In this document: positions 1 through 64,000 of the stretch, in pieces
Numbering within the stretch: the stretch's first letter is position 1
How the letters are laid out: the number at the start of each line of letters is the position of its first letter
Assembly (NCBI RefSeq): GCF_037126465.1
Contig: NC_088202.1
Coordinates: forward strand, 29,682,213-29,746,212
Direction: 5' to 3'
Source of the DNA: Ornithodoros turicata
Taxonomy: Eukaryota > Arthropoda > Arachnida > Ixodida > Argasidae
DNA: 64,000 nucleotides
Program-made: the position numbers and the translations under genes
The notes under the pieces: model-generated
Seen by the model: only the letters and a program-made list of their open reading frames with translations
Database searches by the model: none
Told to the model about the DNA's origin: nothing

Positions 1-471
1 CCCTGACGGGGAGGGGCACTTGGCGCGGTAATAAAGGGTGGATTCAGAATACCCGGTTCGACTGGAAAGGAACGTATTTTTCTATGTCCTACGCCCATAG
101 ATATGTGTATGTACGACGGTCGCTCCGAAAATTATGCTTCCTAATTGATACTCTGCGCCCACGACATTGAAGGAAGAAGCTCGCAGTTCTCGTGTGCAGT
201 TCACTTCGAATTTTTCCGGTATTACCTGTAAATTCAGTTTCCATCCTGCACATGGCAGAACAGTAGCAGCCCAACAGTACGTACTAAGCAGATGTGTGTG
301 ATTCAATCCCTCCATGCAAAGAAAGTGGTACCTGTTGAGATGCATTCATGCTTGCTGGAAGTTTATGGGGAAGAAAGAACGTGTGTGAGGATAGTGAGGG
401 GTGGCGGCAGTGATATGAAAGACAAGTACGTTCTAGGCGGCCCGGCACAGTCGTCGTTCCTCGACCAACTC
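1..471. other. No gene recognised
   Basis: Only short overlapping open frames on both strands, with no recognisable domain, repeat or RNA gene. I see nothing to annotate here. Confidence 0.5.
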
Positions 472-482
472 ATCCGTACCAA

Positions 483-732
483 AATAATAACGGTGCCGTA
501 ATGTTAAGGTTTGTCTGCCTACAGTATGGTGACAGGTTACATGTGCTACAGGGTAGGAGTCCGGATAATTTCGACCACCTGGGTTTCTTTTGACGTGAGC
601 CGGAAATCTCCGACACATGGTGCTGGAAGCAATGTTTACCTCCCCCACATTGCTGCCCTCCTAGGCCGAGTTTGAACCCGCGATCTCAGCTCAGCAGGCC
701 AACACGTTACCGAATGTGCTACCGAGGAGGGT
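483..732 (-). mobile_element. tRNA-derived SINE with 11-bp target site duplication
   Basis: On the minus strand a tRNA-like head (about 731 to 665) carries box A-like GGTAGCACATTCGGTAACG and a box B-like GGGTTCAAACTC. A body follows with the motif CCAGGTGGTCGAAATTAT then CCGGA, resembling a SINE core I associate with tick genomes. The element ends in a TTATTATTTT-type tail. It is flanked by exact 11-bp direct repeats ATCCGTACCAA at 472-482 and 733-743, read as the TSD, which fix the boundaries. The tRNA head is degenerate, so this is an insertion and not a working tRNA gene. The element type is well supported; the family name and taxon link rest on memory. Confidence 0.8.
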
Positions 733-1994
733 ATCCGTACCAACATAACGAGGAACACGGCGGAGTGCGATTACATGGCACGGACGCACCAGACGAACAC
801 AAAGCACTGACTTCCAACGAGTTATTGGTGATGAAGGGGTATTCTATGGGTATTTCTTTCAGACGCCTCTTTAAAAACCCACTGAGCTGTTTTTGTCAAG
901 TACCCTTATCAAAGGCTATTCTCCTAAAAGGAAGACTGAAAGAGAGGCTGATGTAGAACTCATTGCTATTGCTTAGCCCTTTTGATATATACGTTCGTGA
1001 GGCCCATGACTTCACGCTTCATTATCGTCTGTGCTTTTGCGCTCCTAGAGGGATTGCCCTTAGCAGTAGTGAAGTTCTTTTGGCCCTCGGCGCTCTGACA
1101 GAATTCCTCCGACGACATGACCACAAACTTTCCCTGTTTATCGCACAAACAGGTGTATTACGATCAGGGAAATGTGTCACCAGCTTCAGGTCGACTTCAA
1201 GGTAAACTTTGTGCGAGGTGGGTGCCAACGCAACCTTAGAGACGAACAGAACGACCACAGAGTGCAAATGTGTAAATACCTGCTGAACCAATACGAGACT
1301 GAAGGCGACAGTTTCGTGGACCACCCTTCTGATTTCTAATGCTTCGAGTCCATTAAGTATGTACCACGCAGGGAAGGTTTCCCTGGCAACAACGCCGTAA
1401 CCACAGCTGTGAGGAAGTGGCTGAACACTGTGCTGGTGTAGACTTTTACATTCAGGCTCTTGTTGATCGCTATCGAAAGTACATCGCCAATGATGGTGAT
1501 TTTGTGGAAAAAAAAAATCGAATTCTGTAGAGCTAGAAACTAGCTCTCTTCAATGGTGCCGGTTGGTGCAGGGAGTAAAGGCGACGTGACTGTATATCCA
1601 AAGGGAGCTTTCCTAGTAGTGTCGTTTCTGTTGTAAAATGGTACTGGAGGTACTTTCCCTGAATGTTGTAGTTGAGATACATTGCGTACACATGCAGTGG
1701 GAGACATCCGGATTTGAGCTGTGGAACATCGCCTTGCCGGTTGCTGTCATATCCTGCTACACATTCTTCATGCTTTTCACCAGCACCACCCTCATCTTCC
1801 TTTCCCATTACGCCGGAGTGGAACCGATTGAAATGGTCAGTTCCAATCTGTCTTTTATACGTGCTTTCTCGAGTGGACAATCCAGTGGAACAGAACGGGA
1901 GTCGTGCATGCCCGTGCTTCAGTCATTTGGCCATTCCAGTTATATGGCTCCTATAGTCTCAAAACAGAACTTCACCATATTGTATGTCAGCGTA

Positions 1995-2046
1995 GCGTCA
2001 CGATGATGGATGCGTTTAATGAGCAGAATGAGAATGGTACAATGGG
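1995..2046 (+). repeat. Direct repeat copy 1 (with 2459-2510)
   Basis: About 52 bases beginning GCGTCACGATGATGGATGCG and ending ACAATGGG recur 464 bases downstream at 2459-2510 with only a few substitutions. Both copies are followed by a CGCCGCCCTCG-like stretch. No flanking structure identifies the repeat class. Confidence 0.7.
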
Positions 2047-2458
2047 AATGGCCGATCGTGGCGACATGGGCGCGCCGCCCTCGTCGTGGTTACACTGCCC
2101 CCTCCGAAGGCGCGACCCGTCAGGGGCAGCAGGGGGCAGCAGGGTAGGTGGAGAAAGTCCGAGACAACGCAGATGGCGATGGTGGGTGTAGAGACGGGTG
2201 ACGTTGAAAGGTGACTCACGAGGTGACGATGGGAATGACTGGCCGAAGGGTGAAAACGATGCCGCGCTGCCACACGAAACATTTCAGCCCTGGTGCGTGT
2301 CCTCGAAGGCACGCTGCCACCGCGGGCGTCGTTGGTCTTCGGGGCTGGGGGTTCCTACGTTTTGCGTTTCCGCGTCGGGGCTGTGGCGTTGATGGCAACG
2401 GCGGCAGCGCTTGGGTTGGAGGACGTCTCGCAACCTCCACCAAATGTAAGGCAGCGCA

Positions 2459-2510
2459 GCGTCACAATGATGGATGCGTTTAATCAGCAAAATGAGAATC
2501 GTACAATGGG
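2459..2510 (+). repeat. Direct repeat copy 2 (with 1995-2046)
   Basis: Second copy of the 52-bp repeat, differing from the first at a handful of positions (GTCACAATGATGG here, GTCACGATGATGG there). The intervening 412 bases are unrelated to either copy. Confidence 0.7.
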
Positions 2511-3179
2511 CTCGCCGCCCTCGCCGTCGATACAATATGACACGCTGGAGGCCAGCCACGGAGCACAATGATACCGTCATCACTCCTGATTGGAAGAGAG
2601 AACAGTGTATACGCCCACTTGTTCCTTTAACATAGATGAACACTGTCACCGAAATCCACCACAAACTAGGGTAACGATCGCATACTAGCACCGGCTTCTG
2701 TTATACTTCAACACGTGATTATAGTTATGTCTTTTAAAAACGCATAACTTCTTGAACTAGGGGTCTATTTGATTAACTTGGTACCTTTGGTGACATATCT
2801 TGCGTGGTCGCAGTTAGCACACGATTACCAGTACTTGTGACTTGCTTCCTGTGGTGTCCCGCAGGTCATGCCAAGCATATTTCTCAAGATAGTCACCACC
2901 GGCTTCATGGTCGTCTCCATCGGTGTGTATCAGTGGTTGGAGGAGTCCTTCTCTGATATCACCTAGAAAGTCCTCTCACAACTATAGGCGACCCGCACGA
3001 GAAGCAGTGGGAGGATCGCAATAAGTCCCACACTCAACTCAGTGACATAACGATGTACTTCTGCATGTTTCATAGCAATTTGTTGAGAAATCAACTATTA
3101 CTACAATTTGCAGAGGCAATAAAAAATCCTGCCAACGGGTTCATTGTCTTCTGTGGACCGATCACTCATATTATAATAA

Positions 3180-4908
3180 TAATAATAATGTTTTTTTATT
3201 CACAAAAGCGTGAAAAAAGGAGATGAACAAAAAGCCGCAGGGTGCGACTTGACGAGGCTCACCTCCCATACATCAGTGCAGCAGCAGAAAGCAACTAGTG
3301 AACACATTAATGTAAAGGCTGTGTAACTTACACTAGCAAGTAATAATAATAAAACGTAAAAAAAGCACAAAGCATTTACACTAAACACTTACTCAAAATC
3401 ACAAAGCTTACACTAGCAAATGGTCATAAAACGCAATTAGAACGACTCAAAAACACAATGTAATCGACAATGTCACCCTTCTTACTATACACAACGTCAG
3501 TACCTGCATCATCAGTTGTATTAAGAAGCACCAAACAGTAAATTCTAACATTTGTTTACCATAATTGGTTCGGGGTCGAGGAATAACCCAACCGCGGCCA
3601 AGACGAAAAGGATAATAGTGCAGTGAGCGGGAAAGTTTAAATAATGACAAAAATACTTTTTTACTTTAATTGCTGCACGGAATGTAGTTGTATAGTCTCC
3701 AGATATTAATAATTCTATATTTTTCAAAAATACCTTTTGTAGTGTGGCGGGATGGAATATCATCTAGTATACGAGGTACTTTTTGTTTTTTGGCGAGGAA
3801 TACACTGCCATGTCCACTCCCCGTACCCCAAACCAAATGACAGTAATTCAGATGTGATTGTATTCCTGGGGTGAGTAAGTACCTACACCTATGTTATACG
3901 CCAATAACCCTCGATATTTTCAGTCTCACTTGTTCGATATATGATATGACCAAGACATTGATTCTGTAAAATACACACCAAGAGTCTTAACCACGCTACA
4001 CGTTTCAATAATGTCACTTCCAATTTGAACATTTGGGGTTAAAACAACTTTCTTGTGCTTTGGTTTAAACAGTACTACTTTAGTCTTTTTCACATTTATC
4101 TTTAAACAATTTATTTCTGCCCATAGGCTTAATTTACGTAAAAGCATATTGGCTTGTGCTACCAGGGCATCACCTTCGGTACTGGAGAAGAGAATACTGG
4201 TATCGTCTGCGTAAATTATAAATTCTGCATCAGAACTCACCGTTACAATGTCATTTATATACACGTTAAAAAGGAGAGGCCCCAGTATGCTGCCCTGCGG
4301 TACCCCGCATTCAATTTTCATAGGGCTTGACATTATATTATTTATTACGACACACTGGTACCGGTATTTTCTGCACGATATGATTAATGAAAGTGCGACA
4401 CCTCTAATGCCATAACGATATAATTTAAATATTCTAGAATTATTTGGTCCATAGAGTCGAAGGCCTTGGCAAGGTCAATAAAAACTCCTAATATAAGATT
4501 CTTATTTTCAAAGTAATATAATTCAATATAAGTAAGTAATTCAATATAATTTGCTTTTGCTTAAGTAGCGCTATTTTTGTCGAGCGTTGTTTACGGAAAC
4601 CGAATTGCGAATCTGTAATAATCGAATGAGCATTTAAAAACGATAATAAGCGATTGTGTATCACCCTTTCAAAACATTTCGACAGTACAGGAAGCACTGA
4701 TATTTGCCGATAATTCGACGTTTCACTTATGGCCCCGCCTTTGTGCAAAACCGACACCTTAGCTATTTAGAGTTTTTGTGGAAAGGAACCAAACAAAAAG
4801 CATTGATTGATAAGGTAAGTTAGGGGACCTACTATGTAACGAAGAACTCGTTCCATGGGACTTATTTGCATATTATACACATCTAGACTTGTGGTATTAT
4901 TTAGATTG
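3180..4908 (-). mobile_element. LINE (CR1/L2/Jockey-like), 3' part, interrupted by the 9.1-kb palindromic element
   Basis: Minus-strand non-LTR retrotransposon. The reverse transcriptase is at 3926-4908. Downstream (about 3560-3600) is a C-terminal PRTNYGK motif typical of CR1/Jockey-type ORF2 ends, then a 3' UTR ending in a (TAA)n microsatellite-like tail at about 3171-3189. The upstream part lies at 14025-14345, beyond the palindromic element. Removing 4915-14018 together with one copy of the AAGATA duplication restores an open frame across the junction, which shows that the palindromic element inserted into this LINE. Confidence 0.8.
3926..4908 (-). pseudogene. LINE ORF2 reverse transcriptase, broken
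   Basis: Encodes the RT of a non-LTR retrotransposon. In order on the minus strand: an upstream segment with SPMERVLRYIVGPLTYLIN at about 4860-4800; a segment with NYRQISVLPVLSKCFERVIHNRL and the FGFRKQRST box at about 4720-4580; then GVPQGSILGPLLFNVYIND and the catalytic IYADDTS box at about 4310-4190, followed by the TKVVLF and LGV motifs of the thumb region. The segments are in different frames because of small indels and stops (near 4767 and 4340-4490), so the gene is dead. It is a decayed copy with no sign of function. Confidence 0.85.
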
Positions 4909-4914
4909 AAGATA
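4909..4914. repeat. 6-bp target site duplication AAGATA (left)
   Basis: AAGATA directly precedes the AGTAGTATA terminus of the palindromic element and recurs directly after its other end at 14019-14024. A 6-bp TSD is characteristic of Polinton/Maverick integration. Confidence 0.8.
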
Positions 4915-6189
4915 AGTAGTATACGACTTGTGTTAAACTCAGACAATGTGAAACTCAGACATTGCCACCAGGGCAGCGACACCGTCGCGTCTGGTTCGTT
5001 CGCGTATTTTTCCCAGCGCGGCGCGTGTGCGGAGGGTTGTCCGCGCGCTTATCGGCGGGGGGAGGGCTGCGTGCGCGCTTACCGTCTCACATTCTTCATC
5101 GTGGGCCGGTTACCTTCATCATTATTCAATCTGCGACGACTTCCCTTACAATTTTTTTCCGATACAATAGGTGTGCGGTGGGCGGTTTACATGCAAAGGA
5201 TAGCCAGTGAAAATATATTTATTAAAGTCATTAGTGTCAGGAATTATGTTATGACTCTGTGTGAAGGAGAAAAACTTGGCCAAAAATCTGATGCAATAGC
5301 ATTGAAGGGGTATCACAATTTTTTATTAGTGATAATCACGCAAGTTTTCAATTAAGCAGAAGGAGTAGCACATTTTAATCAAAGAAGATATTTTTAATCA
5401 ATACGATTACAATCAAGTAAAGTTTTATTATAAAAAGTCTAACATGAACACCCTAGCGGAGTTTTAATTACAAAGTTCTGACAGACGTCCGTAACTTCAT
5501 GCACAACAGCTAATGTTCCATTATGACACATTTAATCAAAGAAGATATTTTTAATCAATATGATTACAATCAAAATTAAAAATTTTATTATAAAAAGTCT
5601 AATATTATTATACGTGACCACCATAGTGGAGCTTTAATTACAAGTGCCGATAGATGTATGTAGTTAATTGTGGACAGCAGAGAACCTGGAAGACCATGGG
5701 ACAAGAATGACATGAACACAAGAGGAAATCAAATCTATAACACTACATTTAACCAAATAAGATATTCTTAATCAAAACAGCAGAGGAGGAGAATAATCTA
5801 TCATTTTAACTATGATAAAATCATCCTCGTGACTTAATCTAGTCGAACCCCATACAATTTTCATTCTAAGAGACACTACAAACCTTACTTTGTTTTATGA
5901 ATCCAACACAGAAAATATATTAAAAAATGAACTTCACCGCATAGCACGCTCCAAGCCAACAACCAGCTCTAATAATATCTGTCCTGATTTGTTGAAGACG
6001 GGAGGCGTACGCATGTTTTGTGACAGTTATGAACATTTTCGATTGTAATAGGGAAGATAAGTTGATTATTCCAACATTACACAATTAATCAATTTCTTAT
6101 TAAGTAAACAGCATAGACATACAGAAATAATGAGAAACAAAGCAATCAACAGCTGGCATTAATAGAGAGCCAAAACAATGCACAATCCA

Positions 6190-6660
6190 ACATGTAAACA
6201 ACAGACACATGCAGGAAAATAATTGAAAAATAATCTATCAAAACGAGAAACATGCACGGAGCTAGCACTGAATAGCAGAGAAACAATCTGAACGGCGCAT
6301 GATGAATTTAATACAGCACAGCGCTAACGCTGAATAGCAGAGAAACACTCTAAACGGCGCATCTGCCAACGTGTAAACAACAGACAGGAAAATATTATTG
6401 AAACAAGATCAACAGCTAATGAAGTGCCAAAATACAACACGTAAACAACAGGTACACAAAGGATAAATAGTTGAAGAACAATCTATCAAAACGAGAAACA
6501 TGCACGATTTAACACTGAATAGTAGAGAAACACTCTAAACGGCACATCTACCAATGTGTAAACAACAGACACATGCAGAAAAATAATTGAAAAACAATCT
6601 ATCAAAACGAGAAACATGCACGGATGAATAGCAGAGAAACACTCTAAACGGCGCATCTAG
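6190..6660 (+). repeat. Degenerate tandem repeats in the left arm
   Basis: Units of roughly 100 bases carrying CTCTAAACGGCGCATCT, GTGTAAACAACAGACACATG and ATCTATCAAAACGAGAAACA recur several times. Counterparts lie at about 12020-12770 in the other arm, where the array is longer. Such arrays sit between terminus and genes in both arms; their function is unknown. Confidence 0.7.
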
Positions 6661-7815
6661 CCAACGTATATATCTTTTGAACTATCATAAAATCAACCTT
6701 GCGACCTAACAATATAGAATTTTCATCCTACTCAGGCACACAGTACAACCAGACTCGAGACGGGTGGGGTCACTCTCTCCCTCTATACACCCCAAAAACA
6801 AAGAAACCGCACATCCTTTGTCAATCTATGGGGTGGGGAAAACCTCTCTCTTTTTCACATTCTTTCCTCCAAAAGGAAATATTCTTCGGACTGGCGTACA
6901 GAGACGGAATTTTTTATTGATCGCAGATAGACATTGGAATTATTCGATTCTCAAGAACACAATAAGAATTCTATCAACAAACAATATCACGCAAAAAATC
7001 TAAGAATAGACTTTTATGTCAGTGCAAACTGGTTTTAGAGAAACATTATCTAAGCAAACTAGAAATATTATCGGCGCAAACAATACTCAAACAAAACGAG
7101 AAACGCTGCATTTTAATGTATTTCAGATCTGACACAACTATTATGCATAAATTATTTTCAACTCACAAAATATCTGAAGCAAAAAGAGAAAGTCAAATTT
7201 ATTCAATGATAGAAACAATACTCATTCGAAAACGAGAATCAAATTTAATTACATCGTTTTATGATAACCTTGCAATAGTAATTTCTACACGCAGAAGCCG
7301 CAGACAACTCATCTGAAATGCAAATTAATGTAAAAGTTTGCTACAACGAAATTCAACGCACAAAACTTAAAAATACTTTCCCAACTAGTAGAAAATCTTT
7401 ATTAATATCAATCGAGCGATCATCTGAAGCAAATTCAAAGCAGTAATTAATTTAGTGAAACACGTACTTTCTGACCAAGCAGGGCGATACATCACAGGAA
7501 CACATCTTTTTCATTCAGAGCCCACTAATAAAAAAAAAAGAACGAGTGAGAGAGGGAAGCTGAGCTCCCATGCACTTTCGCAAAGGTTACGCCCCGCAAA
7601 GAGAAGGGGGATCCCACAATGGTCGTGGTCAAAGTCATAAACAACTCCAACAACTCAAGCCGGGAATTGAGGGTTCGCGTTTTTCTCGCTCATCACATCT
7701 TTTTTGTAAATTGACTTTCATAATTCTCACGTCAGGTGGATATTAATAACATTCTGAACGCGATAACAGAATAAATTTTTAATAAATAAAATTAGCACCG
7801 ATATGATTTAATTAA

Positions 7816-8289
7816 GTGTCGAGGCACACTACAAAACAGAACAGACAATTGCTATACATTGAAGAGATGGACGGATTTGGTACTCGTTACCATAGGTCAT
7901 GGGAGGACCTGATAAAAAGTTGCTTCGAAAAGGAGGAGCCTCGAAACGATTCAATTATCGATGCATTTCAATACGTCCTAGACATGGTCGTATTCGGAGA
8001 TATGGTGCAAATTATGGAAGTCAAGATGCGAGAACTTGTATGCCGAATCTACAATAGTTATAAAAATATTTGCACGTCAACATCGGAAGGACCACTGGGA
8101 TTGATGGTGGAGTTTTTGAGGTTTGCTAACGAAGAATTGAAATACACTAGACCAAACATAATTGTAATGGGCATTGCATTAATCAAGAAAGCAATCAGAT
8201 CAAATTATCATATACAAGCAGTCTATATCGCACGATTCATTACGGATTTGTTGAAATTACACCTAACCGTTGAAATGGAAAGTACATAA
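7816..8289 (+). CDS. Unknown palindrome-arm protein A, 157 aa (left copy)
   Basis: I do not recognise this protein. It begins MSRHTTKQNRQLLYIEEMDG and looks soluble and largely alpha-helical, with a basic, hydrophobic C-terminal half (around IRSNYHIQAVYIARFITDL). There is no signal peptide, clear membrane segment or known motif. It lies 66 bases upstream of protein B on the same strand, suggesting one transcription unit. The right arm has a 160-aa copy on the opposite strand (10339-10821) with about a dozen amino-acid substitutions and a three-residue indel, and both copies remain open. Keeping both open suggests a recent duplication, gene conversion or constraint. A virus-like or Polinton cargo gene is possible but unproven. 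Confidence 0.65.
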   Translation: MSRHTTKQNRQLLYIEEMDGFGTRYHRSWEDLIKSCFEKEEPRNDSIIDAFQYVLDMVVFGDMVQIMEVKMRELVCRIYNSYKNICTSTSEGPLGLMVEFLRFANEELKYTRPNIIVMGIALIKKAIRSNYHIQAVYIARFITDLLKLHLTVEMEST

Positions 8290-8354
8290 AAAGTCTTATC
8301 ATGCGATATATTCCACCCTAGATCCTCTATACATTTATTTTATTCTACCTGTCA

Positions 8355-8735
8355 ATGATGTCGAATGAACAGAAGTTCAATATTGTCGTGCAAGGTCTGA
8401 TGTATCATCATTTATTGAAACTCAACAAACATATCAACTGCGGTGGCCCACCGGACGATTTTCATCTAATACTCTATTGTACGCCATTCAAGAATCTTCA
8501 TACAAAGAAAGGAAACATCAATAAAAGACTGTGCAAGTTCATCGCGACAAAGTGCAAGTTGTTGAAGCAATACAAACACGGCGACAACATATCACCTGCG
8601 TTAATCAACGTTGGATTCAAGCGCTCAATAATCAGAATAAACTACTTGATGTCTTCGGAATTCATCAATCAAGACAACAAACGGGAACTTCAGACTTTGG
8701 TTCAGACAATAGTTTGCGAAAGCTTATTTTATTAA
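8355..8735 (+). CDS. Unknown palindrome-arm protein B, 126 aa (left copy)
   Basis: Unrecognised, lysine-rich and predicted mostly helical. It starts MMSNEQKFNIVVQGLMYHHL and has a central NCGGPPDDFHLILYCTPF stretch and a basic segment (NINKRLCKFIATKCKLLKQYK). It follows protein A in the same orientation. The left copy has a different C-terminus from the right-arm copy: the last ~12 residues differ because a ~300-bp segment present in the right arm at this point is missing here. The right-arm form (9923-10273) ends shortly after ELQTLE. Function unknown. Confidence 0.6.
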   Translation: MMSNEQKFNIVVQGLMYHHLLKLNKHINCGGPPDDFHLILYCTPFKNLHTKKGNINKRLCKFIATKCKLLKQYKHGDNISPALINVGFKRSIIRINYLMSSEFINQDNKRELQTLVQTIVCESLFY

Positions 8736-9009
8736 TTAAATTGCACAGTGTATATATTCAATTGGACAGTTGACAATACTATATTGACAGGAATCTATTA
8801 TCAAATGACGCGATGCAAGTGATGGACAAGCATGATGCGCAGGCGGTGTCTACAATTCTTATCATCGTAACATGCGGCACACAGTTCCAATAAGATTTTG
8901 GGAGAATCGAATCACACAACTGTCATCAGAAATATTTAACCACTATACAATGAAGATGAGCACTATGCATAAACACAATGGAAGATACGTAATTATAATA
9001 AGTAAATAT

Positions 9010-9318
9010 CTTGTATACAATGTGTGACTATATAGACAGCTTTTTAATCTATATCTTAAAAAATTGTAAGAAAGAGTGTACAGTTTTGACTTTGAAAATT
9101 TAGACAAGAACCTTTGGTGTTGGAGTTTGCGTTTTGTTTCATTATGAGCTAACATCTTGTAAAATTAAAGTATGTCCTTCCCATTTGTAGTGCCTCATAT
9201 GCCGTGACATAATGAATAGACTCATAGTTTTTTAGTATGGCTAATGAAAAAACCTCGGATACATTCTGTGAATTGGAGCTACGTTTGTTGTGCTGCTTTG
9301 GTTAAGTTTGCAAAAGGA
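9010..9318. other. Central loop of the giant palindrome
   Basis: A 309-bp unique spacer between the two arms, AT-rich. Open frames that enter it are short and run into arm sequence, so no gene is called. A spacer of this size is what would allow the palindrome to be cloned and assembled. Confidence 0.75.
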
Positions 9319-9922
9319 ATATTTACTTATTATAATTACGTATCTTCCATTGTGTTTATGCATAGTGCTCATCTTCATTGTATAGTGGTTAAATATTTCT
9401 GATGACAGTTGTGTGATTCGATTCTCCCAAAATCTTATTGGAACTGTGTGCCGCATGTTATGATGATAAGAATTGTAGACACCGCCTGCGCATCATGCTT
9501 GTCCATCAATTGCATCGCGTCATTTGATAATAGATTCCTTTCAATATAGTATTGTCAACTGTCCAATCGTCTGAGAAAATATATACACTGTGCAATTTAA
9601 TTCATAAAATAAGCTTTCGCAAAATATTAGTGATCCTTGTTTGTGAACAAATATTGATGTAACATGCCTCTAACTTTCTATTAGCGATTCCTCTACAATT
9701 CTTTCCTTCGTGTGTCGGTGTTGTCGTGTAAAATCTCTTTGATTGCCAGTGCTGATTCCATGCGAAGATCCTTGTACATAGTGTGGAATAAACGTCTCCT
9801 TAGCAATCTTCAATCTAATCATAAGCTGTTTTCGTTGCGATGTGTAGAATACATTACAATGATGACAAAGAATACAATTATTATTTCAGTTATACACTTG
9901 TTTATTTCGAAAAATAACAGTT

Positions 9923-10273
9923 CTATTCCAAAGTCTGAAGTTCCCGTTTGTTGTCTTGATTGATGAATTCCGAAGACATCAAGTAGTTTATTCTGATTAT
10001 TGGGCGCTTGAATCCAACGTTGATTAACGCAGGTGATATGTTGTCGCCGTGTTTGTATTGCTTCAACAACTTGCACTTTGTCGCGATGAACTTGCACAGT
10101 CTTTTATTGATGTTTCTTTTCTTTGTATGAAGATTCTTGAATGGCGTACAATAGAGTATTAGATGAAAATCGTCCGGTGGTCCACCGCAGTTGATATGTT
10201 TGTTGAGTTTCAATAAATGGTCATACATCAGACCTTGCACGACAATATTGAACTTCTGTTCATTCGACATCAT
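9923..10273 (-). CDS. Unknown palindrome-arm protein B, 116 aa (right copy)
   Basis: Mirror copy of 8355-8735, nearly identical over residues 1-114 (Y/H at about 18, R/G at about 53 and P/S at about 93 among the differences). It ends at ELQTLE followed by a stop. A second frame through the same DNA stays open further (to about 9819) and could encode a hydrophobic tail (IIIVFFVIIVMY), but nothing shows that frame is used. Function unknown. Confidence 0.6.
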   Translation of the reverse strand: MMSNEQKFNIVVQGLMYDHLLKLNKHINCGGPPDDFHLILYCTPFKNLHTKKRNINKRLCKFIATKCKLLKQYKHGDNISPALINVGFKRPIIRINYLMSSEFINQDNKRELQTLE

Positions 10274-10338
10274 TGACTGGTAGAATAAAATAAATGTGTA
10301 GAGGCTCTAGGGTGGAATATATCACGTGATAAGATTTT

Positions 10339-10821
10339 TTATGTACTTTCCATTTCAACGGTTAGGTGTAATTTCAACAAATTCGTAATGAATCGTGCGA
10401 TATAGACTGCCTGTATAGGATAATTTGATCTGATTGCTTTCTTGATTAATGCAATGCTCATTGCAATGATTACAATTATGTTTGGTCTAGTGTATTTCGA
10501 TTCTTCGTTAGCAAACCTCAAAAACTCCACCATCAATCCCAGTGGTCCTTCCGATGTTGACGTGCAAATATTTCTATAACTATTGCAGATTCGGCATACA
10601 AGTTCTCGCATCTTGAATTCCATAATTTGCACCATATCTCCGAATACGACCATGTCTTGGACGTATTGAAATGCAGCGATAATTGAATCGTTTCGAGGCT
10701 CCTCCTTTTCGAAGCAACTTTTTATCAGGTCCTCCCATGACCCATGGTAACGAGTACAAAATCCGTCCATCTCTTCAATGTATACCAATTGTCTGTTCTG
10801 TTTTGTAGTGTGCCTCGACAC
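10339..10821 (-). CDS. Unknown palindrome-arm protein A, 160 aa (right copy)
   Basis: Mirror copy of 7816-8289 with the same start (MSRHTTKQNRQLVYIEEMDG) and end (LTVEMEST). Most differences from the left copy change the amino acid, and one small indel adds residues near position 118. Spacing to protein B is the same as in the left arm. Function unknown. Confidence 0.65.
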   Translation of the reverse strand: MSRHTTKQNRQLVYIEEMDGFCTRYHGSWEDLIKSCFEKEEPRNDSIIAAFQYVQDMVVFGDMVQIMEFKMRELVCRICNSYRNICTSTSEGPLGLMVEFLRFANEESKYTRPNIIVIIAMSIALIKKAIRSNYPIQAVYIARFITNLLKLHLTVEMEST

Positions 10822-12019
10822 TTAATTAAATCATATCGGTGCTAAGTTTATTTATGAAAAATTTATTATGTTATCGCGTTTAGAATGTTATTAATATCCA
10901 CCTGACGTGAGAATTATGAAAGTCAATTTACAAAAAAGATGTGATGAGCGAGAAAAACGCGAACCCTCAATTCCCGGCTTTAGTTGTTGGAGTTGTTTAT
11001 GACTTTGACCACGACCATTGTGGGATCCCCCTTCTCTTTGCGGGGCGTAACCTTGGAGAAAGTGCATGGGAGCTCAGCTTCCCTCTCTCACTCGTTCTTT
11101 TTTTTATTAGTGGGCTCTGAATGAAAAAGATGTGTTCCTGTGACGTATCGCACTGCTTGGTCAGAAAGTACGTGTTTCACTAAATTAATTACTGCTTTGA
11201 ATTTGCTTCAGATGATCGCTCGATTGATATTAATAAAGATTTTCTACTAGTTGGGAAAGTATTCTTAAGTTGTGTGCGTTGATTTTCGTTGTAGCAAACT
11301 TTTACATTAATTTGCATTTCAGATGAGTTGTCTGCGGCTTCTGCGTGTAGAAATTACTATTGCAAAGTTATCATAAAACGATGTAATTAAATTTGATTCT
11401 CGTTTTCGAATGAGTATTGTTTCTATCATTGAATAAATTTAACTTTCTCTTTTTGCTTCAGATATTTTGTGAGTTGAGAATAATGTATGCATAATAGTTG
11501 TGTCAGATCTGAAATACATTAAAATGCAGCGTTTCTCGTTTTGGTTGAGTATTGTTTGCGCCGATAATATTTCTCGTTTGCTTAGATAATGTTTCTCTAA
11601 TACCAGTTTGCACTGACATAAAAGTCTATTCTTAGGTTTTTTGCGTGCTATTGTTTGTTGATAGAATTCTTATCGTGTTCTTGAGAATCGAATAATTCCA
11701 ATGTCTATTTGCGATCAATAAAAAATTTCGTCTCTGTACACCAGTCCTAAGAATATTTCCTTTTGGAGGAAAGAATGTGAAAAAGAGAGAGGGTTTCCCC
11801 ACCCCATAGATTGACAAAGGATGTGCGGTTTCTTTGCTTTTGGGGTGTATAGAGGGAGAGAGTGACCCCACCGGTCTAGAGTCTGGTTGGACTGTGTAAA
11901 GCATAGCTGTGCTGCGTGTTTGGATACCTCTGTCAAGGTAATGTTTATAGTGCCTGAGTAGGATGAAAATTCTATATTGTTAGGTCGCAAGGTTGATTTT
12001 ATGATAGTTCAAAAGATAT

Positions 12020-12770
12020 ATTATTTCCATTTCAATTTGTAATGTTTGATAGTTTGTTTCGCTATTATTTTCCTGTGTGTTGTTTACATGTTGGCAGATG
12101 CATCGTTCAAAGCGTTTCTCTGCTATTCATCCGTGCATGTTTATCGTTTTGATAGATTGTTTTTTCAATTATTTTCTTTTGTGTACCTCTTGTTTGCTTT
12201 GGCATTTTTTTGGTTCTCTATTAGCTGTTGATTGTATTTCTCATTATTTCATTGCATGTACCTATTGTTTACGTGTGGATGGTGTGGCGTTCAAAGTGTT
12301 TCTCTTCTATTCATCCGTGCATGTTTCTCGTTTTGATAGATTGTTTTTCAATTATTTTCCTGCATGTGTCTGTTGTTTACACATTGGTAGATGTGCCGTT
12401 TAGACTGTTTCTCTGCTATTCAGTGTTAAGTGCGTGCATGTTTCTCGTTTTGATAGATTGTTCTTCAACTATTTATCCTTTGTGTACCTCTTGTTTATGT
12501 GTTGGATTTTGGCACTTTATTAGCTGTTGATCTTCTTTCAATAATATTTTCCTGTCTGTTGTTTACACGTTGGCAGATGCGCCGTTTAGAGTGTTTCTCT
12601 GCTATTCAGCGTTAGCTCTGTGCTGTATTAAATTAATCATGTGCCGTTCAAAGTGTTTCTCTGCTATTCATCCGTGCATGTTTCTCGTTTTGATAGATTC
12701 TTTTTCAATTATTTTCCTGCATGTGTCTCTTGTTTACACGTTGAATTGCGCATTGTTTTAGCTCTCTATT
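12020..12770 (-). repeat. Degenerate tandem repeats in the right arm
   Basis: Repeated TTTCTCTGCTATTCATCCGTGC and TTTCTCGTTTTGATAGATTG units with GTTTACACGTTGGCAGATG spacers, at about 100-base intervals. Longer than the left-arm counterpart at 6190-6660, so the arms have diverged in copy number. Confidence 0.7.
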
Positions 12771-14018
12771 AATGCTAGCTGTTGATCGTTTTGTTTCTCA
12801 TTATTTCCGTATGTCTATGCTGTTTACTAAAGAAGAAATTGATTAACTAAAAGTTGTGTAATATTGGAATATTCAACTTATCTTCCCTATTGCGCTCGAA
12901 AATGTTCATAACTGTCACGAAACAGGCGTACGCCTCCCGTCTTCAACAAATCAGGGCAGATATTATTAGAGCTGGTTGTTGGCTAGGAGCGTGCCATGCG
13001 GTGAAGTTCATTTTTTAAATATATTTTCTGTGTTGGATTCATAAAACAAAGTAAGGTTTGTAGCGTCTCTTAGAATGAAAATTGTATGGGGTTCGACTAG
13101 ATTAAGTCACGAGGATGATTTTATGATAGTTAAAATGATAGATTATTCTCCTCCTCTGCTGTTTTGATTAAGAATATCTTATTTGGTTAAATGTAGTGTT
13201 ATAGATTTGATTTCCTCTTTTGTTCGTGTCATTCTTGTCCCATGATCTTCCAGGTTCTCTGCTGTCCACAATTAACTACATACATCTATTGGCACTTGTA
13301 ATTAAAGCTCCACTATGGTGGTCACGTATAATAATGTTAGACTTTTTATAATAAAACTTTTAATTTTGATTGTAATCATATTGATTAAAAATATCTTCTT
13401 TGATTAAATGTGTCATAATGGAACATTAGCTGTTGTGCATGAAGTTACGGACGTCTGTCAGAACTTTGTAATTAAAACTCCGCTAGGGTGTTCATGTTAG
13501 ACTTTTTATAATAAAACTTTTAATCTTGATTGTAATCGTATTGATTAAAAATATCTTCTTTGATTAAAATGTGCTACTCCTTCTTCTTAATTGAAAACTT
13601 GCGTGATTATCACTAATAAAAAATTGTGATACCCCTTCAATGCTATTGCATCAGATTTTTGGCTAAGTTTTTCTCCTTCACACAGAGTCATAACATAATT
13701 CCTGACACTAATGACTTTAATAAATATATTTTCACTGGCTATCCTTTGCATGTAAACCGCCCACCGCACACCTATTGTATCGAAAAAAAATGTGAGGGAA
13801 GTCGTCGCAAATTGAAAAATGATGAAGGAAGTCGGCCCAGGCTGAAAAAAGCGCGCACGCAGCCCTCCCCACCCTCCCCGATAAGCGCGCGGACAACCCT
13901 CCGCACACGCGCCGCGCTGGGAAAAATACGGGAACGAACCAGACGCGACAGTGTCGCTGCCCTGGCGGCAATGTCTGAGTTTCTCATTGTCTGAGTTTAA
14001 CACAAGTCGTATACTACT

Positions 14019-14024
14019 AAGATA
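14019..14024. repeat. 6-bp target site duplication AAGATA (right)
   Basis: Partner of 4909-4914, directly outside the right terminus of the palindromic element. Confidence 0.8.
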
Positions 14025-14345
14025 GTAGAATACGTTTCATTTTCATCTACAGGCGTAAGAAATATCGTATGCTGTTGGTTATACCGTGGGTTTTCACATG
14101 AACTGTGGGGGGTTTGTCTAAGATTTGTACGACAAGCATTAACAAAATACGCATTAAAATACTCCGCTAAGTCACGGCCTTCTATTATTTTATCATCCAC
14201 ACTCATACGTCCAAGTACGGAACTCCTTGCTTTCCTATCAAGTGCATTATTCAAGTTACTCCACACCAGTTTTGCGTTACGGTATGTTCGGCTTCGGAAT
14301 TCCAACATTTTGTGGCAACCAACCAACCAACCAAGCTTTTGTGGC
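14025..14345 (-). pseudogene. LINE ORF2 segment upstream of the RT (5' part of the LINE at 3180-4908)
   Basis: The minus-strand frame reads KLVWSNLNNALDRKARSSVL, GRMSVDDKIIEGRDLAEYFN and LTPVDENETYST, the linker usually found between endonuclease and RT in CR1/Jockey-like ORF2. The frame continues into 4908 once the palindromic element and one TSD copy are removed. The endonuclease domain itself is not recognisable upstream, where a (CCAA)n run at about 14318-14333 marks the edge of what I can follow. Confidence 0.7.
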
Positions 14346-15754
14346 ATGTTTGACACTTCGATAGATGTGATTTATTACATCGTGCAGGCATTGCATCCAG
14401 TAGACGAGTAGAGTATTGCACAGTAGAGTTTTGAAGAAGAAAGAATAATTTTTCTTGTACAGATGTACTCGACAAGGTCTGGCCATTCTCATTGGTAGTC
14501 TAAGCACGTGACCTCTCTCTCTCTTCCTCACTCGCCTGCTGTGACGCCAGAGTAACGTGCGCTTCGGTATTCGCAGTTCCGTTTTTTTTATCGTCTGTTA
14601 CCCCCTTTGCTGTAAAACTTTCATCGCAGGTTCACATCGATATTAACAATTATTTAACATTTATCAAATAAATGTCCTCCGAAATAATGAAGTGTCGCAA
14701 CCCCTTTAATTGTTGCACGCAGTGGTTGCACTCCAAGCACCATAACATACAGTATGCAAAATCCCACCTCTCTGGAAGGCTGATGCAGAATTGAATGACA
14801 CTACAAAAAGAACACACAAAACACGCAGACACAACCCATTGAACTTTCGCTGTGAAAAATGCGCTTCTCCGTTGTCTTTCATGACATATATTTAGCATGA
14901 GAAAAAAAATCAGACCTTGCAACCCACGTGCGAAGAAGCCGTGCCGTGCACGCGCAATAAGGGCCAGATGAGGCTCAGGGTCGACATTTTTTTCCCCACA
15001 ATTTTCCACATATTCTGCCGTGAACTTGCGGTTCCCAACTTCGACGAAGTTGACACCATGCCTTCTCGTGGCATGTTTCCACGTTCTTCCTTTTTCACGG
15101 ACCTTACCTGGCCGAATAAACCTTCAGTTATGCTGGTGGCTTCGCTACCACAATCTGGTGACCGGAAAGAACACGTCATGGACATCTCGCGATCGCTCAG
15201 CCGCACCCGAGGAACCTCCTTCTTCTCCTGCCGCTGCTCCTCCTCCTGCCCAAACTTTCGAGCCAACCTCACATGCAATTGGCCACATCGCCGTTCGGCT
15301 GCCGCCATTTTGGCACCGTAGCCCGTCTTACTTCTTGCACCACTTCGGCCTTTCTGTTAATGTCAACGACGACACCCACCTCTGTATCCGAGCCATCTCC
15401 ACCGTCCCTTCGCCGACCTTTGCCGTCCGTGTCGTTTCCCACCTCTCCGTGTCATCAACTTACACGTACAGACCTCCTCCAGGCGTACCCTTCGCTTACG
15501 TAGCCCTCGGACTGGGCTGAAGCCCGTACATCACGATGTGATTCACCATCGACACCAAGAGTGAACCCGTTATCTCCCGTACGAGTCCCCTGGGTCCTGA
15601 GAAGCTGCAAATTGCGAAGCTAAGTGCGAATGCTTGACGTTGGCATCGCACGACCTTATTCTGCTGGTTGGTCCTCGGCCCTTCATATGGTCATATCCGG
15701 GGACTTTATATGCGGGGATTAATGCACTCCGAACCTGGTTAACGTCCTGGATCG
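14346..15754. other. No confident gene
   Basis: Open frames at 14910-15308 (-) and 15020-15520 (+) overlap each other and look like low-complexity or out-of-frame reads; the plus frame has a Pro/Ser/Ala-rich stretch. Because a gypsy RT fragment follows at 15755, some of this may be eroded gypsy pol, but I cannot show that. Confidence 0.4.
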
Positions 15755-16037
15755 ATGAAGATATTTTCCAAGATCGATCTTACGAAGGCATACCATCAAA
15801 TACCAGTTGGTCCAGAGGACATTCCGAAGACTGCCATCAGCACCCAGTTTGGTCTTTTCGAATTCATCCGCATGCTGTTTGACCTTCTCAACGCTGCGGA
15901 GACGTTTCAGCGATTTATAGAAGCGGTAACCACAGGCCTCGCTTTCCTCTTCGCGTACATCGATGACATCCTTGTCGCAAGTCAGGACCCTGCCGAACAC
16001 ATGTTACACCTTTGCCTGCCCTTTTCAGGTCTCGCTG
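15755..16037 (+). pseudogene. Ty3/gypsy reverse transcriptase fragment
   Basis: The plus-strand frame has [20 protein letters not shown] (RT motif A region) and [11 protein letters not shown] (catalytic YIDD box) with [17 protein letters not shown] between them, all diagnostic of gypsy-type RT. It is cut off at about 16037, where the tRNA-Ser-like array begins, and lacks the rest of pol. A truncated relic. Confidence 0.85.
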
Positions 16038-16056
16038 CGCATGACATTGTCGTGCT

Positions 16057-16138
16057 CGGCGAGGATGGGATTTGAACCCACGCGGGCAGAGCCCATTGAA
16101 TTAGCAGTCCAACGCCTTAACCACTCGGCCACCTCGTC
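16057..16138 (-). tRNA. tRNA-Ser(GCU)-like unit a
   Basis: An 82-nt class II tRNA form read on the minus strand: GACGAGG acceptor, box A TGGCCGAGTGGTTAAGG, anticodon loop CTGCTAA (anticodon GCU), long variable arm, box B GGTTCAAATCC and 3' CCTCGCCG. The acceptor stem pairs at 6 of 7 positions. It is the best preserved of the leftmost three units. About 290 bases separate it from the next. It may be a gene or a recent pseudogene; box B has one substitution from consensus. Confidence 0.65.
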
Positions 16139-16341
16139 TTTTTTGGAACCCCATAACTACGCATTTATTTACACAGTCTCTGAAACGACCTCGTATGAAA
16201 CACGGGTGTCTCTTGCATGTCCTATATTCAGGGCACTTGTTAAGATGAGGAAGGGAAGTAGGCGTGTGCAAAGTTAAAAGAGTGTTGTGGCTACAGCTCC
16301 AGTGTACACGCACAGGTATTTCACTACCGGTACGCCACTCT

Positions 16342-16423
16342 CGACATGGATTGGACTCGAACCCACGCGGGCAGAGCCCATTGGATTAGGAGTCCAACGC
16401 CTTAACCACTCGGCCACCTCGTC
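16342..16423 (-). tRNA. tRNA-Ser-like unit b, anticodon changed to CCU
   Basis: Same 82-nt body as unit a. The anticodon loop reads CTCCTAA, giving anticodon CCU (Arg AGG) in a serine tRNA body. Box B GGTTCGAGTCC fits the consensus, while the acceptor stem has two mismatches (GACGAGG against CCATGTC). Probably a pseudogene. Confidence 0.6.
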
Positions 16424-16626
16424 TTTTTTGGAACCCCATAACTACGCATTTATTTACACAGTCTCTGAAACGACCTCGTATGAAACACGGGTGTCTCTTG
16501 CATGTCCTACATTCAGGGCACTTGTTAAGATGAGGAAGGGAAGTTGGTGTGTGCAAAGTGAAAAGAGTGTTGTGGCAACGGCTCCAGTGTACATGCACAG
16601 ATATTTCACTTCCGGTACACCACTCT

Positions 16627-16698
16627 CCACGTGGATGGGACTCGAGCCCACCCCATTGGATTAGCAGTCCAATGCCTTAACCACTCGGCCACCTCGTC
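16627..16698 (-). pseudogene. tRNA-Ser(GCU)-like unit c, deleted
   Basis: A 72-nt copy that lacks about 10 bases of the variable-arm/T-stem region present in the other units. Anticodon GCU is retained. The spacer that follows on its genomic right contains the Polinton insertion. Confidence 0.65.
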
Positions 16699-16764
16699 TT
16701 TTTTGGAACCCTATAACTACGCATTTATTTACACAGTCCCTGAAACGACCTCGTATGAAATACG

Positions 16765-16770
16765 GGTGTC
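16765..16770. repeat. 6-bp target site duplication GGTGTC (left, Polinton)
   Basis: GGTGTC flanks the Polinton on both sides (16765-16770; 28512-28517). The uninterrupted spacer in other array units reads GGTGTCTCTTGCATGTCC, which confirms the insertion site. Confidence 0.9.
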
Positions 16771-17386
16771 AGTAGTATAGTTATAAGTCCTATAGCCAAG
16801 AGTCTTCTCTAATCCAATTCCAATCCAATTCTAAGCCATAATCCAGTTCTAATCCAACACAATCCAGTTCTAATCCAACACAAGCCAAATCCAAAGCCAT
16901 CTGATTGGCCGCCATTAGCTCCGCACACTTCACTTTGATTGGCCCATGCTAAGCCTACTGATCTTTGATTGGCTGATCGTGGCTCCGCTCCTTTATGCTA
17001 ATTAGTTCGCTTGGCTCCGCCCAGTTCACGCTGAATGGCCCGTGCTAAGCTTACTGATCATTGATTGGTTGACTGTAGCTCCGCCCCTTAATGCTAATTA
17101 CTCGGCTCTGCCCACTTCACGCTGATTGGTTCATGCGTATCGCTGAGCACAGCTCCGCCCCTTTATGCTAATTAACTGGCTCCGCTGATTGGTCCATTCG
17201 AAGCCTACTGATCACTCTCCACATTTTCCAGACTTTCTAAGCCCTCTGATTGGCCGTCCCCAATTTAAGCCTACCGCTTGGCCCGTTCTAAGCCCACTGA
17301 TTGGCTGACTAAGCCCGCTGAACATAGCCTTTGTTAGCGCCCGCCAGATGGCGCGCTCGGCAGCGACCCTGCTGCGGCTTTATCTC
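16771..17386 (+). repeat. Polinton left terminal inverted repeat
   Basis: Starts AGTAGTATAGTTATAAGTCC and pairs with the reverse complement of 27980-28511 (which starts AATAGTATAATTATATGTCC). The outer part has (TCTAATCCAA)-type short repeats; the inner part has several copies of a block with GGCTCCGCC, TTTATGCTAATTA and CTGATTGGCC. The innermost shared stretch is GCCAGATGGCGCGCT to GGCTTTATCTC. Confidence 0.85.
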
Positions 17387-17412
17387 TGACAGACAGGGAA
17401 AAAAAATACATT

Positions 17413-17850
17413 TCAACGTTTATTGAGTACATGTTTGAGAAAAAGCATGGCGGTCTTGGAGAGATTGATTCCTTTGATGCTGGGCGTGGCTCCGCGGAAG
17501 TGACGGATCATGTACACGTCTCGGGGACAGCGGCTGAGAAAAATTCCGTCCTCCGTGAGTTGACACTTCCACGTGCACTGGATATCTTCGTAGCTGTCGC
17601 TCACGTCCAGCAAGTGAAGGCACGTACGCAGCGATCCAGTAGCGTTCCTGTCCAGGTTAATGCCGGACCGCATAGGTACCACGTGCCACTCTCTGATGGC
17701 CAAGATGTCGCCAGGGCATTCGTGCGCATACGTGTGCTTATCATTCTCCAGCTTGATGATAGCCGTACAGTTTCCGGCGTCCAGCGCCAGCGCACACGAG
17801 ACTAGCGAGAAGAGAACGAGGTACCACATCCTTCCAGTGACGCAGTCCAA
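17413..17850 (-). CDS. Putative secreted protein of the Polinton, 145 aa, unknown
   Basis: Not recognised. The N-terminus has a short polar segment and then a hydrophobic core (MWYLVLFSLVSCALALDAG), typical of a cleavable signal peptide with cleavage near residue 24. The rest contains about seven cysteines (GNCTAII, HECPGD, RTCLHL, IQCTWKCQ, SRCPRD) and an N-glycosylation sequon, as in a disulphide-bonded extracellular protein. It is the last gene before the left TIR. The frame is intact. It could be captured host cargo or a virion-surface gene; neither is shown. Confidence 0.6.
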   Translation of the reverse strand: MDCVTGRMWYLVLFSLVSCALALDAGNCTAIIKLENDKHTYAHECPGDILAIREWHVVPMRSGINLDRNATGSLRTCLHLLDVSDSYEDIQCTWKCQLTEDGIFLSRCPRDVYMIRHFRGATPSIKGINLSKTAMLFLKHVLNKR

Positions 17851-17921
17851 ATGACGCTACTCCTTCTCATCCACTGCATTATCTGTGCGGGGGGAAAGAA
17901 TGCCTAGTGAAATCCCGCTAT

Positions 17922-20900
17922 CTATGTCATCCACTCGAGCTTACCATATTCGCAGCTTCCGTACAGGTAGGAGTCAACGTCATTGTAGAGGTATCGTTTG
18001 TCGCCGTACGCCATCAGACTTCTTTTCAGATTTCTGATGGTGTACATGCACTGTTTCTTTCCAACTATTGACACCTGTTTGTGCGATACGCTGGTGTGCT
18101 TGAATAGAGTATCGTGGTACGTATCATGGATGAGGTGTTTCCGCACAACATTCTTTTTGACCCCTTTAGCTCTTGCTATCTGTTTTCCTCCGGCTAATTT
18201 GATGGATTACATTTTGGATTTCAAGCATATTACTTCCTCGATGGGTATGCTACCCGTTTCACTTTTGAACGCGCCAAGCCTACCGCGATTCCTCTCACTG
18301 TACAGCGGATGATCCCGATCGAAGGAAAACAAGTCTAAATGTTCGTCGGCGATCGCTCGTAACTGTTCTTTGTAGTCCTTACAGAATAGGCCGAGGATCA
18401 GAGAGTCCATGTCAAAGTAGCAGGTAATCACTGGACAAGTGAGCTTACACAGCAGGGTTTCATAGTAGAACGAGTACATGGTTAACTTACTCAGTTTTAA
18501 AATCGTGAAGCCAATCTGCAGGGGGAAATCACATCGCACTTTTCTTTTGCGCATTTCGTACATGACGCAATCGGGGAACGAAATTTCCATTCGCACGCAT
18601 TCCGCCCGACTCCCGAGGCGACTCGCCGTCTCCTCATCGAAGGCTACTCGAATGTCCCGCATATTAAATTTATTTAGCAGCGTACGCCCGAAGACCGCAT
18701 TATTTGAGATTTTATAGAAATTTTTCTCGAACATTGTGCTCGAGGCAACGCGTCTTGCAACATTTTCCTCGATCTAGGGACGCAGGAATGGTGCCTCACA
18801 AAATTTTAGAATTCTGTGAATTTTTGTCACCCTCATGCCCAGTCTACAATAGAGCGCGAGCAGCTCGTAATGAACAAGGTACTCGACCTTGTCCTTGCAC
18901 GTGAGCAGCAGCTTTTTGCTGTTCGCTGGCTGATACATTAACTCTTCGAGGAGCCCGCGCTGGAATGGTGAGAGCCATTCCTTCTGGACGACCGCCTTCT
19001 CGGGAGCCAGGGGGAAGTACTGCGTCAGCGCGTGGATAGATTTTGGATACTCCAAATCACACACGTACACGTATCCCACCTCCGAATCTGCGGGGTGACG
19101 CATAAAATCCACGGAGCTAAAATCCTCGACCCATTCGAAATCGCCGACGGGGAGGTGCTTTATCATACTGAATCCGTAAAGATTGTTGTAATCTATGTAC
19201 GATATGTACACCTGTTCTTTATCGGGATCGTAGCCACTGCACAGCGGGTTGTTAGCCCGTAAATGACGCCTTATCGCCTGGCAGAGCCCGCCTCTAACAC
19301 CCGATTCAATGGTTCGGTACATGTCCTCGTCGATGATCAGTTCCAATTTTGCTTGCGTGTAATTTAGAGAGCATTGCCACGAATAGGATGCCAGAGAAAC
19401 GCAATGAAGCAATTCCAATTCGCGCGCGTCGTAGCACAGGCGCCAAGTGCTGCATTACATCAGCATGTAACAGGGCATCCGTTTTCAGGTACAATGCGTT
19501 ATAATCCCTCAGATTCGAGCATCCAAAATGTTCAAATACGTGCAGCGCGTACTGATAGTCTTCGTCGCTTATATCCTCCCCCGTCAGATCGTTTCGGAAG
19601 GCGGATTTTGCTGGCAGAGCAAATTCGTCGTATACCGCAAACGAGCTAACGTGGCTGTACGGGAATACACCTTTACGAAGCAAAATTTCGTAGTCGTCGA
19701 CAAATACCTGCTTCAGGCATTGGAACGCCTCTGCGCCCCCCATGGATTTGAAGGTTTCCACGAGCTCTCCCAGCGACAAATTTAGGTACTGCATGGTATC
19801 TCTGAATAGGATGGTGCCGATTTCGAACGATCGGATTTTTTCCATTGAACTGGCCACGATGAAGGGAGCTCGCTTCCACCCGAGAAGGTGAAATTCCTGC
19901 AGTAGTCCATCCAAATCATAGGCCAGATTGTGCACCATGATGAGCAGTTTTTCCGGCGTCGTGCACGCCACGTTACAGGGGTTGCACAGCGTCGCGATGT
20001 AATTTGTCTCGCTGGCAGTACAACGCTGGAATGGTCGTGGTGCCGGACACGTGGCAAATGTTACGCGAACTCCCGCTCACAGCACGCGTAGTGGGTGGCG
20101 GCTGTGTGTCGTGCTCGTTGCTCATCATTCAGCACCATTTCCGCGCGGCAGGCGTTCAGGGCGATCATCTCGTCCCGCATTTCCATCAAAGCTTTCACGC
20201 ACTGCCTCGCGGAATCTTCACCATGGTGCGTCCTGATGCGCATCACCTTCGAGTCGTGAGTGCGCACGAGCACGGCACAGAAGCTAGAGATGACGTGGCG
20301 CTTCATGCCAACACCACTGGGTGCGAGTACGCTCTCCGTGTCCAACGCGACGACATAGTTATACTGCTGCTTGTACTGTATTTTAGTAAATTCTACAAAG
20401 TTTTTGCCCGGTTCGCAAAATTCCAATATGATTTCGTTTACGTCTGCGCACAGGCGACGATGTTTCGCCATGCTCTCTTCCTTCAGGAAAGAGCGCGTGC
20501 AACACTCGCATACGAAACGCTTGTCTTTCCTAATTAGTAACCGCTCGAGGGACTTGATTCCAAAAAAATGCTGGTCTATAGCCAATAAGTGAATTTTCTT
20601 TTCATACTCGAGTTTTGGGGGTCACGACACATGCACTCCCTGATCGACGTACTCGTATACGTACACGGATATCATGTTTTTGTCTTCGAATTCGTCCAGG
20701 TCAGAGTAGGAAGCGGGGAAGCGACTAGGCTACCAGTACTCCGCGGCGTAATTTTTATATTTTTTTGACCATGTATTCCAACTCTGTGCATGCAGGAGGG
20801 CGAGCGTGTTGTATTTAAAACACTCACCCTCCTTACGTGCCGGTAAATGAATATTTGTTAGTACGTTCCTGCGTTTAGCCAAATGATCGGGAAGCGCCCC

Positions 20901-20972
20901 ATTGCATCCGAATTTTTTCGTTTTCACTGCGGAAATACATATTTCAACGTTTTGGACGTCGTAGGACAGCAA
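17922..20972 (-). pseudogene. Protein-primed family B DNA polymerase (Polinton type), broken
   Basis: In life this enzyme would replicate the element from a terminal protein primer. Pieces in order on the minus strand: an N-terminal region with CFKYNTLALLH (about 20820); a Cys/His cluster CECCTRSF...HRRLC and exonuclease motif VALDTES (20330-20510); a second exonuclease box HNLAYDLDG (about 19930); polymerase motif A YIDYNNLYG (about 19190); motif B KISNNAVFG (about 18710); motif C FDMDSL (about 18410). In-frame stops occur near 20727 and 20625, and frameshifts separate the segments near 20000, 19360, 18750 and 18170. The order and motifs match Polinton/adintovirus-like PolB. Not functional. 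Confidence 0.85.
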
Positions 20973-21038
20973 CCCGCTCTGTTCCCGCTGATAATTTATT
21001 TTCTACGCGCCCTGTGGGCTTCTGAATCACGTCCATTA

Positions 21039-21302
21039 TTAGGTATTCGCGATGGCTCCGTCACTGTGGACTTCGCGAGCAAACGCCATAAAGTGGGCGA
21101 TGTGCGCGATCATCTCCCCACGAATTTCCTTTATCGTTAAAACGTCAGAACAAATGCAAAAACTAAAGGGTATTCGTTGCGCCCTCAATATAGCGACCAT
21201 ATCGTGAAAGTGACTCATTAAATATTGTCGCAAGTCCTCTACTCCCTGATCGTGAACAGATGCCAATAGCACGTACCTTTTAACGACACCTCTAAATGCA
21301 CT
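21039..21302 (-). pseudogene. Unknown Polinton protein, 3' part, split by Penelope
   Basis: The minus-strand frame from the TSD (21302) to the stop at 21039 encodes about 85 residues, including VVKRYVLLASVHDQGVEDL and MVAILRAQRIPFSF. Its 5' part lies at 25925-26093 on the other side of the Penelope insertion. The duplicated 13 bases fall inside the coding sequence. The domain is not recognised. Confidence 0.6.
21290..21302. repeat. 13-bp target site duplication CTCTAAATGCACT (left, Penelope 1)
   Basis: Exact repeat of 25925-25937, bounding the composite Penelope element within a Polinton gene. Confidence 0.9.
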
Positions 21303-22250
21303 CCAAGAGGACTCGCTGTTGGGCACGTTGGTAACTATACATGAAGATGCAAAACACAGCGCGAGAAGACACAACGGAAGAAGAGAGGACAGGACAGGCG
21401 CTGACTCCAACGAACAGTTTAATAATACAAAAACCAGTACGCAGGCGCACAGCCGCCAACCCAGTCACCCCACCTTGGTCCAAGAGCGCAGACGCTCAGA
21501 CAGACACAATCACTACCGTCTCGACAACATCCTCCTCTCCCCCGATAACAAAGACACAGAAGTTTGGCTCACACACCTACCGCCTCTATCCCCGATGAAA
21601 AACGCTTCAGATAACTCCCGCGCACCCTTATCTCTGCTCCTAGATAGCACAACAATCTGACTAAATAGCGGAGTACACTTGCATTTGGTAACATGCATAG
21701 GCAAATGACGCGTGTCCGCACTAGACAAAGACCTTTCATGCTCTCGGGCCCTGTCGTTAACACACCGGCCAGTCTGGCCAATGTACACCCTATCGCATGT
21801 GAGGGGGATCTCATAAACTACCCCCACCGCACAGCTAACGTACTGGTGCTGATGACTCTTGCCACAAGAGACTTTAGGCTTACTACGATCAACTTTCGAA
21901 CAAAGGCCCGAGAGCTTGCAAGGTGCCGAAAATACCATAGGTACACCGTACCTATTAGCCACTCTTTTCAAATTGTGCGATACTCTGTGCACGTACGGAA
22001 CAACCATACATCTAGTGGAACCCCTCGCGACTTCCCCCCTAGGTTTCCGCACCTTTCCTTTAACCTTTTGGAGAAGGCCTTCGGCTACACTCGCCAACAG
22101 CCTTGTGGGGAATCCAGCAGCACCCAACCTGTCCACCTGGGCCGCGAAACTCTCCAACAAAACGTGCTCACAAGACTTCTTTAAAGCGGATTCCAAGCAG
22201 AGCAAAGCAATAGCGCGCTTCACAGTCTTAGATTGGGCCGAGTCAAAAGG
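21303..22250 (-). repeat. Inverted 5'-truncated copy of the PLE 1 3' region
   Basis: Mirror image of 22440-23387 around a 189-bp spacer (22251-22439). It includes a reversed copy of the C-terminal linker and GIY-YIG coding region (open on the minus strand to 21513). Confidence 0.9.
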
Positions 22251-23345
22251 CGCGCTGATGATTGCTATGAGAGTATTGTTAGTGGTGTGTTACAGCAATT
22301 TCACTGTGGAGGGAAAGGGTTGTCGTTCACGTCAGAGCTACAGGCGAATGGGCGTATACAGTTCTTGGACCTTAATATCCGTGTTGGGGAGAATCGCTTG
22401 TGTTGGGCCTTCCACCCGAGGGCAAAGAAGGACCTGATGCCTTTTGACTCGGCCCAATCTAAGACTGTGAAGCGCGCTATTGCTTTGCTCTGCTTGGAAT
22501 CCGCTTTAAAGAAGTCTTGTGAGCACGTTTTGTTGGAGAGTTTCGCGGCCCAGGTGGACAGGTTGGGTGCTGCTGGATTCCCCACAAGGCTGTTGGCGAG
22601 TGTAGCCGAAGGCCTTCTCCAAAAGGTTAAAGGAAAGGTGCGGAAACCTAGGGGGGAAGTCGCGAGGGGTTCCACTAGATGTATGGTTGTTCCGTACGTG
22701 CACAGAGTATCGCACAATTTGAAAAGAGTGGCTAATAGGTACGGTGTACCTATGGTATTTTCGGCACCTTGCAAGCTCTCGGGCCTTTGTTCGAAAGTTG
22801 ATCGTAGTAAGCCTAAAGTCTCTTGTGGCAAGAGTCATCAGCACCAGTACGTTAGCTGTGCGGTGGGGGTAGTTTATGAGATCCCCCTCACATGCGATAG
22901 GGTGTACATTGGCCAGACTGGCCGGTGTGTTAACGACAGGGCCCGAGAGCATGAAAGGTCTTTGTCTAGTGCGGACACGCGTCATTTGCCTATGCATGTT
23001 ACCAAATGCAAGTGTACTCCGCTATTTAGTCAGATTGTTGTGCTATCTAGGAGCAGAGATAAGGGTGCGCGGGAGTTATCTGAAGCGTTTTTCATCGGGG
23101 ATAGAGGCGGTAGGTGTGTGAGCCAAACTTCTGTGTCTTTGTTATCGGGGGAGAGGAGGATGTTGTCGAGACGGTAGTGATTGTGTCTGTCTGAGCGTCT
23201 GCGCTCTTGGACCAAGGTGGGGTGACTGGGTTGGCGGCTGTGCGCCTGCGTACTGGTTTTTGTATTATTAAACTGTTCGTTGGAGTCAGCGCCTGTCCTG
23301 TCCTCTCTTCTTCCGTTGTGTCTTCTCGCGCTGTGTTTTGCATCT
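22249..23345 (+). repeat. PLE 1 upstream pseudo-LTR (5'-truncated tandem copy)
   Basis: Starts at GGCGCGCTGATGATTGCTAT and matches 24830-25926 throughout at an offset of 2581 bases. It encodes the same linker and GIY-YIG segment (open frame 22233-23177) but lacks the RT. Confidence 0.9.
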
Positions 23346-23443
23346 TCATGTATAGTTACCAACGTGCCCAACAGCGAGTCCTCTTGGATTACATTTCTTC
23401 TACATCGGGCCCTTCTTTTTGTGTTTCATCAAGAGCGCCAGAT

Positions 23444-25758
23444 ATGGCTGCAATTATGGCGGCAATGGCGGCCACAGCCTGCCGGGCTAGAGTCATCACT
23501 TGGTGCCTCAGAAAAAGGTTGGTACCGCCGGAGATTAACACCCTGTTCGGCCTGATGTCCCCGTCGTTTGGTCATGCCATGCGCGTCTGTAAGGTGTTGA
23601 GGTCCGAGTTTTGGAGGCAAGTCAGAACCTTTGCTGATTGGTTGCGGGTGAACTGTTTTGAGCAGCTTCCAGCGTGGGTGGCAGTCAGAAGGTATGAGGC
23701 GCTGAGAGCACAGGTTGCACGTACGACCGAGGCCTTGTGGGGCGTTCAGCTGGCAGCGCTCCTTAGGGCGACCACGGCCCAGATGCCTACACCGGTACGG
23801 CGTAAGGACCCGGTGGTTTTGGGTGATGTCAGTCTTCCAGAGGAAGTTTCTTCTGTGCTCAGGAAAGGTCCCAAGTATAGCCTTGAACCCGTCATTCCCA
23901 CGCATGAGTTGCTGGCCCTCAACCGTCGTGTGGCTGAGAGGGCCCAACAGGAGGACAAGGGTAGGTGCACCGCAGAGGGTGTTGAGGTGTTGGAAAGAAC
24001 CGTACGCCGCCCTCCGCAAAGAGGCATATGCCGCGTAGGCAAGGTGGTGGAGTTTTGCCGGAGCAATGGGTGCGCCTTCTGCAGTCTGACAAGGAAGGCG
24101 GGTTTGTTGTGCTCCCGGAGGGTGTATTTGCAGAGAAGGCCGGGAGCGCTGTGGAGAAGAACTTCCGTCAAGTCCAAGTCTGTGAATCGACGGCCAGGAA
24201 GAGGGCGGCAGCGTTGTGTGAGTCTTTTGAATTGCAACGCCTTGCTAAGGCAGTGAAGGGCAGCAAAAGCGGGACGTTGGCGATGTTTTTCACAGCCAAG
24301 ACGCACAAGCCTGAGGTACCGTTCCGGACAATTGTCAGCGAAAAGGGCACTTGGCAGCTCCATGTGAGTCGATTTCTGCTTAAGCACTTGCGGGAGCTTG
24401 ACTTGGGGGACCCCTTCGTGGTGAGGAGTTCTGGTGAGGTCATCGGCCTGCTGGAGGGATTGACATCAGTGGGATATCTGTTCTCCGTGGACGTGGTGGA
24501 TTTATTCTATTCTGTGCCTCACCAGGAACTGTTTTGTGCTGTCAGGGACTGCATTGAGGTGAATGGTGTGATCGCCTTTCAGAATGCTTCTGGGCTTGCC
24601 GTGGATAACTTCATGACTCTTTTGGAGTTCTATTTGGGGGCGACAGTAGTGCAGCATGAGGATAGGCTGTTTTTGCAGCGTCGGGGTATTTGCATCGGGT
24701 CGTGTGTTGCGCCGGTTTTGTGCGACATTTTTCTTTCCGCGGTGGATAGAGGGGTCAGATCTGTTCTGGATGATGGGTCTGTGCTTAGAATTTGTCGGTA
24801 CGTTGACGATTTCCTGGTTGTTGTGGGACGGCGCGCTGATGATTGCTATGAGAGTATTGTTAGTGGTGTGTTACAGCAATTTCACTGTGGAGGGAAAGGG
24901 TTGTCGTTCACGTCAGAGCTACAGGCGAATGGGCGTATACAGTTCTTGGACCTTAATATCCGTGTTGGGGAGAATCGCTTGTGTTGGGCCTTCCACCCGA
25001 GGGCAAAGAAGGACCTGATGCCTTTTGACTCGGCCCAATCTAAGACTGTGAAGCGCGCTATTGCTTTGCTCTGCTTGGAATCCGCTTTAAAGAAGTCTTG
25101 TGAGCACGTTTTGTTGGAGAGTTTCGCGGCCCAGGTGGACAGGTTGGGTGCTGCTGGATTCCCCACAAGGCTGTTGGCGAGTGTAGCCGAAGGCCTTCTC
25201 CAAAAGGTTAAAGGAAAGGTGCGGAAACCTAGGGGGGAAGTCGCGAGGGGTTCCACTAGATGTATGGTTGTTCCGTACGTGCACAGAGTATCGCACAATT
25301 TGAAAAGAGTGGCTAATAGGTACGGTGTACCTATGGTATTTTCGGCACCTTGCAAGCTCTCGGGCCTTTGTTCGAAAGTTGATCGTAGTAAGCCTAAAGT
25401 CTCTTGTGGCAAGAGTCATCAGCACCAGTACGTTAGCTGTGCGGTGGGGGTAGTTTATGAGATCCCCCTCACATGCGATAGGGTGTACATTGGCCAGACT
25501 GGCCGGTGTGTTAACGACAGGGCCCGAGAGCATGAAAGGTCTTTGTCTAGTGCGGACACGCGTCATTTGCCTATGCATGTTACCAAATGCAAGTGTACTC
25601 CGCTATTTAGTCAGATTGTTGTGCTATCTAGGAGCAGAGATAAGGGTGCGCGGGAGTTATCTGAAGCGTTTTTCATCGGGGATAGAGGCGGTAGGTGTGT
25701 GAGCCAAACTTCTGTGTCTTTGTTATCGGGGGAGAGGAGGATGTTGTCGAGACGGTAG
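23444..25758 (+). pseudogene. Penelope-like polyprotein: RT, linker, GIY-YIG endonuclease (one frameshift)
   Basis: The ORF would supply the RT and GIY-YIG endonuclease for transposition. The N-terminal part starts at MAAIMAAMAATAC (23444) and runs in one frame to about 24030; the remainder is in another frame from about 24028 to 25758, so one indel near 24010-24050 breaks it. Motifs in order: LQSDKEGGFVVLPE, TAKTHKPEVPFRTIVS, FSVDVVDLFYSVPH (motif A), RRGICIGSCVAPVLCDIFL (B), RYVDDFLVVV (catalytic C box, about 24797), CKLSGLCSKV linker, and VYIGQTGRCVNDRAREHERS (GIY-YIG, about 25485). Whether the frameshift is a mutation or programmed is unknown. Confidence 0.85.
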
Positions 25759-25924
25759 TGATTGTGTCTGTCTGAGCGTCTGCGCTCTTGGACCAAGGTG
25801 GGGTGACTGGGTTGGCGGCTGTGCGCCTGCGTACTGGTTTTTGTATTATTAAACTGTTCGTTGGAGTCAGCGCCTGTCCTGTCCTCTCTTCTTCCGTTGT
25901 GTCTTCTCGCGCTGTGTTTTGCAT

Positions 25925-25937
25925 CTCTAAATGCACT
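25925..25937. repeat. 13-bp target site duplication CTCTAAATGCACT (right, Penelope 1)
   Basis: Partner of 21290-21302. On the minus strand both lie in the reading frame of the interrupted Polinton gene. Confidence 0.9.
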
Positions 25938-26093
25938 GTCAGTCTGGAAGAAGGGCAGGAAGAATATATCCATGTCGGGGTGCAATCTCATCACATGAGC
26001 ACACAGTGTAGGAGGTGCGTCGTCCCAAGAATTCTCTTCCGACTCATCCTCGATATCGTGAGGGTCAAAAAAGCAGTATACACACCTAGGCAC
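25925..26093 (-). pseudogene. Unknown Polinton protein, 5' part, split by Penelope
   Basis: Starts MPRCVYCFFDPHDIEDESEE and runs into the TSD, after which the frame enters Penelope sequence. It has a CxxC pair, an acidic stretch and a hydrophobic MDIFFLPFF segment. It joins 21039-21302 in the pre-insertion gene. The product is not recognised. Confidence 0.6.
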
Positions 26094-26209
26094 TGAAAGT
26101 AAAAGGAGCCGTAAGAAATGCGCAACAAGTGAGGCGAATAACTTACTTTTGAAGCGAGTTGAAGCAGACTGTTCCCCCCTGAGGCGCTCTCGTGGTTTAT
26201 AAACCAGCA

Positions 26210-26905
26210 GCCATGCTGCATGTCAGAACACATTGGGGCCATCTGTTTTATATCAAAGCTTGTGTACTCCCATGCTTTGGTGGTCGTAAATCATGTGTTC
26301 CGAGAAATGAGGTCATGGAGCTTCATCGGCCATGCTGCATGTCAGAACACGTTGGGGCCATCTGTTTTATATCAAAGCTCGTGTACTCCCGTGCTTTGGT
26401 GGTCGTAAATCATATGTTCCGAGAAATGAGGTCACGGAGCTTCATCGGCCACTCTGCATGTCAGAACACGTTGGGGCCATCTGTTTTATATCAAAGCTTG
26501 GGTACTCCCATGCTTTGGTAGTCGTAAATCATGTGTTCCGAGAAATGACGTCAAGGGGCCTCCGCAGCCGCGGTGCACGTGTCAGCACGTTGGGGCCATG
26601 TGTTTTATATCAAAGCTCGCGTATTCCCATGCTCTGGTGGTCGTAAATCATGTGTTCCGAGAAATGAGGTCACGGAGCTTCATGGGCCATCCCAACACGT
26701 TGGGGCCATCTGTTTTATATCAAAGCTCGCGTACTGCCATGCTTTGGAAGTCGTAAATCACGTTTGTCAAGAAATGAGGTCATGGAGCCTCGGCCGCCGC
26801 GCTGCATGTCTCAACAAGTTGGGCCATCTGTTTTATATCAGAGCTCGCAGTTTGTAGATCGTAAATCATGTTTTTCGAGAAATGAAGTCATCTAGCTTCG
26901 GCAGT
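26210..26905 (+). repeat. Tandem repeat, about 119-bp period, 6-7 copies
   Basis: The core TTGGGGCCATCTGTTTTATA recurs near 26231, 26351, 26471, 26589, 26699 and 26819, with CGTAAATCATGTGTTCCGAG and GAAATGAGGTCA in each unit. Copies drift in length and sequence toward the right. Open frames here are artefacts of the repeat. It lies inside the Polinton between the split gene and the ATPase. Confidence 0.9.
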
Positions 26906-27202
26906 CACGCCCCGAGGCCACGCGTATTAAAAAAGTAAACTGTTGTGCCTAATAAGGCAAGTCTATCTTAAGAAAAAAATCTCTACGATCCCACGTCAAA
27001 GTGGACTGCCTGTTATAGCCCTCTCATTTCCACATGCAGAAACAAGCTTTCTGTAACCAAAAACAAAGGGTTCGCTTATCCACTTTGGTTTCCAAGAAGT
27101 TCCAAATGTCCTTCGCGCGCGCGCGCGCATCATATATGACCGGCTGTTCCTGCGTGATTGTGTAAACAAAATCGCACCACCCATGCGCTCCTCCAGGGGC
27201 GC

Positions 27203-27213
27203 TTTATATAAAA
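27203..27213. promoter_or_regulatory. Possible TATA element TTTATATAAAA
   Basis: A near-palindromic TATA sequence within the otherwise gene-free stretch 26910-27350 of the Polinton. No gene start can be tied to it on either strand, so its role is a guess. Confidence 0.25.
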
Positions 27214-27350
27214 GTTGCGATATATACAACTCATTTGAGGTCTGTGAAGCTACTTCCGTCGGTCGACTCCCGGTGAAGCGCACAACGAGAAAGGTATGTT
27301 TCACTATTGTCTTCAAGATGAGGAAAGTTAGGTAATACTTGTCCTCATTT

Positions 27351-27641
27351 TCAGTTCACAAACAGCGACTCTACCTCCGATAGACCCCTCTTTTCCGTGA
27401 TTTGATCGTCAATGAGAGTGGGATATCGCTCATCCCAATCTGTGGGTATCCTGTCCATAAACTCCACGCCGTCGATATCCTTTTCCCATCCGGCTGCATA
27501 CTTTCGTACGTCGAGTATCTTCTGTGGTGGAATGCTAAATAACTCGGGGTGTCTCATTATATTCTGCGTGAGCACCGTCTTGCCACACATGGACGCGCTT
27601 GAGATAAGAATTCGAGCGGGATTCTGGAACTGCATGCGCAT
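27351..27641 (-). pseudogene. Polinton packaging-type ATPase (FtsK/HerA-like), C-terminally truncated
   Basis: 96 aa. A Walker A-like loop ILISSASMCGKT lies near residues 11-22 and a Walker B-like YPTLIDDQI near 74-82, spaced as in the genome-packaging ATPases of Polintons and related viruses, which would translocate DNA into a capsid. Family members are usually about 200 residues or more; this frame stops shortly after Walker B, so it is probably dead. The non-canonical P-loop (Ser/Met/Cys before GKT) makes the family assignment moderate. Context (TIRs, PolB, 6-bp TSD) supports it. Confidence 0.6.
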
Positions 27642-27692
27642 CGTGGAATAACTTGAGCAGACTGTGTAGCGAGGTGTGATGCATCTTTATTT

Positions 27693-27950
27693 TCATCCAT
27701 AGCTCCTAGCGCGATTGATGATCGTCTGCAGGTCTCTTATTTCTTCCTGACGTAGTTCCTGAAGCTCGCGCAGTGATTGCTTCCTGTAAGCCGACAGGTA
27801 CTCATCCAAGATTTCGCGTATGATGTCCCGCAACTTGTTTGCGGTGAAACGGGAGCGCAATATGTTGCAGCACATCTCGACAAAGTTCTCTCGCTCGTGT
27901 GATGCCTCAAAGTGGAACCGTGCGGAGTTGATGCACCTGAGTCGCGCCAT
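27693..27950 (-). CDS. Small hypothetical Polinton protein, 85 aa
   Basis: Highly charged and helical, with an Arg/Glu-rich C-terminal half (REILDEYLSAYRKQSLRELQ, then ELRQEEIRDLQTIIN) that could form a coiled coil. It lies just inside the right TIR and upstream of the ATPase. No known domain. Confidence 0.5.
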   Translation of the reverse strand: MARLRCINSARFHFEASHERENFVEMCCNILRSRFTANKLRDIIREILDEYLSAYRKQSLRELQELRQEEIRDLQTIINRARSYG

Positions 27951-27979
27951 CTGGTGGCACGAGGTAAGTTTGGACGTAT

Positions 27980-28511
27980 GAGATAAAGCCGCAGCAGGGT
28001 CGCTGCCAAGCGCGCCATCTGGCGGGCGCTAACGAAGGCTATGTTCAGCGGGCTTAGTCAGCCAATCAGTGGGCTTAGAACGGGCCAATCGGTAGGCTTA
28101 AATTGGGGACGGCCAACCAGAGCGCTTAGAAAGTCTGGAAAATGTGGAGAGTGATCAGTATGCTTCGAATGAACCAATCAGCGGAGCCAGTTAATTAGCA
28201 TAAAGGGGCGGAGCTGTGCTCAGCGACACGCATGCACCAATCAGCGTGAAGTTGGCAGAGCCGAGTAATTAGCATAAAGGGGCGGAGCTACAGTCAACCA
28301 ATCAATGATCAGTAGGCTTAGCATGGGCCATTCAGCGTGAACTGGGCGGAGCTAATGGCGGCCAATCAGATGGCTTTGGATTTGGCTTGTGTTGGATTAG
28401 AACTGGATTAGGGCTTAGAATTGGATTCGAATTGGATTAGAATTGGATTCGAATTGGATTGGAATTGGATTAGAGAAAACGCTTGGCTATAGGACATATA
28501 ATTATACTATT
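27980..28511 (-). repeat. Polinton right terminal inverted repeat
   Basis: Inverted partner of 16771-17386, somewhat shorter. It has GGCGGAGCTA and TTAGCATAAAGGGGCGGAGC blocks and an outer run of GAATTGGATTAGAATTGGAT-type repeats. Confidence 0.85.
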
Positions 28512-28517
28512 GGTGTC
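28512..28517. repeat. 6-bp target site duplication GGTGTC (right, Polinton)
   Basis: Partner of 16765-16770; the spacer sequence of the tRNA-Ser array resumes directly after it. Confidence 0.9.
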
Positions 28518-28647
28518 TCTTGCATGTCCTATATTCAGGGCACTTGTTAAGATGAGGAAGGGAAGTAGGTGTGTGCAAAGAAGAGTGTTGTGGCTACAGC
28601 TCCAGTGTACACGCACAGGTATTTCACTTCCCGTACGCCACTCGCTG

Positions 28648-28728
28648 GGACTGGATGGGACTCGAACCCACGCGGGCAGAGCCCATTGGATTAGGAGTCC
28701 AACGCCTTAACAACTCGGTCACCTCGTC
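28648..28728 (-). pseudogene. tRNA-Ser-like unit d, anticodon CCU
   Basis: The anticodon loop reads CTCCTAA (CCU). Box B GGTTCGAGTCC is intact, but the 3' acceptor strand (CCAGTCC) no longer pairs with GACGAGG and box A has a GGTGACCGAG change. Upstream spacer matches the other units. Confidence 0.65.
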
Positions 28729-28931
28729 TTGTTTGCAGCCCTACAACTACGCATTTATTTACACAGTGTCTGAAACGACCTCGTATGAAACACGGGTGTC
28801 TCTTGCATGTCCTATATTCAGGGCACTTGTTAAGATGAGGAAGGGAAGTTCATGTGTGCAAAGTGAAAAGAGTGTTGTGGCTGCGGCTCCAGTGTACATG
28901 CACAGGTATTTCACTTCCGGTACGCCACTCT

Positions 28932-29013
28932 CGACGTGGATGGGACTCCAACCCACGCAGGCAGTGCCCATTGGATTAGCAGTCCAACGCCTTAACAACT
29001 CGGCCACCTCGTC
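28932..29013 (-). pseudogene. tRNA-Ser(GCU)-like unit e
   Basis: 82 nt with anticodon GCU. Box B is damaged (GGTTGGAGTCC) and there is one acceptor mismatch. It lies 284 bases from unit d and 285 from unit f, which shows the tandem periodicity. Confidence 0.7.
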
Positions 29014-29216
29014 TTGTTTGCAGCCCTACAACTACGCATTTATTTACACAGTCTCTGAAACGACCTCGTATGAAACACGGGTGTCTCTTGTATGTCCTAT
29101 ATTCAGGGCACTTGTTAAGATGAGGAAGGGAAGTTCGTGTGTGCAAAGTGAAAAGAGTGTTGTGGCTGCGGCTCCAGTGTACACGCACAGGTATTTCACT
29201 TCCGGTACGCCACTCT

Positions 29217-29298
29217 CGACGTGGATGGGACTCGAACCCACGCAGGCAGTGCCCATTGGATTAGCAGTCCAACTCCTTAACAACTCGGCCACCTCGTC
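29217..29298 (-). tRNA. tRNA-Ser(GCU)-like unit f, abutting LINE 2
   Basis: 82 nt, anticodon GCU, box B GGTTCGAGTCC intact, 6 of 7 acceptor pairs. Its 5' end directly abuts the poly(A) tail of the LINE at 29299-30008 (minus strand: A-run, then CGACGAGGTGGCC). Confidence 0.65.
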
Positions 29299-30008
29299 GT
29301 TTTTTTTTTTTTCACCTTTATTTTTCTGAGCTTACTACTCTGAGTCACTTACGACACAATAACAGAGAGAATACGGTGTTTCTCCTCTATACCGGACACA
29401 TCAATAACACAACTTCTACAAAGCATACAGCCTTTCGCAGACTGTATCTAACCACTCAAGCACTTCTAAAAGCTGAATACAAGCTAACTTTACCTGCAGT
29501 AGTTCGGCTTTGAAATATTTCATAGGAGGACACAAGGGCGCTTTGTTCCTATCGGCCAAACGAAGCTTCCACAAACAGTACATGGCAGCAAGGAGAACGA
29601 TATCGTATCTCACATTTTCTCCGGGGGGTAATGGGTGGAAACGAATAGTATGTGGGCTAAGCGAAAGACGGCGCTTAAGGACCTTGAACTGTAAATCATC
29701 CCAAAAGAATAAAGCTTCTGTGCAGTCCAGAAAAAGGTGATCGACAGTCTCGGGCGTATTGCAAAATCTGCAGTTCACGGACCACGGAACATAGAATCCC
29801 TTCTGTTGAAGCCAAGCTTTCACGGGCAGTGTCGACGTGTGTAATTTAAAGAAAAAGGACTTCATGTTGAGCTTGACCGGCATCTTCTTGACTCTGCACA
29901 ATACATCCGTGCCATGCCACCCGGAGTCGTTTGACGGTAGATGGGCACAGGCAAGAGTACATCGAGAAGATGAGCTACCAATGTTTTCTTGGCGACAGAA
30001 AAGAGGTA
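29299..30008 (-). mobile_element. tRNA-associated LINE copy 2, 5'-truncated
   Basis: Contains the C-terminal part of ORF2 and a 3' UTR ending AAATAAAGGTG plus an A-run at the 5' end of tRNA unit f. Its 5' junction is with a tRNA-Ser half (30009-30057). It is related in sequence to copies at 30058, 44782, 46198 and 54837. Confidence 0.85.
29416..30008 (-). pseudogene. LINE 2 ORF2 C-terminal region with zinc-binding motif
   Basis: The frame carries VKKMPVKLNMKSFFFKLHTS, then the zinc-binding CRFCNTPETVDHLFLDC found at the C-terminus of Tx1/L1-like RTs (zf-RVT type), then RYDIVLLAAMYCLWKLRLAD. The start of the open frame reads through the adjoining tRNA half, which is an artefact. No RT core survives. 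Confidence 0.85.
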
Positions 30009-30057
30009 CAGAGCCCATTGGATTTGCAGTCCAACGCCTTAACCACTCGGCCACCTC
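30009..30057 (-). pseudogene. tRNA-Ser 5' half (unit g) between LINE copies 1 and 2
   Basis: From GAGGTGGCCGAGTGGTTAAG to AATGGGCTCTG, about 49 nt, ending exactly where LINE 2 begins. The anticodon loop reads CTGCAAA. Its 5' side abuts the LINE 1 A-tail. This half is what a long TSD at the LINE insertion would leave. Confidence 0.75.
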
Positions 30058-30168
30058 TTTTTTTCCTTTTATTCCACAAGTCTTATACATTCGTACACGT
30101 CACATAATGAAAAATAATGTAAAACGCTCTATGTGACTCCCAGTCACATCCAGGGAATACACTCCCGG

Positions 30169-31473
30169 TCACTTATTTTGTAAACACTCGGGTACGTCTT
30201 CCCTGTATCGTGCTATTTTGAAGGTTTCCAACATTTCTTGTTGGAAATACTCAAAAGGGGGTTTTAAGGGTTCCTCATTCCGACTCAGCATCTTGAGCTT
30301 CCACAGTGCGTGCAGGCCGATTACAATGATCATATCATATCTGGTATCCGTCCCCCTAGCCAATGGCAAAAACCTACTTGTGTGCTCGTTTAAGTACAGT
30401 GTCTTTTTCAGCTTTTGTTGTACGCCATCCCAAAAAAAACATAGCCTCATTGCAGTACAGAAATACGTGGTCAGTCGTCTCAGGCACATTACACACGCGA
30501 CAATTAAGAGTCCACGGTACAAAAATTCCTTTTGATGCAAGCCACGCCGTAACAGGAAGAATACCTGCATGAAGTCGGAAAAAAAAGTCTTCAAATCCGC
30601 TCTAATTGGCATCTTGCTTACACGGCACAAAACATCTTTCCCTTTCCCTTCTTGCGATACCGCACGATACAGAGGTGTTGGAAGTAAGGAATCGATAAGA
30701 TCACTTGCAAGTCGTTTTCTGTCGACTTCAAAAACATATTGCACAGAATATCTACAAAGCAAGAACTTAACACATCCTACAACCTCATTATAAAATCCAA
30801 GAAGCTTAGCCTTCAGTTTAACTACAGGAACCGCTATGCATGGCAGGTGCTCTCCAGTCACACACTGTAACATAGGTCTCAAGACAGGGTGGGAAGCGTT
30901 CCTGAGAGAGAACAGTCTCATGACTATCTGTTTTACAAACAAATGATGTAGTCCGAGCCCACCGTCTGTGACACTTTTGAACAGGTTTTCTCGTCGCATT
31001 GGCTCGAATTTGGAACACCATATCAAAGTTGCAAAAATCCTGTGAAGCACATGAATGTTCTTGCGAGCACACGGGAGAACCTGCAATAAATACACAACCG
31101 TCGCAACCAGAAACATATTGCAGACTTTTGCTCGCTGAAATATAGATAGTTCGCTTGGTTTGCACGTGAAAGCCTGCTTACGCACCTTGTCCGCTACCGT
31201 CTTCCACACATGGTTCGTGTTGATACTATCTTCCAAAGGCACCCCCAGATATTTTGGTAGGTTTGTCTGCCATGTCATGCCCTCATATTCCTTAGGCTTG
31301 GATCCCCACTCGCCTGCCCATACACCGACAGATTTATCTTTGTTTAGTTGTGCCCCTGATGCTTCACAGTATCCTTCGACAATTTCCATGACTTTGGCAA
31401 CGCTTGGCAACGCGGTCAGGTCATCCGCATACGCAAGCGTCTTTATCTCCGTGCTGCCAAGTGTTAGCGTGCA
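30169..31473 (-). pseudogene. LINE 1 ORF2, RT catalytic box to C-terminus
   Basis: Begins just after the hairpin-tRNA insertion. LAYADDLTALPS (catalytic YADD, about 31440-31405) is followed by the NKDKSVGVWAG region, LPKYLGVPL, and a degenerate zinc motif near 30490 corresponding to CRFC..H..C in the other copies. It ends at 30169 and the 3' UTR runs to 30058. The frame is open apart from the insertion. Confidence 0.85.
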
Positions 31474-31486
31474 CGTCAGTACACTT
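31474..31486. repeat. 13-bp target site duplication CGTCAGTACACTT (left)
   Basis: Exact copy at 31871-31883. The two bound a 384-bp insertion that splits the RT gene just upstream of its YADD box. Confidence 0.9.
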
Positions 31487-31635
31487 AAACAACGAGATTT
31501 GGCCGAGGCAGACCAACAATTAGGGACGACACAGACAAGTAAGCCTCAAACGCCCAGAAATTTCTGGGCGTTTGAGGCTTACTTGTCTGTGTCGTCCCTA
31601 ATTGTTGGTCTGCCTCGGCCAAATCTCGTTGTTTA
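31486..31635. repeat. Perfect 150-bp palindrome (2 x 75 bp, no loop)
   Basis: 31486-31560 is the exact reverse complement of 31561-31635. The centre is CGCCCAGAAATTTCTGGGCG. Outer bases TAAACAACGAGATTTGGCCG recur inverted at the far end. It forms the left part of the TSD-flanked insertion. Such a loop-free perfect palindrome is unstable and must be young. Confidence 0.95.
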
Positions 31636-31870
31636 CGTCGTTTACAATCGCCCTGCCTCGTGTCTGAATGAGAGAGTGAGTGAGAAAGATGTAAGAGAGA
31701 ATGGGAATAGCGTGGTTGGTTGTCCGTCCCCCCCCGTACTTGAGGCACTCAATGGCTCAAGGGAAACGGCGTGCTGGTGTGGTGTAGCGGTTAGCATATC
31801 TGACCGGAAATCAGAAGACCCAGGTTCGATTCCTGGCGTCAGCACCTCTTTTCCCTGAGTTGTTTCCATT
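31487..31870 (+). mobile_element. Hairpin-plus-tRNA insertion in LINE 1
   Basis: 384 bp bounded by the 13-bp CGTCAGTACACTT duplication. It is composed of the perfect palindrome, about 135 bases of unrelated sequence including a GAGAGAGTGAGTGAG stretch and a C-run, then a tRNA-like sequence followed by CTCTTTTCCC, a potential Pol III terminator. The tRNA is at the 3' end, not the 5' head expected of a SINE. I cannot match it to a known class. Confidence 0.85.
31771..31845 (+). tRNA. tRNA-like sequence, cloverleaf, predicted anticodon GGA
   Basis: 75 nt. GTGCTGG pairs with TCAGCAC (one G-T). Box A-like TGGTGTAGCGGTTAGC; anticodon stem TCTGA/TCAGA closing the loop CCGGAAA (anticodon GGA, but C at the usual U33); T-arm CCAGGTTCGATTCCTGG with consensus box B. 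A T-run follows within 10 bases. It lacks the long variable arm expected of a serine tRNA, so it is probably a tRNA-derived element and not a translating tRNA. Confidence 0.6.
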
Positions 31871-31883
31871 CGTCAGTACACTT
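31871..31883. repeat. 13-bp target site duplication CGTCAGTACACTT (right)
   Basis: Partner of 31474-31486. Confidence 0.9.
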
Positions 31884-33891
31884 GTTTATGCTTCGGCACA
31901 GGGGTTCTAAGTATAAGTCAAACAGATGTGGGGACATGGGGCAGCCTTGACGTACTGAGTTCTGCAGTGCAATGGGTTCGCTCAGGATTTTATTGATGAC
32001 CAGACGAGTCTCAGCCATTGCGTAAGACAGGCGTATCCTGTTTATGAAGATAGGACCCATATTCACTGCTTCAAGGATGGAAAACAGAAAGAAATGATTC
32101 ACCCGATCGAACGCTTTGGACAGGTCGAACTGCATCATAGCTGCCTGGTCTCCTTCTAGTCTGCATCTGTCCAGTACTGTCCTTGCCACATGTATGTTGC
32201 TTTGAATACTAATCTTTGTATAGCACAGGTTTGATGTTCACCCACTAGTTTTGGCATTACTTTCTGCATCCTCGCTGCAATGACTTTGGCGAATATTTTG
32301 TAGTCGACGTTGGTGAGGGTTATCGGTCTGAAATCTGTCACTCTTGGAACGGATCCGTCAGGGATTTCTTTTGGGATGAGCACTGTACTTGAACGTTCCA
32401 TTGAGTACGGTAGAATGTTGTTAGTCTCAGTCTCACTAAATACCTTCACTAGCACTGCACTCAGCAAGTCAACATGTTTCTTGTAGAACTCAGCGCTGAT
32501 ACCATCGGGCCCGGGTGACCGATTGTTCTGCAGTGCTTTGATGGCTTGACGAACTTCATCCTTTGAAATCGGCGCCTCTAGTTCTTCCTTCTCTTGGTCA
32601 TCTAGTTGCGGCATCAACTCCCGAATTCGTTCCTGAGTCATCCCACCACCAGCTGGGCGTGCATTTCCCAACAAAGAGTTATAATAATTCCAGAAAGATT
32701 CTTCTATGTCCTTCTGCGTATCAATCTTCCGTCCACCGTCACTCATTTTAGTAATCTTGTTCCGAACGGAATGCCTTCTTTCTTTCTGGTGAAAATATTT
32801 GCTTGGCCGCTCATCCGGCAAGAATCCTTGTGACCTTGCTCTTATCATGGCGCCCTGGCACTTGCTTTCTTGGATAAGACTGAGCCCGAGCTTTGTATCC
32901 TGAATATCTTCAAAGAATTCTCCTGGCATCTCAGATTCCATCTTGATCAGACTGCACAATCTTTTCTTCAATGTGTTTTCTTCATTCTTTTTATATGACG
33001 TTATACTACATCTTTCAATGGCCGTTTCGCGCACTTTCTGTTTTGCAATTTCCCACTGTACACCATACGCTTGCTCCGAATGTTTCATCTGTACAATGAG
33101 CTGTCTTACAACGTAATTCATCTTGTAACAGTTCGTTGTTGAGCTTCCACTGTTGCCACCCACAGTTTCTTGTCTTATCTGCCACATCACCAAGCGTTGC
33201 AAGAACCATACAGTTACCACTAAAATGAACTGGTAATACACTGTACCTACTAACTCCGTTGCGTTTTTCCCCGACACATATATACGATCAAGTCGTGCTT
33301 CGCTGCCCCTTTGGTAGTGCGTGTACCTCATCGTTTCTTTCACACATTTTGCTATATCTACCAGGTTGCACAGGCTCACAATATTTCTCAGTACATCCAC
33401 ACTCCTATCATGCTGTGATCTTCCATGGCTTCTGTCTTTCGCGTTGAGAACACAAATGAAATCACCAAGCACGACTGTAGTACGATCTGTTTCTATGTAC
33501 TTTTGTAAAGAACAAAAGAATGTCTCTCTCTCTCTTTATCATCGTTTGGTGCGTAAATGCACATTAGTTGCCACACTTCGTCATCAAACGCAATATCCAG
33601 TAAAGCCATATGGCCATTGCTATCCGCAACGTAAACCACTGGTTCGTAATCCACTGACCTTCTAACCAACAATAAACAGCCTCCTGACCCTTCAACGGAG
33701 CGACTAACAACAGCTTCGTACTCTGACAGGAAAAATTTTTTCCAGTAGCTCTTTGGTCCCCTCATGAGTACTAATTTTGGTTTCGTGTAACGCCAACACT
33801 TCTATCACAGGACACGTATCTAGGTACCTTCTTAGCTGATACTGTTTCTTCCTCCCAGAAAGTCCCCGGACATTAAGTGTTGTAATTCTTA
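31884..33891 (-). pseudogene. LINE 1 ORF2, endonuclease and RT N-terminal part
   Basis: On the minus strand: endonuclease motifs TTLNVRGLSGRKKQY and LALHETK (about 33885-33790), GDFICVLNAKDRS (about 33470), then the linker, then RT boxes NNRSPGPDGISAEFYKK (about 32520), VTDFRPITLTNVDYKIFAK (about 32340), MMQFDLSKAFDRVNH (about 32140) and QGCPMSPHLFDLYLEPL (about 31940). The segments 33765-33493, 33472-32156 and 32189-31839 are in different frames, so there are at least two indels. Architecture and motifs are Tx1/L1-like. Confidence 0.85.
33882..33891. repeat. 10-bp target site duplication GTAATTCTTA (left)
   Basis: Repeated exactly at 34326-34335, bounding a 434-bp Penelope fragment. Confidence 0.85.
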
Positions 33892-34325
33892 GCAGGGGGT
33901 ATGGAAACTTGGTTGAGCATTTAAAAAGTTGCCAGGGTTGTGTTGCTAAATTTCATGAGACAAAAATTTTATATAAGAGTAATAAGGGCGGTGCTTTATT
34001 ATATCGTGAAGCTTTAAGTACAAAAAATGCGGGGTCCAGGTGTGTGAGTGTGCCTTCAGTGCTGATAACTGCTCCAGTCGAGAAGTTTTTGGAAGATGCA
34101 AACAGGAGGGACGCAAGATAAGTCCTGTGCTTTTGATAAAGATAAAGTCACTATATAGGCATGCTGAGGGTGTGATTGGGAACCTTGCTGAAGAAGGCGT
34201 TGTTGGTTAGGTTAGAGGATATAAACCAGGTTTGATAATAATAAATCCTTGTTTGTCAGTCTGTGCCTGTGTGTTGTGTCGTCTTTTGACTTGTTCCCCG
34301 GCACGGGGGTTTTATCGCTTTTAAA
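33892..34325 (+). mobile_element. 5'-truncated Penelope-like fragment (PLE 3)
   Basis: The plus-strand frame 33909-34121 reads FHETKILYKSNKGGALLYRE, then AGSRCVSVPSVLI, a C-terminal GIY-YIG-domain pattern of Penelope-like elements (H..C spacing, REA, CVSVPS). A 3' UTR with TAATAATAAATCC and CTGTGTGTTGTGTCG follows. The 10-bp TSD lies at 33882-33891 and 34326-34335. It sits between ORF1 and ORF2 of LINE 1, close to the start of the endonuclease. Family assignment is moderate. Confidence 0.65.
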
Positions 34326-34335
34326 GTAATTCTTA

Positions 34336-35207
34336 ATTGCCTTCCCTTCATTGCACTGAGGAATTGGTTACATCTCCCATATTTGCAGGGCGGTTTTTAT
34401 CTTACCTCTAAATATTTGTGAAGGTCAGGCGTCCTTTTGCAATACATAGTCCAATTCAAATATCAGTAAAGTCCATGTTGTCTAGCATTGACTGCCCCAC
34501 CTCCAGGGGCCCTGGACCACAAACGGTCTTGCTTTCCGGTTTCATTCTCTTTACTTTGCTAACAGGGACACTCTCACAATTTTTTTTTTTTTTGTATCCG
34601 TAGTATCACGCTGTTGCTGTCCACTTTCTGCACATCCTTCAGATACATTGAATCTAGACTTTCGTCGTTTCGTTGTTTCCTCACTGGCGTCTTTTTCCGG
34701 TTCTTGATTACTCCCTGCTGTCACATCTCCCGTAGTTTCTTCATTCACGTCGTCTACAGGTGCCATGACTTCTGCATCCTTCTTTTCTGTTGGTTTCCGG
34801 GCTATCTGCTATGTCCTCGATAAAATACTCCGTCGTTCCATGTCTGGAGCTCCGTAGCTTCGAAGCATAGGTGCTGACACATTCGTCTTCCACGTGCCCA
34901 AAAGTACGACAGGCTTTGGACCAGGGCGTTTGACATTGCTTCCTTATATGGACAACCTTCTTACACTTGAGACAAAGCGGCGGTCTTCCAGATACGATGA
35001 CATCTTGGCGAGCCAGCAGTTTTTCCTTCTGAACAGTTGTATGAAGTGTTATTGCCCATACATGGTTCAACTGATACGCCCCGAACCCGGCGACTTCTTC
35101 TTTAGAAACAATATCTTTCAGTGCGTTGCCGAAGTGGTCCACGTTGTAAGGTCTTCCCGTCGGGTCAGCGTGCAGCAAAAGCGTGTTAAGTGACACGCTG
35201 CCTGGAG
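34336..35207 (-). pseudogene. LINE 1 ORF1 with CCHC zinc knuckles
   Basis: The main open part (35196-34741) contains CLKCKKVVHIRKQC and a second C-rich knuckle CRTFGHVEDEC, typical nucleic-acid-binding motifs of Tx1/L1-type ORF1. A C-terminal Lys/Glu-rich tail lies in another frame (34766-34551). The N-terminal part is at 44350-44485, beyond the gypsy insertion, and the frame continues across once the LTR element is removed. Frameshifted, so not functional. Confidence 0.75.
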
Positions 35208-35212
35208 GTATC
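35208..35212. repeat. 5-bp target site duplication GTATC (gypsy, left)
   Basis: Matches 44345-44349. Three extra bases (TAT) separate this copy from the LTR end at 35216. LINE ORF1 reads through GTATC when the gypsy is removed, supporting the assignment. Confidence 0.65.
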
Positions 35213-35215
35213 TAT

Positions 35216-35449
35216 TGAGTTTGGGAGATTGAGACTCCGTTGATCACGATGAACTCGAACTTTATTACTTTCTGGACTACATATGTCTGTTCTGCAGAAG
35301 GGATACGCCCGACTGGCGCATCAGAGTGAACGCATCGCGTGATCCCCGAAACCAGAGAACACACGCTTCCCCGCGATACGTGATGTTCTCGCGCCAAAGC
35401 GGTGCCGTCACACCTTTCTGAATCATACACCACGCAACAGTACACAACA
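35216..35449 (-). repeat. Gypsy 3' LTR (234 bp)
   Basis: On the minus strand starts TGTTGTGTACTGTTGCGTGG and ends in CCCAAACTCA, i.e. TG...CA termini. Partner of 44109-44344. Confidence 0.9.
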
Positions 35450-35462
35450 CCCCTTCCCTCTA
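35450..35462 (-). promoter_or_regulatory. Polypurine tract
   Basis: Minus strand AGAGGGAAGGGG directly upstream of the 3' LTR, the expected plus-strand priming site of an LTR retrotransposon. Confidence 0.85.
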
Positions 35463-35747
35463 GCTGACAAAATCGTCCAAATATCGCAGACGTATTCTGC
35501 GTGGTCGTGTAGAGATAGGACCACTAAGTTGCGGTGAAGACGCACTGGCTTCTGGAACAGCTGGGGAACTAGCTATATAGTGCTTGATCCATTGGAATAG
35601 ATGTAGGTGTTACAAGCCCTTGTGGGACACAGTCGCCTGTAGAAACATCAGTCGGGTTCTCAACTAACTCTAGCAGTCCGTTGCTTGGTGTGGCGGGACC
35701 TCTCATTTGGTTTAGATGGCGTCGCACAACCCTGCCATCCTGAGTTA
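35463..35747 (-). pseudogene. Gypsy integrase C-terminal fragment, separated by PLE 2
   Basis: After the PLE 2 insertion the pol frame resumes with ITQDGRVVRRHLNQMRG, the GPY/F-like C-terminal region of gypsy integrases, continuing what precedes 40289. It ends shortly before the polypurine tract. Confidence 0.75.
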
Positions 35748-35754
35748 TAACTCT
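35748..35754. repeat. 7-bp target site duplication TAACTCT (left, PLE 2)
   Basis: Matches 40282-40288 exactly. Gypsy coding sequence is continuous across it when the insertion is removed. Confidence 0.8.
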
Positions 35755-35787
35755 AGATGGGTAGAAATCCAGCGAACCGGTAGAATG
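35755..35787 (-). repeat. PLE 2 terminal direct repeat, 3' copy
   Basis: AGATGGGTAGAAATCCAGCG... on the plus strand, differing from 40249-40281 at one position (CCGG versus CTGG). Confidence 0.85.
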
Positions 35788-36286
35788 TAGGAAGGAGTTG
35801 CCTCAGGACAGAAGCCGCCGATATTTCGAACAGAGACTGTTCTTCTTCTGGGCACCGTCCTCATCATTGGCATGGTATTTAAAGGGTTAGGTGTGACGTG
35901 TTTAAAGGTTCATGCGAATTGTGGGTCAACAGCCCGGAGGGAAGAAAGGTTCCGTACGGGGTTTTACGGCCGGAGTGAATGGCTGCTTTGTTAGAGTGTG
36001 GAGGGGATTATGTGAACGTAGTGATCTAGGCTACAGACCGGTTACAGAAAAATGGAAGGTTCACGAACACGTGGACGAAACGGGACAACAGGCAAGAATT
36101 GGCAAGCATAGCGAAAGATAAGGAGGTTAGTGATTACGTGGGGAAAATTCCAGAACCAACAACGGTTTTTTTATTATTATTATTATTATTGTAATGCAAA
36201 GTTGTGGCATGCAATAAAGAAAGTAGAAAGCAGTGGCCATGCAGAACATAACAGATGATAATGGAGGTAGAAGGGAAAAGCATATT
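35788..36286 (-). other. PLE 2 3' untranslated region
   Basis: No gene. On the minus strand there is a (TAA)n-like run mirrored at 36170-36190 (ATTATTATTATT on plus) and, near the end, an ATGATGAGG segment followed by the small hairpin GAACAGTCTCTGTTC and then GAAATATC (35850-35810). That arrangement loosely recalls a hammerhead ribozyme core; see findings. Confidence 0.5.
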
Positions 36287-36627
36287 TTATTTGTGAAGTG
36301 TTTCTAGGGTGCCTTGTGATTTGTTGATACCGGACGGGTGAAGAGCGTTGAACTTGTATATGAGATAAGACTTCCTATCACGTCTGTCACGTGTGGATTT
36401 AAACCCGGTTTCTAGAATATATAGTTTAATGTTGTCAAAATTGTGACCAGGAACGTTAAAGTGTTCGGCGACTGCTTTGGGGAGTTTGTTGGACGTGTCG
36501 GTTCTGTGTCCGGTAAGGCGGTTGTTCATTTGTTGGCCGGTTTCACCAATGTATTGCATAGAGCAATCGCCGCATTCAATGCAGTATATGACATTGGAGC
36601 TTGTGCATGTGAATGCGTGGTTAACGG
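36287..36627 (-). pseudogene. PLE 2 GIY-YIG endonuclease domain, cut off by a SINE
   Basis: The minus frame reads NHAFTCTSSNVIYCIECGDC, then MQYIGETGQQMNNRLTGHRT, GHNFDNIKLYILETGFKSTR and RKSYLIYKFNALHPSGIN. These are the GIY-YIG core (IYCI..YIGETG), the arginine of NRLTGHR and the later E...I.KFN motifs. It would nick the target DNA during insertion. Separated from the RT by the SINE at 36628-36950. Confidence 0.85.
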
Positions 36628-36950
36628 GGTGGGTCCGGTGGCGCAGCGGTAACGCGTGCGCTTGGAGACTGGGAGGTCCGCGGTTCGAATCCGCGGGCCG
36701 GCTGTGCCGTCTGGGGTTTTTCCTGGGTTTCCCTCAGATGTGTAATAGGCGTATGCCGGCACAGTTCCCCTGAAGTCGGCCCATGGACGCAGCTATCCTC
36801 CCCCCTAGCTGATTCCGCTCGGTCTTCCACTTCACCCTTTCCTCTCCTCCTCTCCACCACCTTTCCCTTCCCGAGAAACATGCCGCCTAATCAGGCAGGC
36901 AGACCTCTCGGGTTCCTCCCAACGACACTCCTCCTCCTCCTCGTGTAATT
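36628..36950 (+). mobile_element. tRNA-derived SINE (possibly Ruka-like) inside PLE 2
   Basis: The plus-strand tRNA head (about 36632-36702) has box A GTGGCGCAGCGGTAACGC and box B GGTTCGAATCC. The body begins TGTGCCGTCTGGGGTTTTTC and contains CCTGGGTTTCCCTCAGATGT and GGCGTATGCCGGCACAGTTC, ending in a (CTC)n-type tail near 36940. It resembles tRNA-derived SINEs described from Rhipicephalus ticks (Ruka), which I name from memory. The TSD is not clear. Confidence 0.75.
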
Positions 36951-39279
36951 GCTTGCAGTGCTTTTGATGGAGTTAGCGTGTTGAACGTGCTTGCATGTTT
37001 TGCAGCGCGGGAGGTTGCAGGGTCGTGTTCCCGTGTACGGGGTGCTTGTTTTGCTGATTTTGGCATTGACCAAGGAGTCCGCCAGGTTTTTTGCGCGTCG
37101 GTATGTCACCTGTATGGGATTTGTGAATATATTGCTAAGTCGGTCACTGCTTTGAAGGAGGGGCTCGTGCTTCTGTAAAATGGCTTTGATGTTTGGAAGT
37201 GCGTTGGAATATCTTGTGATGAAGCTTATTTGGCACGCGTCAGGATTTTTTCGGTTTTCCAGAACCTCGTCTCGATCGAGTGTGAGTGCCTTGCGACGGA
37301 ATTCGGTTAGGAGGGAGTCTGTATAGTCCCTTTTGGCAAGTGTACTGCAGAGTTCGTCAAGCTTCTCAGCGTAATCTGTGTCGTTTGAACAAACTGCGTA
37401 GTCTTACACTCTGCCCATTAGGAATTCCAACCTTACAGTGACGCGGGTGGTGACTCTTGAAGTGAAGGTATTGTTGTTTGTCAGTTGGCTTTTTGTACAG
37501 GGTTGTGATGAGGTTGCCGTTGTCTAGTGATACTGTGGTGTCGAGGAAGTTAATTAAGTGAGTTGACTGTTGTGATGTGAACTTTATGTTGCTATGTGCG
37601 GTGTTCAGTAGATCTATGAACTTTTGAAATTCATGTTCCCCGTGTTCCCATATTATCAGTATATCATCGATGTATCGAAGGTACACAGTGGGTTTCAATG
37701 AGAGGGCGCTGAGAACTTTGTTTTCTAAGAACCCCATTAGGATATTTGCGTATGTGGGTGCAACAGGTGTGCCCATACTTGTACCGTGTACTTGTAGGTA
37801 GTGTTCAAAATTGAACTCGAAGTAGTTCAGTTTAAGGACCAAGTTTATTAGAGCGAGTATGGTTTCCGTGTCTTTTCTGGTGTTTGTTATAGAAAGGGTA
37901 TTGCAGAGGGCTGTGATTCCGTCGTTGTGTGGGATGTTAGTATACAGTGATGTCACATCCAGCGTGGCTAGTATTGTGTCCCTACCAAATGTACGAGTGT
38001 TGTTTATATCTCTGGTTATTCTGAGGAGGTGGGGTGTGTCTTGTACATGCGATGGCAGTGTTGTCGGAATATGGTTTAAATAGTGGTCCAGGAATTTCGA
38101 GAGTCTTTCTGTTGGTGTGTTGTTATTAGATACAATTGGCCTGCCGGGGATGTCAGCCGTGTAGAGCTCGTTGGCGTGTACCTTGTGGATTTTGGGCAGT
38201 AAATAGAAACGACCTGCGCCTGTGTTTGATGGGGTGAGATATCTGAGGTCATCACGTGTGATGAGCTTTCGTTCGTGGAGGTCCTGTATGGTATGGGTTA
38301 TTAGCGCCGTGTACTCCTTTGTTGGGTCATGGTCCAGTTTGAGGTAGTGTTGCGTATTGTTGAGTTGCCTATGAGCTTCAGAAATATATTTATCTGTGGG
38401 CCAGATGACGATACTCCCACCCTTATCTGCGGGCTTGATAATGATATCATCTCTGTCAGCTAGCGCTTTGATGATGTCACGCTGTGTTTTAGTGAGGTTG
38501 TGACCACGCGAGCTTTGGGAAATACCGCGAAGGATGTCGTTGCTTACTTGTTTAAAGTACAGGTCTAATGCGGGTTCTCGGCCGTGATTTGGTGTCCAGG
38601 TTGATGGTAGTCGGAAGTCGTTGTTGTTTTCTTGTGTTGAATGAGCGAAGAATTCTCTAAGGCGTAGCCGTCTCGCAAAGTCTGATATGTCTTTGTGGAT
38701 TTCGTATTCGTTAACAGAATTGAGTGTAGGGCAGAATGTTAACCCCCTAGAGAGGACTTGTAGTTCCTTGCTGGTTAGTGAGCGTGATATATCTATTACG
38801 GTGCTTGCGTCAGCGTTTTCTCGGGGTGACTCAGCGATGTTGCGGGGAGTTGTGGTTGTGGTGCTGGAAATTATTTGTTCGGCTGCTGCGTGTGTCGTGT
38901 TAGTGGGTCCGGTATCCGTGTCGTTGTTGGAATTAGGTTTTCCGAGTTTTGAGTGTTCCTTGTTAGCTAGCTCGTGGTTGAGTTGTTGAATGTGTAGTTC
39001 GAGAGTGTTTGCCTCCGCGTCGGTGAGACTGATATTATTCATATGGGCCTGGATCGTAGCAAGTTGCGCGTGGCACTGTTTCTTTAATATTTCTAGAAAC
39101 GTACGGGCTGTGTTGTTAAGGGCTGATGCCCACTCTAGCTCTAGTTCAGGTGTCAGTTTTCCTAATGCAGGAACTGTTTTAGGGGTGAGGCCTTTAGGTA
39201 CTGTGTTGTGAGCCAGGTGGTGGGTGTAGATCCGTAGATGATGTAGGTATCGGCTACGTTTCTCCATGAGTTTTCGCAT
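36951..39279 (-). CDS. PLE 2 ORF2: Penelope-type reverse transcriptase and linker
   Basis: The RT ORF is open from 39279 to 37366 (637 aa). The N-terminal part is a helical region rich in Gln/Asn. RT boxes: IIKPADKGGSIVIWPTDKYI, GRFYLLPKIHKV (PKIHK), GRPIVSNNNTPTERLSKFLD, LATLDVTSLYTNIPHNDGI (motif A), VHGTSMGTPVAPTYANILMG (B), LRYIDDILIIW (catalytic, about 37670), NFLDTTVSL. The frame then shifts near 37366, and the CKTCKHVQHA linker appears at 37109-36951 before the SINE. This is a canonical GIY-YIG-associated Penelope RT. The downstream shift may be a mutation. Confidence 0.85.
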
Positions 39280-39324
39280 TCATAGAAAGTTCGTTGACTG
39301 CATGGTGGGCTGGTGATTAGATAG

Positions 39325-40227
39325 TCAACGGTGTTTTCTGCGTGATGTGCGCGTGCGTCGTGTCTGTGGGGTCGGTGGCTGTGGGGTCAGTGGCTGTGGA
39401 GACTCGCTGTGTTCCTCGATGTCATCTGTCTGTGTTTGCGTGCTTGTGGTTTTCCGTGTCACAGTTTGCGCGAACTTTGTGTGTGTGCGGGTTGTGTTCG
39501 GAGTGTTGTCGTTTGCCGCGTGTGTATGCGTGGGTGCAGTGGTCGTTGTGGTCCCCTTTGATGCCATCGTGTGTTCTGGCGTGTTTGCGGTGCTGGCACT
39601 TAAAGTGTAAGCTGGTTGAGGATGTTGTGTTTGAGCGTTTGTCAGTGCAGGACGGCATCTATGGACCATCAGGTGTTTGATGTTGTGTGCCATAGCTCGT
39701 ACGCCTGCGTGGTTTGGGTGGATGCCGTCCCGAGCGAGATGTGCTTCAGCGTGGTATTCGAAAGGTGCGTGTGTGATAACCATAACGTTGGTGTGTACCT
39801 GACGCATGTGGATGAGGTGGTTGTTGACAGCGTGCGCCTTCCTGTCGAACTCGTGTAGCCATGTGTCCTGGTATATGTATGCTCGGTGTTTGTTCTGTCT
39901 TCGGGGAAGTATCGTTGTCAGTACTATTTCAGCGCCTGGTCTGTTGTTTGTGATGAAGGAAACTAGTGCTTCGAATTCCTGGATGACATGTTGTGCTGTC
40001 GACCGTGCGATGTCGTTGGTCCCTACGTGGAGTATGAAGTGCGTGATGTTCGGTGGGGCGGCGGTCACATGTGTCATGATGTCTCGTATTCTTGCGCCGC
40101 TTGAAAAGTGTATGTGAGGTCCATGTTCTCCGTGTGGGATGTGTTCGTGGATGTACTTGTAACAGCTATCCCCTAGGAGTGCGACATGTGAGAAAGAGAG
40201 GACGGGTTGCTTACCTCCTGAGGCCAT
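39325..40227 (-). CDS. PLE 2 ORF1: SGNH/GDSL-type hydrolase, 300 aa
   Basis: The best start is the Met of MASGGKQPVLSFSH (40227); the open frame upstream runs through the TSD into gypsy DNA and is not part of the gene. SGNH blocks: block I VALLGDSCYKY, block III-like LHVGTNDIAR, block V ARDGIHPNHAG (Asp-x-x-His dyad). The catalytic Ser, Asn, Asp and His are all present. The C-terminal ~90 residues are Thr/Gln/His-rich and end in an Arg/Lys tail. It ends 45 bases before the RT ORF on the same strand. SGNH esterases occur in ORF1 of some CR1/L2 LINEs and in rotifer telomeric Athena/Terminon elements; a role in RNP-membrane or particle biology is only speculation. Confidence 0.8.
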   Translation of the reverse strand: MASGGKQPVLSFSHVALLGDSCYKYIHEHIPHGEHGPHIHFSSGARIRDIMTHVTAAPPNITHFILHVGTNDIARSTAQHVIQEFEALVSFITNNRPGAEIVLTTILPRRQNKHRAYIYQDTWLHEFDRKAHAVNNHLIHMRQVHTNVMVITHAPFEYHAEAHLARDGIHPNHAGVRAMAHNIKHLMVHRCRPALTNAQTQHPQPAYTLSASTANTPEHTMASKGTTTTTAPTHTHAANDNTPNTTRTHTKFAQTVTRKTTSTQTQTDDIEEHSESPQPLTPQPPTPQTRRTRTSRRKHR

Positions 40228-40248
40228 CGGATCGTCAGTAGCGAACGT

Positions 40249-40281
40249 AGATGGGTAGAAATCCAGCGAACTGGTAGAATG
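40249..40281 (-). repeat. PLE 2 terminal direct repeat, 5' copy
   Basis: Partner of 35755-35787; lies immediately inside the TAACTCT duplication. Confidence 0.85.
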
Positions 40282-40288
40282 TAACTCT
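40282..40288. repeat. 7-bp target site duplication TAACTCT (right, PLE 2)
   Basis: Partner of 35748-35754. Confidence 0.8.
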
Positions 40289-40348
40289 GTACGACACAGG
40301 TCCAGTAGGCTTCTCAATTGTTGCAGGGATCCGTGGCTGCCCATGGCC

Positions 40349-41470
40349 TTAGTTTCGCACATACACTGGGTCACAGTCTTTAAAGGTCCTTACGGCTGGT
40401 CTGGGAGCCTGCTTTTCCTGTACCTTCTGCCGATTACTTATTCCGTCGGGATGCAATCTGTCCAGACAAGTCTTCAACCTGCGTCGCATAAGGAGTTCGG
40501 CTGGACTAAAACCTGTTGATGAGTTTGAAGTGGTATGCTGATGCAAGAGGAAACGAGCAAGTCGTTGCTGCCAGCTGCCATGTACAATACGTTTCATTGT
40601 GTGCTTCATTGTTTGTACCATTCGTTCTGCCTGTCCGTTGCTTGCAGCGTGATAGGGAGCCACGAGAATTTGCCTTATAGCGTTTCTTCGAAGGAATGTT
40701 TGGAAGTGAGCAGGTGTGAACTGAGGTCCGTTGTCGCCGACCACAACATCTGGAATGCCGTGCGTAACGAAGATCTCCCGTAGTGCGTTGACAGTAGCTT
40801 CGGCAGATGTAGATGGCATGAGCTTTACCTCTAGCCACTTTGAGTAGGCGTCAACTACTAGGAGGAATGATTGTCCATAGAATGGACCAGCAAAGTCCAC
40901 GTGAAGACGAGACCATGGAGAGTGTGGAACCTCCCAAGAATGTATCGGCGCACCTGGTGGTGCATGCCTCGTGGATTGGCATTCGGTGCAACTCTTGACA
41001 CACTGTTCGATGTCCTCATCGAGCTTCGGCCACCATACGTACGACCGAGAAAGGGCTTTTATGTGTCCAATCCCTGGATGACCCAGATGGAGCTTGTCTA
41101 ACACTTGCTGTTGACCCTCTTTGGGAATTATTACTCTGTTTCGCCACAAGAGGCAGTTCTTATGAGCAGATAACTCATAGCGTTTCGACCAGAATGTCTT
41201 GAACTCATCTGGACCTTTGTCATCTGGCCAACCCTTCCACACCCAGTTGAGAGCTCGGGAAAGTTGAGGATCGCGTATAGTCATGCTTGCAATGTCCTTC
41301 GCGTGAAGCGGTGGACTGGCCAGCTCTTCGGTGAACAGCACTTCAGGCGGACACGGTATAGTTTCGTCTTTGACGGGAAGAGGCAAGCGGCTTAGAGCAT
41401 CTGCATTAGCGATTTTCTTCCCAGGTCGATGAACAAGCTCAAACTCGTAAGCATTAGCATCTGAGACCAA
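40349..41470 (-). pseudogene. Gypsy pol: RNase H end and integrase
   Basis: Opens in the RNase H tail (EFELVHRPGKKIANADALSR), then the zinc-binding HHCC domain (HLGHPGIGHIK...CVKSCTECQ), then the DDE core: LHVDFAGPF (first Asp), DVVVGDNGPQFTPAHF (second Asp), HAASNGQAERMVQTMKH (Glu). The core residues are all present. The C-terminal region is cut by PLE 2 at 40281. Integrase would insert the cDNA into the genome. Confidence 0.9.
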
Positions 41471-41800
41471 CGAAGCATTCTTGGTGAGATTATCATCGGA
41501 GTGGGCTTTGACCTTGTGAATATTCCCAGAAGTGGTTGATGGTCAGTCACAATTGTAAGTGCACGTCCATAGATAAAATGATGAAATATCTTTACTCCAG
41601 CGATAATGGAGAGAGCTTCACGGTCGATTTGTGCGTAGTTACGCTCTGTAGTTGTCAACGTGCGTGAACAGAATGCAACTGCAGCTTCGCGTCCATCTGG
41701 CTGTTGCTGACTTAGTACAGCCCCTACACCATAAGGTGATGCATCACACGGGAGGAATATAGAACGTTTCTTGTCGAATGGTACAAGAACGCTATCTCAT
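41392..41800 (-). pseudogene. Gypsy pol: RNase H
   Basis: TERNYAQIDREALSIIAGVK and HHFIYGRALTIVTDHQPLLG are the RNase H Glu and Asp boxes of gypsy pol. The frame is offset from the flanking RT and integrase frames, and a stop near 41795 (minus-strand TGA) separates it from the upstream part, so the polyprotein is broken. Confidence 0.85.
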
Positions 41801-42825
41801 GAGAGAAGTTCTTTTGCTCGCTGGAAAGCCTTGTCATGGATGGTAGTCCAGTTCCTCTCTGCGTCCTTGTCGAGAAGACGACGCAACGGCTCAGCAACGG
41901 TAGCCTTGTCCTTCAGAAAGGAATTGTAGAAATTCAGCAGACCAAGAAAAGCTTGAAGCTCTTGCTTGCTGTTCGGACGCGGTGCATCATGGATCGCTGT
42001 AACCTTGGAATCTGCGTGGTGAATGCCGTTAGCGTCGACAAGATACCCCAGGAATTCTACGGATGACACACCAAACAATCATTTGTCCTTTCTGGCTCGC
42101 AGGCCAGCACGGGCAAGTCGACGTAACACTTCGCGCAATCGTCTTGCAAGTTCGTCCTGGTTAGCAACTTGAATCAAGATGTCCTCAAAATAGGGCGCTA
42201 CTCCCTGTAGTCCCACGAGAAGTTCGTCAATTAAGTGCTGGAAAAGTCCTGGAGCTAGATTCACACCGTACTGGAGGCGTTTCACTTTAAAAGCACCCCG
42301 GTGTGTGATGATGGTTTGTGCTTCTGCAACATCATCGTCTACACGTAGTTGAAGATAGGCCTGTGCGAGATCTATTTTTGCGTCGCAGCCACCACCAGAC
42401 AAGCTTGAAAGAAGATGGTTGACTGCAGGAATGGGGTATGGATGAGCACGCATGCCGGTGTTGATAGTAACTTTGTAGTCGCCACACAGTCTTACTTCTA
42501 CTGACGGTTTAATGACAGGAACAACAGGAGTAGCCCATTTTGGATTTGAAATTGCTTCTATAACATTATCGGCGATAAGACGATCGAGTGCAGCATCGAT
42601 TTTCGGACGTAATGCCAGTGGAACATTCCTTGCCTTCAGTCGGATGGGTGGAACAGAAGGATCTAGTGGAAGTGAAACAACAGGTCCTGTGTAATTTCCA
42701 AGGCCTTCCTGAAATACTTCTTTGAAGTCGTTGAGTACTTGCTCTAGGGGGTTGGCATCCATGTAGTGAACACCCGTCAACTTGATACCCAATGGTGCGA
42801 ACCATTCGTACCCCAGTAGACTCAC
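41797..42825 (-). pseudogene. Gypsy pol: reverse transcriptase
   Basis: RT boxes WATPVVPVIKPSVEVRLCGD, CDAKIDLAQAYLQLRVDDD (motif A), LQYGVNLAPGLFQHLIDELL (B) and a degenerate catalytic box VAPYFEDILIQV, where YxDD has become YFED. A connection region FLGYLVDANGI...LLNFYNSFLKDKA follows in the frame 42078-41797, after an in-frame stop near 42079. The damaged catalytic aspartate and the stop indicate a dead pol. Confidence 0.85.
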
Positions 42826-42876
42826 TCGTTCTCCGTCAGCGATAAGAAGCCGCAGCGGACCCCTGAAGGATCCATA

Positions 42877-43119
42877 CTAAACATCAACGAAGCATGTGCC
42901 ACGCAGCGGAATAGGCTGCTTTTGGAAATCGCGTCGTGAAATGGAGAGTAGATGAATAGTTGGGCCCTTCTCTGGCCATAGGCGCTTGTATGTAGCTTCA
43001 GAAATAATAGAATAATCGGATCTTGACTCGACTTCCATCTGGCATTCAGACCCATCTATTCTCACTTTGGTGTACTGCTTCCGGAGAGTGGATGTTCCTA
43101 TTTCGTTCACATTGTTCAT
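42877..43119 (-). pseudogene. Gypsy aspartic protease, active-site motif lost
   Basis: The position and the MEVESRSDYSIIS stretch match the protease region, where DTG is expected before SDYS. Here it reads ESR, so the catalytic Asp is gone. KRLWPEKGP downstream fits gypsy proteases. Confidence 0.65.
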
Positions 43120-43189
43120 GTGATAGATACTTGCAGTATCTGAGACATGTTCTTCTGGCTGTCCAACTGCATGCGTTGTTGGCTAAGAC

Positions 43190-44012
43190 TTTTGACCCTG
43201 TCGCTGTTGCTGTCGGGCAGGTGTTTGTACTTTCTGGTCACGAGAGTTATTTGCACGACACACGCGTTCAATGTGTCCTTTTTTGTGACAGTAACGGCAA
43301 ATTGCTTCTCGAAACGGGCACCGGTCACGGTCATGTGACGCTCCACATCCGTGGGTGGCACGAAGTCTTCGGGGATCCTGAATGTCGGGACTCCGCTGTG
43401 GATCCTTTGCGGTTACGATCCCGGCGATCATTATTGATGTGATGGGCTGCGGAAGCTAACCCATGAGTTTGTATTTCCTTCGCTTGGTCGGCCGCTGCTT
43501 CCGCAGCGAGGGGTTTTGCTTTAGCGCTCTCGAAGGTTAACTCCGTTTCGGCAAGCAGACGCCGTTATAACCCGTCATCACGAATGCCGCACACAAGCTG
43601 ATCACGTAGTCTTTCACTCAGTGTGGATCCGAAGTTGCAGTCCTCTGCTAGCCGGCGTAACTCAGTCACGTATGTAGTGATCCTTTCGTTGGAACGTTGC
43701 ACGCGTTTGTGGAACTGGAAGAGGCTGTATATTACCGATGGCTTCGGAGTGAAATGACTTTTCAGCAGTGCGATCAGTTCATCGTAGGACTTTTCGGATG
43801 GAGACGCTGGTGAAACGAGGGATCGAACGATTCCAAGCGTCTTGATACCACAAACAGCCAGCAGCGTAGCACGCTTTTTTGTAGCATCAAGACTTTTTTG
43901 TAGCATCCGTGATAGCATTAGATTCGCAATAGAAGCGCAGTTGATCCGCGTAGACATCCCACGAAGAAGGATTGGAAACATCGAACTCACTGATTGTTCC
44001 AATACCTGCCAT
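43190..44012 (-). pseudogene. Gypsy gag with CCHC zinc knuckle
   Basis: Starts near 44012 (MAGIGTISEFDVSNPSSWDV). Capsid-like region RATLLAVCGIKTLGIVRSLV, YDELIALLKSHFTPKPSVIY and RITTYVTELRRLAEDCNFG. The zinc knuckle CRYCHKKGHIERVC lies at about 43310-43265. Several frame changes and a stop near 43565 break the ORF. Gag would package the RNA. Confidence 0.8.
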
Positions 44013-44086
44013 CTGATGTCTCGTGAACTTGTGAATCGGGCGCGATCACGTACGAAAGTCAATCTTCCCCGGAGAAGGCTCAGTAG

Positions 44087-44104
44087 ATCCCATCCTCGTC
44101 GCCA
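44087..44104 (-). promoter_or_regulatory. Primer-binding site complementary to tRNA-Ser 3' end
   Basis: The plus strand here reads ATCCCATCCTCGTCGCCA, i.e. the last 18 nt (with CCA) expected of the tRNA-Ser(GCU) whose gene-like units fill this region. It lies 4 bases from the 5' LTR (44109) on its internal side. Confidence 0.85.
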
Positions 44105-44108
44105 AGGT

Positions 44109-44344
44109 TGAGTTTGGGAAGATTGAGACTCCGTTTATCACGATGAACTCGAACTTTATTGCTTTCTGGACTACATATGTCTGTTTTGCAAGAAAGGATA
44201 CGCCAGACCTGGGCATCAGAGTGAACGCATCGTGTGATCCCTGAAACCAGAGAACACACGCTTCCCCGCGATACATGATCTTCTCGCGCCAAAGCGGCGC
44301 CGTCGCACCTGGCTGAATCATACACCACGCAACAATACACAACA
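44109..44344 (-). repeat. Gypsy 5' LTR (236 bp)
   Basis: TG...CA termini on the minus strand (TGTTGTGTATTGTTGCGTGG to CCCAAACTCA). Aligns to 35216-35449 over its length with scattered differences and small indels. Confidence 0.9.
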
Positions 44345-44349
44345 GTATC
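44345..44349. repeat. 5-bp target site duplication GTATC (gypsy, right)
   Basis: Partner of 35208-35212. Confidence 0.65.
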
Positions 44350-44485
44350 GTCGATAGTATAACCTTGTACCCATGTTTCGTTGCTGCGTCCTGTCCATCC
44401 CGGCTAGGCGTAGCCCTTGGAACCGCTCGCGACGAGCTTATGACAACAACGTCCGTATGCTATCGCATCCGGAAGTAGAATCTGC
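44350..44485 (-). pseudogene. LINE 1 5' end and ORF1 N-terminus
   Basis: The minus-strand frame PSRDGQDAATKHGYKVILST continues into the ORF1 frame at 35207 when the gypsy element is removed. Upstream it joins 18 nt of tRNA-Ser. Confidence 0.65.
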
Positions 44486-44503
44486 CCACTCGGCCACCTC
44501 GTC
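44486..44503 (-). pseudogene. tRNA-Ser 5' fragment (unit h) at the LINE 1 5' junction
   Basis: GACGAGGTGGCCGAGTGG only, then LINE sequence. Preceded on the minus strand by the usual GGTTGCAAAAAA array spacer. Confidence 0.75.
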
Positions 44504-44699
44504 TTTTTTGCAACCCTACAACTACGCATTTATTTACACAGTCTCTGAAACGACCTCGTATGAAACACGGTTGTCTCTTGCATGTCCTATATTCAGGACA
44601 CTTGTTAAGATGAGGAAGGGTAGTAGCAAAGTTAAAAGAGTGCTGTGGCTACAGCTCCAGTGTGCACGCACAGGTATTTCCCTTCCGGTACGCCACTCT

Positions 44700-44781
44700 C
44701 GACGAGAATGGGATTCCAACCCACGCGGGCAGTGCCCATTGGATTAGCAGTCCAACTCCTTAACCACTCGGCCACCTCGTC
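44700..44781 (-). tRNA. tRNA-Ser(GCU)-like unit i, abutting LINE 3
   Basis: 82 nt, anticodon GCU. Acceptor GACGAGG pairs with TCTCGTC at 6 of 7 positions (one G-T). Box B is GGTTGGAATCC, one substitution from consensus. Its 5' end abuts the A-tail of LINE 3. Confidence 0.6.
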
Positions 44782-45862
44782 TTTTTTTTCCCCACCTTTT
44801 ATTAACAAATACACACAAGTACAGGTACGTCACACGGTTGCAACGCCGAGGGCCATTACAGAACGTCTAAAGAGAAAACTGAATACCTTTTGAATTTGTA
44901 TATAACAATTTTACAAGTACGTAAGGGCATCAAACAATGTCTCTAACCAATCTGGCAGTTCGAAACATCGCATAAGGCACAGCTTAAGTTGAGATATTTC
45001 TATCTTAAAGTATTTCATAGGGGGAGGCATTAACGGTTTTTCGTTCCTGTCAGCCATACGAAGTTTCCACAGACAGTACAAGGCTATAAGCATGACAATA
45101 TCGTACCTGACTGTTTCCCTCGGGTGTAATGGGAGAAACCGTATGGTGTGTGGGTTAAGCAGAAGTCGAGTTTTTAAAGCTTTATACTGGAGATCGTCCC
45201 AGAAAAACTGGGCTTCTGTGCAGTCTAAGAAAAGGTGGTCATGCGTTCCAGGAACTTTGCAGAATCTGCAGTCTACAGACCAGGGCACGTATATGCCCTT
45301 CTGCGCGAGCCATGCCTTGACAGGTAGTATTGACGTATGAAGTTTGTAAAAGAATGTCTTCATGTTTGGTTTGATTGGCATCCTTTGGACTCGAACCAAA
45401 ACATCCCTGCCTGGCAAACTGGGTGGAATATCTCGGTAGACAGGCACAGGGAACAATGTGTCGATCAAGTGGGCGCCAGCGTTTTCTTGTTGACAGACAA
45501 GAGGTATTCAAGACTGGCTTTCAAAAACAGCATGCACTCAACGACCTCCTTGAAAAAGTCTGTTAACCGCATCGTTCCCTCTGTGAACGTGACGTGTAAT
45601 TCCGGGATGTAATTATATGTAAGAATGCGTTTTACTCCCTCGAGAACTGGATGCAGCTCCTCACGAATAAACCAGAGTCTCATGACCAGTTGTTTTACAA
45701 AGAGGTCCTGTAGGCCGAGACCTCCATCACGAAGTTTTCGAAAAAGATAGTCGCGACGCATCCTCTCAAATATAGAGCACCAGATTGTGGTGCCAAAAAT
45801 CCTGTGACAGGCGTGCACTACTTTGCGTGGGCATTGCAAGACTTGCAAAAGGTAAACCCGTT
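44782..45862 (-). mobile_element. tRNA-associated LINE copy 3, flanked by ~48-bp tRNA duplication
   Basis: 1081 bp with 3' end AATAAAAGGTGGGG plus an A-run at tRNA unit i. The 5' end joins tRNA half j (45863-45912). The tRNA half and the first ~48 nt of unit i share the otherwise rare GTTAAGGAGTTGG variant, as expected of a true TSD. Confidence 0.9.
44911..45862 (-). pseudogene. LINE 3 ORF2 C-terminal part
   Basis: The frame 45848-45465 has MRRDYLFRKLRDGGLGLQDL. A frameshift near 45470 leads into 45468-44911 with VQRMPIKPNMKTFFYKLHTS, the zinc motif CRFCKVPGTHDHLFLDC and ETVRYDIVMLIALYCLWKLR. Same protein region as LINE copies 1 and 2. The RT core is absent through 5' truncation. Confidence 0.85.
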
Positions 45863-45912
45863 CAGCCCACTGGATTAGCAGTCCAACTCCTTAACCACTC
45901 GGCCACCTCGTC
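45863..45912 (-). pseudogene. tRNA-Ser 5' half (unit j), TSD copy upstream of LINE 3
   Basis: GACGAGG to AATCCAGTGGGCTG, about 50 nt, then LINE sequence. Differs by about one base from the matching part of unit i. Confidence 0.8.
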
Positions 45913-46115
45913 TTTTTTGCAACCCTACAACTACGCATTTATTTACACAGTCACTGAAACGACCTCATATGAAACACGGGTGTCTCTTGCATGTCCTATA
46001 TTCAAGGCACTTGTTAAGATAAGGAAGGGAAGTAGCTGTGTGTAACGTTAAAAGAGTGTTGTGGCTCCAGCTTGAGTGTACACGCACAGGTAGTTCACTT
46101 CCGGTAAGCCACTCT

Positions 46116-46197
46116 CGACAAGGATGGGACTGGAAACCACGCGGGCAGAGCCCATTGAATTAGCAGTCCAACGCCTTAACCACTCGGCGACCTTGTC
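46116..46197 (-). tRNA. tRNA-Ser(GCU)-like unit k, compensatory acceptor stem
   Basis: 82 nt with GACAAGG and CCTTGTC, a fully paired 7-bp acceptor stem that differs from other units at both partners of one pair. Anticodon GCU. Box B is poor (GTTTCCAGTCC) and box A has TCGCCGAGTGG, so transcription is doubtful. It abuts the A-run of LINE 4. Confidence 0.6.
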
Positions 46198-46570
46198 TTT
46201 TTTTTTCTTTTCCACCTTGATTTTTCTGAGCGGTCAGTTACAACACAGTAACAGAAAGAGTACGGTGTTTCTCCTTTATACTGGACACATCGACAACGCA
46301 ACTTCTACAAAGCGGACAGCCCTTCACAGATCTTATCTAGCCACGTCTAAAAGCTGAGTACGAGCTAACTTAATCTGCAGCAGTTCGGCTTTGAAATATT
46401 TCATAGGAGGACACAACGGCTCTTCGTTCCTATCGGCCTTACGAAGCTTCCACAAACGGTACATGGCAGCAAGAAGAACGATACCGTATCTCACATTTCT
46501 CCGGAGCGTAATGGGAGGAAACGGATAGTATGTGGGCTAAGCGAAAGACTGCGCTTAAAGGTCAGCTATG
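46198..46570 (-). mobile_element. tRNA-associated LINE copy 4, short 3' fragment
   Basis: 3' UTR (AAATCAAGGTGG plus an interrupted A-run at unit k) and a decayed ORF2 C-terminus that aligns with 29300-29690 (the GAAATATTTCATAGGAGGAC and CGAAGCTTCCACAAAC segments on the plus strand). 5' end near 46570. Confidence 0.8.
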
Positions 46571-48870
46571 CCGATATCCCAAATAGTCGAAACGGTTGTA
46601 ATATTCTGAAAGCCCACATCCAGCTCTCCCCAAAACGCACCTTCATTCTCTCAGTTCGGTACAGTATCATGTAAAAAAAAAATAGATAATTCATTCCGAA
46701 ACACACATGGGCGCAGGCATTTTAATGACGTAGATGCACCCGAACGGGCATTGTGACGTGTACGCGCCTTCGTACTTGTCAGTGGATTTCAGCAACGGCT
46801 TCTCGCGGCTTCACGTATCTGTGCTTGAAGATGGCGGACAGCCGGTTTCCACCGTTCCGCGATAAGTAAACAGTGCAGCAGCTGCGAACTCATTGGCGAA
46901 CCAACCTGTGTGCGATGTTGTGACTGGAATTCGTCGTTTGTGTTTTGTGAGCACGTACACTTTGTATCAAGTCGCGTCTGCGTCAGCCCCTTTACAGCAC
47001 TTGCGCATTGTAGAGACTGACGTTTCTACAGCCGTGTTAGCAAGAAAATGCCGACAGCGTTTTATTCCTGCAGGAAGAAATTGTGCTATGTATTTGAGGA
47101 ACCGCATACTGCTATGGGACAAGTTTTACGTACGATTTATCAATGTGCAACAGCGTCGACGATGGTATGTAGCGACGAGAGACGTAAAACGAAATACAAA
47201 TCACATTTTAAACTTTTTGTGGGATTCTGTGCATTTTCCAGAAGATTTCTTTGAATCACACACTCCCATGTCACGCTGCGTTGTGTGGCACGCTACAAAC
47301 TACTGCATTTTATGTCTAACATCTGGATATTGTTTGTAATGAGCACCGTCGCACAAAAACATGCACACGAAAGCTCCAGTAGCCATGTGGTTGCACACTA
47401 TGCAGACGCAAAAGAAGTACCAGAGCACATATTGCCACTTAGAAATGGTGTTTTTAGAAATGTGGTGTCTGAAGAGTTAGGGCATAGCATAGATCCGTGA
47501 AATCAGGTGCACCTTATCCTTCTGTAGAGTGCTCTTTCAATTCACAACTCAGCCCATGGGGTGTAAAAGTGTTAGAGGCAATTATGTGACTTGTCGTCCT
47601 GGGTGACATCACTGGCCAGCCTCGGAATTAATTCCGTTCTCAGGAATTATTGTACAAATCACTTTGTATGTAGGACATAATAAGCAATATGTAAGTTGCA
47701 ACCTTGTCTGCAGCATTCTCGATTGCCTCTTACCTTTACAGTTAGAGACACGTTACCAAACCATTTGCAAAGGGCACTCTTACAGGGGCCGTGTAACTTG
47801 AGTTTTTAATTTATAAAATTTATAAAAATATAAGTATACAATATGTAATATGAAATTTATATAAAATAAAAAATAACATTTGTAAAAATAATTTATAAAA
47901 AAATAAAAAGGCTTCATGGAAGCAATGCATTAGCATACCCATTGCACATGAAGCACAATTATATATGCTTGGACATCATCTAATTAATCTTCTGAACCAT
48001 ATGTGTGGCTGCATACGAAATTTTTTATGCGCGTGCTCTACCTTCCTATTCCTATATGTGCACACGAATAACAGTGAATATATGTGAAGTGGCAAAAAGC
48101 AACTCTAGACTCTACCATCAGTGTGCCCCTTTAACTTTTCCACATTTATGTCTGGTGAACCGGGAATATCTCACTAGAAAAGAAGACATTTGTGCATTGT
48201 TTGGCAAGCAAATAAATATATTTATTTACATTTTCCATCAATCAACAATGTTGTGACCTGGTTCAAATATTAATGTCAACAAGGAAAGTATTTACAAATT
48301 ATTCCTATGTACTCAAATGCAGATATGACAATTCTCTTTTTGTACCTCAGCACAGTACAGTTTCAAAATTAACAAACTGCACAGCATCAGCAATCTTAAA
48401 GTATCTCAAGAGGGGAATCACATAAAGCTCCAATAATAGACTGTGCAAACAAAGCTGCAAAAAACAAAGTACTTCAAGAAAAATCTGAATAATCGGTTGC
48501 CGTTGTGATACTATGCACAGTTCATGAATGGAACATGTTACCTCATTGCATTGCCTCCATGTGAGCACAAGAACAGGCAGCTTTTTAGGTCGCTCTTTTC
48601 GTGTTTTTTTATTGTCTTTTTTGTTTTCTGTTTTTGCAAGAGCAAGCATGGCCATAGTGAAACACAAGCAGCCAAGGACAGGATGAGACATCTACAATGC
48701 GACTGCTAGCTCTAAACTGATATTTATTAGCAGACTCTGGAATATACACATATATGCTGCTAGCAAATGACAATTTAACCAATAGAATAACAGACAAGAA
48801 AAAAGGGTTATATATCTTCCCCTCTCCTCATTCTATTTCACAGGCAGCCCTAGTATCATTCTGAGTGTGT
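46571..48870. other. No recognised gene; AT-rich block at 47800-47920
   Basis: An open frame of 148 aa (46893-47339, +) overlaps a second 68-aa frame; neither has a recognisable domain. The block around 47800-47920 is simple A/T sequence. I see nothing else I can support. Confidence 0.45.
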
Positions 48871-48879
48871 CCGTGCGTT

Positions 48880-51267
48880 CCCTTTGAGATAACGTATCTC
48901 GGACAGAAGCAAATCCAACAGCGGACTGCTTACACATGCAACTGTCTTGGATTTCTCTAACCACTTGTTATTTAATCGCTGCCTTGAGCTGTGTGTTCTG
49001 GAATGGTTCTGCATCGCCTCGACTGGTGGCTCGAAAAACGACGTGCGTTCCCTCACGAAATGGCTGGATTTCGTCGCCACCGAAGCTCCATGGATCCAGT
49101 TCTCGACCTAGTCTCTACAGTTCAACATGCTCGAGCCCATCGACGGATCGTCCGATCGGTCTTCCTCGACATCAAGCGCGCCTATGATACCGTCTCGCAC
49201 ATTTGTGTGCTGCATGCCTTGCGCTCGTTTGGAGTATCCGGTCGGCTCTTCATCTGGCTCCAAGACTTCCTTACGGACCGGACTGTCGCTGTCCGTACGT
49301 CCCAAGGCCAAAGCCCTCAGCATCCTGTTCCCCAAGGAGTCCCCCAAGGAAGCATTCTCAGCCCGACACTGTTTAACGTGGTGATGGCCGGCCTACAATC
49401 AGTAATTCCTCGCCAAGTGTCGTTCTCCGTGTATGCAGATGACGTCGCCCTTTGGACAGTAGGAAAATCACGCCCGGCTCTCCAGCGCCGCCTGCAGCTC
49501 GCTTTAAACAATATCCATACGTACCTGACGCACCTCGGGATGGACCTTTCACCCGAAAAGTGTGTCGAGCTCCCTTTCACGCGTAAAGCTATGGCCAATT
49601 TCCCACTTTGGCTTGGCTCAAAGAAGCTAGAACCAGTACGCTTTCACCGCTTCCTTGGCGTGGTAATCGACTCGGACTTGCGCTGGGCTCGGCACATTAA
49701 ACACCTTGAAACTAAAGTGCAGCGATGGCTCCCCGCAATCCAACATCTTTCTGGCCCAGGATGGGGCTGTGATCAGCGTTCCCTGCTCGCGGTTCACGCG
49801 GCATTGGTGAGGGCAACTGTGCTTTACAGCCTTCCTATTCTGCACAGGATATCAACAACTTCATTAAATACGCTTCGGTCCCTGTTTGCTCGAAGCCTTC
49901 GTCGATGTCTCGGAGTTCCAAGAATAGCTGAAACACGACAAGTACTGGCTGAAGCTGGTGAGCTCCCGCTTGAAGTTCTCCGTGAACGGGAAACGGCTCG
50001 GCACTACCTCCGTTTGCGTGCTCACATTCCCCGCCACCCGCTACTCAGGAAAATTCGATACCGCCCTGGAAGCGACTTCTATCGAGTAGCGCAGAGGACA
50101 CGCCAGACTCTCACTGGCTTCATAACTAAGGACACTATACCGCCGGAAGCCCCCTGGTCTCTCCCGGTACCGCCCACGTTTGTACGCCTCCCAAACCTTC
50201 TGCAAAGAAGAGATCAGGTCCCCCCTCAAGTCCTCCGAGCCCATTTTCATGCTCTGGTAGACGAGAAGTTTTCTACGTTTACGGCAGCATATACTGATGG
50301 CGCATCCCGAAACAACAAGTCCGCCTCAGCCTTCGTCATTCCATCCGAAGGCGTCGTGCACGGAAGACGCCTTTCACATCCAACCTCCTCCACAGCTGCG
50401 GAACTCTATGCCATCCTTTTCTTTCTACAACACATCGCTGATTTTCCACCCCGGGAATGGGCAGTCTTTACAGACTCCAAATCTGCACTTCAAGCAATTG
50501 AAACTTCCGGCATACGAGGCCCATCCGCACCCCTAGTCACCGACGTGTTAATGGCTTACCACACTATCTACGCCGCAGGCCACAGGCTAGTTCTCCAGTG
50601 GGTTCCAGTCCATTGTGGTGTCGTGGGGAACGAGCAGGCCGACAGCGCCGCAGAAGCAGCACTCTCGTCTCGGAACCGGACCCGTATTGTTCTGCTCAGA
50701 GGAGACCGCCGTTCAATTCTGCGACGTCTGGTGACACCCCTGGCTTCCCGCCAACGGACAACCGACATTCTTCCCCCCTCTATGTTGAACAGAGTTGATC
50801 CCATGCTCGCTTTCCGCATGCCACGAAACACATCTCGTCAGGATGCTGCATTAATCCACCGCATGCGCCTCGATGTGGCCTTTACAGCTCAGTGGCGTTA
50901 CCGCTTGAGACAAATTGATTCTCCCACCTGTTGCCACTGTGGTGCTCTTGAGGATCTGGAGCACATTCTTCTTCATTGCCCTCACTACGAACCTTCCCGA
51001 ATCACACTCTCCGAGTCTCTTCGTCAGCTGGACTCTCGCCCTTTCTCCCTACCGAAATTGCTTGGTCCCTGGCCCAATCCAGCCCAGCAACGCTCTGCGC
51101 TCAAAGCTCTTCTGACATTTCTGGACACCATCGGACTTCGATCGTTATTGTAAAGGGGCTCGTTATTTTATTCCCCCCATTCCACCAAGCACTGGGGTAG
51201 AGTACCGCCTGTTGCGATGAAACTCCCCACTCTCCAAGGCCGAAAATAAAGTTGTTGCTGTTGTTGG
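48880..51267 (+). mobile_element. I-type LINE with RNase H, 5'-truncated
   Basis: RT-RNase H ORF2 and a 3' UTR ending GTTGTTGCTGTTGTTGG, a simple repeat tail typical of I-clade elements. 5'-truncated within the RT fingers (SWISLTTC at about 48947, in a frame one base off from the main ORF). Confidence 0.85.
48991..51153 (+). CDS. LINE ORF2: reverse transcriptase, RNase H, zinc-finger C-terminus (720 aa)
   Basis: Long intact frame. RT boxes: SVFLDIKRAYDTVSH (A), GVPQGSILSPTLFNVVMAGL (B), VYADDVALW (C, residues about 146-154), KCVELPFT, FLGVVIDSDL. RNase H: AAYTDGASRNN (first Asp), AAELYAILFF (Glu), VFTDSKSAL (Asp), GNEQADSAAEAAL (last Asp). C-terminal zinc motif CCHCGALEDLEHILLHC. The 5' part of ORF2 (endonuclease) and ORF1 are missing. 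The frame is open, so the insertion is young, but it cannot be autonomous. Confidence 0.9.
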   Translation: MCSGMVLHRLDWWLEKRRAFPHEMAGFRRHRSSMDPVLDLVSTVQHARAHRRIVRSVFLDIKRAYDTVSHICVLHALRSFGVSGRLFIWLQDFLTDRTVAVRTSQGQSPQHPVPQGVPQGSILSPTLFNVVMAGLQSVIPRQVSFSVYADDVALWTVGKSRPALQRRLQLALNNIHTYLTHLGMDLSPEKCVELPFTRKAMANFPLWLGSKKLEPVRFHRFLGVVIDSDLRWARHIKHLETKVQRWLPAIQHLSGPGWGCDQRSLLAVHAALVRATVLYSLPILHRISTTSLNTLRSLFARSLRRCLGVPRIAETRQVLAEAGELPLEVLRERETARHYLRLRAHIPRHPLLRKIRYRPGSDFYRVAQRTRQTLTGFITKDTIPPEAPWSLPVPPTFVRLPNLLQRRDQVPPQVLRAHFHALVDEKFSTFTAAYTDGASRNNKSASAFVIPSEGVVHGRRLSHPTSSTAAELYAILFFLQHIADFPPREWAVFTDSKSALQAIETSGIRGPSAPLVTDVLMAYHTIYAAGHRLVLQWVPVHCGVVGNEQADSAAEAALSSRNRTRIVLLRGDRRSILRRLVTPLASRQRTTDILPPSMLNRVDPMLAFRMPRNTSRQDAALIHRMRLDVAFTAQWRYRLRQIDSPTCCHCGALEDLEHILLHCPHYEPSRITLSESLRQLDSRPFSLPKLLGPWPNPAQQRSALKALLTFLDTIGLRSLL

Positions 51268-52069
51268 AAATCTAGGCAGCATCCAGAGTCCCTGCAATGT
51301 GTTGCCATGTTTCTCGAGGGCATCAAAAGTCTGTCCTTGGCTGCCTATGTTTCACTATGGCTCTCAGATACAAGCTACCCCATTTCAACACAGTAGAAAA
51401 CACAGATTTGTAAATAGCATCTGTTGATTGCACTGTACATACCCCCCATATAAAGGATCATAGTGGATACTACATCTTGTGCAATAATGTCAGGAACACA
51501 AAAAAGCTAGATTTGAAACCACTCTTACGTCGTAGTAGTAGTATTATTTGTATGAAGCTACGCAATTCCTGTTCTGCAAATAATTTAAACGATATGTTTC
51601 ATCTGCCAGCGTGATGATCCCCTGAAAAGCAATTCACACTTGGCCGGAACTACCGGTTCTGAAACCTATCCCTGACATGTGTAGCCATCAGGGAGGAAAC
51701 CCAAGGGCTGCGGTGGAAAAGACAAACACACACGGGCTATGTTCTCACTGTGTATCAGCTGCTCTGGCTACTAAGAAGAACATGTTCCAAAATAATATAA
51801 CATGGCTTGACATGATACGCCGGCGAAAGCTAACCAATAAAATTAGTAGTTAAATGTACAATACGTAAACACTTGCCATAACATGACAGTTTCCTTCCTG
51901 TATTCATGCGCTACCATTCAACCCACATAAACAGTGTACTGAATTTTTTATAGCATTACACGTCATTTGACAGAACTTGAACAAGATTATATAGCACACG
52001 ATAAAAGTAGAGTGAACATAATGTGCAGAAAAAATGGCTAGGAAGCAAGCGAGCTGGTGAAGATGATGA

Positions 52070-52160
52070 ATATGTAAAACCCCCAAGACTAGGGAACACA
52101 AAGGGACGTGTTTGTGTCTGTCCCCTTTAGTTTAGTCTGTCCCTTTGGGTTTTACATCAT
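52070..52160. repeat. Imperfect hairpin related to 60147-60256
   Basis: Left ATGATGAATATGTAAAACCC...AAGGGAC and right GTCCCTTTGGGTTTTACATC form an imperfect inverted repeat. It shares AGACTAGGGAACAC and GTTTGTGTCTGTC-type motifs with the hairpin at 60147. Confidence 0.6.
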
Positions 52161-52436
52161 GCATAATGTGCAGCTTTCCATTCACGCTTAATGGCCGTAG
52201 CAGTAATGCATGAAGGCCACTGCTAAGTTGTGTTGAGAAACACCACTTTATGTTTGCCATGTCTAAACGAAACATACCTGACCTCACCCAAATTAACCGT
52301 TCTGAGTCTGGAACACACAAAGAGAAAAACGCAACACACGCCACAACATTAACAGATAGGCAAATGAGCTGTGGCGAGCTCCACCTTGGGACAAAGTCAA
52401 CAAGTAATTCACCAAAAGTCAATGAGCGCCTGAAAT

Positions 52437-52490
52437 GTAACATGTCTGACTGGTAGCAGGACGGTCCACGTTCAATTCCTGGTGCTAGCA
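52437..52490 (+). pseudogene. tRNA-like relic resembling 31771-31845
   Basis: ACATGTCTGACTGGTAGCAG and GTTCAATTCCTGGTGCTAGC align with the 3' two-thirds of the tRNA-like sequence at 31771, including the terminal GCTAGCAC/GTCAGCAC. The anticodon arm is not foldable. It is followed by CTTTTT. Confidence 0.5.
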
Positions 52491-54836
52491 CTGACTGGCT
52501 TTTTCATGAATTATTTGTTGAAGTTTCGATGTGCTTGAGAACTATTCGTCAACCATCGTATCCTCATGAGGTGATGAGGGTTTGTCATCCCAAAGAGACT
52601 CTCTTTCTGGCATGTGTCCTTATGGATGCTCATCACTGCAGAAAAAAAAAGTAAAAAGCATTTAATGACAAGTCGTATAGTGGTATGTAGTCGTATAGTG
52701 GTAAGTAGTATATATGTAGTCGGATAGTCGTATTTACTGTATAATGATTGTGCACAACAGAAAGAAGACTTTCGCACAGAAGGCTGTACTTCTTGAGGTC
52801 TAACATCAAGTTACAAAATTCCAGAATATATAAGACATGTTGTAAGGTAGAGAACAAGTGGAGTTATTGAGTTTTCGAGTTGAGTTGAGGGGGGAGTTGT
52901 ACCCCCTTTTTATTTTATTATTTATGATTGTATAATTATTTTTATGTCTGTACCATCCCTCGCTCTCTACATTACAACATGATTTATATATTCTGGGATT
53001 TGTAACTTCATATTAGACTTTAACAAGAGCAGCCATGTGCACGAAAGTCTCGTCTCATTAAAATTTAGATGCTCTCAACAGTCTTCTTTCTGTTGTGAAT
53101 CTCTATCGCAGCATACCTGCACATTGCTGTTCTACGTACTGTGACTTTGCAGTAAGAGTATGGACTTTGGGTAAAAAGACTACACAGCACTGCTTAGGTA
53201 TTTTTGCCTATCGAACAGTATGTATGTATGCAGTATGCACACAGTATTTGTGCACCGGACCCACTAAAAATGTAATGAATGTGGCCACGGTAACGCACCA
53301 AGTTCCACATAATTATTGTAGAATCCAGGTATTTTAGCTTACATGTCAATCCAGTACCACATCCAGTGTGAAGTTGTGACAAATAAATAGTTTCCATTTT
53401 TCTTAGCTCTCAGAACACAGACAGTGAATTAATAAGAGTAGACAACGTTAACATGAATTCTGGGCTATTCTTCAATTAAAGATTCACAGATAGTAAAGGC
53501 ACCTTCCTCAATGGACGATGATGACACTGAAAATTCTAAAACGTTATCAGAGGCGACATCAGCTTCTGCGTGTCAGAAAGGATTGTATGTCCAACAGTAA
53601 TCCAGCTAACAGTAACAAAAATGTGCAAAAGACAAATTCACTGAACTAATGTAACGTACCTTCTATATCAGACAGTGAAGGTTGTAACACCCCACCCAGA
53701 GGAACCAGTGTCCAAACAGCAAAAGTGCTTGAACTGGGAGATAGCAGCTAATCGGAATGGCGACCTTTGTTTTCCACCCTGAAAGCACAGGTTGTAACTT
53801 TGAGGGCAGATTTAAAAGTGGTGTCAAGATGTGTGCATGCGAGCGCACATGAAAAGTTGAACATAGGTGAATACTCAAATTATAACATCACATTGTCATA
53901 CCTGTTGGTGGAGGTAGACTGCAACTAACGTGTCAGCAATTTCTTCATGCACCAGATGCAAGCCAGATCCTGCTTCATTTCCGCCTTCAGCGTGCACCTG
54001 TGATAATTCAGAAGTTAGATTATCAATAATATTGTGTTGTGAATCGTGGTTATACCAGAGTAAGCGCAGTAGGACAGCTGCACAATCGATTCATTAAGCT
54101 TGCTATTTTTTTATATCTGAACCTCGATTTACGTTTTTTGCTCTCGTTTTTTCCCTTCATCCTCCCGTGGCACGTTCAAAATGTTGTGTGTTGGGCACCT
54201 CAGATTTTCATCAGACGATTTCGTGCCGAGATTCCAAATTGCCACTGGAGTCGCGCGTAACCTATGATAACATTCGTGGACGAAATCCTTGCAGTGGAAA
54301 TTAGCAGGCACCACTGTCAGCCAAGAGCTTCGCACTGCTTGGTCTTTTGGCAGCTTATAATAGTTAACACTTGAATGCTCCGATGAATTGTTCCAACAGC
54401 GTAGCACCGTCGCATCTTCGACAACTTCGCCGTGGCATATCACGTATCATATCGCTCCATCCCATAAAAGGCAAGGTCTGAACAAGGAAATGCACTTTCT
54501 AAACGACGCCGTGCCCCCCAAAAAAATATTCACATGCTTTGTTTCCGGCTTAGCAACAACATAACAGCTGTTCGCTTATGTACGATGCACAGAGGACGAA
54601 ACGAAAGAAGCCAAGCGGCCAAGCCAAGAGTCCATGCAAAGCCAAAGACAGATAAACCGAGAGCAGTGACGTCGGTGCGCCCGTGCGCAGGGTTGGCCGA
54701 CGGTCTGACGGCCGGGCGTGGGAACTAAAAAAACTTTTCTAAAAAACTACGAACAGTTGGAGCAAGATATTTCGCACACATATTCAGTGTTCGGTAATGA
54801 ACACACAGCGCGAGTATCGCTCAGTTCTGTGGCACT

Positions 54837-55200
54837 TCAAAATCGCCATATCTGACTTTTAAGGACCTCGAACTGTAAGTCGTTCCAAAAGAATAAAGCT
54901 TCTGTGCAGTCCAGAAAAAGATTATCGACAGTCTCGGGCGTATTGCAAAATCTGCAGTTCACGGACCACGGAACATAGAATCCCTTTTGGTGAAGCCAAG
55001 CTTTCACGGGAAGTGTGGACGTGTGTAGTTTAAAGAAAAGGGACTTCATGTTGGGCTTGGCAGGCATCTTCTTGACTCTGCACAATACATCCGTGCCATG
55101 CCAGCCGGAGGAGATTTGACGGTAGAGGGGCACAGGAAAGAGAACTTCGAGAAGATGAACTACAGATGTACTACAGTCTCTACGACAGTCAAGTGTTGAA
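54837..55200 (-). pseudogene. tRNA-associated LINE copy 5, internal fragment
   Basis: Minus frame VKKMPAKPNMKSLFFKLHTS and CRFCNTPETVDNLFLDC, close to LINE 2 (29750-29900). No A-tail and no tRNA sequence is attached, so this fragment was displaced or lost its ends. Confidence 0.8.
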
Positions 55201-55209
55201 AACGCAGTT

Positions 55210-56000
55210 GCATTGCCCAGGGAATACATTATTGACCCAATGGACGGGAAGGGGTAAGAGTCCCTTACAGTTACTGCGTTAAGTCGACGGTAGTCGACGA
55301 ATAACCTAGCCGTACCATCACGTTTCGGAGCCAGGACAACAGGAAATGCCTAAGGGCTCTGGGACCTTTGTACTGCACCAACTTGGAGCATTTCGTCAAG
55401 AGCAGCGTCTAATAAGGCACGCTCATGAACACTCAATGGTCGCGGATTACAACGCCAAGGTCTAGCGTTGCGGGTGTCTATGCTATGCTGTAACACAGAC
55501 GACTTACCCGGTGTCTCCGTAAAGATTCCGTCAAACTGCCGCAGTACTTGTTCAAGTTGACGGCGCTGCTCCTCGGGACCATGGAATGACCCCAAGATAG
55601 ACGGCAGCCCAGACGTTTCAATGGACGCTGCCACAGCTTGCTGTGCACACAGTGTTCCCGTGCTGCGGCGAAGCGGAAAAATCCCGACGAGCCGTGGTAC
55701 ACGTATCCTGTATTGGGCAGGTCCAGCACAAACTTCTGCCGGATGATGAAGTCTCTGCCCAGGATAACAGGAACTACAAGGCCAGGAAGGTGCACGAAGC
55801 GCTGCTTTCGTAGTCTGCCATCAAAACGTATCCAGAGCACAACTGCAGCCTGTGCTGGAACGGAGCCATTGGAAGCAAGACGAAGAGTGACATCTGTGGA
55901 TTGCAATTCCACATGCCGTGATACACAATGCTCGTACACACTGTCCCCGATAAGGGAAAGCGTAGCTCCCGTGTCGATAAGGGCGATGTAATCTCAACCC
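55210..56000 (-). pseudogene. Ty3/gypsy protease-RT fragment
   Basis: On the minus strand: IALIDTGATLSLIGDSVYEH (protease DTG, about 55990-55935), VILGRDFIIRQKFVLDL, a linker with FDGIFTETPGK, then LAPKRDGTARLFVDYRRLN (RT N-terminus, about 55330-55270). Indels separate the pieces. This gypsy differs from the one at 35216. It abuts the LINE fragment at about 55205. Confidence 0.8.
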
Positions 56001-56169
56001 GATATTCGAACAGCGGTGTTTGGTTTCTTATCCTCGATGAAATCTCGGACAGAAAAAGCAAGAGGAGCCAAAGCATCTCTTTGCATTATCTTACTGCTTG
56101 CAAAGCTAGTTTTTGACTGATCAAGGCCACAGGTAGTAACCGTTTGCTCGATTTCTTTGCAAGTTGCCA

Positions 56170-56560
56170 TAGCTGGGCGGCCTCACTCATGAGGACCCTC
56201 ATGAGGACGCCTCACCCTCACCTCACGACGGTGAGGTGAGGATGAGTGAGGCCAGACTACGCTGAAAGTTCCTCATGAGGACAGTCGTGAGGCATTGTCC
56301 CTCATGAGGCACGCCGTGAGGGCCCTCATGAGGCCAGTCGTCGTGAGGCCATCAGTACGTGAGGGTACAACGTATTCCGTGAGGAGCCTCACTGATGAGG
56401 CCGTGAGGCCCTTTGTGAGGAGCCTCACCGATGATGCCGGGAGGCCCTTTGTGAAGAACCTCACCGATGAGGCCGTGAGGCCCTTTGTGAGGAACCTCAC
56501 GGATGAGGTCATGGGTCCATTCATGAAGAGCCTCACGGATGAAGGGGAAGCCACTGTATC
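56170..56560. repeat. CTCATGAGG-rich minisatellite (left)
   Basis: Irregular repeats built on CCTCATGAGG, CCGTGAGG and GAGCCTCACCGATGAGGCCG, with locally palindromic units. A related array lies at 60780-61260 on the other side of the DNA transposon. Confidence 0.85.
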
Positions 56561-57243
56561 CCCTCGCTTGGAGAAGGTGTGCGGCAGATGACATCACTCT
56601 GCGCGAAGGGCCAATGGAAATTCGAAGATCTTCAAGGATCGCCATGTTCCGTTCTTAGGTTTCATTCCTTCATATACAGGGTGGTCCACCAACCATGATA
56701 GAAATTCATAGTAAAAAAACGTTGGCCCCAGAGAGACATGCGGTCAAGGGATTTTTTTTCCGCCAAGAACTTTTGCCACATATTGGTAACATTTTTATCT
56801 CATTTTAATTGACGGAAGGTTAATTTCTTGAATTGAACTCCGAAATTTTCCAAGGCAATCTGACGTTTTCTTTGCGGAAATGGGTTCCTCGTGGTCATTT
56901 TTCTCAGTATAGCACATAATCCCACTCGTAATGCAATGACAATTGCCGAAATAAATTCGTCGAAAATGCGTGGAGACTGAGCCCTTGGCTCCGCCTCTTT
57001 TTTGACGGCTCTAAGTTTGAGCGCAAAGCTGCGAAGAAAGGAGGTTACATTGACACGCCACACGAAGGGGGAAATGGTTATAAGCCTTACCCACGGAACA
57101 AGCACCCGCGGTGAGTGCGGGAATCAGAGCTGTCTTACCAAAAATGAGGTCACCCGACGTGTTCACAGGTAGGGAAGTAAATCATTTTTGGACCGTTTTG
57201 CACTCGGGTCTCAGTGAATGTAGTGAAGAAGTAAACGGCAGCG

Positions 57244-57471
57244 ATGGCAAGCACCGTGTATTCCAACCAAGAAAAAACAAGGATGACCATTGCTCTGGGG
57301 GCTGCAGGTATGGACTATGACAGAGCAGTCCTCAAATACAGTGAAATGCTTCCAGGAACTAGGGTGGTGAGCTCTTGTACCACAAGGCGTGCATTTGTGA
57401 GACTGTCCACAACAGGAAGTTTCCATTCCGGTATTCACACGCGACAGGCCTCCGCGTTCACCACGTGGTAG
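57244..57471 (+). pseudogene. DUF4817-like helix-turn-helix protein, N-terminal part
   Basis: 75 aa beginning MASTVYSNQEKTRMTIALGA, then YDRAVLKYSEMLPGTR, ..TRRAFVRLSTTGSFHSG. This spacing (YSNQE, A...Y.E..P, R...RL..TGSF) is the DUF4817 DNA-binding-like module found in arthropod transposable elements. A C-terminal piece (HLCIAADGKRFERF) is recognisable at 58300-58345 beyond the mariner. Broken. Confidence 0.6.
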
Positions 57472-57481
57472 TCCAAAGTTT

Positions 57482-58105
57482 GTGCAAAACAGAAGACACG
57501 TGCTGGACAAGATGGCCGACAACGAGGTGAGCGCGCACATCGAACAGCGAGTTGCCATGAGGTTTCTCGTGAATGAAGGCGTAGAGTCATCTGAAATTCA
57601 CAGAAGACTTCAGGCTCAGTATGGCGACGATACACTTAGCCGCAACGAAGCGTTTGAGTGGTGCAAACGGTTCCGAGATGGCCGTACATCAGTGCAGGAC
57701 AACCCCGGCCGGGGCGGCTCAGAGCCCAGTGTCAGAGTTCCTCAGAACACCCAACTTGTGGAGTGCCTGATCCTCAAGAACCGACGGATATCATGTCTCG
57801 ATATCAATAGTGCATATTACTGCCAGATTCTCAGGCGTGTGCGTAAGGCGCTGAAGCCAAATCGGCCGGGCCTCATCACCAAAGGAGTCCTCCTCCTACA
57901 GGACAATGCACGACCGCATACCGCACATCTCACGACACGCACCTTACAGGGACTTGGCTGGGGGTTGCTGCCACATTCCCCTTACAGTCCAGATCTCGCC
58001 CCTAGCGATTTCCGTCTCTTCGGGCCATTGAAGGCGTTCCTTGGGGCCCAGCTGCGACGACGAGGTCAAGAATGCGGTCCGACCATGGCTGCTACGCGCT
58101 GGTAA
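57482..58105 (+). pseudogene. Mariner transposase, internally deleted
   Basis: The N-terminal HTH part is HIEQRVAMRFLVNEGVESSE, EIHRRLQAQYGDDTLSRNEA and FEWCKRFRDGRTSVQDNPGR. The C-terminal catalytic part is GVLLLQDNARPHTAHLT and LLPHSPYSPDLAPSDFRLFG (second and third Asp of the D,D34D triad). The central region with the first catalytic Asp is deleted, so 208 aa remain of about 345. The right end of the mariner is marked by CGGTTTGACTTGAACGCCCC near 58267. The left TIR is missing. Best start is probably the MADNEVSAHIEQ Met at 57512. Confidence 0.85.
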
Positions 58106-59179
58106 GGATTTCTACGCTGCTTGCATCCAAGCCCTCGTGAAACGCTGGGACAAGTGCATTAGTGCAGCTGGAGATTACGTGGAAAAATAAACTAATTTCT
58201 CGCCTGTAAGTTCATTTTACTGTTGAAAAAAATGAAAAATCCCGGTTTGACTTGAACGCCCCTCGTAAAAAGGGCCGTGGAAGATACAATTCGGAGAGCC
58301 CACCTGTGCATTGCAGCAGATGGCAAACGCTTCGAACGCTTTTACGCTAACGATAACCTAATCAAAGTACACAGGAAGTGTGTTGAATGTGAAGAAATCC
58401 GTATCATGTTGAAACAAACGAATTGAAAAAAGACGAGAGCTGACAAGAGTTCGTGCATACAACTCTCTCTCTCTCACACACACACATACACAGGTTCATG
58501 ACAATAAGGTAGTGCAGAAGAACTACGAGACCGCTATCAGCGGTCATAGTGAAAACTGCCGCGTACGCACCCAAAAGCAAACAAGCACACTGAGCAAAAC
58601 ACGAATAAAGGAAAAAGAGCGCGACCCTGAAACTGACGTGGGCAAAGCTGATACCTGTCAGCGGAACTCTTCTGCGTGTCAACGTAACCTCCTTTCTTCG
58701 CAGCTTTGCGCTCAAACTTGCTCCAATGTGTGCCAATGGCTCTCATTTCCACGATTTTCGGCGAATTTATTTCGGCAATTGCCATTGCATTACGAGTGGG
58801 GGGGGGGGGATATGTTTATTAAGAAAAAGAAAGGAAAGGAAACGAGTGGGGTTATGCGCTATACTGAGTAAAATGACGACGGGGAACCCATTTCCGCAAA
58901 GAATACGTTAGATTGCCTTGGGAAATTTCGGAGTTCAATTCAAGAAATTAACTTTCCGTCAATTGAAATGAAATAAAAATATTACAAATATATGACAAAA
59001 GTTACTGACAGAAAAAAATCCCTTCACCGCATGTCTCTTCAGGACCTACGTTTTTTACTATGAATTTCTATCAGGGTCGGTGGACCACCTTATATGAAGG
59101 CTACCATGAAGAATCTCACTTCAAAGGGGCATGCGACTTTTTCATGGGTGACCTTACAGATAAGTCATGACTTTCTTAA

Positions 59180-59676
59180 GGGCTAAACGCATGGAGCGTT
59201 TTTCCGACGTTTTCAGGACGCGCGCGCGCTCGGCGTGCGTGTGACCTGGTAAAAACCAGTTTTTCAACGCGCGCGGAGGGCGTACGCCGGAATCTGTCGA
59301 CTACAGATATTCGAGCGCGTCTGGGCGCGTTTTCCGAGAAGTAGACATAACCATGGCCGTCGTGCGGCAGACAAGGTGGCGTATGAGCAGCTCGCATAAA
59401 TTTTTGGGACATTATCCATCACACTAAATTTACGTGAACATTTTAATGGTATCTGGAATGAAGGAACACAGGAACCACAGGAAAGAAGAGCAGCTGCACG
59501 TTCTAACAGATATTTGTGGTCGACGAATATAGCAACAGTGGCGCGCGTCACTCGCTCCGTTCGCGTCCCATGCGTTTCGGGTGGTCGCCTCGCTGGTGTT
59601 TCTTCGCCACGTGTGCAGGGCCATGGCGTACGCGCGACGTTTTGACGCTGAGAAAACGTCCAATGGGTTTCGCCCT
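59180..59676. mobile_element. TTAA-type MITE, about 500 bp
   Basis: Imperfect terminal inverted repeats GGGCTAAACGCATGGAGCGT and (right, reversed) GGGCGAAACCCATTGGACGT, with CGACGTTTTCAGGACGCGCG-like inner parts. Flanked by TTAA (59176-59179) and TTAG (59677-59680). No coding capacity is recognised. GC-rich and CG-rich inside. Confidence 0.6.
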
Positions 59677-59680
59677 TTAG

Positions 59681-60146
59681 GCGGTCACGTTATTTTGTTG
59701 CATAAGATAAAACCCCGAGAATAGGGAACACGATTTCGAAGTCGTGTTTTGAGCGCCACACTACCTCTTATGGGTTCGTTTTTTCTGCCTGTTTACCGGA
59801 ATAGCAGCCTCGTTTGGAGAGGCCCTGTACCGCGTTTTCAAAAGCGCGTGCAGCTGCTTTCCCCCGCTAATTTCGAATGATTGCAAATGGACACACGCGT
59901 GCTGTGCCGTGCCAAAGGTGCCATGTGCGGTGTTTTTGTATTTTCTTTTTAAACAAATGGTTACCGCTGCTGGGAATGTAACGAGGCTTTCTTTTTATTT
60001 TGACATCTCTTGTTCTTAACAGCATAAAGCTCAATATAAAGCAGCCTTTACCGGGCTCCCCAAAGTCTGTGCGACAGCAATAATGAAGGAAGTACTAAGG
60101 AAGGAACTAACAAAGCAGAACAAACAAATAACAATCAAAAAGATCT
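59681..60146. other. No recognised gene
   Basis: Short frames only. An AAAACCCCGAGAATAGGGAA stretch near 59709, followed by a small CACGATTTCGAAGTCGTG hairpin, is similar to the arm of the hairpin at 60147, suggesting a further relic of that family. Confidence 0.45.
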
Positions 60147-60256
60147 ATGATGAAAAACCCGAGACTGGGGAAGAGACGAAAAACAGACGTTGAAATTGAG
60201 AGTTTGTGTGCGTCATCTGTTTTTCGTCTTTTCCCCAGTCTCGGGTTTTTCATCAT
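60147..60256. repeat. Hairpin element, ~43-bp arms
   Basis: ATGATGAAAAACCCGAGACT on the left and its reverse complement at the right (ending CATCAT at 60256), with near-perfect pairing over 60147-60189 and 60214-60256 and a 24-base loop containing GTTTGTGTGCG. Shares motifs with 52070-52160. Confidence 0.85.
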
Positions 60257-60779
60257 GGAGTTGTAAGAATTTTCAAATTCGTTCTTTGTCTCCTCGAAAC
60301 GAAGCCAGGAAAACTGGAATCCCCGTGAATGTAGCGCGCCTTTGAAATGTAAAAGAAGGAGAAGAAAGAATAACAACAAGAATCACGACCTGATTGCAGG
60401 TCCGATTAAGTACCATCGTTGTGCCCAAACACTTCAGCTGTGAGCGTATCCTCCGATTCTGGCGCAGCGTCATACGGTTCTGAGAATCGAGTACAGGATC
60501 TCTTCAAGCACTATTCACCGCCACCACCCGATCATTTCCGTAACGGTACATCTGCACTGTAGTATTTCGGGCTCCACTTTACTGATGCCAAACACTAACG
60601 TTAAACCTCACTGTGACAGTAACAACTGTCAGCACATTTATCCAAGCACAGCACAAAACCCTGTAAACAGTTTAATGCCGCGCAGTATCATTAGTACCAA
60701 CTACCGACACAGTAGATAAACGCCGACGTCTCATGTGAATATGACGGAAAGTTCTTTTGAGGCTCACGTGTCTCCTAGT
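60257..60779. other. No recognised gene
   Basis: Only short overlapping frames; nothing supported. Confidence 0.45.
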
Positions 60780-61260
60780 GACTTGAAGGCTCATGAGGCC
60801 ATGTGGGTCCTCATGAGGTGAAGGTACGTGAGGCCATGAGGGCCCTCATGAGGTGAGGGCACGTGAGGATGAGGACACGTGAGGCCATGTGGGTCCTCAT
60901 TAGGCGAAAGTACGTGAGGCGCCGTGAGGACATGAGGGCCCTCATGAGGTGAGGGCACGTGAGGATGAGGACTCCTGAGGCCATGAGAGCCCTCATGAGG
61001 TGAGGACAAGTGAGGATGAGGACCCTCATGAGGTGAAGATACGCGAGGCCATGAGGGTCGTGAATAGCCTCATGAGGTGAAGGCACGTGAGGATGAGGAT
61101 GGTGAGGACTTTCGGGATCCAGATGCTCTGCAGTGAGGTTCGTGAGGGAAAAATTTGAAATGGAATGTGAGGGTGAGGGCGACTGAGGTTAAGTTACTGG
61201 TGAGGAAAATTTGGTGAGGGTGAGTGAGGCTGATAAAGTCCGTGCTTCGTGAGGTGAGGA
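60780..61260. repeat. CTCATGAGG-rich minisatellite (right)
   Basis: Repeats of CCTCATGAGGTGAGGGCACG and TGAGGATGAGGAC with GAGGCCATGAGGGC blocks, degenerating rightward. Same base motif as 56170-56560. Minus-strand frames of repeated Pro/His/Ser are artefacts. Confidence 0.9.
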
Positions 61261-61846
61261 TGAGTGAGGCCGCAGGAAAATGCCCACCTATGCAAGTTGC
61301 CGACGTCGTTGAGCGAGCATTCATGGACGCCGGCTGCGACCGTTTCCCGATGGCACATTACGGGGGTTTGGTCGTGGTCGCGTGCATTCCCCACGAAAAT
61401 GGTCAGGGCTGCCGCAATTCCAACGGCCGTTGAGTGCTCGTGTCTGCGGGAGCGCAGGATGATGCCTCTCCCGCTGCCGTAGCGTTTCGCTAGCTGAAAG
61501 GCCAGGTTGACCGCGACTTCGGGGCGGGATGGGTCTGTCAAGGCTCGTTCCTGCAGGGATCGTCCTCTGGTCATAGAGGAAAGGATCTAGGGCTCGGTGG
61601 GATGACTCCGCATTGTATTAATTGGGGGGGGGGGTTGTCACCCAAACCTGTTGCATGCAGGCGATCGACCGAGGCGGCTCCTCCCGACCACGCACAGCGT
61701 GGTTCCAACGCTAGCTCCGGGAGCGGAGGGGGCCGGTGTTCGAGCTCTGCCAGGAGGTCGCCTTGTATTGAACGAGCCTCCTGGGCCAACGCCTCAAGGG
61801 TAGTAAAGCGATGGGCTCTTTAGTAGGGCCGGAAGCGCGGATGGCA
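61261..61846. other. No confident gene; one 126-aa open frame
   Basis: A minus frame at 61194-61574 includes VAVNLAFQLAKRYGSGRGII and STAVGIAAALTIFVGNARDH. It is moderately GC-rich and plausible as coding, but has no domain I recognise and its C-terminus runs into the minisatellite. Left unassigned. Confidence 0.3.
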
Positions 61847-61849
61847 CTA

Positions 61850-62523
61850 GCTGCGTTTACATGGGCGCGAACGTCGACCCCAGCCGGCTGATCGGGAGCG
61901 TCGACCGTCCACGGTTTACATGGCAACTAGATAAGGCGCCTTAGCGCTCCCGAAATTCAGTCGACCTTACTCGCCGCCACGTCGTTAAAATGTTATCTCG
62001 GAAGTAAATATATTTCGCAGTATATTTATTCACGAAGTGTCTTATAACGCATTTTACAGGCTTTTCGCGGAATCTCCTCTGCCATTTTTCGTTCAATAGC
62101 CTGAAACATAGATTGGTTCCGCTGCCGCTTCGAATCCAGCTGCGATGTGATGTCTAATTCCCGAATAATGAACAACATTAATTTAGTGCTTTCGTCGGTC
62201 CATACGCATTGCGGTGGGTTCGAAGGGGTAGCGGGAACATCGCTTGCTTCCATCGCCATGCTTGCTTTCCTCCGAGAATTCAGAATTTCGCGGGCAATAT
62301 GGGAAGGGCTCGCTGATGACGTAACGGACACTGATCGCTAGGTCGACTGAACCGGTTTACATGGCAAAGGTAAGTCGACCATTGTCGACTGAACTAGGCC
62401 CTCCTAGCGACCTCGCTCCTCTGCGTCGACTTCCCTTTTCAGTCTACGTAGGCCGGTTTACATGAAGGAGGGAGGTCGACCTATCTGGCTAGGTCGACCT
62501 TTGTCGCCTTCATGTAAACGCGC
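61850..62523 (-). mobile_element. Small Harbinger-like element with Myb/SANT-like gene
   Basis: Termini GCTGCGTTTACATG and (reverse of the right end) GCGCGTTTACATG, flanked by CTA at 61847-61849 and 62524-62526 (3-bp TSD). Subterminal regions are packed with GTCGAC palindromes and GGTTTACATGG repeats. It carries one Myb/SANT-like ORF and no DDE transposase. PIF/Harbinger elements use 3-bp TSDs and a Myb-like accessory protein, hence the tentative class. Confidence 0.6.
62026..62331 (-). CDS. Myb/SANT-like (trihelix) DNA-binding protein, 101 aa
   Basis: After a Ser/Ala/Pro-rich N-terminus, CVWTDESTKLMLFIIRELD (first helix, Trp), then SKRQRNQSMFQAIERKMAEE and KACKMRYKTLRE fit the Myb/SANT-like fold, with the W..E....L start and the C..RYKTL third helix. 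Such proteins accompany Harbinger transposases in DNA binding. The ORF stops soon after the third helix, shorter than usual accessory proteins. It lies wholly inside the element at 61850-62523. Confidence 0.6.
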   Translation of the reverse strand: MSVTSSASPSHIAREILNSRRKASMAMEASDVPATPSNPPQCVWTDESTKLMLFIIRELDITSQLDSKRQRNQSMFQAIERKMAEEIPRKACKMRYKTLRE

Positions 62524-62526
62524 CTA

Positions 62527-62843
62527 CTGACGGATAGCCCGTGCGACGCGCTACTCTTCTGTAGCAGTGGGACCCGCTCTGCTGTACAGATCTTGCAATG
62601 CCCGAACGAATTCCTATAAGCTTTCCTCAGGATGTTAAGTACGCCTATGCAATTCTTCTAGGACACGGTATGCGTAATCCAGGGGAAGAAATTTGTTTTT
62701 GAACCGCTTCTGAAAGTCCTGAAGGAACTTAAACTCCGATTGCAACCGAAGCCAGCGGGCGGAGTCTACGACCAAAGCAACCTGCAGGATGCGTTGGATT
62801 AGAACTACGTCCGAAATTCCCATACCCGTCTGATAGGCGGTAA
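62527..62843. other. No recognised gene
   Basis: Short frames only (62635-62823 on minus, 62 aa, unrecognised, containing LVVDSARWLRLQSEFKFLQD). Possibly a transposon-derived remnant; nothing firm. Confidence 0.4.
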
Positions 62844-62897
62844 GGTAGAAATAGGTTAGAAATACTCAAATGCCTACAGAATGGTCAAACGGTTATT

Positions 62898-63533
62898 ATG
62901 ACTAAATTAGATAATATCGATTCTAAGAAAGCGGCGCATGAAACGATGTTAACGGACATTAGCAGTAAGCTGAGTAGAGCAGAAGAGCAGATTGAAACCT
63001 TGAAGAAAGTGGTAGCGCATCAGGCAAACGATCTTGGAAAGCTTCATCACCAAGTTAAGGAACTACAGTATAAAAATGCTGACATTGAAGATAGAAGTAG
63101 AAGACAGAATCTAGTTTTTTATGGCATTGAAGACAACAGCTCCGAAACATGGGATCAGAGTGAATCACTAATAAAAGAGATCTGTAAAGCAAACTTGGGG
63201 ATAGATTTAAGAAACATCGAGAGAGCACATAGAGTCGGTCGTTATAAAGAACAATCTAAGCGACCAGTCGTTGTGAACTTTGCCTCTTACAAGGAAAAAC
63301 AGGAAGTTATGTCTAAAGCAAGAAACTTCAAGGGAACGGCATATAGCGTCGACCAGGATTATTCCATTGAAACGCGACGCACTAGAAAGAAACTTTGGGA
63401 ATATGCGAAAGCAGTGAGAGCCCGGGAAGATAGCCGTGTAAATCTTAAACACGATAGGCTTGTCGTTGACGGAAAAACTTTTGTGTGGGATAAAGAAAAA
63501 GGCGAAGTTGTTCCCAGTTCGAAAACTCAGTGA
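62898..63533 (+). CDS. LINE ORF1 protein with coiled coil (211 aa from this Met)
   Basis: Residues 1-65 form a coiled coil (SRAEEQIETLKKVVAHQAND, LHHQVKELQYKNADIEDRSR). The RRQNLVFYGIEDN and NIERAHRVGRYKEQSKRPVV blocks match the RRM-like region of L1-ORF1p/Transposase_22 proteins, found in many CR1/L2-type ORF1s. The open frame extends upstream to 62844 without a Met, so the true start is probably lost by truncation. Binds RNA and chaperones the RNP in such elements. Ends with TGA at 63531-63533. Confidence 0.85.
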   Translation: MTKLDNIDSKKAAHETMLTDISSKLSRAEEQIETLKKVVAHQANDLGKLHHQVKELQYKNADIEDRSRRQNLVFYGIEDNSSETWDQSESLIKEICKANLGIDLRNIERAHRVGRYKEQSKRPVVVNFASYKEKQEVMSKARNFKGTAYSVDQDYSIETRRTRKKLWEYAKAVRAREDSRVNLKHDRLVVDGKTFVWDKEKGEVVPSSKTQ

Positions 63534-64000
63534 CGACGACGAACCAAAACAATTCCTCTGCCTAGTGAAATAGTTGCACTTCCAATAAACTGCAGGAGCG
63601 TCGTAAATAAAGTTGAGGACCTGGCAGGTCTCATTGAGTCCGTAAAAGCTGACATAATATTTGGAACAGAATCATGGTTAAAGTCATGTATTCAAAACGA
63701 GGAGGTATTTCCTGAAGTCTTCAATGTTTATCGAAAAGACAGGACCAGCCGAGGCGGAGGTGTGTTTATTTTAGTTCACGCATCCTTAAGGTCATCAGAG
63801 TTCGATGTTGGTGGTAACACCGCAGAAACGGTTTGGTGTACAGTTAGTTTTGCTAATTGCTCACATGCACTGGGCGTTTTCTTTCGCCCGCCTGGATCGG
63901 ATGCTGGACTATTGCACTCGCTCTTTGATATTATATCCGGGATTCCTAATAGTACTATCATGTTAGCAGGTGATTTTAATTTGCCTGACTTGTGCTGGCA
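63534..64000 (+). CDS. LINE ORF2 endonuclease (APE type), partial at window edge
   Basis: In frame with ORF1 directly after its TGA: RRRTKTIPLPSEIVALPINC, then LAGLIESVKADIIFGTESWL (catalytic Glu in TES), SRGGGVFILVH and MLAGDFNLPDLCW (GDFN) at the window end. These are the N-terminal boxes of the APE endonuclease domain that nicks target DNA. No in-frame ATG occurs before the one at about 63960, so expression would need readthrough, reinitiation at a non-AUG codon, or a 5' part lost from this copy. Continues beyond 64000. Confidence 0.85.

Follow-up and report, generated by a model that had tools for sequence, protein, structure and literature searches.

Results

The window analysed here, 64,000 nt of contig NC_088202.1 from the soft tick Ornithodoros turicata (genome 1.07 Gb), carries LINE copies whose poly(A) ends abut tRNA-Ser genes, which raises the question of whether a retrotransposon of this animal targets tRNA genes and, if so, which genes and at which position. 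The tRNA-Ser(GCT) genes called by a first-pass annotation of this DNA were found where it had placed them, as were the partial tRNAs at 30009-30057, 45865-45912 and 44486-44503 (Table 1). Four minus-strand copies of a single LINE family had been described with poly(A) exactly at the tRNA 5' end (29299, 30058, 44782 and 46198). The junctions are real, with some lying up to 3 nt from that end, and by identity the window copies form three families: L1, L4 and L5 are 84-92% identical, L3 is ~70% identical to L1, and L2 is similar over short stretches only. No tRNA was found at the 5' end of L4, and no LINE match was found among the additional tRNA-Ser units. The copy placed at 54837 and cited as a tRNA-less counter-case (L5) is indeed truncated; since it lacks the LINE 3' end, it is uninformative on targeting.

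Table 1 tRNA-Ser units and LINE copies in the window.
Feature	Position	Strand	Remarks
Additional tRNA-Ser array units	16057..16698	-	
tRNA-Ser(GCT)	29217..29298	-	Immediately downstream of L1
L1, subfamily F1, 5'-truncated	29299..30008	-	Poly(A), one extra C, then tRNA position 1
tRNA-Ser, positions ~4-52	30009..30057	-	3' flank of L2; inexact copy of the tRNA downstream of L1
L2 3' part, ORF2 (endonuclease, RT, C-terminus), broken frames	30058..33893	-	Poly(A), then tRNA position 4
ORF1 segment attributed to L2	34741..35211	-	CCHC knuckle match under Pfam cut-off
Putative L2 5' end	44345..44485	-	ATTCTACTTCCGG start and beginning of ORF1
tRNA-Ser, positions 1-18	44486..44503	-	Putative 5' flank of L2
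tRNA-Ser(GCT)	44700..44781	-	Downstream of L3
L3, 5'-truncated	44782..45863	-	Poly(A), then tRNA position 1
tRNA-Ser, positions 1-48	45865..45912	-	5' flank of L3; 48 nt, one difference from downstream tRNA
tRNA-Ser(GCT)-like gene	46116..46197	-	Downstream of L4
L4, subfamily F1	46198..46558	-	Poly(A), then tRNA position 1
L5, internal F1 fragment	54859..55169	-	Both ends missing

The body of L2 is split at ~31483-31850 by an unrelated insert, and an LTR element (LTRs at 35215-35449 and 44108-44344) parts its 5' end from the remainder. The 5' motif ATTCTACTTCCGG was recognized by eye in comparison with full-length copies. We infer that the 18-nt tRNA piece flanks L2 on its 5' side and that later insertions broke the body of this element; paired with the flank at 30057, the piece would give a 15-bp duplication of tRNA positions 4-18.

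Target-site duplications of ~50 bp had been proposed, together with a second cut ~50 nt inward. At L1, the upstream tRNA half begins at position 4 (poly(A) followed by GAGG) and the downstream tRNA at position 1, with four differences in 49 nt. These flanks are therefore not one duplicated site; they derive from different array units and had been mis-paired. The 48-nt flanks of L3 differ at one place, which leaves L3 as one possible outlier, and the rare GTTAAGGAGTTGG variant offered as the hallmark of its duplication is less diagnostic because it also occurs in the tRNA at 29298. Duplications measured elsewhere are mostly 13-18 bp, and ~50-bp duplications as a rule are ruled out by the L1 and L3 flanks, the array copies and the family-a sites described below.

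Subfamily F1 was followed across the genome in 41 copies, comprising the 40 best-scoring of 215 candidates and one partial copy. A tRNA was present in 27 of the 41: four in tRNA-Ser (window copy L1, d1, d2 and e) and 23 dispersed copies whose flanks passed the Rfam gathering threshold (15/19 and 8/13 in two batches). The other 14 comprised four with tRNA-like or partial tRNA sequence, four with masked flanks and six whose 3' end lacks a tRNA (L053, L054, L068, L070, L071 and m, of which L068 and m share one flank). The poly(A) end lay -1 to +3 nt from the tRNA 5' end in 19 of 22 copies measured, and the tRNA had the orientation of the LINE in all 23 Rfam cases. Control sequence from 18 other loci (116,240 bp) contained no tRNAs. 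Two copies were exceptional: copy e sits at tRNA position 14, and d2 is reversed in direction with ~11 bp duplicated. These host-wide flanks agree with the view that target-specific LINEs end in poly(A) at tRNA 5' ends. ARAGORN recognized a tRNA in the 3' flanks of 23 F1 copies, distributed over 13 isotypes (Thr, Phe, His, Gly, Ala, Lys, Glu, Met, Val, Arg, Pro, Leu and Ser). The check proposed by the first-pass annotation, inspection of the 3' flanks of genomic copies, thus returned mostly tRNA genes for F1, not those of serine only, and the claimed tRNA-Ser specificity fails on the dispersed copies of F1 and of family a.

Family a was sampled in 21 copies (flanks of 19 extracted, plus two further copies) and lies within tRNA genes, at position 15-17 in most cases. 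Of the 17 copies tried, 11 yielded a full-length 5' end, and 10 of these 11 are bounded by a perfect 13-17-bp duplication within tRNA sequence; in four of the ten an additional base stands ahead of the LINE. Rejoining the two flanks restored a tRNA in 8/10 cases, compared with none for single flanks and 18/90 for mismatched joins. The eight rejoined sites carry six isotype names, two of them doubtful, and several family-a sites have common surroundings and may be non-independent. The cut falls in the D loop, beside an A that precedes G or T; in Ile(TAT) and Tyr a similar motif is used ~8 nt earlier (AGTGG or AGATAG, broken after the first A). One full-length copy (L102/L088) lies outside tRNA sequence, at a site that reads AATTGG, with 15 bp duplicated. 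Copies L072, L078 and L080 are atypical.

The tRNA-Ser arrays are occupied by at least eight LINE families. Full-length copies of h (ORF2 of 1138 aa) and g (ORF2 of 1164 aa, stop to stop) were found in the arrays with duplications of 15 and 18 bp, respectively; p, q, k and r are also present, and for s and o the 5' end lies in array spacer, without a duplication. Family f occurs in three array units, which indicates that array homogenisation copies insertions. Identity between families is ~64-77% across alignable DNA, and the target is nevertheless common to them. The poly(A) position tracks the family: mostly the tRNA 5' end for F1, h, r and L3, position 4 for s and k, position 7 for g and f, and mostly 15-17 for a. 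Over families, LINE and tRNA nearly always run in the same direction. Copies 97-100% alike exist within families, as do full-length ones.

Genome-wide copy surveys covered F1, a and g. Family g inserts within tRNA-Ser and other tRNA genes. Its flanks passed Rfam in 3/19 cases and matched tRNA-Ala at 71-79% in 14/20, with the match beginning more than 170 nt into the flank in six; g is thus also found in degenerate tRNA-Ala-like repeats that Rfam refuses. An exact search with the first 15 nt of tRNA-Ser returned 92 sites, 72 of them in arrays. Among the 20 dispersed sites, four were intact tRNA-Ser genes without a LINE match and 16 were non-tRNA (15 belonging to one unrelated repeat family, plus L024), so the 15-nt pattern alone is no test.

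The APE endonuclease and RT of the L2 piece align with human L1 ORF2p, and the h protein is alignable to residues 3-880 of the same protein. A C-terminal zf-RVT domain scored above the Pfam cut-off in window copies L1 and L3. CCHC-like knuckles were seen by eye in ORF1, the match in the L2 piece being below the cut-off. Both features are known from the Tx1 clade, to which the zebrafish LINE Dewa belongs, and from other clades too. Judged by sequence features, namely ORF2 order, poly(A) and target-site duplication, the elements are classed as L1-type (APE) non-LTR retrotransposons. A tree built without named Tx1 reference proteins contained a supported group apart from the rabbit and Anolis rows, and in it the tick families did not form one clade separate from the rows of other species. 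Among the best 120 of 316 predicted-protein relatives (7,988 candidates scored), 67 were 34-56% identical, one from O. turicata and 66 without genomic context; no relatives were confirmed in viral_contigs and genome_contigs.

Discussion

Taken together, the data very probably reflect an L1-type LINE lineage that targets tRNA genes of many isotypes at a position that varies with the family. The target looks like the A-box region of the tRNA gene, with family-specific cut positions. In the proposed mechanism, the endonuclease would nick the antisense strand at a register fixed relative to the A box of the internal Pol III promoter; the exposed end would serve as primer for reverse transcription starting on the poly(A) tail, with the second-strand cut falling 13-18 nt downstream. 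With families at the 5' boundary the downstream tRNA gene stays complete; family a splits it.

Three readings dispense with such targeting or narrow it. As a tRNA-Ser-specific LINE would predict, each of the four window copies that retain a 3' end lies in tRNA-Ser, and so do many copies in the arrays; dispersed F1 and family-a copies at many other isotypes make this reading very improbable for the lineage. Serine specificity is ruled out for F1 and a only and could hold for L2, L3, h and r. Amplification and recombination of the tRNA array might instead have spread resident LINEs with no targeting at all, in keeping with f in three array units and with the L1 flanks from different units. That account is hardly credible given the same boundary at different isotypes on different contigs and the short duplications of local tRNA at sites where rejoined flanks restore the gene; the dispersed copies and rejoined empty sites rule it out as the main cause. 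The tRNA might also be cargo of the LINE RNA, through 3' transduction or a tRNA-like tail, since in 23/23 Rfam-scored F1 copies it stands after the poly(A) and reads in the LINE's direction. It varies between copies, however, and a second copy of its 5' part precedes the LINE; duplications on both sides rule this reading out, and it is the least plausible of all.

How the site is found is a closer matter. We consider it an even call that this is an old animal lineage whose endonuclease reads A-box DNA itself, the registers 0, +4, +7 and +15 having evolved along the same motif. A real contender, if somewhat short of probable, is tethering, in which TFIIIB or TFIIIC brings the LINE protein to tRNA genes without any reading of DNA, as proposed for Dictyostelium TRE5-A, whose ORF1 protein interacts with TFIIIB and whose targeting needs the B box according to excerpts of PMC5911963. 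Tethering would suit the constant F1 cut place despite differing acceptor-stem sequences, and the use of many isotypes by one lineage. It sits less well with the family-a cut at an A before G or T in the D loop and the similar motif ~8 nt earlier in Ile(TAT) and Tyr, with the AATTGG off-target site, and with g in degenerate repeats outside Rfam acceptance; tethering combined with local sequence choice could accommodate these family-a and g points.

If direct A-box reading is true, a single genome would contain nickases re-aimed in a natural series along a universal target, in which 'boundary' families spare the tRNA gene and 'splitter' families break it. With registers spaced a few to 17 nt apart on one conserved motif, site-finding by a LINE endonuclease becomes testable. 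A diverse animal set with 97-100% alike, full-length copies would make tRNA genes a general LINE refuge, large genomes included, and an enzyme that inserts immediately 5' of a tRNA gene and leaves it intact is a candidate safe-harbour tool.

A search of titles and abstract openings returned nothing on tRNA-gene-targeting tick LINEs or many-isotype animal LINEs. Dada DNA transposons also target tRNA genes (PMC3706591, in excerpt), and yeast Ty3, an LTR element, integrates at their Pol III start site (excerpt of PMC5911963); the target class is that of the tick LINEs and the enzymes are others. Among LINEs, excerpts of PMC4640811 and PMC3706591 link the other tRNA-associated elements to a single isotype each. 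NeSL-1_TV, LIN15_SM and LIN25_SM are specific for tRNA-Pro, tRNA-Arg and tRNA-Glu, respectively (excerpt of PMC4640811); they share tRNA genes with the tick elements but are described among NeSL-related families, of the restriction-like endonuclease type, and their one-isotype pattern differs from the 13 ARAGORN isotypes at F1. The zebrafish LINE Dewa is likewise an animal element tied to tRNA repeats, but occupies the spacer of one isotype, tRNA-Leu (excerpt of PMC3706591), rather than genes of many.

General targeting of tRNA genes by LINEs is given for social amoebae only in the excerpted text of PMC5911963 and PMC5006619, which describes the dictyostelid L1-type elements NLTR-A, NLTR-B, TRE5 and TRE3. 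By these descriptions they resemble the tick elements in belonging to the L1 group, in their APE endonuclease and in keeping a set distance from tRNA genes generally, and the tick families share their many-isotype targeting. NLTR-A of D. purpureum inserts 2-6 bp upstream of the tRNA, nearly the distance of F1, and TRE5 40-54 bp upstream (excerpts of the same sources). The amoeban insertion windows, as excerpted there, lie outside tRNA coding sequence, with TRE5 in the opposite direction, whereas family a inserts inside tRNA genes and g inside tRNA-Ser and others. The tick system is thus set apart from the dictyostelid one by its animal host, its gene-internal cutters and its several registers in one genome.

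LINE copies and tRNA-Ser genes in the window

The window (C2:29,682,213-29,746,212) belongs to an assembly of 1.07 Gb in 379 contigs, and its tRNA-Ser(GCT) genes form units of ~285 bp, as determined by ARAGORN and Rfam. The first-pass annotation had placed the poly(A) 3' ends of four LINE copies at the 5' end of tRNA-Ser, and this was upheld: the poly(A) of four minus-strand copies in the window meets the tRNA 5' end exactly or within 3 nt. It had also treated the copies as one LINE family. DNA comparison instead split the four into three: L1, L4 and the fragment L5 (subfamily F1) share 84–92% identity, L3 is ~70% identical to L1, and L2 shows similarity over short stretches only. One target is thus common to three diverged families within the window. 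The L2 ORF2 piece matches the endonuclease and RT of human L1 ORF2p, and a C-terminal zf-RVT is present in window copies L1 and L3. Within the array, serine-type tRNA bodies with a CCT (Arg) anticodon were observed at 16342-16423 and 28647-28729; these are probably decayed copies, and a mischarging curiosity is possible.

We read L2 as a long element interrupted by later insertions. An LTR retrotransposon lies within it at 35212-44345 and itself contains a large nested insertion, in which a further reverse transcriptase ORF is apparent by eye (37366-39279). The insert at 31483-31850 includes an inverted repeat, with a 98.7% match over 156 bp, and holds a well-scoring tRNA-Ser(GGA) call at 31773-31846 (Rfam 63.6 bits).

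Target-site duplications had initially been put at ~50 bp. Given L2 as one broken element, the 18-nt tRNA piece adjoins its 5' end, and tRNA positions 4-18 (15 bp) are common to both of its flanks. The L1 flanks do not represent one duplicated site, since they begin at unequal points of the tRNA and show four mismatches in 49 nt. The L3 flanks, 48 nt each with one mismatch, could have arisen as a long duplication or through exchange between units.

Genome-wide survey of F1

A search with the F1 3' end from the window yielded 81 matches; scoring covered 40 of the 215 candidates, and one partial copy brought the set to 41. The list is incomplete, as known F1 copies, p and L4 among them, are absent from the 40. 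The 3' flanks were read for 36 of the 41, with the masked loci L041, L063, L066 and L069 left out of the Rfam scan. A tRNA above the Rfam gathering score was detected in 15/19 and 8/13 flanks, and ARAGORN likewise found 23 (adding L057 and dropping L036). No tRNA above threshold was observed in 18 other loci (116,240 bp) used as a control. Overall, 27/41 copies lie at a tRNA (23 dispersed, window L1, d1, d2 and e), two are followed by tRNA-like sequence below threshold (L057; L059 by eye), two by a 5' tRNA fragment and then another LINE (L037, L047), and four are masked; six are without a tRNA (L053, L054, L068, L070, L071 and m), one flank being common to L068 and m. The 3' flanks, which the first-pass annotation had proposed as the check, do not support serine specificity: the ARAGORN tRNAs comprise 13 isotypes, the Ser call (L052) being doubtful. 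At L046, ARAGORN placed a tRNA-Glu with a tRNA-Gln close behind it downstream of the F1 copy.

The distance from the poly(A) end to the first tRNA base was -1 to +3 nt in 19 of 22 copies; the remaining three gave +9, +25 and +29. This set excludes L057, and also L036 for want of a clear poly(A). Over columns 1-24 of the 22 targets, the near-invariant positions (20–22/22) are T8, G10, A14, G15 and G18 of the A box, as is expected for tRNAs in general.

Insertions in the tRNA-Ser arrays

Contig C1 (235,596,939 bp) carries a 36 kb tRNA-Ser(GCT) array (L001-L004) and an adjoining region with GCT and UCN units (L033, L028, L005, L029, L030), both with many insertions. These are listed in the table. 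Recurrence of f as one 325-bp truncated LINE in array units indicates that homogenisation of the tRNA array copies insertions. Insertion q (L030 2163-3572) sits at tRNA position 1, like F1; its F1 LINE tail comprises only about the last 60 bp and the remainder is unrelated, a pattern that resembles template switching. Insertions l and m were ruled out as LINE insertions, both being TTAA-flanked. Two ~6 kb insertions (L033 7193-L028 3151; L028 4123-L005 545) occupy the D-loop TTAA of tRNA-Ser(UCN) genes, the latter containing an F1 LINE copy; from their target, we take them to be piggyBac-like.

Features assigned to L2 (window nucleotides), insertions of the tRNA-Ser arrays (tRNA nucleotide at which poly(A) gives way to tRNA) and repeat loci
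Feature	Position	Strand	Duplication	Description
L2 5' end, ATTCTACTTCCGG start	~44485	-		motif shared with full-length copies; 18 nt of tRNA adjoin
L2 ORF1 restart	35211	-		beyond LTR element
LTR element inside L2	LTRs 35215-35449 and 44108-44344			splits L2 5' end from the rest
h	1		tRNA 1-15	full-length LINE, open ORF2 of 1138 aa
g	7		7-24	full-length, ORF2 of 1164 aa (stop to stop)
a	17		to 31
b	nearly that of a		18-31
f	site of g			325-bp truncated relative of g; three units of L001 and L002
e	14			F1; unit without first tRNA bases
p, q, r	1		~14-15 bp	UCN genes
k	4		16 bp	UCN gene
s	4		none	5' end in spacer behind preceding tRNA
o	3' end lost		none	5' end in spacer behind preceding tRNA
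n				composite; 3' side left out of count
d1				only 13 nt of tRNA downstream, then d2
d2	beside d1	opposite	~11 bp
tRNA-Ala-like repeat	L110-L115, L117-L119, L121, L122, L124-L126			contigs C66, C107, C113, C158

Families that insert within tRNA genes

For family a, 25/25 candidates were scored, yielding 20 strong copies and one short 3' end (21 in total); an additional fragment of one copy was set aside, as were four hits at 71–72%. In the 19 flanks read, tRNA-like sequence was recognised by eye behind the poly(A) at every site but L088; three sites are atypical, namely L078, L080 and L072, where part of a T arm precedes a further poly(A). ARAGORN found no tRNA in these 19 single flanks, as expected because the genes are split, and Rfam, at E up to 0.1, recovered part of a tRNA in the orientation of the LINE in eight, of which three exceeded the gathering score at the junction. 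Of 17 copies tried for the 5' end, 11 retained it in full length, five did not and one region was masked. A perfect 13–17 bp duplication within tRNA sequence was observed in 10 of the 11 full-length copies; in the remaining one (L102/L088), 15 bp are duplicated at a non-tRNA site. Rejoining the flanks restored an ARAGORN tRNA in 8/10 (the Tyr-like and Ser-like sites failed, and isotype names look doubtful for two of the eight), single flanks as the control giving none. Mismatched joins were positive in 18/90, partly because three sites are alike. The nick falls at tRNA position 15-17 in seven joins and near position 8 in the Ile(TAT) one.

Family g lends partial support only to tRNA targeting. 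It gave 40 matches, and among 70 candidates 40 were scored and 20 flanks read. Three of 19 flanks passed as tRNA (Gly, Ile, Ser); by eye, one more was Tyr-like and one, partly masked, Pro-like. A tRNA-Ala match at 71–79% occurs in 14/20 flanks, within an apparent repeat carried by small contigs. As the match lies >170 nt from the flank start in six of the 14, these six were judged by eye from sequence adjoining the poly(A). The tRNA-Ala-like repeat beside many family-g copies is apparently tandem and, being degenerate, falls below Rfam acceptance.

Cutting register and target recognition

A quick tree with 65 database rows joins h, window L2 and F1 (d, e) in a supported group and places g with a in another. 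The tick families do not make up a single clade, since both groups include rows from other sources. Families k, s, b and f were placed by best tblastn match for comparison of register. Cuts lie at the gene boundary (position 1 or 4) in the first group, e excepted, and mostly inside the gene in the second (4, 7, 15-17). With targets known for the tick families only, this fits a targeting habit that predates the split of the two groups and later shifts in register.

Nicking of the antisense strand of a tRNA gene would start TPRT. At family-a sites an A precedes the duplication, which would allow a primer with a terminal T to pair with the poly(A) tail, but next to poly(A) the identity of that base is ambiguous. 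The second strand would be cut 13–18 nt downstream of the nick. In boundary families the LINE comes to lie directly before a whole tRNA gene, A and B boxes retained; family a leaves ~31 nt of the gene upstream and the remainder downstream.

Carriage of the protein to tRNA genes by Pol III factors, instead of reading of A-box DNA, would also fit: the constant F1 position before differing acceptor stems suits such tethering, and equally an A-box ruler. DNA reading is somewhat favoured by three features: the alternative sites of the A|GTGG kind, the off-target site, and the degeneracy of the tRNA-Ala-like repeats.

Comparison with known systems

Among the open literature searched, which did not extend to subscription papers or repeat-database entries, no animal LINE targeting many isotypes was found; a prior description is possible. 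A 2018 review (PMC5911963) and a 2016 study (PMC5006619) describe L1-type tRNA-targeting LINEs from social amoebae, one of which inserts 2-6 bp upstream of the tRNA. Elements at tRNA-Pro, tRNA-Arg and tRNA-Glu, and Dewa at a tRNA-Leu spacer, are described in PMC4640811 and PMC3706591.
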